Source of the DNA: Opitutaceae bacterium
GTDB lineage: Bacteria > Verrucomicrobiota > Verrucomicrobiia > Opitutales > Opitutaceae
Reading direction: 5' to 3'
NCBI GenBank assembly: GCA_015075305.1
Contig: JABTUS010000002.1
Span: forward strand, 62,001 to 126,000
Length of the DNA stretch: 64,000 nt
How positions within the stretch are numbered: position 1 is the stretch's first letter; every line of letters starts with the position of its first letter. The translations under genes and the position numbers were made by a program. Below are positions 1-64,000 of the stretch, piece after piece. The notes below the pieces were generated by a model, which worked only from the letters and a program-made list of their open reading frames with translations, was not told where the DNA came from and did not search any database.

Positions 1-2101
1 CGCCGAGAACGTACTCCTGGTCCAGCGCATTGTCGACGTTGAGCCGGAACATCCAGTTCCTGTTCAGCTTGTACGACGCAAAGAGCGTGAGTTCATTGCT
101 CGGCTCAACCTCGATGAGCCGGACGCCCGTCAGCCCGGTGACGTAGGCGCCGACGCTCAGCAGGCGGCCTGAGAGCCGCGCGAAGCCCGCACCCACGCTA
201 AGGCCCTTGAGGCCTTCACTCTGAAACTCGTATCGACCGACCAACGAATACTGCTCGGAATAGGAGTTGGCCACCTTCGCACCCGTCTGGTCGGTCACCT
301 TGCCGTGATAGTAGGTGCCCATGAACTGGAGCCCGGGCGACGGCATGTAGGTGAAATCAAAGTCAAAGCCTTCCTGCGTGGTCGTGCCTATCGGCGCGAA
401 ATAGCTGATGCCATCGGGGCGGACGCCCGCAAAAAAAGACTGATTGGTCAGTTCGAGTTTGAACACGGCAAACGTGGAGGAAAATTTTCCGTCCTTGAAA
501 CTGGTCTTGAATCCCCCCTCGTGAGCCTTGCCCTCAACGCTTGGGAGAAGGTTGAGATTGATGTCGCGGGAGCCGGTTGGCGCGAACGTGGTCGACTCCA
601 TCGCATACAAGGCAAGCTCCTTGGTGAGATTGAAAACAATGCCGTAACGGTGCAGCGTCTCCTCTCCCATCGTCGGGACTCCGCTCGCACCGGTGTTGAG
701 GTTGCTGATGCTGTTGTTCTTGATCTTCGAACGGGTCAATCCGACAACCAAAGTCAGGCGATCCCTGATGACGTCGGCGGTCTGCTGGAAGTAATAGTTT
801 CCGGTATAGGAGTTGCCTCCAGTCGGCGTGCCCGCCACAGGAGAGCTCGGATCAGGCGCCACGATGGAGTCAAGGTTCGGCTTGCTGATTGAAACGGTCC
901 GCGACGGAAACACTCCGGCTTGAAACCCGAGAATGCGGTTCTTGCTGTTGGAATGGCTGTAACTCGCGCCCAGTGTGCTCTGCGTGCTGATGGAACCGAT
1001 GTGGTACCTTCCATTGACGTCGATCTGTCCCACCGTGAAGTCGAACTTCTGATCATTCTTCCGCGAATTTAATGTCATCGTCTGCGCCGGCCAGTTGATG
1101 CCGCCGGATGGAAACACAACCGCGCCATAGCGGGAGAACCACCACCGCGTACCCGCAACTTTCAGGTCCCAGTTGTCCGCAAGCTTCTGGATGATCGCGC
1201 CACGCACGCCACGACGGTGAAAACTCTCCATGGTTCCGGGCACATAGTAGGCCTCGTCCCGACCCGCGCCGGTGTACAGCTCACCCGTCGGGGTGACGAA
1301 ACTGTTGCCGTTCGGCACGTGGTCCAACTGCTGATAGTCATACGCCAGGCGGACGACCGTGTTCTTGTATTTCAGCTGGACCGTCGGGTGGATCACCTTG
1401 CGATGGTCGTCCACGTTCTTGAAATAGCTCTCGCCCTCCTGAAGGGCCGTCGTCACCCGGTAGCTGAACTTGGCGTCCCCAACCGCAAAAAGCGGCCCTG
1501 TGAAATCACCCTCCAGACGATAGGTGCCGAAATCGGTCACCTTGCCCGTGATCGTCCAAGTCTCATTCGGCAAGGGAACCTTGGAGGTTGTCAGGATCGT
1601 GCCGCCAAGCGCCGCGTTGAGATAGAGCGTTGCGGCGGGTCCGCGCAGCACCGTGTAGGAATCGAGATTGATGTTGTCCTCGTAGGGAGCTCCGTCCGGC
1701 ATCTCATCGAGCAGCGGGTAATTGATCCGCGTGCCGCGCAAGGCGAAGGACTCGCCTGCGAAAAAGTTCGAGACGCCCGCAAAGCGCAGAATGTTCGAGC
1801 CATCAACGGCGCCGATGTCGTTGATCAAGTCCCGCGTCACAAGCGTGACCGCCTGCGGTATGCGCATCAGTTCCTCGTTGGTCTTGAAGCCTGTCGCCGC
1901 GTTGTTGGACGTGTATCCCCTGCCCTGGGTCGAGGTGACCTCGAACTTGGATAGGAGCAGCGGTTCATCCTTCCTCGCCGCCTTTTCATCTGCGGAGGCT
2001 CCCGCCGTGGACTGGGCCCTCAACGGGACATAAGAGGCAGCCAAGGCAGCCGCGCTCGCGATCATCAGTGTCAGTTTTCTTGTGTGTACAGGTCTTTTCA
2101 T
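1..2101 (-). CDS. TonB-dependent outer-membrane receptor, C-terminus cut by window edge
   Basis: Outer-membrane receptor expected to import a sugar or oligosaccharide with TonB energy. The 700 visible residues start with a basic, hydrophobic signal peptide (MKRPVHTRKLTLMIASAAAL) and a mature N-terminus with 'LLLSKFEVTS', typical of Opitutaceae receptors. A plug domain follows ('VTLVTRDLINDIGAVDG', 'FALRGTRI'), then a long beta-barrel region. The frame is open to the window edge and stops at 'LNVDNALDQEYVLG', close to the usual C-terminal barrel motif, so probably only a few dozen residues are missing. There is no SusD-like neighbour. The start has a GTATAC palindrome 38 nt upstream, the same spacing as in the second receptor at 21579-23807. 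Family assignment is firm; the substrate is unknown. Confidence 0.93.
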   Translation of the reverse strand, partial: MKRPVHTRKLTLMIASAAALAASYVPLRAQSTAGASADEKAARKDEPLLLSKFEVTSTQGRGYTSNNAATGFKTNEELMRIPQAVTLVTRDLINDIGAVDGSNILRFAGVSNFFAGESFALRGTRINYPLLDEMPDGAPYEDNINLDSYTVLRGPAATLYLNAALGGTILTTSKVPLPNETWTITGKVTDFGTYRLEGDFTGPLFAVGDAKFSYRVTTALQEGESYFKNVDDHRKVIHPTVQLKYKNTVVRLAYDYQQLDHVPNGNSFVTPTGELYTGAGRDEAYYVPGTMESFHRRGVRGAIIQKLADNWDLKVAGTRWWFSRYGAVVFPSGGINWPAQTMTLNSRKNDQKFDFTVGQIDVNGRYHIGSISTQSTLGASYSHSNSKNRILGFQAGVFPSRTVSISKPNLDSIVAPDPSSPVAGTPTGGNSYTGNYYFQQTADVIRDRLTLVVGLTRSKIKNNSISNLNTGASGVPTMGEETLHRYGIVFNLTKELALYAMESTTFAPTGSRDINLNLLPSVEGKAHEGGFKTSFKDGKFSSTFAVFKLELTNQSFFAGVRPDGISYFAPIGTTTQEGFDFDFTYMPSPGLQFMGTYYHGKVTDQTGAKVANSYSEQYSLVGRYEFQSEGLKGLSVGAGFARLSGRLLSVGAYVTGLTGVRLIEVEPSNELTLFASYKLNRNWMFRLNVDNALDQEYVLG

Positions 2102-2139
2102 GGGGTTGTGCTAACAGGATTAATGCGCTTGGCGCATCG

Positions 2140-2147
2140 TGTATACA
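2140..2147. promoter_or_regulatory. TGTATACA palindrome, candidate operator 1
   Basis: Perfect 8-bp palindrome TGTATACA, 38 nt upstream of the start codon of the TonB receptor that ends at 2101. The 5' leader also has a small inverted repeat (ATGCGC-TTG-GCGCAT, 2123-2137). The same core occurs at 3425, 23846 and 24168, each time in a promoter region of a sugar-acid gene. GntR-family hexuronate regulators such as UxuR and ExuR bind GGTATACC-centred palindromes, so a related regulator is a reasonable guess. Confidence 0.6.
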
Positions 2148-2455
2148 AACTGACACATGTGAATGCTATTTCGAAATGGCAAGTCCCGAGTTGCCGACTC
2201 ATGTATCCTGCTCCTGCAGAGTCCTTAGGCGCAGGGCACCGGAGGCGATGAACAGCCGGGCGGACATTTCAAGGACCCTGCCGGACAGGATGGCTGCGAT
2301 GGCGGGCTCCACTGGCGGTCCTGCACGACTTCCTGAGGGTCACTTCCTGTCCCGCGTGCGGCAGCGCAAAGGCTGCAGGCACGGATGATGCCATGACGGG
2401 CGATCTCAGGAGCTTTCCGCAAGACCGATTCCAATGCGTCCGCAGCGTCAACCCC
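2148..2455. other. Non-coding stretch between SDR gene and operator 1
   Basis: About 300 bases with no credible gene. Short open frames on both strands lack codon bias and recognisable domains. No terminator hairpin with a T tract is evident after the SDR stop at 2456. Confidence 0.5.
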
Positions 2456-3238
2456 TCACCAAACTGTCCAACCGCCGTCCACGACGAGCGTGTGGCCCGT
2501 GATATAGCTGGAAGCGTCGCTCAGCAGAAAGAGCGCCGGACCGGTGATCTCCTCCCTGCGGCCAATGCGGCCGAGCGCGGTCTTCGAGCTGAGCTGCGCG
2601 ACAAACCGGGGGGAATCAGCCTGGACGGCCGGACTGGGAAACGGGCCGGGTGCCAAGCAGTTGAAGCGCACACCGCGCGGGCCAAAGTGCACCGCCAGAT
2701 AGCGGCACATCTGGATGAGCGCGGCCTTGCTCGCACCATAGTCTATCGGGTTTGGCGCCATCGGGGCGGAATAGATCCTGGGATCGGGCGAGACTAGGCC
2801 GTACATGCTCGAAAAAAGAACAATGCTGCCGCCGCCATGCTCTCCCGCCATCGCAAGCGCCGCGGCGCGACAGAACTCAAAGGTGGGTGTGAGCGCGCCG
2901 GTGAAGGTCCTGTTCAGATCGTCGGTCGAGAGCTCCTCCAGCGTCTTCCCGGACGAGGAGACGAAGGGCAGGTGCACAAGGCCGTGTGGCGCGCCATGCG
3001 TCGCGATGAGACGAGGCACGGCGGCGCGCTGCGCAGCAAGGTCGGTGAGATCGAGCGCGACATGGGCCGTGTTCCCAAGGCCGCGTTCGCGCACGAGCGC
3101 CTCCGCGCGGCCAGGCAGGTCGATGCAGACCACCGTGGCCCCCGCCGCATCAAGCGCCGCGGTGATCGCAGCGCCAAGATGACCTGCGCCGCCCGTCACC
3201 CAGACGGTCCTGCCCTGAAAATTTCCGGTTGAGCTCAT
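2456..3238 (-). CDS. SDR-family oxidoreductase
   Basis: Classical short-chain dehydrogenase/reductase of 260 residues from the chosen start. It has the Rossmann motif TGGAGHLG (residues 15-22), a catalytic Ser (SS at 143-144), Tyr167 and Lys171 (YGASK), and the usual C-terminal 'SSYITGHTLVVDGGW'. It resembles the SDR at 26979-27764 around the active site (both have a 'P-x-x-x-Y...DYxxxK' insertion), so the two are paralogs. Sugar-acid or polyol oxidation or reduction is inferred from context only. The frame stays open upstream to 3370, with other ATGs at 3301 and 3370; 3238 was chosen because the fold begins immediately after it. Confidence is high for family, low for substrate. Confidence 0.85.
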   Translation of the reverse strand: MSSTGNFQGRTVWVTGGAGHLGAAITAALDAAGATVVCIDLPGRAEALVRERGLGNTAHVALDLTDLAAQRAAVPRLIATHGAPHGLVHLPFVSSSGKTLEELSTDDLNRTFTGALTPTFEFCRAAALAMAGEHGGGSIVLFSSMYGLVSPDPRIYSAPMAPNPIDYGASKAALIQMCRYLAVHFGPRGVRFNCLAPGPFPSPAVQADSPRFVAQLSSKTALGRIGRREEITGPALFLLSDASSYITGHTLVVDGGWTVW

Positions 3239-3424
3239 CGGGAATGTGAGAGGGATAAGGCGCCGGACCTTTCGCAGCCCGGCGAGCGTCAGTGACTTCA
3301 TATCGAGGAGTTCGTCAACGCTGTGATTGATTCCCTCGCGGCCGGAACCGGGCTGCCGGACGTGCATCAATCTCGCACGCCACTTCCGCCCACCTGAAAG
3401 AATTCACTTGCCTGGAGCCACCTA

Positions 3425-3432
3425 TGTATACA
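3425..3432. promoter_or_regulatory. TGTATACA palindrome, candidate operator 2
   Basis: Perfect TGTATACA palindrome in the 301-bp divergent gap between the SDR (minus strand, start 3238) and the sialidase-fold gene (plus strand, start 3540). It could control either or both. Nothing else recognisable is in this gap. Confidence 0.55.
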
Positions 3433-3539
3433 CGAAGACACGCGGTCTCTTCCTGCATTTCTCATCCCGCGCCCCTCAAGGCAATTCCCATCAATGGCGG
3501 CCCGTGTTTGACGCCGCTGACGCCGCCGCCAGCCCTCCA

Positions 3540-4931
3540 ATGATCTCCCCCTCCCGACGCACCTTTCTCAGGAATTCAGCAGCTCTCGCGGCTGCGATCC
3601 CGCTTACACGAATTGTCGAGGCAAGCACTGGAGCATCCGCAGGGTCTCCCGGGCCCCTTTCGCCCTCCACGCACGCCAGCAATCTTGCGACCATGGTTGA
3701 ATCTGACGGCTCGCTTCGCCTCGACTTCGGCGAGGAGCGACTGATCCTCGCCGGCGGCCTGCAGCCTTCGCTGCTATGCACCAGGTCTGGTGCGCTCATC
3801 GTGCAGGGACAGCTGCCGGAAAAGCCGTTCGAAACCACCCGCATGCACTATCCCCATGCACTCGGCACCGTGATCTCGCGCGATGATGCAAGGACATGGG
3901 AGCGCATTCCACTCAAGCCTGGCGACAACGGGGTCAATCTTGAAGGTGGCATCACTCAGCTTCGCGACGGCACGATTCTCGCGCTCGACACCTATATCAC
4001 ACCCGGCGCGCAGCCCGGTGAGGCGCTCGGTCAGCTCTACATTTCACACAACGACTGGCGCACGGTCGAAGGTCCGCTGGAGGCGCGCTTCGAACTGCCG
4101 GGAGCCATCTATCCATCAAAGGATGACGGCGGCCGCCCACACGAGGCGCAGCGCCTGCACCGTCGCATTATCGAGCTGCCCAACGGTGATCTTCTCACGA
4201 CCTGCTACGGCTGGCTCAAGGGCGACAGCACACCCAGCACCTATGAGCCGCGGATGATCAAGACGCGCGTCATGCTCCTGCGCTCCGCCGATCGGGGACG
4301 CAACTGGAGGCTCGTCTCGACGGTGGCCGTCAATCCCGCGGTGGGCACCGAGGGTTTCGGGGAACCCGTGCTCGCCCGCTTGAGCCGCGGACCGCTCGCC
4401 GGACGCTTGATCTGCCAGATGCGCACAGGGCGTGAGCTCCATGAGGCGACCTCGGATGAAGGTGGCGCGACGTGGTCATCCGCGCGCGTCCGCACGTTTG
4501 CCGGCCTCGACATCAACCGCACCGACCTCTGGGTTGACAATTTCCGGAATCTGAAGGGCAGAAGCGGAAGATTTCTCGACGAAAGCAACCTTGATGAGCT
4601 TCCCGGTGCGGTCGTCGATCCCGACCTGCTCGAACTGCGGAGCGGATTGCTCGTGGCAACCTTCGGCGTGCGCATTCCGCAGAAGGCATGCTGGCAGGAG
4701 GCGCGTCATCCCTGGAATGGAAACTATCTGGCGATCAGCCGCGATGGTGGCGTGACGTGGCCCAACGTCGCCCGGCTCACCACGGGCGTCCAGACCACGC
4801 ACTACACAGCGCTCGAGGAAACGCCCACCGTCAACCGCCTCTTCGTTGCCTACGATCTCGGGGCTTGGGGCAAGGGCCTCGGCCGCGATCTTTGGGGCCG
4901 CTTTGTGGATATTACGGTGAAACGCGCATGA
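3540..4931 (+). CDS. Tat-exported sialidase-fold (Asp-box) protein
   Basis: 463-residue protein that starts with a twin-arginine signal (SRRTFLRN, then a hydrophobic stretch to about residue 27). The mature part has four Asp-box motifs of the SxDxGxxW type at about residues 113-120 (SRDDARTW), 249-256 (SADRGRNW), 305-312 (SDEGGATW) and 400-407 (SRDGGVTW), diagnostic of the six-bladed sialidase/BNR propeller. It probably hydrolyses a glycosidic bond to an acidic sugar outside the cytoplasm. True neuraminidase activity is not proven, because many environmental members have other substrates. The start at 3540 was preferred over upstream ATGs because it exposes the Tat signal. It lies 107 nt downstream of an operator-like palindrome and converges with the MFS gene. 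Confidence 0.88.
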   Translation: MISPSRRTFLRNSAALAAAIPLTRIVEASTGASAGSPGPLSPSTHASNLATMVESDGSLRLDFGEERLILAGGLQPSLLCTRSGALIVQGQLPEKPFETTRMHYPHALGTVISRDDARTWERIPLKPGDNGVNLEGGITQLRDGTILALDTYITPGAQPGEALGQLYISHNDWRTVEGPLEARFELPGAIYPSKDDGGRPHEAQRLHRRIIELPNGDLLTTCYGWLKGDSTPSTYEPRMIKTRVMLLRSADRGRNWRLVSTVAVNPAVGTEGFGEPVLARLSRGPLAGRLICQMRTGRELHEATSDEGGATWSSARVRTFAGLDINRTDLWVDNFRNLKGRSGRFLDESNLDELPGAVVDPDLLELRSGLLVATFGVRIPQKACWQEARHPWNGNYLAISRDGGVTWPNVARLTTGVQTTHYTALEETPTVNRLFVAYDLGAWGKGLGRDLWGRFVDITVKRA

Positions 4932-5006
4932 GTGAAGCGCGGGCCGGGTCATGCATGGCGCCAGCGCTTCATGCGAAAATCGCTCGCACCGCCGCCAACT
5001 CCGGCT

Positions 5007-6248
5007 TCATCTCGGCTGCCTTCGCTCCGCCGTAAGCAGAAGAAGGGCGACGGCCACTGTGGCGCTCGCGGCACCAAACGCGAAACTGGCCTGAAAGCCA
5101 AAGCGATCGGTGAGGCTCCCGTGGAGGGCGGGCACAAGGCTGCTGATCGGCGCGACGAGCGCCAGCAGCGCCATGTTCCGCGTCGCATGAGCGGGTTGTG
5201 ACACCGCGATGATGTAGTTGAAGAAATACACGCCGCCCAGTTCGCCCCCGCCCATGAAGCCGAAGGCGGCAAGGTAGCCGTAACCCGTGGCGAAGAAGGG
5301 CCAGGCGAGTCCGAGCCCGACGAGAACAACAGTGCCGAGCATCGCTGACCGCGCACCGTACTTCCCGGCGATGAGACCGAGGCCAAAGCCGGCCAGCGCC
5401 TTGCAGCCGAAGCGCAGCGCCATGATGAGCCCGGCGAGCTCCAGCGGCGTCCGGCCGATAGCCTCCCGCGTGTACAGCGAGACGTTGGTCATGCCGCCGA
5501 GCGCGCAGTACCAGAGAAGATAGGCGATCCAGGCAAAGACGAGCCGGCGGTCGGCGAGATAGGAACCCAAGCTCTCGCGCAGAAACGTGACCAGCGAAGC
5601 GATGCGTTCACCGGACGCCTCCGGCAGCCGCAGGCGCCGCGCGAGCACTGCGCACGTGGCCATGCAGGGCAGCGCGATGAGGTAGAGCAGCCCGAAGTTG
5701 TACGGGTGCGGCAAGCCCGGAATTCTCCCCGAAAGCACCAGTTGCGCCAGCAGCGAGCCGAGCACGGCGGCGAATGGTCCGATGCCAAAGGCGTACTTGA
5801 AGGCGCGCGCGCGCCCGGCCTCGCTGGTGCCGCGGGCCACACAGCGGAGCAGGTAGGTATTGATGACGCTGTTCAGCATCCCGAGCAGCAGGCCCTGTCC
5901 TACCACGGCGGTGATTCGCATCCCGTTGGGCGCGGGAAGGAAAATCGCGGCAATCACCAGCAGGAAAGAGCCGGCAACGATGCCGTAGCTGTGCTGGACG
6001 GTGCGCAGTTCGAACCGTGCGGGGACAAGCCAGGAACAGATCAGCGGCATGATCGATCCAAGCAGGTAGGTGGAGCTCGGCAGGTTGGCGATCGTCGCGC
6101 TGGCACCAAGCTTGTCAAAAAACTCGGCCTGCACAATTCCGACGTAGAGCACCGGCGCGGAGAAGAAGGTCAGAATCTGCGTCAGAACGTAGATGTTGCC
6201 GTTGCGACGGTCCACCGCGGGATCGATCGGAAGCACGACGCCGGTCAT
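5007..6248 (-). CDS. MFS transporter (probable sugar or sugar-acid permease)
   Basis: 413 residues with about 12 hydrophobic segments of major-facilitator type, from 'IYVLTQILTFFSAPVLYVG' near the N-terminus to 'ASATVAVALLLLTAERR' at the end. It probably carries a monosaccharide or sugar acid over the inner membrane. Its start overlaps the stop of the upstream metallohydrolase gene by 4 nt (ATGA), so translation is likely coupled. It is the last gene of the long minus-strand catabolic run. Substrate is inferred only from location. Confidence 0.85.
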   Translation of the reverse strand: MTGVVLPIDPAVDRRNGNIYVLTQILTFFSAPVLYVGIVQAEFFDKLGASATIANLPSSTYLLGSIMPLICSWLVPARFELRTVQHSYGIVAGSFLLVIAAIFLPAPNGMRITAVVGQGLLLGMLNSVINTYLLRCVARGTSEAGRARAFKYAFGIGPFAAVLGSLLAQLVLSGRIPGLPHPYNFGLLYLIALPCMATCAVLARRLRLPEASGERIASLVTFLRESLGSYLADRRLVFAWIAYLLWYCALGGMTNVSLYTREAIGRTPLELAGLIMALRFGCKALAGFGLGLIAGKYGARSAMLGTVVLVGLGLAWPFFATGYGYLAAFGFMGGGELGGVYFFNYIIAVSQPAHATRNMALLALVAPISSLVPALHGSLTDRFGFQASFAFGAASATVAVALLLLTAERRQPR

Positions 6249-8383
6249 CGGGTGGAGGCCGCCTCTGCGACGCGGCGGTAGATTTCCTTGGCCTCGCGGA
6301 ATCTTGCGGCGATTGCGTCGCGCTGGCCGCGGTGGGCGAACGTGCCGCGATTGTCCATCTTCGCAATAAGCGTTTCGATCTGGGCAATGAAGAACTCGGC
6401 GTCCTCGCGCGATGCCGGACGGCGGCCCCCGATCGTGACGTAGACGGGCGAGGTGTGGGCGTAAACCTCGCGGTCGTTCGGCGCCAGGCGATGGCCGGGT
6501 CCGCGGACGCGGAGTGCGACCCAGCCGCTTTCCTTGATTTCGACGGTGTCCGCGAGGCTGATCGCATGCGGATTGGCACCGGCCTCGCGACGGGTTGCGA
6601 CGCGGCCGTTCACAACGACCTCGATCGCAGACATCGGCACGAAAGCTTCGGCGGCGGCGGTGACCTCGAGTTTGACGGAACCGTCGGCGCGGATCTCGTC
6701 ACCGGGCCCACGGCCACCTGCCGTGAACTTCACGAGCGGGCCGTTTGTGGCGAAACTGCGACCGGCGCGATAGCCGGCGAGCCACTTCGCGTAGTCGAGC
6801 GGGCCGGCAACCTGCACGTAGACGCGGCCTGCGCCGGGGATGATGTGAACGGGGATGTTGAGGAAGGAATCGGTGCCCGCCGACACCGGGCAGCGAAAGC
6901 CGCAATTGAGGAGACGGTACCAATATTCGGTCGGAAGATCCTCTGCGTTCTGACTCAACACGTCGATCGTGTCCGCCAGTCCGAGGGCGATGTCGACGGG
7001 AAACTCGCTCGGCAGCCCGGGATGCACGTAGGTGACGGCGGCCCCCTGGGCTCGCGCGTCCGCAACCTGCGGGAAATTTCCCGGATGATCGAAGGGATAC
7101 GGTGAATGCGGCCAGCCGAAGTACGGTGGATCGACGAACTTCTTGAGTCCGAGAAATCCGACGTGGCCGAAGATGTCGTTCCGCATCTCAAGGCCGGTGT
7201 TGATGATGTAGCCAGCGGTCGAAATTGTGGCGGGTGCGCCGGTGAAGTAGTCCCCGTCGTTCATCGTAGCGGTGCGCGGATCGTTGCAGGGCAGGATGTT
7301 CGTAACGCTGAGATCCTCGGCCTGCGCAGCCAGAAGAACGTCTGCCGGCTGGATGAGCTTTTGCGCGAAAAGATTTGCATGCACATGCGCGTCCCCGCCG
7401 TACCAGCCCGCGGTGCCGAGTCGGGCGAGGCGCGAAAGGCGGAGCGTGACGGTGCCAGTGTGGCCGGGCTCGATCCGGAGCACGCGGCGCTCAGGGCGGT
7501 ATTCGAGTCCCTTGACCACCTCAACAACGGTATCCCCCACCGGGAGTTCGGCGGCGAATCTCCCATTCGAGAAAAAGTACGCGTCACCGCTTCCGGTCTG
7601 GCCGAACTCGCCCGACACGATCCGGTGCATGACGCCAGCCGGGGCGCAGGCGCGTCCGTCGGCGCCGGTCAAATAGACGCGGGCCGGAGTTGGCACGCCG
7701 TGCTCGTCGAGGATGGCCACATCCAGCGTGCCGCGGGCGTGGACCAGTGCGGGAAAGTCGAGAGCCGCATCGCGGCCGTTGGCGCGGATCGTCAGCTTCA
7801 CCCGCTCAGCGACAACCGCAGCCGGCAACTCGAGCCAGGCGCCGCTGGCCTCGCCGGCGGCGAGGTCGACTGCGTAAACCGGCACGTCTTCCGCTGCGAA
7901 CACCTCGATCTGGACCGACGTGGAGCGGGTGTTTTCAAAAACGCAGGGAACCTTCGCCGATCCGCCCGCTAGGAAATCGGCGCGCGCCGGGGCGGTCACC
8001 GTCAGGGTCTCGCCTACGACGATACGCGCCAACCGCGGCCCGGCGAGAGCGCGGTAGGCCTCGCGCACCCGGGTGCGCACGAGGGAGCCCGCGCCGCTGG
8101 CACCCGGGGCGCGGAAGCCGCGCCATTCCTCAATGAATGGAGGCAGGGCGCTCTTGAGCATCTGCGAGCCGAGCACGGCCGGAGGGCGCGGTGTATCGGT
8201 CCAGTAGAGCAGGCTCGCGGCAAATTCCGCATAACGGTCGATCGCCGCAGCCGCGATCGGGTCGGAAACGAAGGTGGCGGTCTGGTACGGAAAGATGGTC
8301 AGCGGCACCGGCCCGGCTGCGAAGTTGAACCGGACGGCGAACAGCGAAAAGACGGCGAACAGCGAAAGGTTGAAACGCATCAT
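6245..8383 (-). CDS. CehA/McbA-like metallohydrolase with signal peptide
   Basis: 712-residue exported protein. A signal peptide (MMRFNLSLFAVFSLFAV, to about residue 23) precedes a beta-rich region and a PHP-like metal-binding domain: GDAHVH (Asp331, His333, His335), a Glu near 399 (GLEM), His454 in YVHPG and Asp505 in AGTDS. The family includes hydrolases such as CehA; the natural substrate here is unknown. The signal peptide is encoded by a perfect 18-bp tandem repeat (8334-8369), giving SLFAV-F-SLFAV. The gene is translationally coupled to the downstream MFS gene. Two consecutive ATGs (8383, 8380) are possible starts. Confidence 0.8.
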   Translation of the reverse strand: MMRFNLSLFAVFSLFAVRFNFAAGPVPLTIFPYQTATFVSDPIAAAAIDRYAEFAASLLYWTDTPRPPAVLGSQMLKSALPPFIEEWRGFRAPGASGAGSLVRTRVREAYRALAGPRLARIVVGETLTVTAPARADFLAGGSAKVPCVFENTRSTSVQIEVFAAEDVPVYAVDLAAGEASGAWLELPAAVVAERVKLTIRANGRDAALDFPALVHARGTLDVAILDEHGVPTPARVYLTGADGRACAPAGVMHRIVSGEFGQTGSGDAYFFSNGRFAAELPVGDTVVEVVKGLEYRPERRVLRIEPGHTGTVTLRLSRLARLGTAGWYGGDAHVHANLFAQKLIQPADVLLAAQAEDLSVTNILPCNDPRTATMNDGDYFTGAPATISTAGYIINTGLEMRNDIFGHVGFLGLKKFVDPPYFGWPHSPYPFDHPGNFPQVADARAQGAAVTYVHPGLPSEFPVDIALGLADTIDVLSQNAEDLPTEYWYRLLNCGFRCPVSAGTDSFLNIPVHIIPGAGRVYVQVAGPLDYAKWLAGYRAGRSFATNGPLVKFTAGGRGPGDEIRADGSVKLEVTAAAEAFVPMSAIEVVVNGRVATRREAGANPHAISLADTVEIKESGWVALRVRGPGHRLAPNDREVYAHTSPVYVTIGGRRPASREDAEFFIAQIETLIAKMDNRGTFAHRGQRDAIAARFREAKEIYRRVAEAASTR
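8334..8369 (-). repeat. Perfect 18-bp tandem duplication within a signal-peptide coding region
   Basis: Two adjacent copies (8334-8351 and 8352-8369), each beginning ACGGCGAACAGCGAAA on the plus strand, differing only at the last base. They encode the repeated SLFAV hydrophobic segment of the metallohydrolase. In-frame gain or loss of a unit would lengthen or shorten the signal peptide by six residues. Confidence 0.8.
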
Positions 8384-8462
8384 GGCTCAAGCCGGAACGA
8401 AGAGCGATCCGCATCCCCAGGATGGAGGATGAAACAACAGAACGGGGATATGGCGCGCCGCC

Positions 8463-9431
8463 TCAGGCAAGATGCGGTGGCAGAAGTTCGGGCGTGTTTT
8501 TCTTCACCCAGGCAATGACCTGTTTCACGTGCTTTTCGGTGCCGCTGCGGTATGGCGACTGGCAGCGCAGGCCCACCACGCCACCGCCGGCGACGCGCTG
8601 GATGCGGTCAATGGCGGAATCCCAGAGGCCTGCCTCCTTGACGAGCGGATTGACGAGCGCCTCGTGCAAGTAGCGATAAAAGGCATCGGCCAGCGGCCTG
8701 GCCTCCTCGAGGCGACCGGTGGCGCAGAGCGTGTAGAGTTCGACGACCTTGCGGGCGTTGAAGCCCGTGATGGAGCAGTAGCCGCCGCGACCGCCCGCGG
8801 GGATGCGCTGGAAAAAATCCTCGCCGCCGAAGATCGCGAGGTCCGGCGCGAACGTGAGCATCGACTTCACTTCTTCGGGACTGGCTCCGGTGTCCTTGGT
8901 GCCGATGAAGGTCGGGTGTTTGCTGGCGAGCCTTCCAAGCAATTCGGGCGAGATCTTCCGCTTGGAGCGTCCCGTCAGGTAGAGGACGACCGGAGTCTTG
9001 CCGGCAGCAGCGATCACCTCGGCGACGTAACGCTCGACCTCGTCGTCCTTGAGTTCGAGCCAGAATGGCAGCGCGAGCTGCACCGCGTCGGCGCCCGCGC
9101 GCCTGGCGACGCGGATGCGCTGGATGGTCGTGCGCGTGCTCAGAGCAGTAGCGCCGATCTGCACGGGCAGGCCAAGGGCGTGGGCCTCCCTGACGACGAC
9201 CTCCGTGATCCTCGCGAAGGTCGCATCGTCCTGCGCGTAGAATTCACCGGTGGTGCCGCCGGTGTAGACGCCGCTGATGCCGGTGCCCGCGTAGCCGCGC
9301 ACTTCCTGGGCGAGGCGGCGGAGGTCGACCTCGTCGCGCTCGGTCCACGGCACGATCAAGGCGCACCAGACGCCCTGCAGGGTTTTTCGAGTCAATGGAG
9401 TGATCTTGGCGGATTTTTTTGCGATGCTCAT
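8463..9431 (-). CDS. DapA/NanA-family lyase or aldolase
   Basis: 322-residue TIM-barrel class I aldolase of the dihydrodipicolinate synthase/N-acetylneuraminate lyase family. It has the GTTGE signature (residues 59-63), the catalytic Tyr151 (VVLYLTG) and the Schiff-base Lys179 (FIGTKDTG). Members cleave or form 2-keto acids. Placed after enolase-type dehydratases that yield 2-keto-3-deoxy sugar acids, a 2-keto-3-deoxy-sugar-acid aldolase or dehydratase role is likely. It is not in a lysine pathway context. It lies 32 nt downstream of the amidohydrolase gene in the same run. Confidence 0.85.
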   Translation of the reverse strand: MSIAKKSAKITPLTRKTLQGVWCALIVPWTERDEVDLRRLAQEVRGYAGTGISGVYTGGTTGEFYAQDDATFARITEVVVREAHALGLPVQIGATALSTRTTIQRIRVARRAGADAVQLALPFWLELKDDEVERYVAEVIAAAGKTPVVLYLTGRSKRKISPELLGRLASKHPTFIGTKDTGASPEEVKSMLTFAPDLAIFGGEDFFQRIPAGGRGGYCSITGFNARKVVELYTLCATGRLEEARPLADAFYRYLHEALVNPLVKEAGLWDSAIDRIQRVAGGGVVGLRCQSPYRSGTEKHVKQVIAWVKKNTPELLPPHLA

Positions 9432-9463
9432 GATGGTGGAAATGCGGGGATGACGAAAGACGC

Positions 9464-10297
9464 TCAGGCCGGCGCGGTGAAGCCGCCGGAGGGCAGGCGA
9501 TCGAGGCCAAAGAAATTTCGCGCGTTGTCGCGGAGGATGAGTCGCCTGGCCGAATCGGGCAGATCGGCTGACTCAATGCGCGCGCGCTGCATGGCGACGG
9601 AGTAGAGCGGCGTGTCGCTGCCGAAGAGCAGGCGCTCGGCTCCGAGTTCCTTAACACCCCACTCAATCAGGCCAGGTAGAATGCTGCGCGCCGACGAGGT
9701 GTCGACCCAGAGATTGCGGTGCTTCGCGGCCTGTATGGCGCGGACCTGGAGGTCGACGCGACCGTTGTCGCCGTTGCCATTGCCGAGGTGGGCCAGCATC
9801 ACCCGCGCGCCCGGATGACGGTCCGCAAACGGCACGAAGTCGGATGGCAGGCTGTTCGGGCAGCCGCTGTGCGTCATCACCGGCGCATTCACATCCTCGA
9901 AAAAGGAGAACAGCTCCTCGCCATGTTCCGAGATCCTGTAGGCATGCTCCTCGGGATGAACCTTGATACCCACGCACCAGGGCGCCTTCAGCATGTCGCG
10001 CGCCTGGTCATAGGTCTTCGGCTGAAGCGGATTCACGATCACATACTGCAGCAGCCCCCTGACCCTGGGCACCTCGCGAAACGCCGCTTCATTCGCCAAT
10101 GCGACATCGACCGTGCGACCACGCGGCAGCAGGCCGGCCAACGGGGAAACAATCGTCCATTCAATGCCGCACGCCTTGGCGCGCTCCGCCACCTGTTCCG
10201 CATCGCCGCTGGAGAACTCCGCAATCAATGGATCCGCATGCACGTAGCGCCCAAAATGCGCATGGCTGTCGACGGCTTTGATGGTTGCGAGGTTCAT
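9464..10297 (-). CDS. Amidohydrolase_2-type metal-dependent hydrolase
   Basis: 277-residue TIM-barrel hydrolase. Metal-binding residues appear in order: HxH at 12-14 (DSHAH), His114 (KVHPEEH), His143 (MTHSG), His170 (LAHLG) and Asp228 (FGSDTP). The family includes decarboxylases and lactonases that act on sugar-acid lactones, which would suit a pathway running through 2-hydroxyacid dehydrogenases. It is located between the second dehydrogenase and the DapA-family lyase. Reaction is inferred, not shown. Confidence 0.83.
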   Translation of the reverse strand: MNLATIKAVDSHAHFGRYVHADPLIAEFSSGDAEQVAERAKACGIEWTIVSPLAGLLPRGRTVDVALANEAAFREVPRVRGLLQYVIVNPLQPKTYDQARDMLKAPWCVGIKVHPEEHAYRISEHGEELFSFFEDVNAPVMTHSGCPNSLPSDFVPFADRHPGARVMLAHLGNGNGDNGRVDLQVRAIQAAKHRNLWVDTSSARSILPGLIEWGVKELGAERLLFGSDTPLYSVAMQRARIESADLPDSARRLILRDNARNFFGLDRLPSGGFTAPA

Positions 10298-10410
10298 GAC
10301 TGCGGCAACGCGTTGTCACCCATCGCGGAAGGAACCCAATGGAGGCCGGTTTTCATATTCAGGAAAAGACCGGCAACGCGCACGCTGAAAGGACCCGGGC
10401 AGGGATGGAC

Positions 10411-11427
10411 TCAATTGCCATCGAGCTGAACGGTTGAAAGTTGATTGAGGAGCGGCTCGCCGCGGCGGTAGCGGCCGACGTTCTGCTCGAGGATGTCCCA
10501 CAGCCGCTCGCTGTAGCGCGGACTCAGGCTCGAGCCGGAGATATGGGGCGTGAAAATCACGTTGGTAAATTTCCAGAGCGGATGCTCCGGCGGCATGGGA
10601 TATTTGTAGTGGGTGTCGAGCGCGGCGCCGGCGATCCAGCCGTCGCGCAGCGCACGCAGCAGCGCGGCCTCCTGAATGATCGGACCGCGGGCGGGGTTGA
10701 GCACGAAGGCGTGGCGCGGCAGCGCCAGGAGCTCGCGTTCACCGAGCAGTCCCTCGGTGGCCTTGGTCAGTGGCAGCGCGAGGATGAGGAAATCGAGGCC
10801 ACCAAGGAATTCCCGCTCCTGACCTGCGCCGAAGACACGGTCCGGCAGCGTGCCGTCGGTGTCGCCCGTTCCCGGCACGGCGTAAATCTCGCCGCGCGGG
10901 CCCGTCCGGCCGTTGCGGGTGAGGACGTGCACGCGCAGACCGAGTGCCCGGGCCAAGCGCGCGGTTTCGCGGCCGATGCCACCGTAGCCCCAGAGGCCGA
11001 CGGTCATCCCGCGCAGTTCGCGCTGGAAACGGGCGGAGCGGTCCCAGACCGCGGCATCCTGATGGCGCACCATCTGTCGGAAATCGCGGAGGAGGTTGAT
11101 CATCATGGCCACGTTCCACTCGGCGATCGGCACGTCGAAACAGCCGCGGGCGTTGGTGACGCGGATGCCGCGGGCATTGAGTCCGAGGCCGAAGAGCTGC
11201 GTGTAACCGGTCGATGCGATCTGAATCCAGCGCAGCGCAGGCATGTCACCGAGGTTGGTCGGCGGAAACGTGCAGAACAGCGCCTCGACGTCCGCGATTC
11301 GCCTGGGATCGAGAGGCCGCGCCGCCGTCTCGGCCGGCTGATCGACACAGTCGACGGTGACACCGGGTTCGTGACGCAGTCGGGCGATCGCGGCGGGAAG
11401 GACGGGAAAATCGACAAGGAGTTTCAT
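10411..11427 (-). CDS. D-isomer-specific 2-hydroxyacid dehydrogenase (second copy)
   Basis: 338 residues. The NAD-binding motif GYGGIG lies at 147-152, the active-site Arg at 247 (NPARG) and the catalytic His at 295 (FTPHISG). It probably interconverts a 2-keto acid and a D-2-hydroxy acid with NAD(P)H. Only 3 nt separate it from the upstream enolase-superfamily gene. It is homologous to the dehydrogenase at 12665-13666, the two forming the second halves of a duplicated two-gene module. The exact acid is not predictable. Confidence 0.88.
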   Translation of the reverse strand: MKLLVDFPVLPAAIARLRHEPGVTVDCVDQPAETAARPLDPRRIADVEALFCTFPPTNLGDMPALRWIQIASTGYTQLFGLGLNARGIRVTNARGCFDVPIAEWNVAMMINLLRDFRQMVRHQDAAVWDRSARFQRELRGMTVGLWGYGGIGRETARLARALGLRVHVLTRNGRTGPRGEIYAVPGTGDTDGTLPDRVFGAGQEREFLGGLDFLILALPLTKATEGLLGERELLALPRHAFVLNPARGPIIQEAALLRALRDGWIAGAALDTHYKYPMPPEHPLWKFTNVIFTPHISGSSLSPRYSERLWDILEQNVGRYRRGEPLLNQLSTVQLDGN

Positions 11428-11430
11428 GGC

Positions 11431-12645
11431 TCAGTCCTTCAAAACGTGACCGGGCACGCTGTTGAACTCGCCGCTGCCAGGCTGGAACGGATACCGGCGG
11501 CGCGTTTCGTCCGTGAGAACGATGCCAAGGCCGGGACGGTCGGGCGGGAGCACGTAGCCGTCCTTGATGACGAGTCCCCCATCGATCACCTCGGAGTGGA
11601 GCCCGGCGTAGTCGGGTGCGATCTCGAGGATGCGCGTGTTCGGTGCAGCGAAGCCGGCATGCACGTTCTGCATGAGCGAGCCGCCCGCGCCCCAGGCGTG
11701 CGTGGCAATCTGGCGGCCGCGATCGGCCATCATTTTCGCCACAACCAGGAACTCGTTCAGTCCGCCGGTGAACGACGCATCGGGCTGGCCGATGTCAAAC
11801 GAGTCGTGGCTGGCAAACACGCGCCACTCGTACGCCGCGGTGAGACATTCGCCGCCGGCAATGGGTGTGCTGGTGGCCTTGCACAGCTCGGCGTAGCCCC
11901 AGGGATCCGTGTAGTGGAGAGGCTCCTCGAGGAAGACGAGGTTGAAGGGCTCGAGAGCGCGGGCGACGGCGATGGCGGTCTCGACGTTCCAGGTCGCGAC
12001 GGGGTTGTTGCCCATGTGGGCGTCCATCATGAGCCACGCATCCGGCCCGGCGTGACGGCGCATGAAGGCGGCCTTGTCGGCCTCGAAGTCGGCGGCCTCC
12101 TTCGACTCCATCGGCATGTACCAGCCCTCGCCCGCGGTGAAGCTGCCTGCACCGACCTTGACGCCGCGGAAGCCGAGCGAGAAGTAGTGGTCCATTTTTC
12201 TAGCGAGCTTGTCCTTCGGGTAATTGCTTGGGCCGCCCGTGGCGTAAGCGGGAAGCCGCGTGAACTTCGCGCCGCCGAGGAGCGCGTGGACGGGCTGGTC
12301 GAGAAGCTTGCCCTTTAGGTCCCAGAGCGCGGCCTCGACGCCGTTGAGAACGATCGCTCCGAGACCGACGCGACACCAGAAGTTCTGGCTTTGGTACATG
12401 CGCCGCCAGAGCTCGGGGATGTCGTCGACATTCCGGCCGATGACAACGGGCTTGAACAGATCGACGATGGCCGGCACGACCTCCGGGCAGAAGTAACCCG
12501 CATAAGTCTCGCCGAGCCCCGTGTGCGGGCCGTCGGTGAACACCTCTATGAATGCGGCGCTGCGACGTTTGCGGGCCTCGCGGAGAAAGGGGTCATTCGT
12601 GCAGGGACCCGTGAGAAGCGTCGTGCGCACGTCAGTGATCTTCAT
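11431..12645 (-). CDS. Enolase-superfamily (mandelate racemase-like) sugar-acid dehydratase, copy 2
   Basis: 404-residue protein of the mandelate racemase subgroup. The alpha/beta capping domain (about 1-125) is followed by the barrel with Lys163 (GVKVG), metal ligands Asp208 (MMDAH), Glu240 (FLEEP) and Glu266 (AGGEC), and the general-base His316 (ATHAW). Related enzymes dehydrate aldonic or aldaric acids to 2-keto-3-deoxy acids. The frame stays open upstream to 12768, but family members begin at MKIT, so 12645 was chosen. It is a clear paralog of the gene at 13676-14884. Confidence 0.87.
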   Translation of the reverse strand: MKITDVRTTLLTGPCTNDPFLREARKRRSAAFIEVFTDGPHTGLGETYAGYFCPEVVPAIVDLFKPVVIGRNVDDIPELWRRMYQSQNFWCRVGLGAIVLNGVEAALWDLKGKLLDQPVHALLGGAKFTRLPAYATGGPSNYPKDKLARKMDHYFSLGFRGVKVGAGSFTAGEGWYMPMESKEAADFEADKAAFMRRHAGPDAWLMMDAHMGNNPVATWNVETAIAVARALEPFNLVFLEEPLHYTDPWGYAELCKATSTPIAGGECLTAAYEWRVFASHDSFDIGQPDASFTGGLNEFLVVAKMMADRGRQIATHAWGAGGSLMQNVHAGFAAPNTRILEIAPDYAGLHSEVIDGGLVIKDGYVLPPDRPGLGIVLTDETRRRYPFQPGSGEFNSVPGHVLKD

Positions 12646-12664
12646 CGGGCGAGGGCTCCGCAGC

Positions 12665-13666
12665 TCAGTAACCGGCGGCGGTGTTGACGGTGTTGAGGAG
12701 CGGGCGGCCGGTGGCGTAGCGCATGGCGTTCTCACGGAGAAGCCGGTTGAAGGCCGGGAAAAACGCATCGTACACGCCCGACATGTGCGGGGTCATGACC
12801 AGGTTTGGAACATCGAAGAACGGGTGGTCGGACGGTGTCGGTTCGCGCACGTAGCAGTCGACCACCGCACCCGCGAGGCGGCCACCGCGCAGGGCTTCGG
12901 CCAGTGCGGTTTCATCGACCACGCCGCCGCGGGAGACGTGCACTAGGTGAGCCGAAGGCATGAGCAGCGCAAGTTCGCGCGCGCCGATCAGGCTCCCAGT
13001 CGTTGGCGTGCTCGGGACGGTGACGACGATGAGATCGCACTTTGGAAGCATTTCTCCAAGCTGACCAGGGCCGTACCATGCCGCGGGCAGTTCGCCGTGC
13101 GGGTCGCCAGTGCCTGGCCACGCGTTGAAGCCGGTGTCCTCGTGAATGGCCGGGTTGTGCTTGCAGCACAGGATGCGCATGCCCAGGGCCGCAAGCTGAC
13201 GCGCGCTCTCGCGACCGATGCTGCCGTAGCCGACGAAGCCGGCCGTGCGATCGCGGAGGGTGAAAGCGGCCAGGGCGATGCGGTTCGGCCACTTCCTACT
13301 GGGCTTGAACTCGAACAACTGCGGCATGCGGTGCGCGAGCATGAGTGCACTGCAGGTGATGTACTGCGCAATGGGCACACCGTGGCAGCCGCTTGCTGTG
13401 GTGACGGGGATGCGAGTCCCGCCGACCGGGTGGCCGATGATCTGATTGGCGCCAGCCGACATGAGCTGGACCCAGCGGAGCTTCGGCCAGGCAACGAGAT
13501 TGCGCGGGACCTGCTCAGTTATGAGCACGTCGACGTCGGCGCCGTCGAGCTTGTCCGGTTCGGACGTGTAAGGCACGGTGGCAATCTCGACGCCAGCGAC
13601 GGCGGCGCGCAGCGCCTCGGCGTCCGTCTGCTCCAGAACATAGGGTGAGTTGAAGAGGAATTTCAT
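12665..13666 (-). CDS. D-isomer-specific 2-hydroxyacid dehydrogenase (first copy)
   Basis: 333 residues. It has GYGSIG at 146-151 for NAD binding, Arg246 (VSRGG), Glu275 (VREPT) and His294 (MTPHMSG). The active-site set is complete. It lies 9 nt after the upstream enolase-superfamily gene and 19 nt before the next one, so it is co-transcribed. It is diverged from its paralog at 10411-11427. Confidence 0.88.
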   Translation of the reverse strand: MKFLFNSPYVLEQTDAEALRAAVAGVEIATVPYTSEPDKLDGADVDVLITEQVPRNLVAWPKLRWVQLMSAGANQIIGHPVGGTRIPVTTASGCHGVPIAQYITCSALMLAHRMPQLFEFKPSRKWPNRIALAAFTLRDRTAGFVGYGSIGRESARQLAALGMRILCCKHNPAIHEDTGFNAWPGTGDPHGELPAAWYGPGQLGEMLPKCDLIVVTVPSTPTTGSLIGARELALLMPSAHLVHVSRGGVVDETALAEALRGGRLAGAVVDCYVREPTPSDHPFFDVPNLVMTPHMSGVYDAFFPAFNRLLRENAMRYATGRPLLNTVNTAAGY

Positions 13667-13675
13667 CGCGGAAAA

Positions 13676-14884
13676 TCAGGTGCGTTCGCCCGAGCTGGGA
13701 ACAAAGCGGAATCGCTCCAATGTTTCGGTCGTAAGGCTGACTCCAAGGCCAGGCGAGGTTGGGAGGCCGACCCTGCCCTCGTTCACGCCAAACGGATCCA
13801 TCATGATTGCCCGCTGGATCGTAGAGGCAGCCTGGACGTGCTCGAGCCAGTCGACTGAATGCGACGCGGCTGCGAGATGCCAGGACGCTGCGAGGGACGG
13901 ACCCATGGACGCGCCGGTGTGGATGGCGGTTGAAAGATTCGATGCCTCGGCGTGATGGACGACACGGACGGTTTCCTGCAGACCGCCGACGAAGCCGATG
14001 TCCGGCTGGATGACATGCACGCAGCCGCGAGCGATCAAGTCGTGGAACTGGTCGAGGCCGCAGAGGCTCTCGCCGCCGGCGATCGGGATCTGCGAGCGGT
14101 TGCGCAGTTCGACGTAGCCGTCGATGTTCGTGTAAGCCAGCGGCTCCTCGTAGAAGCGCAGGCGGTACGGTGCGAGCGCCTCGGCGATGGCGACGGCCTC
14201 GCTGACCGGGATGGGATTCGGCACACCGCCCTGGTGGCCGTCGATCGCGAGGTCGATGTCGGCGCCGAACTCGCGCCGCAGACGCGTGAACAGCTCGGTG
14301 AGCCGGTCGAGCTTCTGCGCGTGCTGGAACGGCACGGGCTTCATGCGCGTCTGGTGGCCAGGCTGGGATGACGCCGGCCACTCGTAGAAACCGGTTGAGA
14401 GTTTCACCGCGCGGTAGCCGAGCCCCGCGTAATGTTCGATCTTGCGGACGGTTTGGTCCATGGGCCAGAGCGACGGACCTCCCGAGGCATAAACCGGAAT
14501 CGCATCGCGGACCTTGCCACCGAGAAGCTGATAAACGGGGACGCCGAGAGCCTTGCCCTTGAGGTCCCACAGCGCGAGCTCAAGGCCGGAGATGACGCTC
14601 CTGCCGGCGCCGGAGCGGGCCCACCAGACGGAGTCATTGAGCATCGCGCGTGTGACCGCGGTGAGGTCGAGCGGATCGCGGCCGAGCAGCACCGGCCGGA
14701 AATAGTCGACCAAGGCAGGGACCGCATCCGGAGCGAAGTAGCCCCAGGTGGCTTCGCCGAGGCCGTCGAGCCCGGTGTCGGTCTCGATCCGGAAGATCGC
14801 GGTGGAATGGAGCGCGTTCGGGAAAAACGGATCGTCGGTCCAGCGCGTTGTGAGCAGGTGCGTGGTGACCTTGGTGATTTTCAC
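13676..14884 (-). CDS. Enolase-superfamily (mandelate racemase-like) sugar-acid dehydratase, copy 1
   Basis: 402 residues from a GTG start, read as VKITKVTTHLL and aligning with the MKIT start of its paralog; no in-frame ATG fits. Barrel residues are Lys161 (AVKLS), Asp215 (AIDGH), Glu246 (YEEPL), Glu272 (AGGES) and His322 (AIHTG), the mandelate racemase pattern. It is likely to dehydrate an acid sugar. It opens the duplicated dehydratase-dehydrogenase module and follows the kelch protein by 22 nt. Confidence 0.86.
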   Translation of the reverse strand: MKITKVTTHLLTTRWTDDPFFPNALHSTAIFRIETDTGLDGLGEATWGYFAPDAVPALVDYFRPVLLGRDPLDLTAVTRAMLNDSVWWARSGAGRSVISGLELALWDLKGKALGVPVYQLLGGKVRDAIPVYASGGPSLWPMDQTVRKIEHYAGLGYRAVKLSTGFYEWPASSQPGHQTRMKPVPFQHAQKLDRLTELFTRLRREFGADIDLAIDGHQGGVPNPIPVSEAVAIAEALAPYRLRFYEEPLAYTNIDGYVELRNRSQIPIAGGESLCGLDQFHDLIARGCVHVIQPDIGFVGGLQETVRVVHHAEASNLSTAIHTGASMGPSLAASWHLAAASHSVDWLEHVQAASTIQRAIMMDPFGVNEGRVGLPTSPGLGVSLTTETLERFRFVPSSGERT

Positions 14885-14906
14885 GGTAGGATGAAATCGA
14901 ACGCGT

Positions 14907-15977
14907 TCATTGCAGCGGCCACGCGATGACGGCCGGGGTGCGCGTCGAGATGCGCACCTCCCCACCAACGACGACCACATGGTTTCGCCAGACGGCAACC
15001 GGGGCTCCGATGGGCGGCACGGGGCCGGGATCGCCGGAGGCGTCGCGATCGGCGGCGCCGACGTTCGGCAGCACCGGTCCCGCTGTCCATGTCCGGGTGG
15101 CAGGATGGTACCGGAGCGTGGCGGGGCTGAAGCCCGGGTGCTCGCGCTGCGCGCCTGCCCAGACATTCGCGTAGCCGCCGATCAGCCAAAGGCTGCCGTC
15201 GGGAAGAACGGGACAGGGCGTGTTGATGCCCACGCGCGGTTCGGGAATGTCGGGAAGCTGTTCCCAGGGGCCGCCGGATTGTGCGAGTCGGTACGCCGCG
15301 GTCGACGGCTTCGGTTTCCCCGCATCGAAGGCCATGCCTCCAAAGACATACACAGCCCCGCCCTCCGAACCCGCGGCCGGCACGAGCAGTCCGGGTCCGG
15401 GAAGGTCGGCCTCACGGGTCCATCCTGTGTCGGGTGTTGCAAGATCGAGCGACCAGACCTCGCGGCTCGGCGCAGTGGATGACGGATCGGGCACGCCGGC
15501 GACGACATAGAAGCGTCCATCCGCAATCGCACCGGCTGCGTAACCAACCGGCTTGGGCAGGTCGGGCAGGCGGCGGAAGGCGTAGTCGCCGCCCGAGGGA
15601 TGCAGCGCGTAGGCGGCGGTGCGGCAGCCCTTGGGATCGGTGCCTCCGGCAAGGTAGATCGCGTCGGACGTCGCGGCGGCAGCGAAATGGCCGCAAGGCT
15701 CGGGCAGGCGCGCCCTGGCCGTGCGCCATTTGCCATCCAGTGCGTCGAGGACGAAGATCTCGTCGTTGAACTTGCGCGTGCCCTTGAGCCAGACCGGCTG
15801 ACTCCACTGGGTGCCGCCAGTGGCGACGAGGCGGCCATCGATCACGCCGGCGGCCATGCCTGCGTAACCAATGGGATCCGGGATGGGTGCGAGCAGTTTC
15901 CAGCCGTGGAGCGGGACGGATGCGGATGAAGCAGACATAGTGGAAATGAAAAGTGTGACGACCAAAGCACGGATCAT
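14907..15977 (-). CDS. Kelch-repeat, NanM-like mutarotase-type protein with signal peptide
   Basis: 356 residues with a Sec signal (MIRALVVTLFISTMSASSAS) and repeated kelch blades such as 'GRLVATGG', 'IYLAGG', 'VYVFGG', 'LWLIGG' and 'VVVVGG'. Cyclically permuted kelch mutarotases such as NanM epimerise a sugar anomer in the periplasm. Here the sugar is probably another acid sugar, since no sialate catabolic set is present. An ATG at 16025 would add 16 residues before the signal peptide; 15977 gives a normal one. Confidence 0.78.
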   Translation of the reverse strand: MIRALVVTLFISTMSASSASVPLHGWKLLAPIPDPIGYAGMAAGVIDGRLVATGGTQWSQPVWLKGTRKFNDEIFVLDALDGKWRTARARLPEPCGHFAAAATSDAIYLAGGTDPKGCRTAAYALHPSGGDYAFRRLPDLPKPVGYAAGAIADGRFYVVAGVPDPSSTAPSREVWSLDLATPDTGWTREADLPGPGLLVPAAGSEGGAVYVFGGMAFDAGKPKPSTAAYRLAQSGGPWEQLPDIPEPRVGINTPCPVLPDGSLWLIGGYANVWAGAQREHPGFSPATLRYHPATRTWTAGPVLPNVGAADRDASGDPGPVPPIGAPVAVWRNHVVVVGGEVRISTRTPAVIAWPLQ

Positions 15978-16038
15978 GCGGATCCCGTTCCGAGCCGGGC
16001 ATGATTCGATGGAAAATGAACTCATGGGTGCAAAAACG

Positions 16039-16872
16039 CTATGCGCCTTCGCGCCACTGGAGGCGAAGATCGCGTGCGACGGTGCACGCGTCCCGCCATG
16101 TGTCGCCGAAGCAGCTCAGGCGATAGGCGGGCGCAGCGTGGCCGAGCTCAGGCACGACGAGCACGGGGAAATCGCCCGACGCCTGGCGCAAGTGGCCGAG
16201 CAGCGACCGCGTGTAGGCGAGCCAGTGTCGATATTCGGGGGTCCGTCGACCCCGGGAATCAAGCGCGGGGAGCTGGCAATGATGTCCATTGAACGGGCGC
16301 AGGTGAAACTGTGTCGCGGCAGCCAGCAGCGCCGTTGGGTCGCGCAGCCGCTCCCAGAGCTGATCCTCGCGCAAGTGGCGCACGACGGCGAAGTGCGATT
16401 GATCCAGGCACAGCGGCAGCGGCTCGCCCGTCGCGCGCTCGAACTCGCGGCATAGCGCCAGCGTGGCCTCGGGCGTCTCGGTGAACGTATCGCGGTGTGT
16501 CTCGATCGCGAACGGCAGAGCCAGCTCGCGCGCCACGTCGCGGATGCGGACAGCCAGTTTCACCGCCTCGGCAAGGGGTGTGTCGAAGTCGCCAAGCTGC
16601 ACGTCGATCGCGAGAGCACCGAGTTCAAGGGCTCCGGTGAAAGCGGGCGCAACCTTCCCCGGGGCGTCAATGCTGGTTACGGCAAGATAGCGCAGCGTGC
16701 CACGATCGGCGACCTCGGGGCGCGGCGGGGAAAAAATCCCTTCAAAGCCCGCCGTGCGCATGGTGGCGAACTTCCTCGCCCAGGACCACTCGCGCCGCGC
16801 AGTCGGATACTGGCGAAGCGACCAGGCCGATGCGAAGAGCCAGAGCGGGCGATCCGGAGACGCGGATTTCAT
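16039..16872 (-). CDS. Sugar phosphate isomerase/epimerase-like TIM barrel
   Basis: 277-residue xylose-isomerase-like TIM barrel. Visible segments are 'FAIETHRDTFTETPE', 'LCLDQSHF' and 'FHLRPFNGHHCQ', which supply acidic and histidine residues placed like the divalent-metal ligands of the family. Likely role: isomerisation or epimerisation of a sugar or sugar acid in the cytoplasm. The ATG at 16872 overlaps the stop of the upstream propeller gene (ATGA), so it was preferred to starts further upstream inside that gene. Substrate unknown. Confidence 0.75.
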   Translation of the reverse strand: MKSASPDRPLWLFASAWSLRQYPTARREWSWARKFATMRTAGFEGIFSPPRPEVADRGTLRYLAVTSIDAPGKVAPAFTGALELGALAIDVQLGDFDTPLAEAVKLAVRIRDVARELALPFAIETHRDTFTETPEATLALCREFERATGEPLPLCLDQSHFAVVRHLREDQLWERLRDPTALLAAATQFHLRPFNGHHCQLPALDSRGRRTPEYRHWLAYTRSLLGHLRQASGDFPVLVVPELGHAAPAYRLSCFGDTWRDACTVARDLRLQWREGA

Positions 16873-18386
16873 CGGCCAGGGAGACGAAGCGCAAAAACGT
16901 CGGCGTCCTTGAGAATGAACTTCAGGCGGACAGTCTGGCCGCGAAGCGGTGTCAGGTCCGAAGTGGCCGCCCACGATACGGTGCGATCGACCGAATCGCC
17001 GACCATGACCGGACATTCCTGAAGCGTGTAGCCCGGGATGGCTTCGCCGTCAGGCGTCTGGATCTCAACCCGCAGGCCACCGGCGGCGGAGGTCGAGTAG
17101 TTGAGCGCGAGGCGCGCCCCTTCGACGACGAATGGCTTGGTCAGCATTTCGCCTCCCGCATAACCGGCGGAGACGGAAGCGAAACCGTCCAGGCGCAGCG
17201 TGTAGCGGCCGAGGTGGGCCGTGGGTTGAACGTAGTTTTGTCCGACGTAAATCGACAATTCATTCGGCCCGGTCTGCACAAGTCCCGTCGCGGGAACTCC
17301 GTTGCGCGAAACCCAGTTGCCCTTGTCGAGTCCCGGCCGGACGAAGGCCTCCATGAAGGTGCGATCGTAGCGGGTGCCGCCGCGCGTGGTCATGAAGACC
17401 GTATCGGAAACCTCGTTCGGAATATTGTGGTTGTGGCCGGTGATCGCGCGGAAGCCCTTGCCCAGCTTCTGTTCGTCCATTTCCGCGTCGGTGAGGAAAC
17501 GGCGGTCGTGCACGAGGCGCATCGGTGTCGCGAGATAGATGTGCGGCGCGCGGAAGTACGGGCGCGTGTGGTTGGTGTAGAGCTCCTCGAGCGGCGTGTC
17601 GCCGAAGGTCATGCGCAGGCCCGGAGTCCAGTTGACGAGATCCTTCGACGTCGTGCGCGCGATGCTGCGGAATCCGTCGACCCGGAATTTCTGCGCGTAG
17701 TCGGTCCAGCCCGTGAACACGCGGAAATAGAGCACGTAGCACTGCTCGACCTCCGACCAGAAACCAACGTTCAGCGAATCGAAGGCGCCGTCCTTGAAGA
17801 CCGGCTGGTCGCGCCACTTGCGCCACTGGAGTCCATCGGGCGACACGAGCACATAGAGCCCCTGCGGTGACTGCCCGCTGATGGCCTTGTAGCGTTCGTC
17901 GGCGGGGACGCCGGGACGGGTGTCCAAAAACGGACTGATGCTCTGCGTCCAAGGATCCTCTCTTGGAGCCGGCGCGAGCAGAATGTTGTTTTCCTTCGAG
18001 CCCTGAAACTCGACCAGGCCCAGCTTCGGCTTGGTCCAGACGATGCCATCCCGGCTTTCGGCATAACAGAAATAGGAGGTCGATTCCTCCGACTTTCCGG
18101 CGCTCGCATCGCGCGGTCCTCCGCGATAGTACATCCGGTGGATCCCGTTGTCGTGGATGATTGTCGCGTAACCCGAGGCATCCCGATCCCAGGGATCGTT
18201 GAACGGAACCGCAACGCCCGCGTAGTGCGGGTGGTGGAGTTTCAATTCCGCGCCATCAAGACGGTCTATCAGAAACCGGTCGACAAACAGCTCGAGGCGA
18301 TTGCCGATGCGGAGCGGTTCGGCGGTGAGGCTGGCGATTGCACTCGCAACAGCGAGCAGTGACAGGGCGTGACGGAGCAGGTTCAT
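16869..18386 (-). CDS. Secreted glycosidase-like beta-propeller protein
   Basis: 505 residues with a Sec signal peptide (MNLLRHALSLLAVASAIASLTA). The body has repeats reminiscent of GH32/GH43-like five-bladed propellers: 'RLELFVDRFLID', 'PFNDPWDRDASGYATII', 'CYAESRDGIVWTKPKLGL' and 'VSPDGLQWRKW'. The C-terminal 130 residues look like a beta-sandwich. Such proteins are common in planctomycete and verrucomicrobial sugar clusters but have few tested activities. It overlaps both neighbours by 4 nt, indicating coupled translation. A glycoside hydrolase role is inferred. Confidence 0.7.
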   Translation of the reverse strand: MNLLRHALSLLAVASAIASLTAEPLRIGNRLELFVDRFLIDRLDGAELKLHHPHYAGVAVPFNDPWDRDASGYATIIHDNGIHRMYYRGGPRDASAGKSEESTSYFCYAESRDGIVWTKPKLGLVEFQGSKENNILLAPAPREDPWTQSISPFLDTRPGVPADERYKAISGQSPQGLYVLVSPDGLQWRKWRDQPVFKDGAFDSLNVGFWSEVEQCYVLYFRVFTGWTDYAQKFRVDGFRSIARTTSKDLVNWTPGLRMTFGDTPLEELYTNHTRPYFRAPHIYLATPMRLVHDRRFLTDAEMDEQKLGKGFRAITGHNHNIPNEVSDTVFMTTRGGTRYDRTFMEAFVRPGLDKGNWVSRNGVPATGLVQTGPNELSIYVGQNYVQPTAHLGRYTLRLDGFASVSAGYAGGEMLTKPFVVEGARLALNYSTSAAGGLRVEIQTPDGEAIPGYTLQECPVMVGDSVDRTVSWAATSDLTPLRGQTVRLKFILKDADVFALRLPGR

Positions 18387-19915
18387 GATTTCGTGGATGA
18401 ATACGGGGCGGCGGGATCGATGCCGTGGGCGCGGGCGTACCAGAAGCCGAGGGAGTAGAAGGCCAGTGCGTCACCCTGGAGGACATTGAGCATCCAGCGC
18501 GTCGGCGGCGGCATGACACCTTCCGGGTCCATGAACCACTTCAAGTGTTCCTTGGAGAGGCCGTTGAAAATCCGCGCGACCCGCACGCGGGCCGCCGCGG
18601 CTACGTCAGGAGGGGCGTGGCGGGCAACGATGCTTCCGGTCAGACTCTGGCGTTCGCGGATGCCGACCCAGGCGATCGGGAGCGTGGCATTGTGCAGCAG
18701 GAACGGCGAGCGCCAGGTTGCACGGTCCTTGATGGAAAGGGGCAGCTTTTCCCAGGCGCCGGTGAGGGTGTCGACCGTGATGAAATAGTAGGCTGTCAGG
18801 TCGTCGCGCTGGCCGGTCTGGGAATACTCCCACCATGCCAGCAAGCCGCGGACGTAGCGGTCTTGTGCGGTGGGTTCGAGCTCGGCGAGGATCTCTGCGC
18901 CAATCACGATCTGGACATGAAACTGCCGGTCTTCCGTGCTGATGTAGCTCGGCCTCCCAAGACCTAACATCGTCTCGCGCGGCGTCGGGATGGCGCCGTA
19001 GTTCGCGTCGAGGCGCCGGAATTCCGCGAGGCATTCCGGCTCCTGGGTCACCTCGTAGGCCAGGCGATGCATGACAGCCCAGAGAAACATGTGGCGCTGC
19101 GCGCGCGGGTTGGACTCCTCGAGGTTCCAGGTCTCGCCGAAGTAATTGATCCGGTATCCCGCGCGCCAGCGTCGCGACACGGCGCTGAAGATCTCGCGGA
19201 TGCGCTCCCGCGTCTCCGGCGGAGCAATGCGCCAGTAGCGGTAAAGGCCGAAAAGCGGACCGAAGTGCTGCTCGGTGCTCGTATGGTCGGTGGCGCGGCC
19301 GTAATAGGGTTTGCCGAAGAAACCGCCGGCGGAGCTCGCACCGCGCACGGGCGTTTCGATGATGCCGGCCTTCTGGACGGGAGCGGTGTCGGCGGATGGC
19401 GTCTCATTGAGCCGGTAAACACCGTCGACCGCGCCGAAGGCCCGGCGCGCGGCGGCGAGGGCGGCGGGATCGCGCGTGGCCTCGTAGCGATAGCACTGGG
19501 CGGCGAGAAAGAGGCCGGCGATGAACGGGCTGTTCTCGTGACTCATCCACGCATGCGGTTCGGGGCCGGCGATGGTGGAGTCGCCGGGGCCGAAGTCGGA
19601 CGCAACAAAGGGCCGCTCCTCGTCCCACTTGATGTGCGAGTACATCAGGCCGGCACGATCGTAGTAATGCTCGTCCACAAAGCGGTCGATGAGCGCGATG
19701 CGCTCCGGCAGCGGCGTCTCAGGGCGCAGGCCAGCCAAGGGACCGGCGGCGACGAGGGGTGGCAGGAAGAGCGGCAGCAGACTGGTCAACGCACGGAAGC
19801 GCGATGCGAAGGCAGGGATGCAGGCTGGCTGTCCCTTAAAGACAGCGCCATGACAGCGACCCATCCAAGCCGCGTCCCTCCGGGAAACACCTGAATGCGC
19901 GGCGACGAAAATCAT
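18383..19915 (-). CDS. Exported alpha/alpha-toroid-like protein, unknown function (paralog A)
   Basis: About 510 residues, function not recognised. A hydrophobic stretch (LTSLLPLFLPPLVAAG) near the N-terminus suggests export. The helix-rich body resembles alpha/alpha-barrel glycan enzymes. It shares clear blocks with the next gene upstream (19924-21411): 'ENS', then 'AAQ..RY.AT..P.ALAAAR', then 'GKP', and near the C-terminus 'LS..HL.W..DP.G...PP'. The frame is open far upstream to 20407 inside the paralog gene; starts at 19915 and 19864 are the realistic choices. Its stop overlaps the downstream start by 4 nt. Confidence 0.7.
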   Translation of the reverse strand: MIFVAAHSGVSRRDAAWMGRCHGAVFKGQPACIPAFASRFRALTSLLPLFLPPLVAAGPLAGLRPETPLPERIALIDRFVDEHYYDRAGLMYSHIKWDEERPFVASDFGPGDSTIAGPEPHAWMSHENSPFIAGLFLAAQCYRYEATRDPAALAAARRAFGAVDGVYRLNETPSADTAPVQKAGIIETPVRGASSAGGFFGKPYYGRATDHTSTEQHFGPLFGLYRYWRIAPPETRERIREIFSAVSRRWRAGYRINYFGETWNLEESNPRAQRHMFLWAVMHRLAYEVTQEPECLAEFRRLDANYGAIPTPRETMLGLGRPSYISTEDRQFHVQIVIGAEILAELEPTAQDRYVRGLLAWWEYSQTGQRDDLTAYYFITVDTLTGAWEKLPLSIKDRATWRSPFLLHNATLPIAWVGIRERQSLTGSIVARHAPPDVAAAARVRVARIFNGLSKEHLKWFMDPEGVMPPPTRWMLNVLQGDALAFYSLGFWYARAHGIDPAAPYSSTKS

Positions 19916-19923
19916 GGCGGGGA

Positions 19924-21411
19924 TCAGGACCAGAGCTTGAGCTGGCGACCTTCCCAATACGACGCGATAATGCCCTCGGGCATCTCGCTGCTGAGGAAGT
20001 GGGTGAAGTAGTTCACTGCTGGCGGAATTTGCCTGCCGTCCGGATCGGAGATCCAGAGCAGGTGGCGCGGGCTGAGTTTCTTCAGTGTTGTTGCGGCAAA
20101 GTTCACTGCTTCCTCGCGCTGTTCCGGGCAGTGACGGGCAACCAGCATCGCGGTCCACTGGAAACGCGCAAGGCAGTCGGCGTACACCCATTTCGAGGCG
20201 AAGGAGAGCATGGGGTGGCCGCCAAGCCACTGCTCGCGCGGCAGACGCGGAGTCATTTCCACCGGCCGCCAGGAGCGGTCCTTGGTTGAAACAAGGAACC
20301 AGTAGAGGTAGTCCCACCGCTCCGTGTCGAAGCCCATCGGATGATCGGCCCACCACAGCGCGAGCACGCGTCGCAGCTCGGCCGCGCTGAAGAGATCGGG
20401 CACGCACTCATGGATGATGGCGGCGGAGATCGCGGCGAACTGGCAGTGCTGGATCTGCTCCCAGTGCGCGAACTCGCCCTCCTCGACACGGGCGCCGGCA
20501 ATCCTGTCCCAGGCCTTCGGCTTGTAGACGCCCTTTTGGAACTGCTCGACAATGTAGTCGATGCGCCGGTGCGTCCGCCAGTTGCCGGAGGCGACGACAA
20601 ACTCGTAGGCGTCGCGGTATTTTCGATCTCCGGAAAATCTGTAGGCTACGGCGACGAGAGCGGCCATGATGGCGTTGTAGTCGGAGCCATCGAGGCGGTT
20701 GTTCCAACTGCCGCCGGTCCGGTTGAAAATCGTGTAGTCCACCCGGATCTGGTAGTCCGCGACGGCGATGAACATGGCGCGGATTTCCGCCTGCTCCTCC
20801 GCTGAGGCGACGGGATGGAATGTCCACAGCCCCCACATCATGTGCAGGTACTGGTCGCCGGTCGTATGGACCGAGTACTCGAAGTGGAACGGCTTGCCCA
20901 TGAAGCCCGGATTCCCCGCGTCGACACCAAACTGGTAGATGATCCGCAGCGCCCGGTACGCGACCCGCGCGGCCGCCAGTGCTTCGGGCTCGCCCGTGGC
21001 CTGGTAGCGGATGCTCTGCGCGGCGAGGTGCGAGCCGGAGGTCGTGATGGAATTCTCGTTGGTGAAAAAATCCGTGATGGCCTTGAACTTGTGACCGAAG
21101 TTGAAGCTGAACTGGTCCATGCCCTCGAAGTCCTCCTGGCGAACAACGCGCAGGCCCTCGTCAGCCACGTAAGGCATGCAAACCATGATCCCGCTGGGAT
21201 GCTTGCGCGCGGCAAAGGTCAGGCGCTCGACCCGCCGGACCTTTTCCTCGACGGAAAGCCGGTCGAAGCCGGGCAGCAGGTGATCCAGCGCGGCACCGGG
21301 CCGGGTTGATGCCGCGCGAGCCGCATCCGCGGCCAAGGCACCCAGCGGCACCGCCAGCCCACCGGCGATCATCGTCTTTAGGAAATCCCGACGGGGTGTG
21401 GCAGGTGGCAT
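19924..21411 (-). CDS. Tat-exported alpha/alpha-toroid-like protein, unknown function (paralog B)
   Basis: 495 residues beginning with a twin-arginine signal (PRRDFLKTM, followed by a hydrophobic segment to about residue 33). The body is helical with many aromatic residues and matches paralog A in order and spacing of motifs (ENS, AAQSIRYQAT, GKPFHFEY, LSPRHLLWISDP). It could bind or cleave an acidic oligosaccharide brought in by the receptor encoded just upstream, but no catalytic motif is recognised. Export by Tat, while paralog A looks Sec-type, implies that only one of the two folds or takes a cofactor before export. Confidence 0.75.
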   Translation of the reverse strand: MPPATPRRDFLKTMIAGGLAVPLGALAADAARAASTRPGAALDHLLPGFDRLSVEEKVRRVERLTFAARKHPSGIMVCMPYVADEGLRVVRQEDFEGMDQFSFNFGHKFKAITDFFTNENSITTSGSHLAAQSIRYQATGEPEALAAARVAYRALRIIYQFGVDAGNPGFMGKPFHFEYSVHTTGDQYLHMMWGLWTFHPVASAEEQAEIRAMFIAVADYQIRVDYTIFNRTGGSWNNRLDGSDYNAIMAALVAVAYRFSGDRKYRDAYEFVVASGNWRTHRRIDYIVEQFQKGVYKPKAWDRIAGARVEEGEFAHWEQIQHCQFAAISAAIIHECVPDLFSAAELRRVLALWWADHPMGFDTERWDYLYWFLVSTKDRSWRPVEMTPRLPREQWLGGHPMLSFASKWVYADCLARFQWTAMLVARHCPEQREEAVNFAATTLKKLSPRHLLWISDPDGRQIPPAVNYFTHFLSSEMPEGIIASYWEGRQLKLWS

Positions 21412-21466
21412 GAGATCAGCGGAAAAGCAGCGAAGCTCCGCAGATGAGGCCTTGAGCAGAGAAGAT

Positions 21467-21555
21467 GGAACCCGTGCGGAGACTGGGTTCCACCTACGAT
21501 CAGGAAACGTGTGGCAGCGGACCGTTCAACTTCCCGGGCCTGGGCCGCCCGGGAA
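21467..21555. terminator. Two hairpins after the TonB receptor gene, weak terminator or processing site
   Basis: Between the receptor stop (21579) and the next gene are two perfect inverted repeats: TTCCCGGGC...GCCCGGGAA with a 7-nt loop (21531-21555) and GGAACCC...GGGTTCC with an 11-nt loop (21467-21491). Neither has a T tract, so they may attenuate or stabilise the receptor mRNA rather than end it, letting the receptor be made in excess over the downstream genes. Confidence 0.4.
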
Positions 21556-21578
21556 ACGAAACTGTGCCGCCAGCCATT

Positions 21579-23807
21579 CTACCAGGTGTAACGAATGGCG
21601 AGCTTGGCGTCGAAACCGGGCTCGGTCTGGACGAGACCGTTGGCGGCGATGGCAACAATGTAACGCTCGTCGGTGATGTTGTTGAGATTGAGCTGGGCGC
21701 TCCAGTTTTTGCCCCAGGTGTAGCGTGCGAACACGTTGTAAGTGGCGGGAAAATCTATCCAGAAATTCGCATTGCGCTTCCTGCTCTGGTCGAAGTATGT
21801 GGCTCCCACGGCGCAGCCCTTGAGCAAACCGGAATTCCATCCATAGCGGACCATCAGGCTTTCCTTCTTGGGAACGAAATCCACCGCCATGAGCGTGGGA
21901 TCCGCGGCGGTCGCGGAGTTGCCGTCGGCATACGTGGCAATGAGATTGAGTTCCCCGGAATCGGTCGCATGGCGCAATCCAAACTCGTACTCCCAGCCGT
22001 CAGCCATGTCGGCCGCCGACTCGATGGCGCCTATGGAACCCGGTGGATTGCCTTCGGGCAGAACTCCGAATGTGCGAACGTGCGTGAGCGACATGTCGTA
22101 GTAGGCGATCGAGCCATAGATGGAAACCGACTTGCTGACCTTGTGGTCCAGCTTGACTCCATACTCCTTCATCTTGCCTTCCTGGTTGGAGAGAGGAGGA
22201 CCGAGCTGGTCATTGCCCTGGAAACGATCCGTGTTTCCAGTCTGCGTGAAGATGTTCTGCGAGTCGGTCCAATAGAGGGAAACCGCGGGAATCGGCCGGA
22301 TGACAATGCCGTACTTGTGCGTCTTGAATGTCTTGTCCGGACGATCGGTGACAACACCGGTGACATTGTTCTTGTTCGTGCCGCCCGGCATGAACCAACG
22401 CAGACCGCCGACAAGCATGAGACGATCCTTCAGAAGAGACAGATTTTCCTGAAAGTAGTAGGACAGGCTCTCCGGACGATTGATGTTCTGGGAGAGGTTG
22501 GGCAGGCCGGCACCCGCTACCTTCTGCGCAAAGTAGGCGTCGTCAGCCGGATAGTTGTTGATGTTTGCCGTATCGAGCGCCGGCAGGGTGTTGACCGACT
22601 GATCCTGGCGTGTGAACTGATAGTTGGCATCCGCGCCAATCGTCGAATCGAGTGTGAAAGCCTTGGCGGTCAATTTGTGGGTGAAGTCAGCCTGCAGGCT
22701 GTGACTGAAGCCATCGATCATCACCGGGATGTCCTGACGCGCCAGGGTATGGTTGTCAGCAGTGATGGTAATGCCCCGCACATGGCGCCGGCGATCGACA
22801 AGATTGTTGAAAAAGTATGCCAGTCGAAAGTTGGCGTTCTCCGTCAGCTTGCTGAGCATTGTGAGATTCACGAAGCCATCCTGATTCTCCCAGAACCTGT
22901 CCTTGCTGCGACCCGGCGAGAAGCTCTTGGTTGAATAACGATTCAACTTTGCCGCCATCGGATTCTTGGTCGTGCCCTGGATCGTGTTGAAATCGAGGAA
23001 GTCCTCCCAGTAGAAGTAGCCATTGTCCTGGAAATAGTAGGCGTTGAGCATCACGATGACGTTCGGCCCGAAGTAACCGGTGAGGGCGCCCCCGACAAAT
23101 TTCTGATCCTCATTCTCGATCTCCCTGTCCGTATCGGCATTGAGGAGCCCCAGGGTCAGGCGATAGTCGAGCTTGAAGTCCTTCTGGTCAACCAAAGGAC
23201 CGGTTGTGTTGGCCTGCAGCCGGACATAACTGTTGTTCGAAAGCGTGACATGAAGATCGTTCGATCGCCTGTGGGAAGGCTGCCGGGTGACAAAATTGAC
23301 GCCGCCTCCGAGAAACGAGTTGTTTCCAATGAGCATGGCGCCGGGACCCTTGATGACCTCGATGCGCTCGACGTCGAACATCGGGTTGCGCTTGAAGGAG
23401 GTCTTCGTGACTCCATCGCGCAGCGAGAAGGTCGTTCGAAATCCCCGGATGTTGACGTCATCGTTGATAGTCTGGTTCTGGGTGACGCCCGCCACGCCGA
23501 ATTGAAGCACCTCGTGGACTTCAACGGCGTTTAGATCCGAGATGACCTGCTGATTGATGATCGATACAGAACCGGGAAGATCCATTACGTTCTTTGCCGT
23601 GCGGCTTCCGACCAGAGTCTTGTCGACACGATAGCCCCCGTCATCCTCCGTGGAGACAACAAAGGGGCTGAGCTCGACCGTTTCGTCTTCCGTCTTGGGG
23701 ACATCAGACTGTCTTGTTGACTGCGCCGATCCAATGCCAGAAGCGGCTATTGCCGCGATTGCGCCGAGTGCACACCGATAGGCGGTGGTAATCAGGGAAT
23801 TTTTCAT
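21579..23807 (-). CDS. TonB-dependent outer-membrane receptor
   Basis: 742 residues from the chosen start. It has a signal peptide ending near SAQS, then 'VELSPFVVSTEDDGGYRVD', a hallmark of Opitutaceae receptors, a plug ('GSVSIINQQVISDL', 'DVNIRGFRTTF', 'RIEVIKGPGAMLIG'), a large barrel, and a terminal 'FDAKLAIRYTW' with an aromatic last residue. It should import the oligosaccharide used by this locus. The frame is open upstream to 24059, but 23807 yields the signal peptide. It heads the long minus-strand run, with a GTATAC palindrome exactly 38 nt upstream. Confidence 0.95.
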   Translation of the reverse strand: MKNSLITTAYRCALGAIAAIAASGIGSAQSTRQSDVPKTEDETVELSPFVVSTEDDGGYRVDKTLVGSRTAKNVMDLPGSVSIINQQVISDLNAVEVHEVLQFGVAGVTQNQTINDDVNIRGFRTTFSLRDGVTKTSFKRNPMFDVERIEVIKGPGAMLIGNNSFLGGGVNFVTRQPSHRRSNDLHVTLSNNSYVRLQANTTGPLVDQKDFKLDYRLTLGLLNADTDREIENEDQKFVGGALTGYFGPNVIVMLNAYYFQDNGYFYWEDFLDFNTIQGTTKNPMAAKLNRYSTKSFSPGRSKDRFWENQDGFVNLTMLSKLTENANFRLAYFFNNLVDRRRHVRGITITADNHTLARQDIPVMIDGFSHSLQADFTHKLTAKAFTLDSTIGADANYQFTRQDQSVNTLPALDTANINNYPADDAYFAQKVAGAGLPNLSQNINRPESLSYYFQENLSLLKDRLMLVGGLRWFMPGGTNKNNVTGVVTDRPDKTFKTHKYGIVIRPIPAVSLYWTDSQNIFTQTGNTDRFQGNDQLGPPLSNQEGKMKEYGVKLDHKVSKSVSIYGSIAYYDMSLTHVRTFGVLPEGNPPGSIGAIESAADMADGWEYEFGLRHATDSGELNLIATYADGNSATAADPTLMAVDFVPKKESLMVRYGWNSGLLKGCAVGATYFDQSRKRNANFWIDFPATYNVFARYTWGKNWSAQLNLNNITDERYIVAIAANGLVQTEPGFDAKLAIRYTW

Positions 23808-23845
23808 GGTGGTAACTAAGTGGGACATGTGTGCGGATATTTGCG

Positions 23846-23853
23846 TGTATACG
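23846..23853. promoter_or_regulatory. GTATAC palindrome, candidate operator 3
   Basis: TGTATACG on the plus strand, one base off the TGTATACA form. It lies 38 nt upstream of the TonB receptor start, identical to the spacing in the other receptor. On the minus strand a TTGACA box is 4 nt before the GTATAC core, so the site would sit in the promoter spacer and fit a repressor. The 392-bp divergent gap 23808-24199 holds this site and operator 4 and no gene. Confidence 0.6.
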
Positions 23854-24167
23854 TATGTCAAATAAAAAGCGCATGTGAATCCTGATCCTTTAACCAAGGG
23901 GCCGGCCGTTGGAAAAATTGCGGGAGCCCCTCGCAGTCTCGCCCGCGGACAACTCCACAATCGGACCGCCATGCTCCCAAATAGCAGCACATCGTCAGAG
24001 GTGACAACGGTACGGGATGAGCTCACCTTGGCGAAAAGGGTTTTCCTGATGACGGGCATTCAACTCCACGCCCTGTTCAAGAAGCAGAAAGCACCGAACT
24101 CGTTTGAAAAATCGCATTTTGTCGCGTTGACAATATTATTGACATCAGACCTGTTCGAAGAATTTCT

Positions 24168-24177
24168 TTGTATACAA
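24168..24177. promoter_or_regulatory. TTGTATACAA palindrome, candidate operator 4
   Basis: Perfect 10-bp palindrome, the best copy in the window, 22 nt upstream of the first Gfo/Idh start (24200). Two TTGACA boxes lie a little upstream (24127 and 24139). With operator 3 it places both divergent operons under the same putative regulator. Confidence 0.62.
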
Positions 24178-24199
24178 TGCATTCTTACTGCGGTTAAAG

Positions 24200-25210
24200 A
24201 TGCGCAAATCCCCCACTGTCCTCATCATCGGCTGTGGCAGCATAGGTGAACGTCACCTGCGCTGCTTCAAGAATACCGACCGCGCCAGCGTGAACGCATG
24301 CGATACCAACCCCGCCCTGCTGGCCAGAATGGCTGAGACTTATGGCGTGCCGACCAACGACAACTGGCGCGAGGCGTTCGCCGCGGGGGTGGACGCCGCG
24401 GTGATCTGCACGCCGGCACCCTTCCATGTCGAAATGGCAGCCGCCGCCCTGAATGCAGGCGCGCATGTCCTGATCGAAAAACCCCTGTCGCACTCCCTCG
24501 CGGGCATCGATGGCCTGCTCGCGGCCCGCGATCGTTGCGCACGTCACGCCACAGTGGCCTACGTGTATCACTGCCATCCCGTTCTCGCGGCAGCCCGCGA
24601 GTTCCTTCGTGGCGGCGCATTTGGGCCAATCCTCCAGGCTACCGCGGTCAGCGGCCAGGATTTTCCATTTTTTCGGCCCGCGTATGCCCAGACCTACTAT
24701 CGCGACCATAGTCTCGGCGGCGGCGCGATCCAGGACGCCATCACCCACGCGGTCAACTGGGTCGAAAGCGTGCTGGGCCCGACGAGCAGTGTGCTCTGCG
24801 ACTCCGCTCACCTCGCGCTTCCAGGGGTCGCGGTCGAGGACACGGTACACGTCGCCCTGCGTCACGCGGGCGGCGCATTGTCCAGCCTCACGCTCAACCA
24901 GTTTCAGGCGCCCAACGAAACGACCTACCAGTTCAACGCGTCTGGCGGGAGCGTGAAAATTGAAATGCACAGGGCCCGGTGGGGGACGTTTGCGCGCGGC
25001 GCGGCTGACTGGACCTGGCACGAGATTCCTCCCGTCGACCGCGACGGCCCCTTCATGCTTCAGGCAAACGCATTCCTCGATCTGCTCGAAGGCAAGCCTT
25101 CCCGTCTGTGCAGCCTCGAGGCGGCAATAGCCACCCTGCGCTTCAATCTCGCCGCCCTCGCCTCCTCAGCTTCCGGCCATCGCGTCGACTGCGCCTCCCT
25201 GCATGCCTGA
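24200..25210 (+). CDS. Gfo/Idh/MocA-family oxidoreductase
   Basis: 336 residues. An N-terminal Rossmann fold (VLIIGCGSIGERH, about residues 7-19) and the family EKP motif (LIEKPLSHS) precede the C-terminal alpha/beta substrate domain. Members use NAD(P) to oxidise sugars, inositols or sugar acids. First gene of a four-gene operon; its end overlaps the next start by 8 nt. Substrate likely an acid sugar or derivative, by context. Confidence 0.88.
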   Translation: MRKSPTVLIIGCGSIGERHLRCFKNTDRASVNACDTNPALLARMAETYGVPTNDNWREAFAAGVDAAVICTPAPFHVEMAAAALNAGAHVLIEKPLSHSLAGIDGLLAARDRCARHATVAYVYHCHPVLAAAREFLRGGAFGPILQATAVSGQDFPFFRPAYAQTYYRDHSLGGGAIQDAITHAVNWVESVLGPTSSVLCDSAHLALPGVAVEDTVHVALRHAGGALSSLTLNQFQAPNETTYQFNASGGSVKIEMHRARWGTFARGAADWTWHEIPPVDRDGPFMLQANAFLDLLEGKPSRLCSLEAAIATLRFNLAALASSASGHRVDCASLHA

Positions 25211-26162
25211 CACCGGCGCACAACCCATCAGACTCGCCATGCTCGGCATGATCCCGGGCAATGGTCATCCGTATTCGTGGTCGGCCATCATCAATGGCTA
25301 CGACCGCGCCGCCATGGCGCGATGCCCCTACGCCGCGATACCGGGCTATCTGGGCGCGCAGCCGCACGACACAGTGCGAATCCCAAGCGCGCAGGTCACG
25401 CACCTGTGGACGGACGATCCGCGGGAGGCGCCGGAGGTCGCCGCCGCCTCGCTCATCCCGCACATTGTCGCGCAACCCGAGGACGTCATCGGCCAGGTCG
25501 ACGCAGTCCTCATCTCAACCGATGATGGTGCCGACCACGTGCGCCGCGCGCGTCCATTTGTCGAGGCGGGTCTGCCGGTGTTCGTCGACAAGCCAATGGC
25601 GACAACGATCGAGGAGCTGCGCCAGTTCATCGCCTGGGAACGCGCGGGCGCACGCATCCTTTCCTCGAGCGGTCTGCGCTACGCACCCGAACTGGCCGGC
25701 TTCATCGCAGATCGCGCCAGCCTGGGCGATCTGCGCTGGATGTCGCTCGCAACCGCAAAAACCTGGGAGCGCTACGGCATTCACGTTCTCGAACCCGCTT
25801 TCGTCGTGCTCGGCCCGGGGTTTGAATCGGTGCGACTCGAAAGCCGCCCGGGCCTTGAAGTCGCCCACCTGGTTCACAGCAGCGGCGTGCAGGTGACCCT
25901 GCCGGTGATCCACGATGGCGGGGGAAGCTTCGGAGCGGTTCAGGCCTGCGGCACCGCCGGACTCTCGCAGTTTCGGTTCACCGACACCTACGCCGCCTTT
26001 CGCGGCCAGCTCCTCGCCTGGATCGAGTTTGTCCGCACAGGGGGATCCGCGTATCCATTCGCCCATACGATCGAGATGATGTGCGTCATCATCGCAGGCA
26101 TCCGCAGCCGTGCGGAAAACTCCCGCCGCGTCGCGATCGACGAAATCCAGGAACTTCTTTGA
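25203..26162 (+). CDS. Gfo/Idh/MocA-family oxidoreductase, second
   Basis: 319 residues of the same fold family, with 'VDKPMATT' replacing the canonical EKP and a less regular Rossmann start ('IRLAMLGMIPGNGHPY'). This subtype is often found beside aldolases and another Gfo/Idh member in sugar loci. Starts inside the end of the previous gene and ends 5 nt before the aldolase, so the genes are co-translated. Confidence 0.83.
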   Translation: MPDTGAQPIRLAMLGMIPGNGHPYSWSAIINGYDRAAMARCPYAAIPGYLGAQPHDTVRIPSAQVTHLWTDDPREAPEVAAASLIPHIVAQPEDVIGQVDAVLISTDDGADHVRRARPFVEAGLPVFVDKPMATTIEELRQFIAWERAGARILSSSGLRYAPELAGFIADRASLGDLRWMSLATAKTWERYGIHVLEPAFVVLGPGFESVRLESRPGLEVAHLVHSSGVQVTLPVIHDGGGSFGAVQACGTAGLSQFRFTDTYAAFRGQLLAWIEFVRTGGSAYPFAHTIEMMCVIIAGIRSRAENSRRVAIDEIQELL

Positions 26163-26167
26163 AACAC

Positions 26168-26986
26168 ATGAAACCCAGACCCAGCCGCGTCCTGCGGCTC
26201 ATTCGAAGCGGCCAGCTGCCGACCGTGTTCAAGTGCAACCTGTCCGATCCCCGTGTCATGGAGATCATCGGGCTGAGCGATGTCGACGCCGTGTGGCTGG
26301 ACAACGAGCATGTGCCGAACGACTGGATCACCCTCGAGAACCAGATCCGCGCCTCGCGTCTCCACGATATGGATACACTCGTGCGCGTCGGCCGCGGGAG
26401 CTACAGCGACTACATCCGGCCCCTCGAGGCGGGTGCAACCGGCATCATCGTGCCGCATGTCGCCAATGAGAAGGAGGCGCGGCAGATCGTCGAATGGGTG
26501 CGTTTCCATCCGATCGGGAAACGGGCCCTCGATGGCGGCAATGTCGACGGTAACTTCTGCCTCACCTCCATGGACGACTACATTCGGGCGTCCAACGAGG
26601 AGCGCATCGTGATCCTCCAGATCGAATCCCCCGAGGCGCTCGCCGAGGTGGATCACATCGCCGCCGTGCCGGGATTCGACGCCCTGCTGTTCGGTCCGGG
26701 CGACTTCAGCCATCGGATCGGGCGCGTGGGCCATCTTGACGATCCGGTCGTTGTCGACGCACGGAAACGCGTCGCCGCGGCAGCGGTTAAGCACGGAAAG
26801 TTCGCGATGACCGCAGGTCTGATTGCTCCGCTTCCCGAACTCGTCGCCGAGGGCTACCGGCTTATCGGCATCGGTGCCGATGTTGTCACGCTCGCAAACG
26901 GCATCAAGGACCGCCTGAAGAACGTGCGCGGTCAGATCGCTGCACTTCCACCGACCCTGAAGCCTCCCGCGTCCCCCTATGCCTGA
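26168..26986 (+). CDS. HpcH/HpaI-family aldolase
   Basis: 272-residue class II TIM-barrel aldolase of the 2-keto-3-deoxy acid type. Visible features are 'WLDNEHVPNDW', 'AGATGIIVPHVAN', and the metal-ligand pair Glu in 'QIESPEA' and Asp in 'FGPGDFS'. It would split a 2-keto-3-deoxy sugar acid to pyruvate and an aldehyde. The start was placed at MKPRPSR (26168), just after the previous stop. Together with the DapA-family lyase this gives the locus two aldolase types. Confidence 0.87.
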   Translation: MKPRPSRVLRLIRSGQLPTVFKCNLSDPRVMEIIGLSDVDAVWLDNEHVPNDWITLENQIRASRLHDMDTLVRVGRGSYSDYIRPLEAGATGIIVPHVANEKEARQIVEWVRFHPIGKRALDGGNVDGNFCLTSMDDYIRASNEERIVILQIESPEALAEVDHIAAVPGFDALLFGPGDFSHRIGRVGHLDDPVVVDARKRVAAAAVKHGKFAMTAGLIAPLPELVAEGYRLIGIGADVVTLANGIKDRLKNVRGQIAALPPTLKPPASPYA

Positions 26987-27764
26987 AGTCCCGTCCTTTT
27001 CCCTTCGGGGCAAAGTGATCGTGCAGTTCGGCGGCACGGGCCTGCTCGGACGTGCGCTCGTGCAGGCGCTGGCCGCGGCCGACGCCACCACAATTGTCGC
27101 CTCCCGCAACCGTGCCTCGCTTGAGTCGCTCGCCGAGGCCCAGCGCACCGCGGGTCGCAGCGTCGCGATCGAGGAGGTCGACATCACCGCCGAGTCCTCC
27201 CTTCAGGCCCTGCGCGACCGTGTGCTCGGGGCGCACGGCCGGGTCGACGGCATCGTCTTTAATGCGGTGACGCGCGCAATGAAGGGCTACGACGACAGCC
27301 TCGCGTCCTGGGAGGCCTCCATGGCCACGAACGCGACAGGCTTTTTCTCCACGGTGCGCGTGTTCGGCGACGCCATGGCCGCGCGAAAAAGCGGCAGCAT
27401 CGTGAACATTTCCTCGATGATGGGCATGGTGGGCATGAATCCGCATCTCTACACCGGCATCTCGGGCGCGCCTCCGCCCGATTACTTATTCCACAAGGCC
27501 GGCATGATCAACCTCACGCGCTACCTCGCCTCCCACTATGGGGCATCCGGCGTGCGCGTGAATGCGGTGTCCCCCGGCGGAATCTACAACCCGGACAAGC
27601 CACAGGCCCCGGAGTTTCTCTCCCGCTACGCCCCGCAGACCATGCTCGGGCGCATGGCCCATGCGGAGGAGATCGGCGGCGCGGTCGTTTTTCTCCTCAG
27701 CGATGCATCGACCTACATCACCGGTGCAAACCTGCCCGTCGACGGTGGATACACCGCAAAATAG
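26979..27764 (+). CDS. SDR-family oxidoreductase
   Basis: 261 residues. Rossmann motif FGGTGLLG (17-24), SS at 145-146, Tyr169 and Lys173 in DYLFHK, and a C-terminal 'TYITGANLPVDGGY'. It resembles the SDR at 2456-3238 around the active site and C-terminus. Last gene of the operon, overlapping the aldolase by 8 nt. Sugar-acid dehydrogenase is the best guess. Confidence 0.86.
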   Translation: MPEVPSFSLRGKVIVQFGGTGLLGRALVQALAAADATTIVASRNRASLESLAEAQRTAGRSVAIEEVDITAESSLQALRDRVLGAHGRVDGIVFNAVTRAMKGYDDSLASWEASMATNATGFFSTVRVFGDAMAARKSGSIVNISSMMGMVGMNPHLYTGISGAPPPDYLFHKAGMINLTRYLASHYGASGVRVNAVSPGGIYNPDKPQAPEFLSRYAPQTMLGRMAHAEEIGGAVVFLLSDASTYITGANLPVDGGYTAK

Positions 27765-27765
27765 C

Positions 27766-27825
27766 GTGGCACGGGCTTCCAGCCCGCGATTCCCACCCAC
27801 ACAGGATGAAATCCTGTGCCGCCAC
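27766..27825. repeat. Intergenic double-hairpin repeat (GGGCTTCCAGCCC type)
   Basis: Two hairpins flanked by complementary GTGGC and GCCAC ends: CGGGCTTCCAGCCCG (27772-27786) and CACAGGAT-GAA-ATCCTGTG (27800-27818). An inverted copy of the first occurs at 29253-29267. Looks like a dispersed intergenic element of this lineage. Position directly after the SDR stop suggests it may also act as a transcript end. Confidence 0.6.
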
Positions 27826-27895
27826 CACATTCTCCCAAACAACTCCCGGTGGAATCGCCCCCCGTTTTCGTTCAAGAAACCAACAACCCAAAACC

Positions 27896-29131
27896 ATGAC
27901 CCCCGACACCCTCGCCAAGGAAGTCAGTCCGCGCGTTCGCGGGCTTTTCCTGAAAAATCTCGCGGATTTCCAGACGGAGCTCGCGCGCATTCATGCCGGC
28001 TTTGTTCCGGGCCTCGCGGTCTGGGAGCACCGCAAGGAGGCTCCCGTCTTCATTTTCCGCTCGATGCGTCGCGTGCAGGACCTGCGCAGCCGCGGCCGCG
28101 AACTGGGTGTCTCCTTCGCGGAGATGCACCTGAGCCAGGGCGTCGCCGGCCGCGAGCTGCTCGACAAACTCGCCGGGGCCCCCAACACGGCGGATGTGTT
28201 TCAGACGGCGATGATCGATGTTCCCTCAGCGCTCGTCGCTGCAATCGACGAATACCTGAAGCGCAACGACAACATCTACGACCTTCCCAGCATTCCCCTG
28301 CTCGAGTCTGATCGCGAAGAGCTGAAGGCCATGCGACAGTGGGCCGAGGCGGCGCTGCCTGTTCTCGCGGAAAAGACCGGCGAGTCCCCCACCGCTTCCT
28401 TTCGGCGGGAGGTGGCCGCACTCTGCGCCGGCCTGGGTGACACGCTCGTGCACCAGACCGCCCGCGCCGTCCCGGCCCTGCGCACCGGACGCAGGATCGG
28501 GCGGCTGCCGCTCGCGGACTCAAGGCTTCCCTTGGGATTCCGCCTGCTCGAGTTCGGACCGGATCCCATGCCGCAGGACAACACCTACAAGCATCGCGAG
28601 CGCTATCACGCCGTCAATTTCCTGCAGGAGGTGCAGGCAGCAGACTCCTGTGCATCCACGCTCTTCGACGCTCCCGACATGCCGTGGGATTTTCTTTTCG
28701 ATCTCAGCCGGCACTTCTGGGACGAGACCCGTCATTCGCTTTTCGGCGAAAAGAAGCTGCGTGAGCTCGGCTCAAGCGCGGCTGAGGCCGGACTTTCGAG
28801 CAAGGCCTACTCACTCCGCCAGACGCTCGCGCCCCACGATCGCTACGCCGCGCTGACGACGCAGGAGGCTGATGCATTTCCGGGCAAACACATAGGCCTG
28901 AAGGACTCGATCGAGAACAATGACAGTGTCAGCGCGATGGCATGGAGCTACGACATTTCCGACGAAACCCAGCACGTCCGCTTCGGCACCAAGTGGCTCC
29001 CTGTCATGATCGAGAAGATGGGCGAGCCGCGCAGTGTTGACCAGGTCAAGGCCGACGCCTGCGGCTGGAGGGAAAGCGTGCTCGCCCAGGTTTACAAACC
29101 CGCCGCCGACAGCTTCGCGAAGCGGCGCTGA
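27896..29131 (+). CDS. Ferritin-like DUF455-type protein
   Basis: 411 residues. Helical ferritin-like pattern with paired E-x-x-H motifs: HFWDETRHS and ISDETQHVRFG, plus Glu/His in 'HRERYHAV', that could bind a di-iron centre. This resembles the DUF455 family, whose function is not established. The start was set at MTPDTLAK (27896). It lies 131 nt after the SDR gene with a repeat between, so it may or may not belong to that operon. No signal peptide; cytoplasmic. Confidence 0.6.
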   Translation: MTPDTLAKEVSPRVRGLFLKNLADFQTELARIHAGFVPGLAVWEHRKEAPVFIFRSMRRVQDLRSRGRELGVSFAEMHLSQGVAGRELLDKLAGAPNTADVFQTAMIDVPSALVAAIDEYLKRNDNIYDLPSIPLLESDREELKAMRQWAEAALPVLAEKTGESPTASFRREVAALCAGLGDTLVHQTARAVPALRTGRRIGRLPLADSRLPLGFRLLEFGPDPMPQDNTYKHRERYHAVNFLQEVQAADSCASTLFDAPDMPWDFLFDLSRHFWDETRHSLFGEKKLRELGSSAAEAGLSSKAYSLRQTLAPHDRYAALTTQEADAFPGKHIGLKDSIENNDSVSAMAWSYDISDETQHVRFGTKWLPVMIEKMGEPRSVDQVKADACGWRESVLAQVYKPAADSFAKRR

Positions 29132-29252
29132 CGCGCGAAACTGTCGCGTCGTTCCCTCTGCCTCTTCCTCCGCGTGCTCCGCGGCTCCGCGTGAAATCTT
29201 TCCGATCTCCGACTTCTGCATTCCACCTTCCCATTGATCCTCAAGATGACTG

Positions 29253-29267
29253 CGGGCTGGAAGCCCG
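29253..29267. repeat. Inverted copy of GGGCTTCCAGCCC hairpin repeat
   Basis: CGGGCTGGAAGCCCG, the exact reverse complement of the hairpin at 27772-27786 and, like it, next to a GCCAC-type flank. Intergenic, between the DUF455 gene and uxuA. Confidence 0.65.
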
Positions 29268-29337
29268 AGCCACCCTTCTCTCGCTCTGTGCCCCGCGTGG
29301 ACACCTTTCCGGCGCTGTTTCGCGACACGCGTTCCCT

Positions 29338-29362
29338 GGTCACGACGGAGCGTGCCCCTCCA
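29338..29362. repeat. 25-bp dispersed intergenic repeat, copy 1
   Basis: Sequence beginning GGTCACGACGGAGCGTGCCC, matching 40232-40256 over all 25 bases. A degenerate reverse-complement copy occurs at 55056-55074 (GGGTGCGCTCCGTCGTGCC). All are between genes. The other bases of 29132-29396 hold nothing recognisable. Confidence 0.75.
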
Positions 29363-29396
29363 GTGTTGCTGGCATCCCCCTCCAGCAATCGCCCCT

Positions 29397-30602
29397 TCAG
29401 TAATCGACAAGTCCGCGTGAGATGCCGAACTGCAGTCCGCGCAGTTCGGACAACCCGCGGAGGCGCCCGATCAGCGGATATCCGGGGCACGCCGGGGCCG
29501 GGCGCTTGAAATCGTCGAGCATCACATGGCCGTGGTCCGGCCGGAAAGCCAGCTGCCAGTCGGCGCGGCCCTCGCGCTGCCGGACGGCCTGCTCCTCCAG
29601 CAGCGCACGCACAATCTCATACATGTCCACGCCGCCACCCAGATGGGTCGCCTCCATAAAAACCCCGTTCTCCCGCACCTCGACGCTGCGCAGGTGAACG
29701 GCGTGGATGCGCGGACCAAATCGCTTCACGATCCCGGCTAGGTCATTGTCCGCACGCACGCCCAGCGAACCCGAGCAGTAGCAGATGCCGTGCGCCGGTG
29801 ACGGATCCATCGCAATGATCTCCGCCAGGTCATGCTCGGTGGAAACAATGCGCGGCAGGCCTAGGACCGAAAACGGCGGGTCGTCGGGGTGAATCGCCAG
29901 CCGCACCCCGGCCTCCTCGGCGACCGGAGCCACCGCATTCAGGAAGTGTCTCAGATTCTCCCTCAGCCGGGCTGCATCGATCTGCGCGTAGGGTTCCAGC
30001 AGGGCCCGCAGGTCCCCGATGTCCAGGTTGAGCTGCACGCCGGGAAAAAGATTGAGCGTCTGCCGCGTGAACGCCTCCCGGTCCGCATCACTCAGCCCCT
30101 CCCAGAAAACCCTGGCCTTATCGACCTGCTCGCCGGTGAACGAGGACTCCGCGCCCGGCCTGCTCAGCGCGAAAAGATCGAAGGCGGCGAACTTCACCGG
30201 ATCGTAGAGCAGAGACTCCGCACCGTCCGGCAACCGGTGATGCAGATCCGTGCGCACCCAGTCGAGCACCGGCATGAAATTGTACACGACCACGGAAACA
30301 CCGGCGGCCCCAAGGCTGCGCAGGCTGGCTGTGTAGTTCTCGATGTGACGCTCATACCCGCCGGTGCGCGTCTTGATCGACTCATGAACCGGAAGCGACT
30401 CCACAACCCGCCACTCCAGGCCCGCGGCGGCGATCGCCGCCCGGCGCTTCTCGATCGCGTCCGCGCTCCACGCCTCGCCACAGGGGATCTCGTGCAGCGA
30501 GGAGAACACCGCCGTTGCGCCCGTCTGCCTGATCTCCTCGAGGCTGACGCTGTCCGCCGGCCCGAACCAGCGCATCGATTCCGCCATCAGGTTTTTCGTC
30601 AT
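29397..30602 (-). CDS. uxuA: Mannonate dehydratase UxuA
   Basis: 401 residues of the UxuA TIM-barrel family (EC 4.2.1.8), which removes water from D-mannonate to give 2-keto-3-deoxy-gluconate. Family landmarks are MRWFGPADSVSLEEIRQTGA at the start, 'SSLHEIPCGEAW', 'YNFMPVLDWVRTDL', 'LAIHPDDPPF', 'GICYCSGSLG', 'HLRSVEV' and 'FRPDHGH'. The order of His, Cys and Asp residues matches the metal site. It is transcribed after the uxuB-like SDR, 65 nt apart, giving a glucuronate/mannonate module. Start could also be the second Met (residue 6). Confidence 0.93.
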   Translation of the reverse strand: MTKNLMAESMRWFGPADSVSLEEIRQTGATAVFSSLHEIPCGEAWSADAIEKRRAAIAAAGLEWRVVESLPVHESIKTRTGGYERHIENYTASLRSLGAAGVSVVVYNFMPVLDWVRTDLHHRLPDGAESLLYDPVKFAAFDLFALSRPGAESSFTGEQVDKARVFWEGLSDADREAFTRQTLNLFPGVQLNLDIGDLRALLEPYAQIDAARLRENLRHFLNAVAPVAEEAGVRLAIHPDDPPFSVLGLPRIVSTEHDLAEIIAMDPSPAHGICYCSGSLGVRADNDLAGIVKRFGPRIHAVHLRSVEVRENGVFMEATHLGGGVDMYEIVRALLEEQAVRQREGRADWQLAFRPDHGHVMLDDFKRPAPACPGYPLIGRLRGLSELRGLQFGISRGLVDY

Positions 30603-30667
30603 GTGGAGAGCGCAGGCTGTTGCACCTTCGCCGAAGAAGTCGGGAGTCTTGCGTATTCAGTCGCTCA

Positions 30668-31516
30668 CTACACGCCCGAGAAGCACGAGAATCCGCCGTC
30701 GACGGGAATCACGGTGCCCGTGACAAAGGCGGAGGCGTCGCTGAGGAGGAAATGGATCGCGCCATGGAGCTCCCTCGCCTCGCCAAAGCGCTTGAACGGC
30801 GTCTTCGCCAGGACGGTCTGTCCGCGCGCCGTCGGCGTGCCGTCCTCATTGAGCAGAAGCCGGCGGTTCTGGTCGGCGATGAAGAACCCGGGCGCGATCG
30901 CGTTCACGCGCAAACCACCGCCGAACTTGGACGCAAGCTCCACCGCCAGCCACTTCGTGAAATTGTCGACCGCCGCCTTCGCGTTGGAATACCCCACCAC
31001 GCGGGTCAGCGCCTGGCTCGCCGCCATCGAGGAGAAATTGACGATGTTGCCCGCCTTCTGCGACGCAAAGGCCTTGGCGAAGACCAGCGAGGGAAGAACC
31101 GTGCCGTCGAGATTCAGCCCGAGCACCTGGCGGTAGGCGGCGACATCGAGATCGAGGAAGGTCTGCGTGGGCAGGATGACCGCACCCGGCTGGTTGCCTC
31201 CCGCCGCATTGACCAGCGCATCGATCCGACCGAACGTCGCAACCACCTCATCACGCACCTTCTCCAGCTCCGCGCGGTTCAGCACATCGCAGGAAAAGCC
31301 GGCCGTCTTTCCCGGGAGCCCGCGGGTGTCGCTCAGCGCCTTGTCGAGGCGCGTCTTGTCCCGGCCAAGGAACACCACGTTCGCCCCCTGCGCGGCGAGA
31401 TAACGCGCCGCGGATCCGGCGAGCACGCCCGTGGCGCCGGTGACAACGATCACGCGGCCCGCAATGTCGAAGAGAGAGGTGGAGGATGGGGAGGAAGTGG
31501 ACATCGCCCCTGTCAT
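30668..31516 (-). CDS. uxuB: SDR-type fructuronate reductase (UxuB-like)
   Basis: 282 residues, SDR family. TGATGVLAG (26-34), NAAGGNQPG (103-111), Ser162-163, Tyr176 and Lys180, and a distinctive C-terminal 'VDGGFSCFSGV'. The SDR-type mannonate oxidoreductase in Bacillus (YjmF/UxuB) shares this pattern, and the gene lies beside uxuA, so D-fructuronate to D-mannonate reduction is the best call. It is not the long-chain UxuB of E. coli. Confidence 0.82.
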   Translation of the reverse strand: MTGAMSTSSPSSTSLFDIAGRVIVVTGATGVLAGSAARYLAAQGANVVFLGRDKTRLDKALSDTRGLPGKTAGFSCDVLNRAELEKVRDEVVATFGRIDALVNAAGGNQPGAVILPTQTFLDLDVAAYRQVLGLNLDGTVLPSLVFAKAFASQKAGNIVNFSSMAASQALTRVVGYSNAKAAVDNFTKWLAVELASKFGGGLRVNAIAPGFFIADQNRRLLLNEDGTPTARGQTVLAKTPFKRFGEARELHGAIHFLLSDASAFVTGTVIPVDGGFSCFSGV

Positions 31517-31557
31517 ACCATCCTCGCGTAAATTGATAAGCCCAGAATTCTGGCGCG

Positions 31558-31567
31558 TTAAACGTTT
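31558..31567. promoter_or_regulatory. TTAAACGTTT near-palindrome, possible LacI-type operator
   Basis: AAACGTTT-centred palindrome in the divergent gap (31517-31726) between uxuB and the FAH gene. LacI-family operators often have such a centre (AAnCGnTT). This gap has no GTATAC site, hinting at different control from the rest of the island. Weak: one instance only. Confidence 0.3.
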
Positions 31568-31726
31568 CCCTCGCCGGACTCACTCCATGGCTCGCCAAAG
31601 ACCGCGAAACTATTCGCTTCTGAACCAATTTCCCGTGCGATCGTCTTCTTGCTTGGCTGGCGTTTATCCTCTTCCTTCACCCTTTCCCGTTTCCCGTTTC
31701 CCACCCATCAGACTCAATCCACCCTC

Positions 31727-32566
<840 letters not shown>

Positions 32567-32594
32567 GAACGATTCCTTCTTTTTCATCACCCGC

Positions 32595-34154
32595 ATGACA
32601 CTTCACGGCCAGCACCTGATCGCCAGCGCCCGCACGCGCGCCGGTTCACTCACGTTTCACGGCGTCAACGCATCCACCCAGGCGAACCTCGAACCCGCCT
32701 ACACCGAGGCGACGACCCAGGAAATCGGCAGCGCTTGCAGGGCTGCGGAGCAGGCCTTTCCTTCATTTTCAAACTCGACCGGCGGGGAGCGCGCCGCGTT
32801 TCTGGAGGCGATTGCCGCCGAGATCGAGGCATTGGGGGACGACCTGCTGCAGCGGGCTCACCAGGAAACCGGCCTGCCCCTGCCACGACTCACCGGCGAA
32901 CGTGCACGCACCTGCGCGCAACTGCGCCTGTTCGCAACCGTTGCCCGGGAGGGCAGCTGGGTCGACGCGCGCATCGATCCCGCCCAGCCGGATCGCAAGC
33001 CCCTGCCCCGCCCCGACGTGCGCCGCATGCTGCGTCCGCTCGGGCCCGTGGGCGTGTTTGGCGCGAGCAATTTCCCGCTCGCGTTCTCGGTCGGGGGAGG
33101 CGACACCGCATCCGCCTTCGCCACTGGCAACACGGTTGTCGTGAAGGCGCATCCCGCGCACCCGGGGACCTCCGAAATGGTCGCAGAGGCGATCACGCGC
33201 GCGGTCGCCCGATGCCAACTGCCGCCCGGAGTCTTTTCAATCATCCACGGACGCCAGCCGGTAACCAGCGTCGCACTCGTCCGGCATCCCTCCATTCAGG
33301 CTGTCGGCTTTACGGGTTCCCGCACCGCCGGCCGCGCGCTGTTCGATGCGGCCTGCACGCGTCCGCGTCCGATCCCGGTCTTTTCGGAAATGAGCAGCGT
33401 CAATCCGGTCTTCGTGCTGCCCGCGGCGCTGCGCGAGAACGGCGCTGCGATCGCCGAGGGACTCAAAAATTCCTTCACCCTCGGCGTTGGCCAGTTCTGC
33501 ACAAAGCCCGGCCTGGTTTTCGGAATCGCCTCGCCTGAATGGGAGACTTTTGTCGACACCCTGGGAAAGAGCGCGAAATCCGCCGCGCGAGGAACGATGC
33601 TCCACTCCGGAATCGCCACGGCATTCGAACACAGTCTCGACGAACTGAAAAAATACACCTGGGTCGTGCGCGAAGGCAACGCCGTGGCGCGGGTGTCGGC
33701 GGACCAATTTCGCACCGATCCGGATCTCGCCAAGGAGCGCTTCGGCCCGTTCACACTCGTGGTCACCGCCAAGTCATTCGAGGATCTGACCACCATCGCA
33801 GCAAACCTGGAGGGACAGCTCACGGGCACCATTCACGCGAGTGGATCCGATCTGCCTCAGGCGGCGACGCTCGTGAGCCTCCTCGAGCGCATCGCCGGCC
33901 GCGTGCTGATCAACGGCTTTCCCACCGGCGTCGAGGTGTGCCACGCCATGAATCACGGGGGCCCCTACCCCGCCAGCACCGATGCCCGCTTCACTTCCGT
34001 GGGCTCTGCCGCGCTGCTTCGTTTCGTGCGTCCGGTCTGCTACCAGGATTTGCCCGACTCGCTCCGCCCCGACGCCCTGAAGGACGCCAATCCGCTCGGT
34101 CTCCTCCGCCTTGTGAACGGCAAACCAACACACGAAGCCGTCAAACCGGCCTGA
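32595..34154 (+). CDS. 2,5-dioxovalerate (alpha-ketoglutarate semialdehyde) dehydrogenase
   Basis: 519-residue aldehyde dehydrogenase. [11 protein letters not shown] with Asn159, FTGSRTAG (239-246), Glu265 (FSEMSS) and nucleophile Cys302 (GQFCTKPG) give a complete active site. Long N-terminus and the '[21 protein letters not shown]' block fit the KGSADH class, which oxidises the semialdehyde to 2-oxoglutarate. 28 nt after the FAH gene and 13 nt before the dehydratase, so one operon. Confidence 0.9.
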
Positions 34155-34167
34155 CTTCCGCGACCCC

Positions 34168-36111
34168 ATGCCAGCTGATCCGCTTTTCGATTCCGGCAAT
34201 GATGAGATCTATCGCCTGCGCACAACCGCGCCAGGCCCGACGGGCAGCCTGCCACTGGACGGTCCGCAACTGGCCGCCATGCCGAGCGGCGATCTCTTCG
34301 GCTGGACGCAGAACGCGGGCATGGGATGGAATCCGGCCCGGCTGCTCGGCCGGGAGTTTCTCATCCTGAGCACCCAGGGCGGAATCCGCGCGCCCGACGG
34401 CCGACCGATCGCGCTCGGGTTTCACACGGGACACTGGGAGGTCGGACTGCTCATGGAGGAGGCGGCGCGCGTTTTCTCCGCGTCCGGGGCGATTCCCTTC
34501 GCCGCGTACTGCAGCGATCCGTGCGACGGCCGGACCAACGGAACCGTCGGCATGCTCGACAGCCTCGCCTACCGGAACGACGCCGCGACTGTATTGAGAC
34601 GTCTGATACGCTCGCTGCCCACGCGCCGCGGCGTGATGGGCGTGGCCACCTGCGACAAGGGGCTTCCCGCCATGCTGATGGCCCTCGCGGGAACGCACGC
34701 GCTGCCGACGATTCTCGTGCCCGGCGGAGTCACCCTGCTCGCCGAGGGGGCCGAGGACACCGGGCTGGTCCAGACGCTGGCGACACGGTATGCGCGAGGT
34801 GAAATCTCCCTCGAGCACGCCGCCAACATGGGATGCCGCGCCTGCGGCTCGCCAGGCGGCGGCTGCCAGTTCATGGGCACGGCGGCCACCAGCCAGGTCG
34901 TCGCCGAGGCTCTCGGGCTCACCCTCCCCCACGGCGCGCTGAATCCGTCCGGCGCGGAGATCTGGCGCGATCTCGCCCGGCGCTCGGCGCTCGCCCTGAT
35001 GCAGCTCGAAAAGGCGCGTACGACGACCCGTGACATTCTCACCGACGACTCGATCCACAACGCCATGACGGCCCATGCCGCGATCGGAGGATCGACGAAC
35101 CTGGTCCTGCACGTGCCCGCAATCGCGCACGCCGCCGGACTGTCGCGCCCGACTGTTCACGACTGGATCCGGATCAACCGGTCCGTTCCCCGCCTGGTCG
35201 ACGTTCTGCCCAACGGACCGAAACACTACGCGACCGTGCAGGTGTTTCTCGCCGGCGGGGTGCCCGAGGTGATGCTCCATCTTCGCGACGCAGGCCTGCT
35301 CAGGCTCGATGCGCGAACCGTGACCGGCCTGCCGCTCGGCGAGAACCTCCTGTGGTGGGAAAAATCCGAGCGCCGCCGGCGCCTGCGCGATCTGCTCCAC
35401 AAGCTCGACGGCATCGATCCCGATCATGTCATCATGAATCCGGCCACAGCACGCAGCCGCGGGTTGAGCAGCACGATCACTTTCCTGCGCGGCAACCTCG
35501 CTCCGGAGGGCGCGCTCGTGAAAAGCACGGCGATAGCGCCCGAGCTGCTCGGCGCGGACGGCGTGTTTCGCCACGAGGGCCCGGCGCGCATCTTCACAAC
35601 CGAGGCCGCCGCCATCGCCGCCGTCAAGGCCGGCACCGTGGTGGCCGGCGACGTCATGGTGCTGGTGGGCATCGGCCCCGGCATCGGCATGCCGGAAACC
35701 TACCAGGTCACCGCCGCGCTCAAGTACACGAAGCACGGCGGGAACATCGCGCTCATCACCGACGGGCGCTTCTCCGGAGTTTCGACCGGCGCCTGCATTG
35801 GACACATCAGCCCGGAAGCCTGGGCCGGCGGCCCGATTGGAAAACTGCGCGAAGGCGATCGCATCCGACTGATCATCGACACGCGCTCCCTTGAAGGCAG
35901 CGTCGATGTCGTCTCGCTGGACGCGGCCGCCTTCAATGCACGCACGCGCCACCCCGACTTGAAACCGGATTCACGCGTGCCCGCCGACACGCGCCTGTGG
36001 GCGGCGCTGCAGAACGCAAGCGGAGGAAGCTGGGGCGGGAGCGTCTACGACGCCGACAGGATCGCCACGCTGCTCGAACGCGCGCTCGAGGCCGAAAAGC
36101 TCGCCCGGTGA
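34168..36111 (+). CDS. yjhG: YjhG/YagF-family D-xylonate dehydratase
   Basis: 647 residues of the IlvD/EDD superfamily, matching the E. coli YjhG length (about 650) and layout: '[15 protein letters not shown]', '[11 protein letters not shown]' with Cys119, 'CDKGLPA' with Cys162, and '[13 protein letters not shown]' with Cys223/226. These would bind a [Fe-S] cluster. The C-terminal half has '[14 protein letters not shown]'. It dehydrates D-xylonate, or a related aldonate, to 2-keto-3-deoxy-xylonate. Last gene of the Weimberg trio. Confidence 0.92.
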
Positions 36112-36124
36112 CCGCTCGCTTCCG

Positions 36125-36616
36125 CTACCAAGAGCGGGCGGTGTCATCCAGCATCTGCTGGAGCATGGGGAACCTGATTTCGCCGTAGTTCAGCGCATAG
36201 CGCAGTTTTCCGTCCCGAAAAACCCAGGTCGTGGGAGTCCAGGTGACGGGGAATCCCATGAAGGTCCTCATCATGTCCTCCTGCCTGCGCGAGCCGTTGG
36301 GATGCAGGAGAAGCTGAAAGTTCGCCTGCTTTCCAAGACCGTGACGAGCGAGCAGATCACGGCCGTCCTCGGTGTTCCAGATGGTCACAAAAACAAAATG
36401 CACCTTCGGGTTCGACGCGACAAAGCTGCTCCAGGCTCCATCTGCCAGTTCAGCGGCGCAGTTTGAACACCACGGCGCCCAGAAATGCACCACAGTGACA
36501 TCCTGTGAATGCGAAATTTCCGAAACCTGATTTTCGATCGGCAACCAGGCCGATTTTCCGGCGCGCAAGTCAAGGCCGGGGATCAGGAATAGCAGGGCAA
36601 GCAACAACCGATTCAT
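36125..36616 (-). CDS. TlpA-like thioredoxin-fold exported protein
   Basis: 163 residues from the chosen start: signal peptide MNRLLLALLFLIPGLDLRAG, then a thioredoxin domain with FWAPWCSNC (Cys50, Cys53) instead of the usual CGPC. Likely an extracytoplasmic disulfide or peroxide-related reductant. An ATG at 36652 would place 12 residues before the signal. Tail-to-tail with yjhG, 13 nt gap. Confidence 0.82.
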   Translation of the reverse strand: MNRLLLALLFLIPGLDLRAGKSAWLPIENQVSEISHSQDVTVVHFWAPWCSNCAAELADGAWSSFVASNPKVHFVFVTIWNTEDGRDLLARHGLGKQANFQLLLHPNGSRRQEDMMRTFMGFPVTWTPTTWVFRDGKLRYALNYGEIRFPMLQQMLDDTARSW

Positions 36617-36762
36617 GCCCGGATCATAGCTGGAGAGACTGAAAATCACCAACTGATTTCAACAGATGCGCCAATTCAGAAGCGTTTGCATTCGATGTCG
36701 CCCATTCCGCGTTTTGCCCTTGCCCGGCATGCATCGGCGGTTGCACTCAACGTCCTTCCCGC

Positions 36763-39174
36763 ATGTCCGAACCATCCGTCACCGCGCCCCTCGCACCTCC
36801 TTCCACCTCCAAGGCTCCCAATCCGGAGCATGTTCTGCGTGTGTCCCAGGAGCTCGGCATCAAGGTGTTCCAGGTTGCCGCAACCGCACAGCTCTTTTCC
36901 GAGGGAGCCACCGTGCCGTTCATCGCCCGCTACCGCAAGGAGGCGACAGGTGAACTGGACGAGGTGCAGGTTACCGCCGTGCGCGACCGGCTCGAACAAA
37001 TGGCGCAACTCGACGAACGCAGGGCGGCCATTCTTGCGTCGCTCAAGGAGCGCAACCTGCTCACCCCCGATCTGGAAAAAGCGATCGTTGCGGCCCAGAC
37101 GCTCACCGCGCTTGAGGACATTTATCTCCCCTTCCGACCGAAGAAGCGCACGCGGGCGACGATCGCGCGGGAGAAGGGGCTCGAACCTCTCGCGGATCTC
37201 ATACTGGCGCAGGATCCGGCGACGGATCCCATCGCCGCCGCACAGGCCTGCGTCGGGCGGGAGTACACTCCGGACGATGGGAAAAAAGTGGCGGCAACGA
37301 TAGGTTCCGTTGAGGAGGCGCTGTCCGGCGCGCGCGACATCATCGCAGAGCGGATGAGCGATGACAAGGATGCCCGCGCCCGCCTGCGCGCACGTTTTCA
37401 GACCGATGCAGTCATTTCGTCGAAGGTCGTCACGGGCAAGGAAGCCTCTCCCGAGGCGGCCAAGTTCAAGGACTATTTCGACTGGTCGGAGCCGCTCGCC
37501 AAAGCCCCGAGCCACCGTGTTCTCGCCATGCGCCGCGGAGAAAAGGAGCTCTTCCTCATGATGCGCATCGCGCTTCCCGACGAAACGGGCGCGCTTTCCG
37601 ACCTCGATGCGCTTTTTGTCAAGAGAGCGCCTGGAACAAATCCCGCGGCTGAGAAAACCTGCGCCGGCCAGGTGCGGCTCGCCATTGCGGACGCCTACAA
37701 GCGGCTGCTCGCACCCGCCTTGGAAACTGAAATGCGGCTCGACTCGAAAAAGCGCGCCGACGAGGCCGCAATCAAGGTCTTCACCGACAACCTTCGGGAA
37801 CTGCTGCTCGCCGCTCCGCTCGGACAAAAGACCGTCATGGCGATCGACCCAGGGTTTCGCACCGGCTGCAAGATCGTGATGCTCGACCGACAGGGAAAGC
37901 TGCTGCACAACGACGTTGTTTTTCCTGATCGGCACGCAGTCGAGGCCTCCGAAAAAATCAAGGGGTTCATCGAGTTCTTCAAGATCGAGGCCATCGCGAT
38001 CGGAAACGGCACCGCCGGGCGCGAAACCGAGGCGTTTGTCCGCGAGCTTGGCCTGCCAGCGTCGATTCCCGTCGTCATGGTGAACGAGTCGGGCGCATCG
38101 ATCTACTCGGCGAGCGAGGTGGCCCGCGAGGAGTTTCCAGATCATGATCTGACGGTGCGCGGATCCGTCTCCATCGGCCGCCGCCTGATGGATCCACTGG
38201 CGGAACTCGTGAAGCTCGATCCAAAGTCAATCGGCGTCGGACAGTACCAGCACGACGTCGATCAACCCGCGCTCAAGCGGTCGCTCGACGACACCGTCAT
38301 AAGCTGCGTGAACGGCGTGGGTGTCGAACTCAACACCGCGTCGAAGCAACTGCTGAGCTACGTGTCAGGCCTCAACGCCTCGGTCGCCTCAGCGATCGTC
38401 GCGCGGCGCAACGAGCATGGTCCGTTCAAGACGCGCGCAGAGCTGCGCGAGGTGCCGCGGCTCGGGCCGAAGGCCTACGAGCAGGCCGCCGGATTTCTGC
38501 GCATTCGCGACGCATCCCATCCGCTCGACGCGAGCGGCGTGCATCCTGAACGTTATCCTCTTGTCGAAAAGATGGCCGCGGATCTCGGCTGCTCGGTGGC
38601 GGACCTGGTCCGCGATTCCAAGCTCCGCTCCAGAGTCAGGCTCGATGACTACGTCTCCGCCGACGTCGGCCTGCCGACGCTCAACGACATCATGGCGGAG
38701 CTGGCAAAGCCGGGTCGGGATCCACGTCAGAAATTCGAAGCCTTCGCCTTCGATTCCAGCGTGCACAAGCCCGAGGATCTCAAGCCAGGCATGCGACTGC
38801 CCGGCATCGTCACCAATGTCACGGCATTCGGCGCCTTCGTCGACATCGGCGTTCACCAGGACGGACTCGTGCACGTCAGCCAGCTGGCGGACACCTTTGT
38901 CAAGGATCCTGGCGCGGTCGTGAAGCCCCAGCAGAAGGTTTCCGTGACCGTGCTGGAGGTGGATCTGGCCCGCAACCGCATCGCGCTCTCGCTCAAGAGC
39001 AACCCGCAGATCGCGGGCCGCAGCGCATCAGCGGGATTCTCCCCGCGGTCAGGCACGGCGCCCAGCGCCGCAACCGGACCGCGCGGCAGGACCTCCGCGC
39101 CGGCACCGCGCCCCGATTCCAATGCGTCGCTTGCCGGCGACTGGTTCAGCGCCGCGTTGAACAAGAAACGCTGA
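36763..39174 (+). CDS. tex: RNA-binding transcription accessory protein Tex
   Basis: 803 residues, the normal length for Tex. N-terminal helical part ('FSEGATVPFIARYRKEATGE'), a YqgF-like domain ('TVMAIDPGFRTGCKIVMLD', 'AIAIGNGTAGRETE'), the 'DPKSIGVGQYQHDVDQ' block, helix-hairpin-helix repeats ('NAVA'-type: SVASAIVARRNE), and a C-terminal S1 domain ('GIVTNVTAFGAFVDIGVHQD'). The Pro/Ser/Ala-rich tail is low complexity. Binds nucleic acid and influences transcription; cytoplasmic. Single-gene unit. Confidence 0.96.
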   Translation: MSEPSVTAPLAPPSTSKAPNPEHVLRVSQELGIKVFQVAATAQLFSEGATVPFIARYRKEATGELDEVQVTAVRDRLEQMAQLDERRAAILASLKERNLLTPDLEKAIVAAQTLTALEDIYLPFRPKKRTRATIAREKGLEPLADLILAQDPATDPIAAAQACVGREYTPDDGKKVAATIGSVEEALSGARDIIAERMSDDKDARARLRARFQTDAVISSKVVTGKEASPEAAKFKDYFDWSEPLAKAPSHRVLAMRRGEKELFLMMRIALPDETGALSDLDALFVKRAPGTNPAAEKTCAGQVRLAIADAYKRLLAPALETEMRLDSKKRADEAAIKVFTDNLRELLLAAPLGQKTVMAIDPGFRTGCKIVMLDRQGKLLHNDVVFPDRHAVEASEKIKGFIEFFKIEAIAIGNGTAGRETEAFVRELGLPASIPVVMVNESGASIYSASEVAREEFPDHDLTVRGSVSIGRRLMDPLAELVKLDPKSIGVGQYQHDVDQPALKRSLDDTVISCVNGVGVELNTASKQLLSYVSGLNASVASAIVARRNEHGPFKTRAELREVPRLGPKAYEQAAGFLRIRDASHPLDASGVHPERYPLVEKMAADLGCSVADLVRDSKLRSRVRLDDYVSADVGLPTLNDIMAELAKPGRDPRQKFEAFAFDSSVHKPEDLKPGMRLPGIVTNVTAFGAFVDIGVHQDGLVHVSQLADTFVKDPGAVVKPQQKVSVTVLEVDLARNRIALSLKSNPQIAGRSASAGFSPRSGTAPSAATGPRGRTSAPAPRPDSNASLAGDWFSAALNKKR

Positions 39175-39279
39175 GAGGGCGCGACGGAGTGCTCCCCTTC
39201 ATGTGGCGAGGACTGGATCCCTCCGCATGCCGAGTATGCGCGTAAAACGCTTTCCCCGGCCGAAAATCCAGCGGCCCGG

Positions 39280-39666
39280 CTATCCCCAAGCCAGACACTT
39301 GAGTCCGGGCACGCGCTGAAACTCCCGCAGATTCGCAGTCAGTAGCGTCGCCGCACGGCTTCGCACCTGGCCTGCGATCAGTTGATCCAAGGGCCCGATC
39401 GGCCTGCCGGCGGACTCAAGGTGTGCGCGGATTTCCCCGTAGTGCCGGGCGGCTTCGTCGTCAAAGGGAACCACCTCGAAAAGCTCAAGAAACGCGGTGA
39501 GCGTCCTGCGATGCCTGTCGGGATCCTGCGACTTGCAAACTCCGGCCCACAGTTCTGCCACAACGATGGACGACAACCTGCATTGCGGGTACCCGGGCAG
39601 CCTTAGCCCTCGCACTTTTCCGCGCAGGAGATCGATGCAGACATTCGTGTCGAGGAAAGTGAGCAT
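39280..39666 (-). CDS. PIN-domain toxin, VapC-like
   Basis: 128 residues. PIN-domain acidic residues: Asp in 'FLDTNVCIDLL', Glu in 'VVAELWAGV', Asp in 'LDQLIAGQ' and a final 'LLTANLREFQRVPGL' in which the usual Asp/Asn is Asn. Predicted ribonuclease toxin. Starts 1 nt after the antitoxin stop; converges with tex. Confidence 0.87.
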   Translation of the reverse strand: MLTFLDTNVCIDLLRGKVRGLRLPGYPQCRLSSIVVAELWAGVCKSQDPDRHRRTLTAFLELFEVVPFDDEAARHYGEIRAHLESAGRPIGPLDQLIAGQVRSRAATLLTANLREFQRVPGLKCLAWG

Positions 39667-39667
39667 C

Positions 39668-39910
39668 CTACCAGGTCAAATCCCTCTGCTGTTCCGAGCG
39701 AGGCTGGTCCCTGCCAGGGAAATCCGCGCCCAATTTCGCCATGTATTTCGCGACATCCCGGAGCGAACGAAGCCGCCTCCCGCGCATGGGCCGCAGCACC
39801 ACCTCTTCGCCCCTTTTTTCCAAGAACACCTCGCCGCCCTCGAAGCGGAACTCCCTGGGCAGTCGCACCGCCTGGCTGCCTCCATGCCTGAAAAGCCTGG
39901 CTGTCTTCAT
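39668..39910 (-). CDS. VapB-like antitoxin
   Basis: 80 residues with an AbrB/SpoVT-type DNA-binding start ('[21 protein letters not shown]') and a charged C-terminus for toxin binding. The frame stays open upstream to 40051, but the fold begins at MKTARLF (39910). It is coupled to the PIN toxin. A TTGACA box at 39941-39946 (minus strand) could serve as -35; the transcript might then be nearly leaderless. Confidence 0.85.
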
Positions 39911-39912
39911 AT

Positions 39913-39926
39913 CTACACCGATGTAG
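39913..39926. promoter_or_regulatory. Inverted repeat CTACA-CCGA-TGTAG at the VapB start
   Basis: Arms of 5 nt, spacer 4 nt, directly before the antitoxin ATG, with an overlapping GTAGCTAC palindrome (39923-39930). Likely binding site for VapB-type autoregulation. Confidence 0.5.
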
Positions 39927-39946
39927 CTACGTGTGACCGTTGTCAA

Positions 39947-40424
39947 TTGAAACGGCGTCCACGGCACGCCACCGATGCGCCCTTGTGCCGCTCCTTCAGG
40001 GCTCAAATTTGCGACCCGGCTCGAAACCCAGGTCGGTGCCATGGGCTGCAATATTGCGCGCCTTCAGCGCATACTCTTCCATCCATCCTACCCTTCCGTT
40101 GGAGGGGAATGCTTTGTCATGCCTTGGGTTCGCACGTTGCACCACACCGCCGGCTATTTCGCCAATCAATCCATCGGATCGCAACGCAACGCAGCGCCGT
40201 TTGGAATTCCGATCGCACTGCTCATCGATCCGGTCACGACGGAGCGTGCCCCTCCAATGGATGGAATGATCCGCGAAGCCAGAAATCCAAACTCCACCAT
40301 ACTCTCCCCCTCCCGTTCACATCCGTGCAGTCCGTGGTCAAACGGATCGAACGACGGCGGCACCGCCTCCCATCTTTTCCCTCGGCAGAAGCGTTTTCTT
40401 GCCGTTTCCTCGGGCGTCTTACCC
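39947..40424. other. Long non-coding gap before glgA
   Basis: About 480 bases with no convincing gene. It contains the 25-bp dispersed repeat at 40232-40256 and little else. A frame continuous with glgA runs through it but has no domain content, so it is not treated as coding. Confidence 0.5.
40232..40256. repeat. 25-bp dispersed intergenic repeat, copy 2
   Basis: Same 25 bases as 29338-29362 (GGTCACGACGGAGCGTGCCC and on). Both copies lie in non-coding DNA 11 kb apart. Confidence 0.75.
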
Positions 40425-41906
40425 ATGAAAATCCTCTTCGTAACTCCCGAGGTCGAACCGTTTGTCAAGGTGGGCGGCCTGGCCGACATGGTCGGCGCGC
40501 TGCCCAAGGACCTTGCGGCCGCGGGACATGACGTGCGCGTGGTCTGCCCGCTCTATGGATCGGTCAAACGCATCGGTTCATGGACCCCTCATGTGCAGCC
40601 GCTCGGCATCGACGTGGGGGATGCCGCGGTGTGGGCGCGCACCTGGGAAACTCATCTGCCGGGAACGACCGTGCCGGTCTATTTCCTGGAAAACGACCAC
40701 TACTACGGCCGCGGCGGCGTCTACGGCGACGCCGAGGGCGCCTACAGCGACAACGATCTTCGCTTCATCATTCTCGCCCGGGCCTCGCTCACGCTCTGCC
40801 TCCAGATGGACTGGATTCCGGATGTTGTCCATGCCCACGACTGGACCACGGGATTTGTGCCTGTGATGTTGAACACCGTGCTGCGGAATTCCGCGCTCAA
40901 GGACACCGCCTCCGTCTTCACGGTCCACAACCTCGAATATCAGGGGCACGCCCATCGCCGCGCCCTGAAGTTCTCCCATGTGCCCGAATCAGAATTTCAT
41001 CCCGAGAGCCTGGAGGCCCTCGGCGCGGTCAATCCCCTGAAGGCGGGGCTCTATCACGCCACAAAGATCACGACGGTAAGCCCCACCTACGCGCGGGAGA
41101 TCCGCACTCCGGAGGGCGGTTTCGGCCTGGATCCAGTGCTGCGTTTCCGCGGCGCGGACCTCATCGGCATCCTCAATGGAATCGATGATGTGAGCTGGAA
41201 TCCCGCCACGGACAAGGCGCTTCCGGCCAACTTCTCCATGGACTCCCTGGCGGGAAAGGCGGTCTGCAAGACCGCCCTTCAAACGAGACTCGAACTCGAC
41301 GCGGGTTCCCGGGCGCCGCTATACGGCGTGGTCGCGCGGCTCGCCTCGCAGAAGGGACTGGATCTGCTGGCGGACGCGCTTCCGAAGGTGATGTCGGAAA
41401 TGGATGTGCAGGTGGCGCTTCTGGGTTCAGGCGACAACGCGCTCGAGACGGCTTTCCGCACGCTCGCGCTGCGCTACCCAGGGCGGATCGGGGTACACAT
41501 CGGGTTCGACGGCTCGCTCGCGAGATTGATCCAGGCCGGAGCAGATTTCTTTGTCATGCCCAGTCGCGCCGAGCCGTGCGGACTCACCCAGATGTACGCC
41601 ATGCGTTACGGAGCGCCGCCGATCGTCCGCTCGACCGGGGGACTCATCGACACCGTGGAAAACTACAACGAGAAAACCGGCGCAGGCACCGGGTTCCGCT
41701 TCGATGCGGCGAATGCCAGCGCCCTCGCCAACACGATGGGCTGGGCCTGCTCAACCTACTACGACCGCCCCGCGCACTACGCGGCGCTTCAGCGCACCGG
41801 CATGAGCCGCGACTTCAGCTGGAAACAGTCCGCATCCCGCTACATCGATGTCTATCGCTGGGCCGTTCAGCAACGCACCGGACGTCCGCTTGATTCCATA
41901 CACTGA
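40425..41906 (+). CDS. glgA: Glycogen synthase GlgA
   Basis: 493 residues. Starts MKILFVTPEVEPFVKVGGLA with the ADP-glucose binding KVGGLAD at 15-21; later 'FTVHNLEYQGHA', 'TVSPTYAREI', 'GVVARLASQKGLDLL' and 'MPSRAEPCGLTQMYAMRYG' follow the GT5 pattern. Transfers glucose from ADP-glucose to alpha-1,4-glucan. The start was fixed at 40425, because upstream in-frame ATGs add an unrelated 150-residue tail. Confidence 0.96.
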   Translation: MKILFVTPEVEPFVKVGGLADMVGALPKDLAAAGHDVRVVCPLYGSVKRIGSWTPHVQPLGIDVGDAAVWARTWETHLPGTTVPVYFLENDHYYGRGGVYGDAEGAYSDNDLRFIILARASLTLCLQMDWIPDVVHAHDWTTGFVPVMLNTVLRNSALKDTASVFTVHNLEYQGHAHRRALKFSHVPESEFHPESLEALGAVNPLKAGLYHATKITTVSPTYAREIRTPEGGFGLDPVLRFRGADLIGILNGIDDVSWNPATDKALPANFSMDSLAGKAVCKTALQTRLELDAGSRAPLYGVVARLASQKGLDLLADALPKVMSEMDVQVALLGSGDNALETAFRTLALRYPGRIGVHIGFDGSLARLIQAGADFFVMPSRAEPCGLTQMYAMRYGAPPIVRSTGGLIDTVENYNEKTGAGTGFRFDAANASALANTMGWACSTYYDRPAHYAALQRTGMSRDFSWKQSASRYIDVYRWAVQQRTGRPLDSIH

Positions 41907-41927
41907 TTCCATCCACTGTTTCCGACC

Positions 41928-42443
41928 ATGCCGGCCAGACCCCCCAAGCCCAATCCACCGATCCATCCGGGTGTCCGCATTGGACACATCCATCTCAAGG
42001 TGGCCGACCTCGAGCGTTCCATTGCCTTCTACTCCGGTGTGCTCGGTTTTCAATTGGTGCAGCGCTTCAACAAGCAGGCCGCCTTTCTTTCAATCGGAGG
42101 CTACCATCACTTCATCGGCCTCAACACCTGGGAGAGCAAGGGCGGCGTCACTCCTCCGCCAGGCACGACAGGGCTGTTTCACGCAGCCATCCTCTATCCC
42201 ACCCGCCCGGCCCTGGCGGACGCCCTGCGCCGTCTCAACAAGGCAAGAATTGAACTCGACGGGGCATCGGACCACGGCGTGAGCGAATCCCTCTACCTCC
42301 GCGATCCGGACGGCAATGGGCTCGAGCTGACCTGGGACAAGCCGCTCGACAAATGGCCGAGGAATTCCGAGGGGGAAATCGTCATGACGACCGTGTGCAT
42401 TGATCTGGACAGCCTGCTGGCCGAGCCGCCCGTCGTGCTCTGA
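41928..42443 (+). CDS. VOC-family (glyoxalase/dioxygenase-fold) protein
   Basis: 171 residues. Two beta-alpha-beta modules: 'HIHLKVADLERSIAFYSGVL' at the start and 'SLYLRDPDGNGLELTWDK' near the end. His and Glu are in family metal positions. Could be a glyoxalase-like or extradiol dioxygenase-like enzyme; substrate not predictable. Follows glgA by 21 nt, possibly co-transcribed. Confidence 0.83.
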   Translation: MPARPPKPNPPIHPGVRIGHIHLKVADLERSIAFYSGVLGFQLVQRFNKQAAFLSIGGYHHFIGLNTWESKGGVTPPPGTTGLFHAAILYPTRPALADALRRLNKARIELDGASDHGVSESLYLRDPDGNGLELTWDKPLDKWPRNSEGEIVMTTVCIDLDSLLAEPPVVL

Positions 42444-42506
42444 AACGACGCTGGCGACCCCGACCTTTTGCAGCCGGCCAACCGGCATCCCCCGTTCCCG
42501 CTTTAA

Positions 42507-43109
42507 TCAAAACCCAACCGACGGCTTCGTGCCAATCTTCGTGATCTGTTTCTCGTCCTCCCAGACGGCAAGGCCGTCCTTCACCGTGGTGAGCGACATC
42601 TGGAAGGTGTAGGTGACCTGGCGGGTCCGCCCCGCGCGCGCTCGATCCTCGAGCAGTTTTCCCGAAAGCGTGTAATACGGCAGCGTCGTGGTTTTCTTCT
42701 GGCCGCCAAGCATCGCCTGCATTTCCGCCGCTTCCTTCGCGAGCGGATCCTCCGCCTTGCCACCCAGTCCGAGCGTTGTCGTCGTGATGGTCTTGCCCGA
42801 GCGGTTCAATTCAACGCGGATCTTCTTGGTGAGCGAGTCCGTGTCGATCTGCTGCATGGTGTTGTTCACGATCCGCGAGACGGCCAGGATCGCCGGCTGC
42901 TCCGGAGCGCGTTCGAGCACGCCGCTGGCCAGGAGCGATGCGACGAGCTCATCGGCCGCGCGATTCCAGTCCTGTATGTCGATCTGATCGAGCGAAACGA
43001 CGGTGCCGGTGCCTTTGGAGTCGGTGTAGGCGGCGGGTGTTTCGCAGCCGCCAAGAAACAACGCGGCGGGCATTGCGACCGCGGAGAAAACGAGGATTCG
43101 AGCATTCAT
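42507..43109 (-). CDS. lpoB: LpoB-like penicillin-binding-protein activator lipoprotein
   Basis: 200 residues. Lipobox LGGC with Cys22. Body contains 'DIQDWNRAADELVASLLASG', 'VSRIVNNTMQQIDTDSL', 'YTFQMSLTTVKDGLAVWEDEKQITKIG', typical of LpoB (PF13036). In E. coli LpoB spans from the outer membrane to activate PBP1b. The start at MNARILV fits the lipobox. Last of a five-gene minus operon; in E. coli ycfL and lpoB are also adjacent. Confidence 0.87.
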   Translation of the reverse strand: MNARILVFSAVAMPAALFLGGCETPAAYTDSKGTGTVVSLDQIDIQDWNRAADELVASLLASGVLERAPEQPAILAVSRIVNNTMQQIDTDSLTKKIRVELNRSGKTITTTTLGLGGKAEDPLAKEAAEMQAMLGGQKKTTTLPYYTLSGKLLEDRARAGRTRQVTYTFQMSLTTVKDGLAVWEDEKQITKIGTKPSVGF

Positions 43110-43156
43110 GGGCGATGGGTGTGTTGTTGAAGGAAAATGGAACCAGTCAGGGGCGG

Positions 43157-43573
43157 TCACCGCGCCTCCGCCAGCTTCAGGGTGAAATCGACGGCCTGCG
43201 GCGAGGTGGCCACCGCGGAAATCGTCTTGGTTTCGCGTCCGCCAAACTGCAGCGGCTTCCACATTTCACCAAGTCCGCCCGTCGCCATGCCGTCCTTGTT
43301 CACCCACTCGAACTTGTAGCTGATCGTGCGCGGATTGTTCTTCGCATTCTCGAGCGTCACCTGGATCTTCTTCAGGTTGCCCGAGACGACGGCCTCATTG
43401 ACACCAACGATGCGGATCATCCTGCCGAGGGAGGCATCCGTGATGATGCGCTTGTCGCCCACCATTTCGGGAGTCGCCTGCGACTCCGAGCGGGAGACCG
43501 TGTTCACATTGCTGGTTGAGCATCCGGCGATCAGGCCGGCCGCGGCGAGCAGGGAGAGGATTGGAATTTTCAT
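43157..43573 (-). CDS. ycfL: YcfL-like (DUF1425) lipoprotein
   Basis: 138 residues. Lipobox IAGC with Cys18. 'ATPEMVGDKRIITDASLGRMIRI' and 'YKFEWVNKDGMATGG' match the YcfL/DUF1425 pattern of a small beta-rich periplasmic domain. Lies 47 nt before lpoB. Function unknown in any organism, but synteny with lpoB suggests a part in cell-wall synthesis control. Confidence 0.83.
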   Translation of the reverse strand: MKIPILSLLAAAGLIAGCSTSNVNTVSRSESQATPEMVGDKRIITDASLGRMIRIVGVNEAVVSGNLKKIQVTLENAKNNPRTISYKFEWVNKDGMATGGLGEMWKPLQFGGRETKTISAVATSPQAVDFTLKLAEAR

Positions 43574-43597
43574 GTCGGAAAACGAAGGGATTGCCTG

Positions 43598-45211
43598 TCA
43601 GTTTGTCAGCGCAAACTGCGACACCAGGACGGGTGAATTTGTGTCGTTCATTTTCACATACACGACATTCACGCCGCCAGGAAGTATGTCGACGGTCCGG
43701 GTCTCCGAGCCGGCTGAAATTGTGAGCCTGCGATCCGCCGGAGTGGCCACGCGCAGGTATTGGAATTCCCGGGGAAGGCTGCGCCAGGTGCGGGTGTCCG
43801 CGATGTTGCTCGTGGTGCCCCAGGCGACCGTGGCCGCCTTGGCCAGAAGCTGACCCGTGATCCCCCACTTGTCCTTTGCCTGCTTCTGAACAACACCGTC
43901 GACCGCCGCCTTCGCCGCGGTCGTGAGAATGGTCTTCGTGATGATCGCAGGCCACTCGTTCTTGAAATCGCGGGCGACGACTGAATCCATGCTGCACACC
44001 ACCGCCGTCGCATGGGCGGAGCCGCCCGCCACCACGGAGAGGCTGCCCACGGAGCCGTCCTGGAAGTGGAGCTTCGGAAACGCGGCGCCAACGTACGAAA
44101 CCTTGCCGGTGAGTGGAAAGACGGGCAGATCGATGCGCTTGCTTTCACGATAGGGGGCGCTGCCCGCTTCGAAGATGACATAGGTCACGCCGGACGGCAG
44201 GCGCCCGTTGGCGGCGGCCTCGGCCATCTTCCAATCAGCCCGCGCATACGAATTCTCGGGCACCATGCCGGCGACGCGTTCAAAGGACTTTCTGGCGCGT
44301 TCCAGATCCGAGCCGCTCTCGCCTTTCGTGATGAAGAAAAGACCGTCGAGAAAAACGACGAAGGGATTGACGTAGTCGCCGTAGGGCTTGATGCGCGCGT
44401 CGAGCTCCGCCTCCACCTCGGCAAACGCCGGGCCGCTCGTCGAATCGCTGCGGGCCTTCTCCACGTCGTAACTCTGATTGTTCTCGGTCGCCCCTTCGCG
44501 CGCACGGCGGGCCTCCTCGGTGGCCTCCTCAATGCGGCGGGCGTTTTCGGCAACCGCATCCCGCTGACGCTGGAGCGCGCGGTTCAGTTCAACCCGCGCC
44601 GCGTCGAAGTCGCCAAGCTGCATGTAGTCGAGCGCCTTGTAGGCATTCATCATCACCCGATCATAGGCGCGCCCGACGTAGGGGGTGTTGGCCTGGGTGG
44701 TGAACATCGCCACCGTGCTGGATCCAAGCTTCACCTTCGCCTGCTCCTCGAACTCGCTGACCCTTTCATCCGCAGCGTTGAAGGCATCGAGGCTCCTGCG
44801 CAGGTAAATCGTGTTCGACGCCGGAGGTGTCGAGCCCGCAGCCTGCTTCTCCGCGATGTTTGTCGCGGTCTGCTGCACGGCCGCGGCCGAGCCTGCTTCC
44901 GCCGGCGCCGCGCCTGCATCCGGCGCGGAGATTCCCGCGAGCGCGGCCTGCCGCAGAATGGAGCCCTGCTCGAGGCGATAGAGAACCGCGTCATTGCCGG
45001 TCTTGTGCTTCTCGGCATCCAGGTCCGCCAGCATCACCGCGCGCTCAATGGAACCCGAGCGAAGCGCACTGTCCCGCCCCGCAGTCTGGGCCGTATAGGT
45101 CTGGCAACCCGAGACTATCAGGAAGCCCCCCGTCGCCAGAATGGAAGGAAGGCGATGGCTCACCTTGTTGAAGAATCGGGATGTCTTGGCTGGGTGGGTC
45201 GACATGGACAA
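43598..45211 (-). CDS. COG3014-type lipoprotein
   Basis: 537 residues. Lipobox IVSGC with Cys36 after a long N-terminal region. The body is helical (TPR-like, 'SIERAVMLADLDAEKHKTGNDAVLYRLEQGS', read in two pieces) followed by a beta part near the C-terminus with 'SAPYRESKRIDLPVFPL'. COG3014 proteins commonly sit beside YcfL and LpoB. 24 nt before ycfL. Biochemical role not known. Confidence 0.7.
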   Translation of the reverse strand: MSMSTHPAKTSRFFNKVSHRLPSILATGGFLIVSGCQTYTAQTAGRDSALRSGSIERAVMLADLDAEKHKTGNDAVLYRLEQGSILRQAALAGISAPDAGAAPAEAGSAAAVQQTATNIAEKQAAGSTPPASNTIYLRRSLDAFNAADERVSEFEEQAKVKLGSSTVAMFTTQANTPYVGRAYDRVMMNAYKALDYMQLGDFDAARVELNRALQRQRDAVAENARRIEEATEEARRAREGATENNQSYDVEKARSDSTSGPAFAEVEAELDARIKPYGDYVNPFVVFLDGLFFITKGESGSDLERARKSFERVAGMVPENSYARADWKMAEAAANGRLPSGVTYVIFEAGSAPYRESKRIDLPVFPLTGKVSYVGAAFPKLHFQDGSVGSLSVVAGGSAHATAVVCSMDSVVARDFKNEWPAIITKTILTTAAKAAVDGVVQKQAKDKWGITGQLLAKAATVAWGTTSNIADTRTWRSLPREFQYLRVATPADRRLTISAGSETRTVDILPGGVNVVYVKMNDTNSPVLVSQFALTN

Positions 45212-45274
45212 ATGGGAAGGCCCGCCGCAGCGGGCTGAAGTCGCCGATGAACGAGCGGGAATGCGCCGGTTGAA

Positions 45275-46177
45275 CTAGGGTGCGGCTACACGACGAACAA
45301 CGGCTCCGCGGTCGATGCCGGTGTCCTCCATCACGCTGGCCTGCGATGTCTTCGCGGTCACCCGGGTGACGCGCACCTTGCCGACCGAAAGTTCCTCGCG
45401 TCCAAGGCTGGCTCCGGTGTCGGGATCCTTCATTTCCTCGCCAAGGGCAAAGACCTCCCACAACTGCCCTGCGGCGATGCCCGAGCCTTCACCGCGGCTG
45501 ATCGTCACGGTCTTGTCGGTCTTGGCGATGATGCGCGCGGGATAGATCACATCCGCGACATGCTGCGCCGTTTTTTCCGCGAGTTCCTTGGTCAGTTCCC
45601 TCAGCAGCGCGTCGCGCGTGTCGCCCGTCGTCGCTCCGCGCTGCTCCTCGGGCGCAACGCGCGACACGTCGATGTTCGCCGTCTCGACGACGGCGTTGGT
45701 CTTCGCATCGTAGATTGTGGAGATCGCCGCGAAACGGATCGTGCGCGAGGTCACCGTGGTGCCGAGTGCCGCGAAGGTTTTCGTCTCCATCATGTCCTGG
45801 AAGTCGTCCACCGTGACGACCAGCAGGTAATCCGCATCGCCGAAACTGAACGCCCGGCCCGTGGCGCCGGCCTCCTCGGCGAGGGCGTCGCTGTCGGCGC
45901 GGCCGACAAGCTGGAATCGCCGTGACGTTTGAAAGGCCGAGAGCAACTGCGCATTCAGATTCTCCGTCATGCGCTGCATCTTGGATTTTCGCCCGGCGTC
46001 CGTGGCATCGGCAAGCACCGCCCTGCCAACCTTGACACTGCCGATGGCGAGTTTCTTGAGCCCGGCGGCGGCAGCGGCAGCGGCTGCAGGCGCCGACGCC
46101 TGCGCAAGGAGCGGGCTGGCAGCCGAGCCCATTCCCAACGCCAGCAATGCAACGGGAAAAAATGATGCGAGTTTCAT
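45275..46177 (-). CDS. CsgG-like exported protein
   Basis: 300 residues. Sec signal (MKLASFFPVALLALGMGSAAS, cut near LAQ), no lipobox Cys. 'LNAQLLSAFQTSRRFQLVGRADSDALAEEAG' (read in two parts) and 'YLLVVTVDDFQDM' follow the CsgG/HfaB fold, which forms outer-membrane secretion pores in some species. C-terminal part ('GEGSGIAAGQLWEVFALGEE') is an extra beta domain. Pore function is inferred. 63 nt before COG3014 gene. Confidence 0.72.
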   Translation of the reverse strand: MKLASFFPVALLALGMGSAASPLLAQASAPAAAAAAAAGLKKLAIGSVKVGRAVLADATDAGRKSKMQRMTENLNAQLLSAFQTSRRFQLVGRADSDALAEEAGATGRAFSFGDADYLLVVTVDDFQDMMETKTFAALGTTVTSRTIRFAAISTIYDAKTNAVVETANIDVSRVAPEEQRGATTGDTRDALLRELTKELAEKTAQHVADVIYPARIIAKTDKTVTISRGEGSGIAAGQLWEVFALGEEMKDPDTGASLGREELSVGKVRVTRVTAKTSQASVMEDTGIDRGAVVRRVAAP

Positions 46178-46244
46178 GGAGATCGGATCGAAGTGGTCTT
46201 GTTGGAATCCGGATGGTGAAGTCTTGCGGGTGTGTTGAACAGCT

Positions 46245-47477
46245 CTAGAAACGAACGCCGGGGATGATCAGTTTCACGTTCTCCTTGGTGTCCATGCGCG
46301 AGAAGCTCTCCGAAAGCATCTTGCCGTAGCCTTCAAGGACCTTGACCTGCGCATCCGTCAGCTTCGCACCGTTCTTGAGGCCATTGATGAAGTCGGTCGC
46401 ATCCTTCCAGCGGCGATAGCCTTCGTCATTCATGGCGAGCGCAACGGTCAGCGTCTGGCCGGACACCGCATTGATCGTGCGTTCCCAGGGTTTGAATCCC
46501 TCGCGCGTGATTCGCAGCTTGGTGAAGCCCGGACGCAGCATTATCGGACCGGGCGCGGTGCCGACCGTGACACCATCGACCTCCACCGTGGCGTTGAGCG
46601 GCGACACCCTGTGCTTCGACTCACTGATGGAGACCGTGTTCTCCGCGCCGATGCGCACATCGGGAATCATCACATCCGCTGCTTCTATCTGGACGGAAAT
46701 CGTGACCATCGCCGCCTTGGCGGCTGGCGGCCCGATGCGGTCGCGCGCAAGCCTCGCGGACAGGCTGGAGGTGACCTGTTGCGCCGCCTTGTCGAGCAGT
46801 TCGTCGAAGGCGCCTGTCAATTCAGTCGCGGATGCCGCGGTCTGCTGCACGGTCGATGACACGCGCACGGTGTCCCCCGTCAGACTTCCGCCCGCCGCGG
46901 CATCAAGGATCTTGTAGGTTACCCGCAGCGTGAGCTCCTCGTTCTTGGAGTCGACCCCATAGGCTTTCACGTTGTTGATCTTTCTCGTGAAGCCGGCGAT
47001 CGACGCCTGGACGATGTAGTCGACGCCCATGTTCTGCGCGAGTCGAAGCGCGGACGACTGATCCGTCAACTGGGCGTCCAGGCTGTCGGCGGGACGCGCC
47101 TTCGAAGCAACCTCCGGATCGAATTTTCGAAGCGAATCGACGGTCGCCTCGCGTGTGAGGACGGAGAAGCCGAGGTCTGTGATCTGCGAGGAAATGAAAT
47201 CCTCCAGAACCGGGATCTTCTCGTCATTGTCCCTGCCGGAACGATTTGTGACAAAGATGGCGGCCCTGTAGGTCTTGCGCGCAGATTCGGACTCACGAAC
47301 GACCGTGGTTGTCACGCGTTCAGAGACGGTCTCGCCATTTGAATTGACGTAGGTGCGGGTCCTCACCTGCGGAGCCGGAGCCTCCGTCGTTGTTGTCGTC
47401 TGAACCGCGGATTGCGCCACGGCAAGCGAGCAAAGAACCGGAAGAATCAAGAAGGAGCGAATGGCAGTGTTCGTCAT
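46245..47477 (-). CDS. Exported PEGA-domain protein
   Basis: 410 residues. Signal peptide MTNTAIRSFLILPVLCSLAV. The middle part resembles the CsgG-like neighbour ('DYIVQASIAGFTRKINN', 'SSLSARLARDR'). At about 300-355 a PEGA domain appears ('VEVDGVTVGTAPGPIMLRPG', 'KLRITREGFKPWERTI'), a surface-layer-like beta domain. First gene of the operon. A start further up at 47699 was rejected in favour of the signal peptide. Confidence 0.72.
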   Translation of the reverse strand: MTNTAIRSFLILPVLCSLAVAQSAVQTTTTTEAPAPQVRTRTYVNSNGETVSERVTTTVVRESESARKTYRAAIFVTNRSGRDNDEKIPVLEDFISSQITDLGFSVLTREATVDSLRKFDPEVASKARPADSLDAQLTDQSSALRLAQNMGVDYIVQASIAGFTRKINNVKAYGVDSKNEELTLRVTYKILDAAAGGSLTGDTVRVSSTVQQTAASATELTGAFDELLDKAAQQVTSSLSARLARDRIGPPAAKAAMVTISVQIEAADVMIPDVRIGAENTVSISESKHRVSPLNATVEVDGVTVGTAPGPIMLRPGFTKLRITREGFKPWERTINAVSGQTLTVALAMNDEGYRRWKDATDFINGLKNGAKLTDAQVKVLEGYGKMLSESFSRMDTKENVKLIIPGVRF

Positions 47478-47681
47478 GGCATGTAAGAGGGGAACAACGG
47501 AAGTCGGCAATGGCATGCAGAACTTCAGGACACTCAATTTCCACGAAAGAGCCTGATAGCAAGTCACAAGAGACTCAATCTGACCGTAACTCATTCTATT
47601 AAAATTACTAACACAAAACACAGAATCGATTTTCATTTGGCCAGCCGCAACCTGAAGGTGCCATAATACTCGCCCAAGGTG

Positions 47682-48757
47682 TACCCCCGTCGAGCCCACC
47701 AGGCATGATGGGGGTAGCCCCTAATCTTTGTGGTCAAGTCTCGCCAAGATCTTCAGCGCACCCGCCCGCTGACCCGACCGGCACTCCGAGCAGTACCGGC
47801 TGACGCCATCCGGTGCCCCCATGTGGAGTCGTTCACCAAGCCAACGGTTGGTCACCGTCGTATGGGTTTTCATCCACGTCGCCAAAGCTACCTTCCAGTC
47901 CGCGGATTTCGACTCACGTTTTACAGTTTCGAGACTCCCTTGCAGGCACTCGAGACCCTCGTCCAGAGATCGCTCCCATTTGGCACGGGCAATTTCGGCC
48001 AGTTCAGCTCCACCCCAGTCTCTCGCCTCATGTTGCACAGCAAGATCATTCAGGCGCGCCCGCCGATAGTCGTCGCTGCCGAACACCCATCCCCGGCTCA
48101 TTTCATCGAAACCCGCTTCCGCCCGCAGCTTCCGCTCTTCCGACATCCGCTCCAGGTAACTGTGATACACTTTCCATCCGTCCTTGTTGTCGCGCGCTCC
48201 ACCGAGTTCCGACAGCCAGGGTTGCGCCGCAAGCGGCGCCGGACGTTCATTCATCTTCAATCGCGTGAAAGCCCGGTAGCTGCTCCAGCGGAAATCGGCC
48301 ACTTGTTCAAAGGGAATGATGCGCGCGCGGACCGGATTCAGATGCAGATAACAAGTCAGGTACAGCAGCCGCATGCCCGGTTCTATGAGGATCGCCTTGT
48401 ATCTCCCCTGAAACGCCCGTCCGTTTTCCCGCCTAAAGCGGTTGAACCGGTTGCCGAACGTGCTCTGCAGCCAGTGCACCCCCTCCACCAGATTTCCCTC
48501 CGGGGTTTGAATGGCCAGGTGATAGTGATTCCGCATCACGCAATAGGCATACACCTTCCACTTTGTCTGTTCGCAGGTCTCCCACAAGCAGTCCACAAAG
48601 GCCTGCGCGGCACCCGGCGTGGCGAACATGTCCTCCTTGTAGTTTCCACGATTCATCACGTGATAAATCGCCCCAGCAAACTGCACACGTGGTTTTCTGG
48701 CCATGCACCATCTCAATTTCGGGGCGGCGCGTGTGTCGACCACAAACATTAGGGGCT
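47682..48757. mobile_element. RAYT-type element with inverted hairpin flanks
   Basis: The transposase gene is bracketed by inverted copies of AGCCCCTAATCTTTGTGGTC (47716-47735) and its complement (48738-48757), differing by one base in 20. Each copy joins a short hairpin (GGGGTAGCCCC on the left, GGGGCTGACCC on the right). A further TACCCCC/GGGGGTA pair (47682-47688, 47710-47716) extends the left side. No target duplication is visible. This layout fits a REP-associated Y1 transposase and its own REP-like ends. Confidence 0.72.
47721..48704 (-). CDS. REP-associated tyrosine transposase (Y1, RAYT)
   Basis: 327 residues. Y1 motifs: YHVMNRG (14-20), HYH (His60, His62) and the catalytic Tyr119 in 'LTCYLHLNPVRARI'. 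Long C-terminal extension (about 150-327) with Cys-rich 'YCSECRSGQ'. It nicks single-stranded DNA at hairpins. The start is MARKPRV (48704); an earlier ATG at 48797 lies within the right flank. The stop lies inside the left repeat. Confidence 0.88.
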   Translation of the reverse strand: MARKPRVQFAGAIYHVMNRGNYKEDMFATPGAAQAFVDCLWETCEQTKWKVYAYCVMRNHYHLAIQTPEGNLVEGVHWLQSTFGNRFNRFRRENGRAFQGRYKAILIEPGMRLLYLTCYLHLNPVRARIIPFEQVADFRWSSYRAFTRLKMNERPAPLAAQPWLSELGGARDNKDGWKVYHSYLERMSEERKLRAEAGFDEMSRGWVFGSDDYRRARLNDLAVQHEARDWGGAELAEIARAKWERSLDEGLECLQGSLETVKRESKSADWKVALATWMKTHTTVTNRWLGERLHMGAPDGVSRYCSECRSGQRAGALKILARLDHKD

Positions 48758-48822
48758 GACCCTTTTTCTTCTGGGAGCGGACTTTCCTTTCTGTCAAATG
48801 GGAATAGCGTCAGGATGAATTC

Positions 48823-49101
48823 ATGTTCGCAAACTTGATCCGGCTCCTGACTCGAAGCGACCCTCCGTCGCAGGCCTACGATGTTGCGTTCGTGAAGGAG
48901 GTTCAGGTGCGGCGCACCGAGCCCCGCAGCAGGCGGGTCGAAAAATTCCTTCTCTGGGGCTGGATCGCGGTGGTGCTGAAGTGCGCGTTCGTGTGGTGGG
49001 CCATGCGGCACTACCATGTGCCGTTCCACCCCGATTGGATCATCCTTCCCACACTCGGGATGGCCGGCGTCTGCACCGCGCTGTATTGCTGGCGCCGGTA
49101 A
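48823..49101 (+). CDS. Small two-TM membrane protein, unknown
   Basis: 92 residues, unrecognised. A basic N-terminal half ('RRTEPRSRRVEKF') is followed by two hydrophobic segments ('LLWGWIAVVLKCAFVWWAM' and 'WIILPTLGMAGVCTALYC') split by a short His-containing loop. An AGGA element shortly before the ATG could be a ribosome binding site. It ends 5 nt before the PIN toxin stop (convergent). Confidence 0.55.
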   Translation: MFANLIRLLTRSDPPSQAYDVAFVKEVQVRRTEPRSRRVEKFLLWGWIAVVLKCAFVWWAMRHYHVPFHPDWIILPTLGMAGVCTALYCWRR

Positions 49102-49106
49102 AGCCG

Positions 49107-49547
49107 CTAGCGGATCGTCACAACGGAAAGCCCGAGGCCCGCGGCGGCCTGGATTTGGTGGCGGTCATGCGTGTGGATCTCGGTCAGGCCGGCCTGCAGC
49201 GCAGTGATGAGATGAATGCAGTCCGCCGTCCGGAGAAACACCGTTTCAGGGAGCGTGTCGTACACCCTGGCGACCTGGTTCATGAGCGCGGTTTCCAGAG
49301 GAATCCAACCCCAGTATCCTGCAACATCGTCCTTCGTGAACTGCCGCACCACCGCGAGAAATTCCGTCCGCGTCCAGCTCCTCTCGCGCAGACGGCGATG
49401 AAACACGGCCATCAATTCCACCTTCGCCAGCTCGGACGCCAGCACCCGCTCCTCGCGATCCAACCGCGTGCGGACCGCCACGGACTCCGACTCAGTGACG
49501 TAGAACTTGGCCAGCGTCGAGGTGTCGCAGAAGATCACGGTCAGCAC
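49107..49547 (-). CDS. PIN-domain toxin
   Basis: 146 residues: Asp in 'FCDTSTLAKFYV', Glu in 'ELAKVELMAVFH', Asp in 'RTADCIHLITAL' and Asp in 'IHTHDRHQIQAA', the full PIN acidic set. Predicted RNase toxin. Overlaps the antitoxin stop by 7 nt. Confidence 0.87.
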   Translation of the reverse strand: MLTVIFCDTSTLAKFYVTESESVAVRTRLDREERVLASELAKVELMAVFHRRLRERSWTRTEFLAVVRQFTKDDVAGYWGWIPLETALMNQVARVYDTLPETVFLRTADCIHLITALQAGLTEIHTHDRHQIQAAAGLGLSVVTIR

Positions 49548-49780
49548 TCACCACGAATGGCTTCAAGATCATCAAGCACGCTTCTGCCAGCCGTCTTCTT
49601 CAACAACCCCGCGTATTCCGGAAGAATCGTGCGCCTCCGCTTTCGAGGTGGCAGGGCATCCGGCGACGATATCACCGCCACAAGTCTGCCACGATCGGTG
49701 ATCCTCACCGGCGCACTTCCCGCCCGGCGCACATGCGCACCGGTCCGGGCATGAAGCTCCTTGATCGTGATCGTCGTCAT
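49541..49780 (-). CDS. Phd/YefM-like antitoxin
   Basis: 79 residues starting MTTITIKELHARTGAHVRRA, the common Phd/YefM N-terminal DNA-binding fold ('VRITDRGRLVAVI'), and a C-terminal helix for toxin binding. A start upstream at 49873 was rejected because it adds the operator region. The gene is coupled to the PIN toxin. Confidence 0.83.
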   Translation of the reverse strand: MTTITIKELHARTGAHVRRAGSAPVRITDRGRLVAVISSPDALPPRKRRRTILPEYAGLLKKTAGRSVLDDLEAIRGEC

Positions 49781-49812
49781 GCACGGATCGTGCCGCGACC
49801 GGGCGCAGAGGT

Positions 49813-49833
49813 CAAGTGTCACAGTGACACTTG
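49813..49833. promoter_or_regulatory. Perfect 10+1+10 palindrome upstream of Phd-like antitoxin
   Basis: Arms CAAGTGTCAC (49813-49822) and GTGACACTTG (49824-49833) around one A. It lies 32 nt upstream of the antitoxin start and overlaps a TTGACC box (minus strand) that could be the -35. Strong candidate for autoregulation by the antitoxin-toxin complex. The other bases up to 50044 hold nothing notable. Confidence 0.7.
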
Positions 49834-50044
49834 AATTGCGAGACATTGATTTCGACGGTCCAGGTTCCCGCATGGAACGTCAGCGCGACGTCCTGCACCA
49901 CGGATATCCGCCATCGGCGGCAAAACACACCGCATGTCATAAAGTGTCGCACTCGCGAGCCATGCCTGCCACAAACCCGGGATCACTCGCCGCCCGCGCA
50001 CGCTCATCTGCTTCATGCGTTGCGACAGCCGCCACTGCCAGACC

Positions 50045-52504
50045 ATGCTCTCACCGATCCAACGCCGCCTCCGCATAACCGGGGTTGTCTTCTGCGCCGT
50101 CGTATTTGTCGCTCTCTCGCTCTTTGCCTGGGCCTGGTCAAGGTTTCGCGCAACCCTTCCCGCCCTTGACGGCTCGAGGGCCGTCGCGGGACTCTCCGCC
50201 CCCGTCACCATCGAGCGCGATGCCCTCGGTGTGCCAACCCTGCGCGGCGCCAGCCGCAACGATCTCGCACGGGCACTGGGATATGCCCACGGACAGGATC
50301 GTTTCTTCCAGATGGATCTGTCACGCAGGCGGGCTGCCGGTGAACTCGCCGAGCTTTTCGGCCCGATCGCGCTCCCGCTGGATCAGAGTGTGCGGGTGCA
50401 CGAACTGCGTGCGCTTTCCGCCCGGATGCTCTCGCAACTTTCACCCGGGGAGCGGCAGCTGGCTGAATCGTACACGTCAGGGGTCAATGCCGCCTTGGAC
50501 GCCTTTGCCGGCAGGCCATGGGAATATCTCGCCCTGCGCACCGATCCCCGCCCTTGGTTGCCCGAGGACACCATGCTTTGCATCTACGCCATGGCTTTGG
50601 ACCTGCAGGACGAAACCGGCGGCTACGAGCACACCCTGATGGTGCTGCGCAACCAGCTCGGCCGCGCCGGCCTGGAGTTTTTCGCACCAGCCATCGGTCC
50701 AGCAGACGCCGCGCTGGACGGCACCACAGCGCCCCTGCCACCGCCACCCGGGCCGCGCATCCTCGATCTCCGGGGCATGCGCAAGGCTCCCGACAAAGCG
50801 ACGGTTTTTCTTGAAACGAGCACCGTGTCGAACCCCTTCGACCGCTGGTTCGAAAGCGATCCAGAATTCCGGCCGGGATCAAACTGCCTTGGCATCGCCG
50901 GCCCCGCCACCGGAGGCCCTGCAACGCTCGAAAACGACATGCATCTGACTCTGGGTGTTCCCAATGTCTGGTACCGTGCGAGACTCCAGTGGACTGACCC
51001 CGGATCCAGCGCACCGACGCACGACGTCACGGGTGTCACGCTTCCCGGCACGCCAGCCATTGTTGTTGGAAGCAATGGCTCGATCGCCTGGGGATTCACG
51101 AACAGCTACGCCGACAGCAGCGATCTCGTGCAGGTTCAGCCGGATGAGGTCACCCCGGACATGCTCTACCTCTATGATGGCAAGGTCCTGGACTTCGAAT
51201 ATCGCACTCAGATCATCCATGTTAAGGGAGAACCCGATGTGGAAATCAGGACGCCTTGGACCCGCTGGGGGCCGGTCGTCGGCAAGACCGCAGGCAATCG
51301 ACCGCTCGCGTTCAAGTGGGTGCTCCGCGAGCCCGGGACGATCAATCTCGGCTTGATGGGCCTTGAGACCGCGCGCACTGTCGACGACGCCATCGCCATA
51401 GCGCATGTTGCCGGAATCCCGGCGTCGAACTTCCTTGTGGCCGATCGCACGGGTGCGCTGGCCTGGACAATCGCCGGACGCCTGCCACGGCGGGTTGGTT
51501 TTGATGGACGGCTGCCGATCTCATGGGCCTACGCCGATCGAGGCTGGGACGGCCTGCTTTCGCCCGAAGAGGCGCCCGTTCGCCGCGTTCATGCGGGTGC
51601 GTCGCTCTGGAGTGCCAATCAACGCATGCTCGGTGGCGAAGATTTTGAAAAGCTGGGAGACGGCGGCTGCAATGCCCCGGCCCGCGCGTCCCGCGTGCGG
51701 GATCTCGTGCAGGACCTCGCGGCAAAATCCTCCGAAAGCCCGATCAAACCGGCTGCATTCCTCGACATTGCGCTGGATGTCCGCGGCCGCTTCCTGGACC
51801 GCTGGCAGCAAAGGCTTCTCCACGTGCTGACCCCTGCCGCAGTTGCCATGCACCCCGACCGCGCCACCATTCGCAAACTCATCGAAAACTGGCAGGGGCG
51901 TGCCACCGTCGACAGTGTGAGCTACCGTCTTGTTCGAACCTGGCGTCAACGCGTCGCATCTCGCGTCATGGATCCGATATTTGAATCCTGCCGGGAGCAG
52001 TGGGACGGCTTCAACTTCCGCTCGCTTCCCTTTGAGGAGCCACTGTGGGCGCTGCTGGAACAAAAGCCCCTGCACCTCCTGGCGGGCAGCTACGCCACGT
52101 GGGAAGATCTGCTTCTTGCGGCAGTCGATGATGTCACTGCGTCCGTAAGAGAGTCAGGGGACACACTGGAACAAGCCACTTTGGGAAAACTCAATACCGT
52201 CACCATTCATCACCCTCTCAGCCACGGTCTTCCCGGATTCCTCGCCAAGTTCATCGACATGCCGGCGCAGGAATTGCCTGGCGATACGGACATGCCGCGC
52301 GTCCAGAGCAGACGGGAGGGAGCCAGCGAAAGGATGGTCGTTTCCCCGGGAAACGAGAAGGATGGAATCTTTCACATGCCCGCAGGCCAGTCCGGTCATC
52401 CGCTTTCCCCGTATTATCGCGCGGGACATCAGGCGTGGGTGCGCGGTGATCCGACGCCATTTCTGCCAGGCCCGAAAATGCACACGCTGACATTGACCCC
52501 CTGA
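50045..52504 (+). CDS. Penicillin acylase-family N-terminal nucleophile hydrolase
   Basis: 819 residues. Membrane anchor or signal (residues 13-31), alpha region ('DALGVPTLRG', 'ALGYAHGQDRFFQMDLSRRR'), and the autoprocessing Ser near residue 279 in 'PGSNCLGIAG', which becomes the beta-subunit N-terminus. Later 'GSNGSIAWGFTNSYADSSD' and 'FKWVLREPG' fit the family. Members cleave amides, including acyl-homoserine lactones and beta-lactam side chains; no activity can be chosen here. Starts at 50015 and 50045 are in frame; the latter gives a shorter tail before the membrane segment. Confidence 0.88.
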   Translation: MLSPIQRRLRITGVVFCAVVFVALSLFAWAWSRFRATLPALDGSRAVAGLSAPVTIERDALGVPTLRGASRNDLARALGYAHGQDRFFQMDLSRRRAAGELAELFGPIALPLDQSVRVHELRALSARMLSQLSPGERQLAESYTSGVNAALDAFAGRPWEYLALRTDPRPWLPEDTMLCIYAMALDLQDETGGYEHTLMVLRNQLGRAGLEFFAPAIGPADAALDGTTAPLPPPPGPRILDLRGMRKAPDKATVFLETSTVSNPFDRWFESDPEFRPGSNCLGIAGPATGGPATLENDMHLTLGVPNVWYRARLQWTDPGSSAPTHDVTGVTLPGTPAIVVGSNGSIAWGFTNSYADSSDLVQVQPDEVTPDMLYLYDGKVLDFEYRTQIIHVKGEPDVEIRTPWTRWGPVVGKTAGNRPLAFKWVLREPGTINLGLMGLETARTVDDAIAIAHVAGIPASNFLVADRTGALAWTIAGRLPRRVGFDGRLPISWAYADRGWDGLLSPEEAPVRRVHAGASLWSANQRMLGGEDFEKLGDGGCNAPARASRVRDLVQDLAAKSSESPIKPAAFLDIALDVRGRFLDRWQQRLLHVLTPAAVAMHPDRATIRKLIENWQGRATVDSVSYRLVRTWRQRVASRVMDPIFESCREQWDGFNFRSLPFEEPLWALLEQKPLHLLAGSYATWEDLLLAAVDDVTASVRESGDTLEQATLGKLNTVTIHHPLSHGLPGFLAKFIDMPAQELPGDTDMPRVQSRREGASERMVVSPGNEKDGIFHMPAGQSGHPLSPYYRAGHQAWVRGDPTPFLPGPKMHTLTLTP

Positions 52505-52538
52505 GTCGCTGTCCGGCCGGTTCCACCCCACGACAACC

Positions 52539-53153
52539 ATGCTTCACGTTCTCGATCACCCCTTGGGCGCGCATATCATGACTCACCTGCGCGATCGCAC
52601 CACGAAACCCGCGACCTTTCGAACACTGGCAAACCAGGTCAGCGTGCTTCTGGCCCTCGAGGCCAGCAGAGACATGGTCACGCGCAAGGTACCGATCGAA
52701 ACACCGCTCGAATCCATGATGAGCCCTGTGCTTGCGCAGCCAGTCGTGGTCATCCCCATCCTGCGCGCGGGGCTCGGCATGGTGCAGGCGTTTCTCGATC
52801 TCTTCCCGGATGTGAGCGTCGGCTACATCGGACTTGAACGCGATCATACCACGGCGATCGCCCGAAGCTACTACTGCAAACTGCCGGAACTGACGGGACG
52901 CCGCATCGTCGTTGTCGATCCGATGCTCGCCAGTGGCGGAAGCGCGGTCTACGCGTTGAATTCAATCAAGGGGAACGGCGGAACCGACGTCCGGATTGTC
53001 TGCATCGTCAGTTCTCCCGAGGGAGTGGAGGCGGTGCATCAGGCGCATGCAGAAGTGCCCATCTTCACTGCGGCGCATGACCGCGAACTGAACCAGAAGA
53101 AATACATTCTGCCCGGTCTCGGGGATTTTGGCGATCGGCTTTACGGAACCTGA
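52539..53153 (+). CDS. upp: Uracil phosphoribosyltransferase
   Basis: 204 residues, typical Upp length. 'PILRAGLGMVQAFLDLFP', PRPP-binding 'VVVDPMLASGGSAVYAL' and C-terminal 'KKYILPGLGDFGDRLYGT'. Makes UMP from uracil and PRPP. 34 nt after the acylase gene. Confidence 0.97.
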   Translation: MLHVLDHPLGAHIMTHLRDRTTKPATFRTLANQVSVLLALEASRDMVTRKVPIETPLESMMSPVLAQPVVVIPILRAGLGMVQAFLDLFPDVSVGYIGLERDHTTAIARSYYCKLPELTGRRIVVVDPMLASGGSAVYALNSIKGNGGTDVRIVCIVSSPEGVEAVHQAHAEVPIFTAAHDRELNQKKYILPGLGDFGDRLYGT

Positions 53154-53228
53154 GAGAGTGAAAAACTCCATCGAACATGCGTGACTTGCCGCGATGAGCG
53201 GTGATGATCCGCTTTTTGGTCCCATTCC

Positions 53229-54545
53229 GTGACGGACACATTGCCCTCAGAGCATGGTTCCGCCTCGGCAAAACAACCTCAAATAGACAAACCTCACGTG
53301 AGTTCCCCCCATCAATCCCGAAAACTCGGCGCCGTTCTACTCGCAGCCTTTCTTGGCTGGATGTTCGACGGGCTGGAAATGGGCCTGTTTCCATTGATCG
53401 CCCGGCCGGCCTTGCTCGAAATGCACGTGGTGTCGGCGACGGGGGCTGCCGACAACTTCGTCGGCTACTGGATGGGTGTCATCACAGCGGCATTTCTGCT
53501 GGGAGCTGCGGCTGGCGGACTGATCTTCGGATGGCTGGGCGACAAGATCGGGCGCGTCCATGCCCTTGCTGCCAGCATTCTTACCTATTCCCTCTTCACG
53601 GGTTTCACCTACTTCGTCCAAACCCCCGAGCAGCTCACAATAATCCGCTTCATCGCCGCGCTCGGCATGGGTGGCGAATGGTCCCTCGGAGTGGCGCTTG
53701 TCATGGAGGTCTGGCCGGAAAAGTTCCGCCCCATGCTCGCCGGCATCATCGGCGCGGCCGCAAATATTGGTTTCGCCCTGATCGCGATCGTCGGCCTCTT
53801 CGTGCACGTTACCCAGCATTCCTGGCGCTGGGTTGCCATCGTGGGCGCCGCGCCTGCGCTGCTGACATTCATCGTGCGCATGTTCGTGCCGGAATCCGAA
53901 AAATGGGAGCAGGCGGCTAAGGCTGAACCGACCCGCCCCATCAAGGAGGTTTTCTCCGGACCTTACCGGGGCACAATGATACTCGGCATAGCCTTCTCGG
54001 GAATCGTGCTGATCGGGACCTGGGGATCCGTGCAGTGGCTTCCGCTTTGGGCCGATCAACTGACGGGGGGGGTGGATCCCGAGGCAAAGGCTTGGACTGG
54101 ACTCCTTAGCGGAGGCGGCGCGATTTTCGGCTGCATAGGCGGAGGCTGGCTCGGCGGACTATTCAAGCGGCGAGCGGTGTACTTCACCCTGTGTCTGGCC
54201 TCTCTCGTGGTTTGCGCCCTGCTGTTTCGAGGAACAGACGCCTATGGCGCCAAGTTTCTGACGCTTACGTTCCTTGCGGGCATGACAACGGCCGCATTTT
54301 ACGGCTGGCTGCCGCTCTACCTGCCGGAGTTGTTCCCGACCCGCATCCGGGCAACCGCACAGGGTGTCGCCTACAATACCGGACGCATTTTTGCCGCCTT
54401 CGGGGCGCTCTACATGGGTCAGCTTATGCAGTCCTTCAACGGAAGCTACGCCCGCGCTGGTGCCATCATCACGCTCATTTACATTCTGGGCATGATAGTG
54501 ATCTGGTTCGCACCCGAGACCAAGGGCAAACCCCTGCCGGCTTAG
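53229..54545 (+). CDS. MFS transporter, organic acid/sugar type
   Basis: 438 residues, about 12 membrane segments. 'FLGWMFDGLEMGLFPLIARPAL' and 'GWLGDKIGRVHALA' are like the aromatic or organic acid:H+ symporter branch. An N-terminal hydrophilic tail of about 30 residues precedes the first segment. Substrate unknown. Converges with sufU 6 nt away. Confidence 0.87.
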   Translation: MTDTLPSEHGSASAKQPQIDKPHVSSPHQSRKLGAVLLAAFLGWMFDGLEMGLFPLIARPALLEMHVVSATGAADNFVGYWMGVITAAFLLGAAAGGLIFGWLGDKIGRVHALAASILTYSLFTGFTYFVQTPEQLTIIRFIAALGMGGEWSLGVALVMEVWPEKFRPMLAGIIGAAANIGFALIAIVGLFVHVTQHSWRWVAIVGAAPALLTFIVRMFVPESEKWEQAAKAEPTRPIKEVFSGPYRGTMILGIAFSGIVLIGTWGSVQWLPLWADQLTGGVDPEAKAWTGLLSGGGAIFGCIGGGWLGGLFKRRAVYFTLCLASLVVCALLFRGTDAYGAKFLTLTFLAGMTTAAFYGWLPLYLPELFPTRIRATAQGVAYNTGRIFAAFGALYMGQLMQSFNGSYARAGAIITLIYILGMIVIWFAPETKGKPLPA

Positions 54546-54551
54546 GTTCGA

Positions 54552-54980
54552 TCAATGGGTTGGCGGCCCTCGCATGGCCTCGAGCGCCGCGTGCCAGCCC
54601 AGCGTGGCGCACTTTATCCGTGCCGGAAAAGCATGGACCCCGGCAAAGGCTGCAAGGTCGCTGATCTCCTCCGGCGCTTCGCCCGATGTCACAATCTGTT
54701 TGAACTGATCGTAAAGCGCCTGGGCCTCGCCGGTGGTCTTGCCCTTGACCTGGGTGGTCATCAGTGAAGCGCTCGCCTGTGATATGGCGCACCCCTGACC
54801 GTCGAAACTGATCTCGGCGACGCGATCGCCGTCCATCCGCAAATAGACACTGCACTGGTCACCGCAGGTCGGATTGTCACCGTGCGCCACGCGGTTGGCG
54901 GTTGGAAGCACCCCCCGGTTCCTGGGGCGGCGGTTGTGATCCAGAATGACTTGCTGATAAAGGTCGGAGAGATCGCTCAT
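54552..54980 (-). CDS. sufU: SUF scaffold SufU (NifU-like)
   Basis: 142 residues. 'LYQQVILDHNRRPRNRG', 'NPTCGDQC', 'GQGCAISQASAS' and 'RIKCATLGW' carry the three Cys and one Asp that bind Zn or Fe-S. Member of the Fe-S assembly scaffold family; other suf genes are not in the window. The start was placed at MSDLSDL, since upstream ATGs (54998, 55055) add weakly conserved residues. Confidence 0.93.
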   Translation of the reverse strand: MSDLSDLYQQVILDHNRRPRNRGVLPTANRVAHGDNPTCGDQCSVYLRMDGDRVAEISFDGQGCAISQASASLMTTQVKGKTTGEAQALYDQFKQIVTSGEAPEEISDLAAFAGVHAFPARIKCATLGWHAALEAMRGPPTH

Positions 54981-55134
54981 GAATGCATGGGCCACCATAT
55001 GCGGTGGCGACTCTCTACCAATGAGGAAATTGCGGAAATCTTCAACCGTGAGCATGGGTGCGCTCCGTCGTGCCTGGTTTGAAGGTTCGTCCCCTTGATC
55101 TCGAATCGAACGCCCGACATTCCCAGCGTCCAGC

Positions 55135-55338
55135 CTACGGAGTTTCTCCTTTTCGTCCCTTGACAACCTTTTCGAGCAGCGCAGCCATGGCCTCCTCGCG
55201 ATCAATCCCTCGTTCAATCACCCATTGATCGCAGCGTTTCTGAATCTGCGACGCCATGGTTTGTGCCTGCGCCCGCGCCGCTCCAAGATTCTCAAGCAAC
55301 CGCGTAATCTGTTCGTGCTCGGTCATCTCAATCATCAC
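55135..55338 (-). CDS. Small coupled protein, unknown
   Basis: 67 residues, not recognised. A helical pattern ('LLENLGAARAQAQTMASQIQ') and charged tail. The start overlaps the ygfZ stop (ATGA), so it is translated after ygfZ and probably real. Two consecutive ATGs, 55338 and 55335. Confidence 0.6.
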   Translation of the reverse strand: MMIEMTEHEQITRLLENLGAARAQAQTMASQIQKRCDQWVIERGIDREEAMAALLEKVVKGRKGETP

Positions 55339-56243
55339 TGAAACACCCGCAATTGTTCCGGTCCGTTCGGTTCAAGCGACAGCCCCTGTGCCGGATCAAA
55401 TCCACGAAGTACGATGAGTGCAAATCCCACATACCCTCCCGCTGAAAGCGATGCCGTTGTCCGGAGTTCACCGATGCGTGCCGCTCCTTGGTACAACGCA
55501 TGAGGTTGCTCCGCTGGTCTTTGCCCTTCCCCAACCACACGCATCAACTTCCTGCGAATCTGCCCCATCGACCTCAGCCGCGCCATGGTCTCCTGGCCAA
55601 GGTAACATCCCTTGGAAAAAGAAATGGCAGACTCCTCCAAACCCGCCTCTTGCGGCAATTCGCCAGGCCCCACATCCGCCGGCACCGCCGGAATGCCCGC
55701 AAGGATGCGGCCGCGATCCACCGCCTCCACCCCGAGCAAGGGATCCGCCCGCTGCGGAAGGAGCAGCTTCGTCTCCGATATCCACTCCACGCTTGGTTCA
55801 ATTCCGCGCCGACCACTGAAAAGAAAACCCCCGCCAGATCGATGAAATTTCTTGGAACGCAGCATGGCTCCCGTGGAATCTGAAACCCACCGGACCGCTG
55901 CCTCACCACACGCCAGCACCCCATGCCAGACCGAAGAAAAATCTTCGACAATGACGTCGTCAGCAACGATATAGGTCTCCATTCGTTCGCGAAAAAAACT
56001 TCCGGATGTGCCATGGCTGAGAATCCGAAATTCATGATCACTGATTTTGAAAATCAAACTATCCGCCAAAAGCCGCCCTTTCTGGGAAAGCCAAAGAGCA
56101 TACGAAACGGCCCCGGCTTCCTGTGACCTTAAATCCTGCGTCACTTGACTTTGCAAAAAATCGAGCACATCGTCTCCCGTCACCTTCAGCCATGCGGCAG
56201 GGCGATATTCAAAGAGGCCGGAGGGGTTTTCTGAAATATTCAC
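55335..56243 (-). CDS. ygfZ: YgfZ/GcvT-fold folate-binding Fe-S repair protein
   Basis: 302 residues with the family signature KGCYLGQE (in 'SFSKGCYLGQETMARL') and a GcvT-like tetrahydrofolate fold. Helps maturation or repair of some Fe-S enzymes. Proximity to sufU fits that role, though a 154-nt gap and the small gene separate them. Confidence 0.93.
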   Translation of the reverse strand: MNISENPSGLFEYRPAAWLKVTGDDVLDFLQSQVTQDLRSQEAGAVSYALWLSQKGRLLADSLIFKISDHEFRILSHGTSGSFFRERMETYIVADDVIVEDFSSVWHGVLACGEAAVRWVSDSTGAMLRSKKFHRSGGGFLFSGRRGIEPSVEWISETKLLLPQRADPLLGVEAVDRGRILAGIPAVPADVGPGELPQEAGLEESAISFSKGCYLGQETMARLRSMGQIRRKLMRVVGEGQRPAEQPHALYQGAARIGELRTTASLSAGGYVGFALIVLRGFDPAQGLSLEPNGPEQLRVFQ

Positions 56244-56306
56244 GTATTTAAATTACTAGCTATAAGTATATTAAGAATCCTTACACGAAAATTACCAAAC
56301 TTTCGT

Positions 56307-56437
56307 TTGACATGGGATGCAGCCGGTGTATCACTTGGACCATCAGATTTTTCGATTCTCCCGCATAGCGGGAGTTTTGGGGTAACTAAGAAAGCAAATG
56401 GCCGGTCGCTTAGGGGTAGGCGACCGGCCAACTTTTT
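56307..56437 (+). promoter_or_regulatory. Attenuator-like leader of DAHP synthase
   Basis: Between ygfZ (divergent) and the DAHP synthase start is a structured leader. An 18-codon open frame (56312-56368) reads M-G-C-S-R-C-I-T-W-T-I-R-F-F-D-S-P-A and stops in the loop of hairpin 1 (CTCCCGC-ATA-GCGGGAG, 56358-56374). A terminator hairpin follows. The bases CTAAG (56386-56390) can pair with CTTAG in the terminator (56409-56413), offering an alternative fold. A promoter with TTGACA (56307) and TATCAC (56329) is possible but would start transcription after the leader codons; an AT-rich region at about 56245-56275 could be an earlier promoter. Confidence 0.5.
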
Positions 56438-56439
56438 TT
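56399..56439 (+). terminator. Intrinsic terminator in the DAHP synthase leader
   Basis: Perfect 11-bp stem TGGCCGGTCGC (56399-56409) / GCGACCGGCCA (56420-56430), 10-nt loop, then AC and seven T. Transcription from the plus strand would end 94 nt before the DAHP synthase gene. No plus-strand gene lies upstream, so it must act in that gene's own leader. Confidence 0.85.
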
Positions 56440-56532
56440 ATTCGATTCGCCTTTGGCAATCCTGAATGGCTTCCAGCCGACTCCGATGACGGGCTTGCGT
56501 GGATCGCCCTCCATCCGCCAATTTGGCAGGTC

Positions 56533-57591
56533 ATGCATGTTACGTCCGACATCAATGTCGTTGAGAACCGTGCCCTGCCATCTCCGGCGGAGCTGCTGGC
56601 CGAAATTCCGAAATCTGCGACACAGTCCGCCTTCGTGACCGAAGCTCGTTCCCAGATCCGGCGTCTCATATTCACGGATGACAAGCGGTTCCTCCTGATC
56701 GTCGGCCCGTGCTCAATCCATGATGTCGAAGCCGGCCGCGACTACGGCAGGCGGCTGGCCAACCTCTCCCGCGAGGTCTCCGATCGCATCATGATCGTCA
56801 TGCGGGTCTATTTTGAGAAACCGCGCACGACCGTCGGCTGGAAGGGCCTCGTCATGGATCCGCACCTGGACGGAACGCACGACATCGCCCATGGGCTTCG
56901 CACTGGCCGCGCCTTTCTCCGCGATATCCTCGATCTGGGTCTGCCAACCGCAACCGAGCTCCTCGACCCCATCACCCCCCAATACGTCGCCGATCTGATC
57001 TGCTGGGGCGCCATTGGAGCCCGCACGACCGAGTCCCAGACCCATCGGCAGATGGCGTCCGGCCTTTCCATGCCCCTCGGTTTCAAGAACGGAACCGACG
57101 GTGGAATCCAGACGGCCATAAACGCCATCAAGGCCGCCTCGCAGCCCCAGACTTTCCTCGGCATCAATGTCAATGGCGCCGCCTCCGCTGTCGTCACCCG
57201 CGGCAACCCCAACTGCCACGTGGTGCTTCGCGGCGGATCCGCCGGCCCCAACTACTCCGCGCAGCACATTGCACAGACGGAAACCGCGCTCGAAAAGGCG
57301 GGACTTCCCCTCTCGATCCTCGTCGATTGCTCCCACGACAACTCCCTCAAGAAGCCCGAACGTCAACCCGAGGTCATGCGGACGCTGCTTGCCCAGATCG
57401 CCTCCGGAAACCGGTCCATCATGGGTGCCATGGTCGAAAGCAATCTGAGCGCCGGCAGCCAGCCGTTCCCACAGCCCCGGGAAAACCTTCGTTACGGAGT
57501 CAGCATCACGGACGGCTGCATCGACTGGGCGACCACCGAATCGCTCGTCCGCGAAATCCACGCAGCTCTGGCACCGCGCTTCAGCAAATAG
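56533..57591 (+). CDS. aroF: 3-deoxy-7-phosphoheptulonate synthase, class I
   Basis: 352 residues, close to E. coli AroG (350). '[11 protein letters not shown]', '[18 protein letters not shown]', '[12 protein letters not shown]', 'GFKNGTDGG', '[10 protein letters not shown]' and 'GAMVESNL' are invariant blocks. First step of the shikimate pathway. The frame stays open upstream to 56398, but that would encode the terminator stem, and 56533 gives the family length. AroF/G/H isozyme identity is not resolved. Confidence 0.94.
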
Positions 57592-57706
57592 GGAACCAGG
57601 CGGAGTTCCGCCGACGCAGGACATCTCCGGCATCATTCTCCAAAAGCGGCAGGCAGGGATTGCCTCCACAGCCTCGCACTTCGTACACTCGCTCCTCTCA
57701 TCAATC

Positions 57707-58690
57707 ATGAAAGCTCCCTTACGTGTCGCTGTGACCGGTGCCGCCGGCCAGATCGGATATTCCCTCCTTTTCCGCATCGCCTCAGGCGCGATGTTCGGAC
57801 CCGAACAGCCGGTGATCCTCCAGTTGATCGAGGCACCGATCGAAAAGGTCATGAAGGCCTTGGAGGGTGTCGCCATGGAACTCGACGACTGCGCATTCCC
57901 GCTGCTCAAGGGAATCGTCATGACCGACGACGCCCGGGTCGGTTTCAAGGACGCCAACTGGTCCCTGCTGGTCGGCGCCAAACCACGCGGTCCCGGCATG
58001 GAGCGCGCCGACCTCCTCAAGGACAATGGAAAAATCTTCATCGGGCAGGGCCGCATCATCGATGAAGTCGCCTCTGCGGACGCCCGTGTCGCCGTCGTCG
58101 GCAATCCGGCAAACACCAACTGCATGATCGCCGCCAGTCAGGCGCGGCGACTCACTCCCGATCGTTTCACCGCCATGGTTCGGCTGGACCAGAACCGCGC
58201 GCAAACCCAGCTCGCGAAGAAGGCCGGCGTCGACCTGACCACCGTCCAGAACATCTTCATCTACGGCAACCACAGCCCGACGATGTTCCCCGCGTTTGCC
58301 CACGCCACGATCGGCGGCAAACCCGCCTCCTCGGTCATCAACGACGCCACCTGGCTCCAGGGCCCCTTCTGCGAAACAGTCGGCAAACGCGGAGCCGCAA
58401 TCATCGCCGCACGCGGCGCCTCCTCGGCCGCCTCAGCCGCAAACGCCCTCGTCGACCACGTCCGCAGCCTCGTCACTCCAGGCGCCATTCACTCCGTCGC
58501 GGTGAAGTCCAACGGCGCCTACGGCTTCGATCCAAACGTCTGGGCCGGCATGCCGGTCAGGACAACCACGCCCGGCAGCTACGAGGTCATCCAGGGCTAC
58601 GCCATGGACGACTTCGCGAAATCAAAGATCGCCGCGACGAACAAGGAGCTCGTCGAGGAGCGCTCCATGGTCGTCGACATGCTCGGTTGA
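57707..58690 (+). CDS. mdh: Malate dehydrogenase
   Basis: 327 residues, type-2 [13 protein letters not shown] (NAD site), '[14 protein letters not shown]' (substrate Arg), 'VGNPANTN' and the active His in '[10 protein letters not shown]'. TCA-cycle enzyme. 115 nt after DAHP synthase. Confidence 0.97.
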
Positions 58691-58726
58691 CATACTGTCA
58701 TCGCGGAAGCGGACTCTTCGCGCTCT

Positions 58727-60649
58727 TCAGGAAGCCGCTTCCGCAGGGCTGGCCTCAGCAATCAGCTCGCGAACTTCGTCGCCCAGGATCGTCTCCTTGT
58801 CGATCAAAGCCCGGGCTATGGCATCAAGCTCCACGCGATGCTCCCGCACTTGATCCAGCGTATGAGAATACTGTTCGGCCAGCAGCGACTTCATGTGCTG
58901 CTCAGCCTCATGCACGGTCTGCGCACTGGCGAGCGGCTCGCTCGAATCCGGTCGGCTCAACGCGAGAAATCCGAGGGGTGACATTCCCCACTCAAACACC
59001 ATCTGCCGCGCCAGCGCCGTCGCCTGCTGGATGTCCGCGGATGCTCCGCTGGTGATGCGACCCAGCGCAACCTCCTCCGCCACGCGCCCCGCCATCAGGC
59101 ACCTGATCCGTGCGATGATCTGATCCCGCGAGAAATTCACGAGGTCGCGCTCGGGTGAAAAGTGCGTGCTGCCAAGCGAACCTCCGCGCGGGATGATCGT
59201 CACCTTGTGCAGCGTCACACTGCCGTCGCCGGTCAGCACCTGCATGAGCGCATGACCCGCCTCGTGAAAGGCGATCACGCGCCGGTCCTCCTCCGTCATC
59301 ACGCGCGTATTTTCACGACCCCAGGAAATCTTGTCGCGCGCCTCCTCAAGGTCGGAGCGCAGCACCGTCGTCCGATTGTGCCGGGCCGCATGCAGCGCCC
59401 CCTCATTGATGAGATTCGCCAGATCGGCTCCCGAAAATCCCGACGTGCCCTTGGCCACCTCGGCCAGGTCGACACTTGCGTCCAGCCTCACCGCAGCGGC
59501 ATGCACCTTGAGGATCTCCTCGCGTCCGCGCAGGTCGGGCAGCCCGACGTACACCTGGCGGTCGAACCGCCCCGGACGCTGCAGGGCCTTGTCGATGATG
59601 TCCGCGCGATTCGTCGCGCCAAAGACCACGACGGCGTCGTCGGACGAGAAACCGTCCATCTCCACCAGCAGTGCGTTCAGCGTCTGCTCATGCTCCTGGT
59701 TTCCGGAGGCGCTGCTCCCGCGCTGGCGTCCCACCGCGTCGATTTCGTCGATGAAGATGATGCTGGGAGCGTTGCGGCGCGCCTCCTTGAAGAGCGAGCG
59801 CACGCGCGAGGCTCCGACGCCCACGTAAAGTTCAACAAAATCAGACCCCGAAAGGCTGTAGAATTTCGCCCTCGCCTCCCCCGCCACCGCCTTCGCCAGC
59901 ATCGTTTTTCCCGTTCCAGGCGGCCCCACAAGGAGAACCCCCTTGGGCATCCGCCCTCCGGCCGCGCGAAAGCGCTCGGGCGCCTTCAGAAATTCGACAA
60001 TTTCCGAAACCTCCTCCTTGGCCTCATTGCAGCCGGCAACCGAAGAGAAGCGCACGCTCGAGTTCACCGGCTGAAACGCCTTGGACGAAAAGGCATGATT
60101 GCGACCCGCCAGCTTCATCAGCACGAAGGCGGCGACCACGAACAGCAGCGTGATCCCTAGCACCTGGGTGAGGCCGTCCACGACCGGAAGCGCGAGCTCC
60201 GCGACCGTTTTTCCACCGCCCTGCCCGCGAAGCCAGGCCAGATCGCCTTCGAGAAAACGCCGCTCCCGCAGCAGCGTGATGTCCGCGTCGGTCAGGCGGC
60301 CCGTGCTGCGCACGATCTCCGGGCGGCGCCTGCCATCGACCTCAACAAACGGCGCGCCGATCGCCTCCGCCCGAACCTCAGCCAGGCCCTGCGAACCCGA
60401 GAAGTATCCAATTTTCCCCGACAAATAGTCGCCCGCCCTGACCTTCTCCATGAACTCAGCCATCGAAACCTGCCGGATTCCCTTTGAAAGCGCGGCCGGA
60501 TCCGGCTGCTTGTGCGTCAGGTAGACATCAAGGCATGCGAATGCGGCGAACAACCCGACCCCCGCTGAAATCCACGCGATGACGTTTCTATTCACTCCCT
60601 TCCTACTCGGCGCACCGCACTTCAGATTTAGGCGGGTTTTGGGCCGCAT
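58727..60649 (-). CDS. ftsH: Membrane AAA protease FtsH
   Basis: About 640 residues. N-terminal membrane segment, periplasmic part, second membrane segment ('[20 protein letters not shown]'), Walker A GPPGTGKT, Walker B '[11 protein letters not shown]', '[10 protein letters not shown]' and the Zn motif HEAGH. Degrades membrane and regulatory proteins. A GTG at 60595 would begin only a few residues before the first membrane segment and is an alternative start. Confidence 0.95.
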
Positions 60650-60720
60650 CACCGTCCGGACGCAGCCCCACCTGCGCGAACCTCCCTGTTCGCGGACCAA
60701 CCGTCAGACGCGAGCGATGC

Positions 60721-60909
60721 TCACGCCTTTTCGTCCAACAATGCCGGTTTCTCGTCGGAGGCTATCGCCACCTCGTTGATCAACTTGAGGGCGGCATGTC
60801 CTTCCAGGGTCACCATGTCCTGGACCTTCCTTGCCACCTCCACGTCGTACAACGATGCGATGTCCACCGGAAGCAGCGGCACCGTGCTGACTGACGTCAC
60901 TGAGTTCAT
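60721..60909 (-). CDS. Small YjfB-like putative motility protein
   Basis: 62 residues: Ser/Thr/Val-rich start, then 'PVDIASLYDVEVARKVQDMV' and a helix ending LINEVA. This is like the small YjfB-type 'putative motility' proteins, but the match is by eye. Support comes from the sigma-28-like promoter directly upstream. A start at 60987 would place the promoter inside the gene, so 60909 was chosen. Confidence 0.5.
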   Translation of the reverse strand: MNSVTSVSTVPLLPVDIASLYDVEVARKVQDMVTLEGHAALKLINEVAIASDEKPALLDEKA

Positions 60910-60916
60910 GCCGGGA

Positions 60917-60943
60917 ATATCGTCTTTCCGACGCGCAAGTTTA
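60917..60943 (-). promoter_or_regulatory. Sigma-28 (FliA)-like promoter
   Basis: On the minus strand TAAACTTG (60943-60936), 11 nt, then GACGATAT (60924-60917), against the consensus TAAAGTTT-N11-GCCGATAA: 12 of 16 bases and exact spacing. The -10 ends 7 nt before the ATG, so the mRNA would be leaderless or nearly so. Confidence 0.6.
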
Positions 60944-61005
60944 GCTCCTCCAGTGTCATACAACACGCATGCAACTCGTATGAACACTATCCCTCAGCCG
61001 ATCCC

Positions 61006-61017
61006 GGGAATATTCCC
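61006..61017. repeat. GGGAATATTCCC palindrome
   Basis: Perfect 12-bp palindrome in the 255-bp divergent gap between the YjfB-like gene and the DUF4388 gene, flanked by CCC and CGGGG. Could be an operator. On the plus strand an ACCGATAA box (61078-61085) resembles a sigma-28 -10 but lacks a -35. Confidence 0.45.
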
Positions 61018-61165
61018 CGGGGTGCCTGAGGGCGCCCCCGGGCGGCATCCCCGGAATCCACGGATTGTTTAAGGGAAACCGATAAATTTCGACCAAACCA
61101 TGCCGATCAAACGGTGCGCGTCCGCCTCCACTCTTCGAGGCATCCGGCGCGCGCGCCGTACCTTC

Positions 61166-61684
61166 ATGGAAACCTCGTCACCTTCCATCGACCTCCTCTG
61201 GGAGTTGAGTGAAATCGAACGCAAGCTGGCCACGGCTCCGGATGCAAAGGGCTACCTGAAGCTGGCCGCCGGATATGCCGATGCAGGCTGGCTCAAGGAT
61301 GCCAAGCGCGCCGTTCAGCAGGCAACCGCCCTGTCCAACGGTCTTCCCGTGATCGCCGAGACAAAGGCGCCCGGATGCATCGGGCCCTGCACGCCGCCGG
61401 TCCTCCTGGAAATCATGCGCTCGCTCCACCTCACGGCCAAGTCAGGCGATCTCCGGCTGGAGGTTCCCGGTGGCGTTTCCGTCACCATCCACTTCCTCAA
61501 GGGTCATGTGATCGACGCCCAGTCCTCCGACACCACCCGCGGTGAGAACGCATGGCAGCGCGCCACGTCGCTCCCGGCCTCCTCCTACCATTTCAAATCC
61601 GGACATCCCGACACCAACATGCGATCGCTGCAGGGCAGCACCCGCGACATGATCGACGCGTTCGCCAAACGCATCGCCGCCTGA
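61166..61684 (+). CDS. DUF4388/PATAN-domain protein
   Basis: 172 residues. N-terminal helical part ('LLWELSEIERKLATAPDAKG', TPR-like) and a C-terminal DUF4388-type block ('LEIMRSLHLTAKSGDLRLEV', 'IHFLKGHVIDAQS', 'AWQRATSLPASSYHFKSG'). Such domains occur in regulators and gliding or motility control. 7 nt before the response regulator, so probably one operon. Start at METSSPS; ATG at 61100 is an alternative. Confidence 0.72.
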   Translation: METSSPSIDLLWELSEIERKLATAPDAKGYLKLAAGYADAGWLKDAKRAVQQATALSNGLPVIAETKAPGCIGPCTPPVLLEIMRSLHLTAKSGDLRLEVPGGVSVTIHFLKGHVIDAQSSDTTRGENAWQRATSLPASSYHFKSGHPDTNMRSLQGSTRDMIDAFAKRIAA

Positions 61685-61691
61685 TCCCGAC

Positions 61692-63449
61692 ATGCGCATC
61701 CTGATTCTCGAAGACGAACGCGCCACAGCGCAGCTGCTGGGCATGCTGCTCACCACGTCCGGCCACACCATCGTGCACGCCGTCGACGGCAACGAGGGGC
61801 TGAAGCAGCTTCGCGCCGCACCCTGCGATCTCGTCATTTCCGATGTCCAGATGGTCCCCATGGACGGGTTCCAGTTCCTCTCGGTCGTGCGCGACGAGTT
61901 TCCCCGCCTTCTGGTTGTCCTCGCATCCGCATGCAGCGACCTTCACGCGCGCGTGGAGAGCCAGCCGCACAAGCCGTTCGACGTCGTCCACAAGCCGTTC
62001 CGCATCGAGGAAATCCGCCGCGTGCTGAACCGCGCGGCGGAGGCCCTCAATGTCCAGGCCGGAATCGCCCAGGCCTCCACCGCTGGAGCGTCCGCATCAC
62101 CATCCGATTCCACGGCATCCATCAACAATGCCCTTGCCGCTCTTTTCCCCGGCATCGCATTTGCCGCGACACGGTCGAAACTGGCGCGCATGATGCGCCA
62201 GCCTGGCAACGCTCTGGTCGTCGCCGAGCCCGGACTGATCTGCCCCGACTCGCTTCAACTCTGGCGCGAGGCGTCTCCCAACCCGGGTGCTTCCTGGCAG
62301 GTGCTCGACGCGAAAAACTGCGACACCGACACCAAGGCCGCGCTCTTTGGAGAGGATGGTCTTCCCGGCCCGATCACGCTCGCCGCCCGCGGAGGCACCC
62401 TCGTCCTTCTCAACCTGGATTCACTGCCTGCAAGCGACCAGGCGAAACTCACCGGACTGCTCCAGGGCACGCCACCCACGCGGATGATTGCAACCGTCCG
62501 CCGCGATCCCGACCTCCTGCTCGAGGAGGGTTTGATCGACGAGTCCCTCTATTTCCGCTTCTCGACAAGCGCCATCTCCATCCCTGCGCTCTGTGATCTC
62601 GTCGAGCACATCGACGCGATTTTCACGGATGTGCTTCGCGCGTCGCCTGACTTTCCCTTCGCGTCGATGGATCTCCAGATTGAATCCGCGGCTTCGGCCG
62701 CCATCCGCGGCTATCGCTGGCCCGACAATCTGTCGGAGCTGCGGGCCGTCGCCGACTGGACAGCCACGCAGATGCGCTCTCCACGGGTGGTCCTTTCCCA
62801 CCTCCCGGAGCGCTTTCGGGGAATCCACATTGAGACGCTCGCCGACGCCCTTGCGAGAGCGCAGCGCGAGCACCTGCAGCGCGCCATACGCGTCACCCCG
62901 AGTCCCGCCGAAGCGGCACGGGCCCTGGGCGTCACCCACGAGGATCTGACCCGGGCTCTCGCTTCGAATGGACCGGATCTCTTTTCAATCGGCAGCGAGG
63001 CCGTTCAACGGACGGAAGGCGCCCCGGCCGCATCAGTCGGGACACGCACGCGAAACGGATTCCTCATCATCGCCGCCGATGACCGGCTTCGCCTCCCGAT
63101 GGAGGCGCATTTCGCGGGCATTTCCATCGACACCCGTAGTGCGATTGACGGCCTGCAGGCCATCGCGCGGATCCTGCTCGCACCTGTCAGGCCCAGATTC
63201 GTGATCATCTGCGGGCCGACTCCTCCCTTTGAGCTGCCGGAATTCATCGCGCAGCTTCGACGCATCGAGCCTTCGCTCACCATCGCCACCCTGGGCGCCG
63301 AAACCGAGATCGACGGCGTCTCCTGCTTCCCCTCGCTCGACTGCATGGACAAGTTCGCGTCCTGCGTCGCCCACCTTCTCAGCGCGAGAACGCCCGCGCC
63401 CGTCAGCCCTCCGGCGGCCGCGGCCGCGGTCGCTGTCGCTGTCGCGTGA
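61692..63449 (+). CDS. Receiver plus degenerate NtrC-like AAA, Fis-like HTH and pseudo-receiver
   Basis: 585 residues. Receiver 1-120 is intact: Glu7-Asp8, phospho-Asp51 (ISDVQM) and Lys101 (VHKPF). Residues about 150-355 align with the sigma-54 activator AAA domain: ALFG (217-220), 'LAARGGTLVLLNLDSLPASD', 'RMIATVRRDPDL', 'LYFRFSTSAISIPAL' and 'YRWPDNLSELRAV'. The Walker A box is lost (AEPGLICP), the Walker B acid is gone (VLLNL for FLDE) and GAFTGA is missing. A Fis-like helix-turn-helix (about 388-425) follows, then a second receiver-like part (about 455-560) without the phospho-Asp. The tail is Ala/Pro/Val-rich. Confidence 0.85.
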   Translation: MRILILEDERATAQLLGMLLTTSGHTIVHAVDGNEGLKQLRAAPCDLVISDVQMVPMDGFQFLSVVRDEFPRLLVVLASACSDLHARVESQPHKPFDVVHKPFRIEEIRRVLNRAAEALNVQAGIAQASTAGASASPSDSTASINNALAALFPGIAFAATRSKLARMMRQPGNALVVAEPGLICPDSLQLWREASPNPGASWQVLDAKNCDTDTKAALFGEDGLPGPITLAARGGTLVLLNLDSLPASDQAKLTGLLQGTPPTRMIATVRRDPDLLLEEGLIDESLYFRFSTSAISIPALCDLVEHIDAIFTDVLRASPDFPFASMDLQIESAASAAIRGYRWPDNLSELRAVADWTATQMRSPRVVLSHLPERFRGIHIETLADALARAQREHLQRAIRVTPSPAEAARALGVTHEDLTRALASNGPDLFSIGSEAVQRTEGAPAASVGTRTRNGFLIIAADDRLRLPMEAHFAGISIDTRSAIDGLQAIARILLAPVRPRFVIICGPTPPFELPEFIAQLRRIEPSLTIATLGAETEIDGVSCFPSLDCMDKFASCVAHLLSARTPAPVSPPAAAAAVAVAVA

Positions 63450-63493
63450 GAAGATTCTTGCGCGCCTGAAAAAGACCGCCTCCCATCGAAGGG

Positions 63494-64000
63494 ATGGCCT
63501 CCGACGGAGAAAAATCTGGAAACAGGGAATGCGGGGTCGTCTCGCCGCGGGGATTCACCCTTTCTCAAGCCGTCATCGGTCGCACGCTCGCCACTCCATG
63601 GAAGCGGCTGCTCTCCATTCTTCTGGACATGGTTGTCGTCGCGGTGCTCTCCCTGCTCTCCGGCCCGTGGCTCGGCCTCGCCACCGGCGCCATGCTGATC
63701 GTGCTGTTTGGAAACGATCCTGAAGCGCCGATCCCCAAGAAGGCCGTTCGATGGGCCTGCCGCGCCATGGGCGCCATCGTCATCGTGCTTTCCGTCCTCG
63801 CCCTCGGCCATCTCCCCTTGCTGAAGGAGCGCGGGTTGCAGATCGATGCGCTGACCGGATTCGAGCCCAGCCAGGCCCAGCGGGAGGTCATCGTCCTCCC
63901 GCCCAACGCGACAAACGGAGAAGTGCGCACGGTCGTCGATCGACTTCAGCACCAGGTGGAGGAACTGAAGAAGGACAACGAAACCCAGCGCAAAACCGCG
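63494..64000 (+). CDS. RDD-like membrane protein, C-terminus cut by window edge
   Basis: 169 residues visible, open to the window end. After about 38 polar residues comes 'WKRLLSILLDMVVVAVLSLL', similar to RDD-domain starts, then two more membrane segments, and at the end a charged helical region ('VDRLQHQVEELKKDNETQR') that may be a coiled coil. Function unknown. 44 nt after the regulator. Confidence 0.6.
   Translation, partial: MASDGEKSGNRECGVVSPRGFTLSQAVIGRTLATPWKRLLSILLDMVVVAVLSLLSGPWLGLATGAMLIVLFGNDPEAPIPKKAVRWACRAMGAIVIVLSVLALGHLPLLKERGLQIDALTGFEPSQAQREVIVLPPNATNGEVRTVVDRLQHQVEELKKDNETQRKTA

Follow-up and report, generated by a model that had tools for sequence, protein, structure and literature searches.

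A palindromic candidate operator in a sugar-acid gene island of an Opitutaceae bacterium and a GntR/FCD protein that may bind it

A sugar-acid gene island and its palindromes

The window analysed here, a 64-kb stretch of the genome of an Opitutaceae bacterium, carries an island of genes for two TonB-dependent receptors, a sialidase-fold protein and enzymes typical of sugar-acid catabolism, interspersed with four copies of a short palindrome (Table 1). Receptor 2 and the 13 genes behind it, all on the minus strand, are probably co-transcribed as one 14-gene run. Four of these genes, spanning 16039-21372, encode proteins that have no Pfam match. Structure models of two such proteins resemble five-bladed propeller glycosidases/phosphorylases and alpha/alpha barrels close to GlcNAc 2-epimerases. 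TM-scores are low and the rmsd is high in both cases, and the predicted folds are too generic for naming the substrate of the pathway, which was not found.

Table 1 Genes and palindromes of the island. Positions are those of the window; starts chosen by us are indicated.
Feature	Position	Strand	Remarks
TonB-dependent receptor 1	1..2101	-	723 aa; extends 71 bases beyond the left edge of the window and was read across the edge
Putative operator TGTATACA	2140-2147		38 nt ahead of receptor 1 ATG (ATG at 2101, minus strand)
SDR oxidoreductase	2456..3238	-	Pfam/NCBIfam; start chosen by us
Operator-like TGTATACA	3425-3432		between the SDR gene and the sialidase-fold gene
BNR/sialidase-fold protein	3540..4931	+	BNR_2, 26.1 bits, under the 31.4 cut-off
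13 genes behind receptor 2	5007..21372	-	MFS, CehA/McbA metallohydrolase, DHDPS family, amidohydrolase, two 2-hydroxyacid dehydrogenases, two enolase-superfamily proteins, NanM-like kelch protein, four without Pfam match
TonB-dependent receptor 2	21579..23807	-	first of the 14-gene run; Plug domain, TonB receptor families
Putative operator TGTATACG (CGTATACA on minus strand)	23846-23853		38 nt ahead of receptor 2 ATG (23807, minus)
Putative operator TGTATACA	24169-24176		24 nt from GTATAC end to first Gfo/Idh gene
Gfo/Idh operon	24200..27764	+	two Gfo/Idh proteins, HpcH/HpaI aldolase, SDR; cluster recurs in relatives

To the right of the Gfo/Idh operon, at 29397-36111, lie genes for UxuA, an SDR, a FAH protein, an aldehyde dehydrogenase and a YjhG/YagF-type dehydratase (1030.9 bits against a cut-off of 808.15). 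This combination suggests a Weimberg-like sugar-acid route. GTATAC does not occur within the block, which is retained beside the Gfo/Idh operon in G008, one of the two nearest relatives of this genome.

An initial annotation, made from the letters alone, had reported four sites matching TGTATACA or one base off, with GTATAC confined to them, all of them in promoter regions of the island and two exactly 38 nt before the ATG of a TonB receptor. Each of these points was confirmed, the count of GTATAC having been made over all 64 kb, with the single correction that the site placed at 24168 begins at 24169. The number of copies by itself is only moderately unusual, as dinucleotide shuffles of the window hold 0.98 on average and four or more in 2 of 100. 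Their position is the stronger signal: all four are intergenic, with 0.15 expected in non-coding DNA and P(≥4) of about 2e-5 under a first-order Markov model applied post hoc, the non-coding share of 14.5% being taken from our own gene calls; a Fisher value that depended on a grouping made post hoc was set aside. When one mismatch to TGTATACA is allowed the window contains seven octamers where 2.18 are expected, and seven or more arise in 3 of 100 shuffles; the one-mismatch octamers at 2083, 26370 and 27746 lack the GTATAC core. The sites at 23846 and 24169 form a pair 323 bp apart; a helical-phase rule for the paired sites was weighed by eye and dropped. Promoter and terminator scans found no sigma-70-like promoter or terminator around the four sites.

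Across the 4.87-Mb genome TGTATACA occurs at six places, three of them in the window. The fourth lies upstream of another TonB receptor, on contig C1, where it is followed by TGTATACG 32 nt before the ATG (start chosen by us), and the remaining two are inside long reading frames (C1:733543 and C7:276549).

P0001, a candidate GntR/FCD regulator

The genome has 18 GntR-domain matches, 16 of them above the cut-off, and the FCD domain is found in five proteins. Only one of the 18, P0001, has TGTATAC within 1 kb. P0001 is a GntR/FCD protein of 245 aa encoded on the minus strand of contig C4 (C4:268961-269698), and its promoter carries TGTATACC 20 nt before the GTG start. An N-terminal GntR winged helix (PF00392, 63.8 bits, cut-off 27) and a C-terminal FCD domain (PF07729, 72.3 bits, cut-off 24.3) are both present, as is a palindromic GT/AC site near its own gene and near its putative targets, as in the FadR/FCD subfamily of the GntR superfamily. 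The closest named matches are from Opitutaceae and other Verrucomicrobiota MAGs. Asp136, His140, His191 and His213 (D136, H140, H191, H213) are invariant in 19 aligned rows; we take these residues to be the Asp/His metal ligands of the FCD domain, and the set suggests a carboxylate effector for P0001.

The proposal that a GntR-like regulator encoded elsewhere acts on the island is supported by this one gene: its promoter carries the palindrome, and in relatives both its neighbourhood and the sites are conserved. The initial annotation had named UxuR/ExuR-type regulators as binding palindromes of this kind; P0001 scores 60.1 bits as UxuR and 43.4 bits as ExuR against NCBIfam equivalog cut-offs of 442 and 396. 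Judged by its domains, P0001 is a GntR/FCD protein, and by NCBIfam it is neither UxuR nor ExuR.

The malonate regulators MdcY and MatR have a similar operator. A characterized relative of P0001 (E 4.3e-12) is Atu1419 of Agrobacterium fabrum (PDB 6z74 and others), described in excerpts of PMC7797058 as a GntR/FCD repressor whose binding site, ATGTATACAT, is found in promoters, among them its own region, with Arg45 contacting an essential G of the operator and Glu34 being a further DNA contact. The operator core matches, and Arg41 of P0001, invariant in 19 of 19 rows, aligns with the Arg45 so described. Identity is low, however, and the residue aligned with Atu1419 Glu34 is Thr30; Atu1419 itself controls hydroxycinnamate genes and loops operators as a tetramer. 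Among FadR-subfamily sites, those with 2 nt between GT and AC belong to UxuR, MdcY, PrpR and others according to excerpts of PMC4494728, and the palindrome here resembles them in its TKGT/ACMA-type symmetry and GT-AT-AC core. UxuR and ExuR, the hexuronate regulators, are likewise GntR/FCD proteins of sugar-acid catabolism, UxuR having the 2-nt spacing in those excerpts, whereas the P0001 sites are mostly TGTATACA and not GGTATACC. The bacterial table of PMC4494728, as excerpted, lists no Verrucomicrobia, and the putative targets here include TonB receptors. Judged by titles and the starts of abstracts, searches of an open-access library yielded no paper on such a regulon in Verrucomicrobia; none was found there that connects TTGTATACAA with GntR, that deals with ATTGTATACAAT, or that treats a GntR repressor, UxuR and TonB-dependent proteins together in Xanthomonas.

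The palindrome in related genomes

Matches to P0001 at ≤1e-20 are present in 17 of 57 genomes, this one included. The GntR homolog is the divergent neighbour of a Gfo/Idh homolog in four of them (G001, G002, G028 and G030) and lies 2 kb from it in G008; in named loci, GntR genes are repeatedly found in company with those for Gfo/Idh, HpcH and SDR proteins. Within the best 15 rows GTATAC lies 17-22 nt before the matched start in nine and at 177-179 nt in three, and is missing from the 200 nt upstream in the other three; across all 29 rows (two of 31 matches were left out, G001:C296 having no locus and that of G007 being partial) it occurs within 45 nt in 11. The 29 named GntR loci of the Opitutales group have GTATAC 16-28 nt before the start in 16 cases and within 250 nt in 20, a set that is not independent of the former because at least seven contigs, as judged by their length, are common to both. 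When all 64 six-base palindromes were ranked by excess in the 150 nt upstream of GntR genes, GTATAC came first (15 of 24, 0.43 expected), the runners-up reaching 4 of 24. Among 51 GntR relatives that are more distant and fall outside the Opitutales group, 18 likewise carry GTATAC no more than 250 nt upstream.

In 25 GntR promoters, which were selected for having the palindrome, G(T/C)AT follows it, with G at +10 in 21, A at +12 in 24 and T at +13 in 22, and T is found at -11 in 19 of the 25. This G(T/C)AT resembles the extra half-sites that figure in excerpts of Suvorova et al. (PMC4494728). The conserved positions may represent promoter hexamers or contacts of the protein. Overlapping direct repeats, GTATACTTGTATAC, lie 143-153 nt upstream of distant GntR homologs at L094 and L095 (G031 and G029). 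The G005 genome, which has no GntR match at the threshold, holds one TGTATACA.

Of the units that the initial annotation had placed under one repressor, the Gfo/Idh operon is well supported by comparison as a predicted member of the regulon. All 11 of the best-scoring Gfo/Idh rows, that of this genome among them, have GTATAC no more than 300 nt upstream, and none of the next nine does; the line between the two groups was drawn post hoc and divides scores that differ little (392.2 and 390.8 bits). One of the nine, a partial match in G036 with 63% identity, may be a true ortholog that lacks the site; one of 21 matches, a partial one (L130), was left out. Among the named loci, GTATAC precedes the Gfo/Idh homolog by at most 300 nt in 18 of 21. 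The GntR gene adjoins Gfo/Idh in L132 and L140 but no GTATAC is found at the junction, and L154 has none within 300 nt.

Both receptor units, and with them the 14-gene run, are fairly supported as putative members by their homologs, and the picture in named loci is mixed. Homologs at least 56% identical to receptor 2 (own included) have the site in all four assessable cases, 39-51 nt from the GTATAC end, and those at 39-47% identity in none of six, in a set of 14 matches of which two have under 50 nt of upstream DNA. For TonB homologs in the fetched neighbourhoods, GTATAC is found within 400 nt in 10 of 16 and at 36-44 nt in six, and the G007 homolog of receptor 1 (86% identical) has the operator exactly 38 nt before its ATG. 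Three close homologs are exceptions, with no GTATAC within 400 nt upstream: those of L131 and L132, at 70-71% identity to receptor 2, and that of L134, at 67% identity to receptor 1. The receptor genes of L131 and L134 lie immediately behind a GntR gene that carries the site in its promoter, and a single promoter may serve both genes; no such site is present at the junction in L132. Two more distant receptors, L275 and L276 (35-36% identical to receptor 2), are preceded at about 86-116 nt by paired GGTATACC-type palindromes, which hints at a second, UxuR-like regulon.

Inclusion of the sialidase-fold gene found no comparative support. GTATAC is absent from the 500 nt upstream of all seven assessable other sialidase-fold homologs (two of 11 matches, L261 and L262, were left out and one more had no upstream DNA) and of all eight homologs of the neighbouring SDR. 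Since the two genes can sit within longer clusters in relatives, their operator could be elsewhere there. The site at 3425 is an unproven candidate operator for the SDR/sialidase-fold unit.

Proposed regulatory model and location of the putative repressor gene

Taken together, the palindrome lies ahead of receptor 1, the 14-gene run headed by receptor 2, the Gfo/Idh operon, the SDR and sialidase-fold genes, the C1 TonB receptor and the GntR gene. We consider it probable (roughly 0.83) that P0001 is a single pathway-specific repressor of the GntR family, with FCD as its ligand domain, that has TGTATACA as its operator and also controls its own gene. A P0001 dimer would bind the promoter palindrome and block transcription; binding of a carboxylate intermediate of the pathway to the FCD domain would free P0001 from DNA, and the receptors, hydrolases and sugar-acid enzymes would then be induced together.

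A minor share of probability goes to the palindrome being bound by one or several of the other FCD-containing GntR proteins (those of C1, C2, C6 and C9), the C4 protein having a secondary role. Five FCD regulators are encoded in the genome, and the occurrence of GTATAC ahead of distant GntR relatives indicates that the core is not limited to one member of the family, but the four other FCD proteins have no TGTATAC within 1 kb and the homologs adjoining the Gfo/Idh operon are of the C4 type. That the palindrome is part of the core promoter, a TATAC-type -10 element and no operator, seems to us very unlikely: although it includes TATAC and in several receptor genes stands 36-44 nt ahead of the start codon, a promoter element of general use would occupy many more than six genomic places, the distance varies with the gene (17-22, 24-111 or 36-44 nt), the site is missing from the more distant paralogs of the receptors and of Gfo/Idh, and the scans gave no matching -35. 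The palindrome may nevertheless overlap a promoter. That a short palindrome has clustered here by chance, for which the only moderately unusual window count speaks, is the least credible explanation of all, given that site and position recur in relatives and given the paralog controls; it could hold for the 3425 site taken alone.

If P0001 does bind TGTATACA, a recurring sugar-acid cluster of Opitutaceae-type bacteria would have a specific regulator, operator and regulon, outer-membrane receptors included. The effector of such a repressor should be a pathway intermediate and would tell what the largely unannotated enzymes degrade.

The repressor gene seems to have become separated from its operators in this lineage, to judge from its place inside the island in relatives, the grouping of its product in a tree and its location on C4 here. 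In both nearest relatives, G007 and G008, the GntR gene is inside the island, and in this genome it is outside. The gene is split by contig ends in G007, where its flanks are receptor 1 and the NanM-like and DHDPS genes, and in G008 it sits between the Gfo/Idh side and the NanM-like/DHDPS genes. Its neighbours in L131, L132 and L133 are Gfo/Idh on one side and a homolog of receptor 2 on the other, a junction at which the window has two putative operators only. The C4 protein groups with those of L131, G007 and G008 (86/94, under the tool's firm-support mark) within a seven-row clade at 98/97, above that mark. On C4, a contig of 430 kb, the GntR gene has a central position and faces a heparinase II/III-like gene, followed by penicillin-amidase-like and sulfatase-like genes (L060:10347-19264). 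This arrangement suggests that the operators were retained after departure of the repressor gene. More tentatively, and with considerable doubt, the repressor may have left the island for a site where the operator between the GntR and heparinase II/III-like genes couples two unlinked carbohydrate systems and the third TonB receptor on C1, the regulon having been rewired while the original operators stayed.

Elsewhere in the genome TGTATAC occurs at 40 distinct places, of which 37 were classified with a rough home-made gene finder and two more lie in L006 and L060, C14:15998 being left out; the 14 loci inspected gave no convincing regulon members beyond those of C1 and C4. The reading frame around C1:733543 (L002:927-1937) resembles, by eye, the Pfam-less protein at 16039-16761. 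Near-identical proteins are encoded at L033 on C1 and L075 on C7, each several hundred bases from TGTATAC, which suggests a duplicated element.
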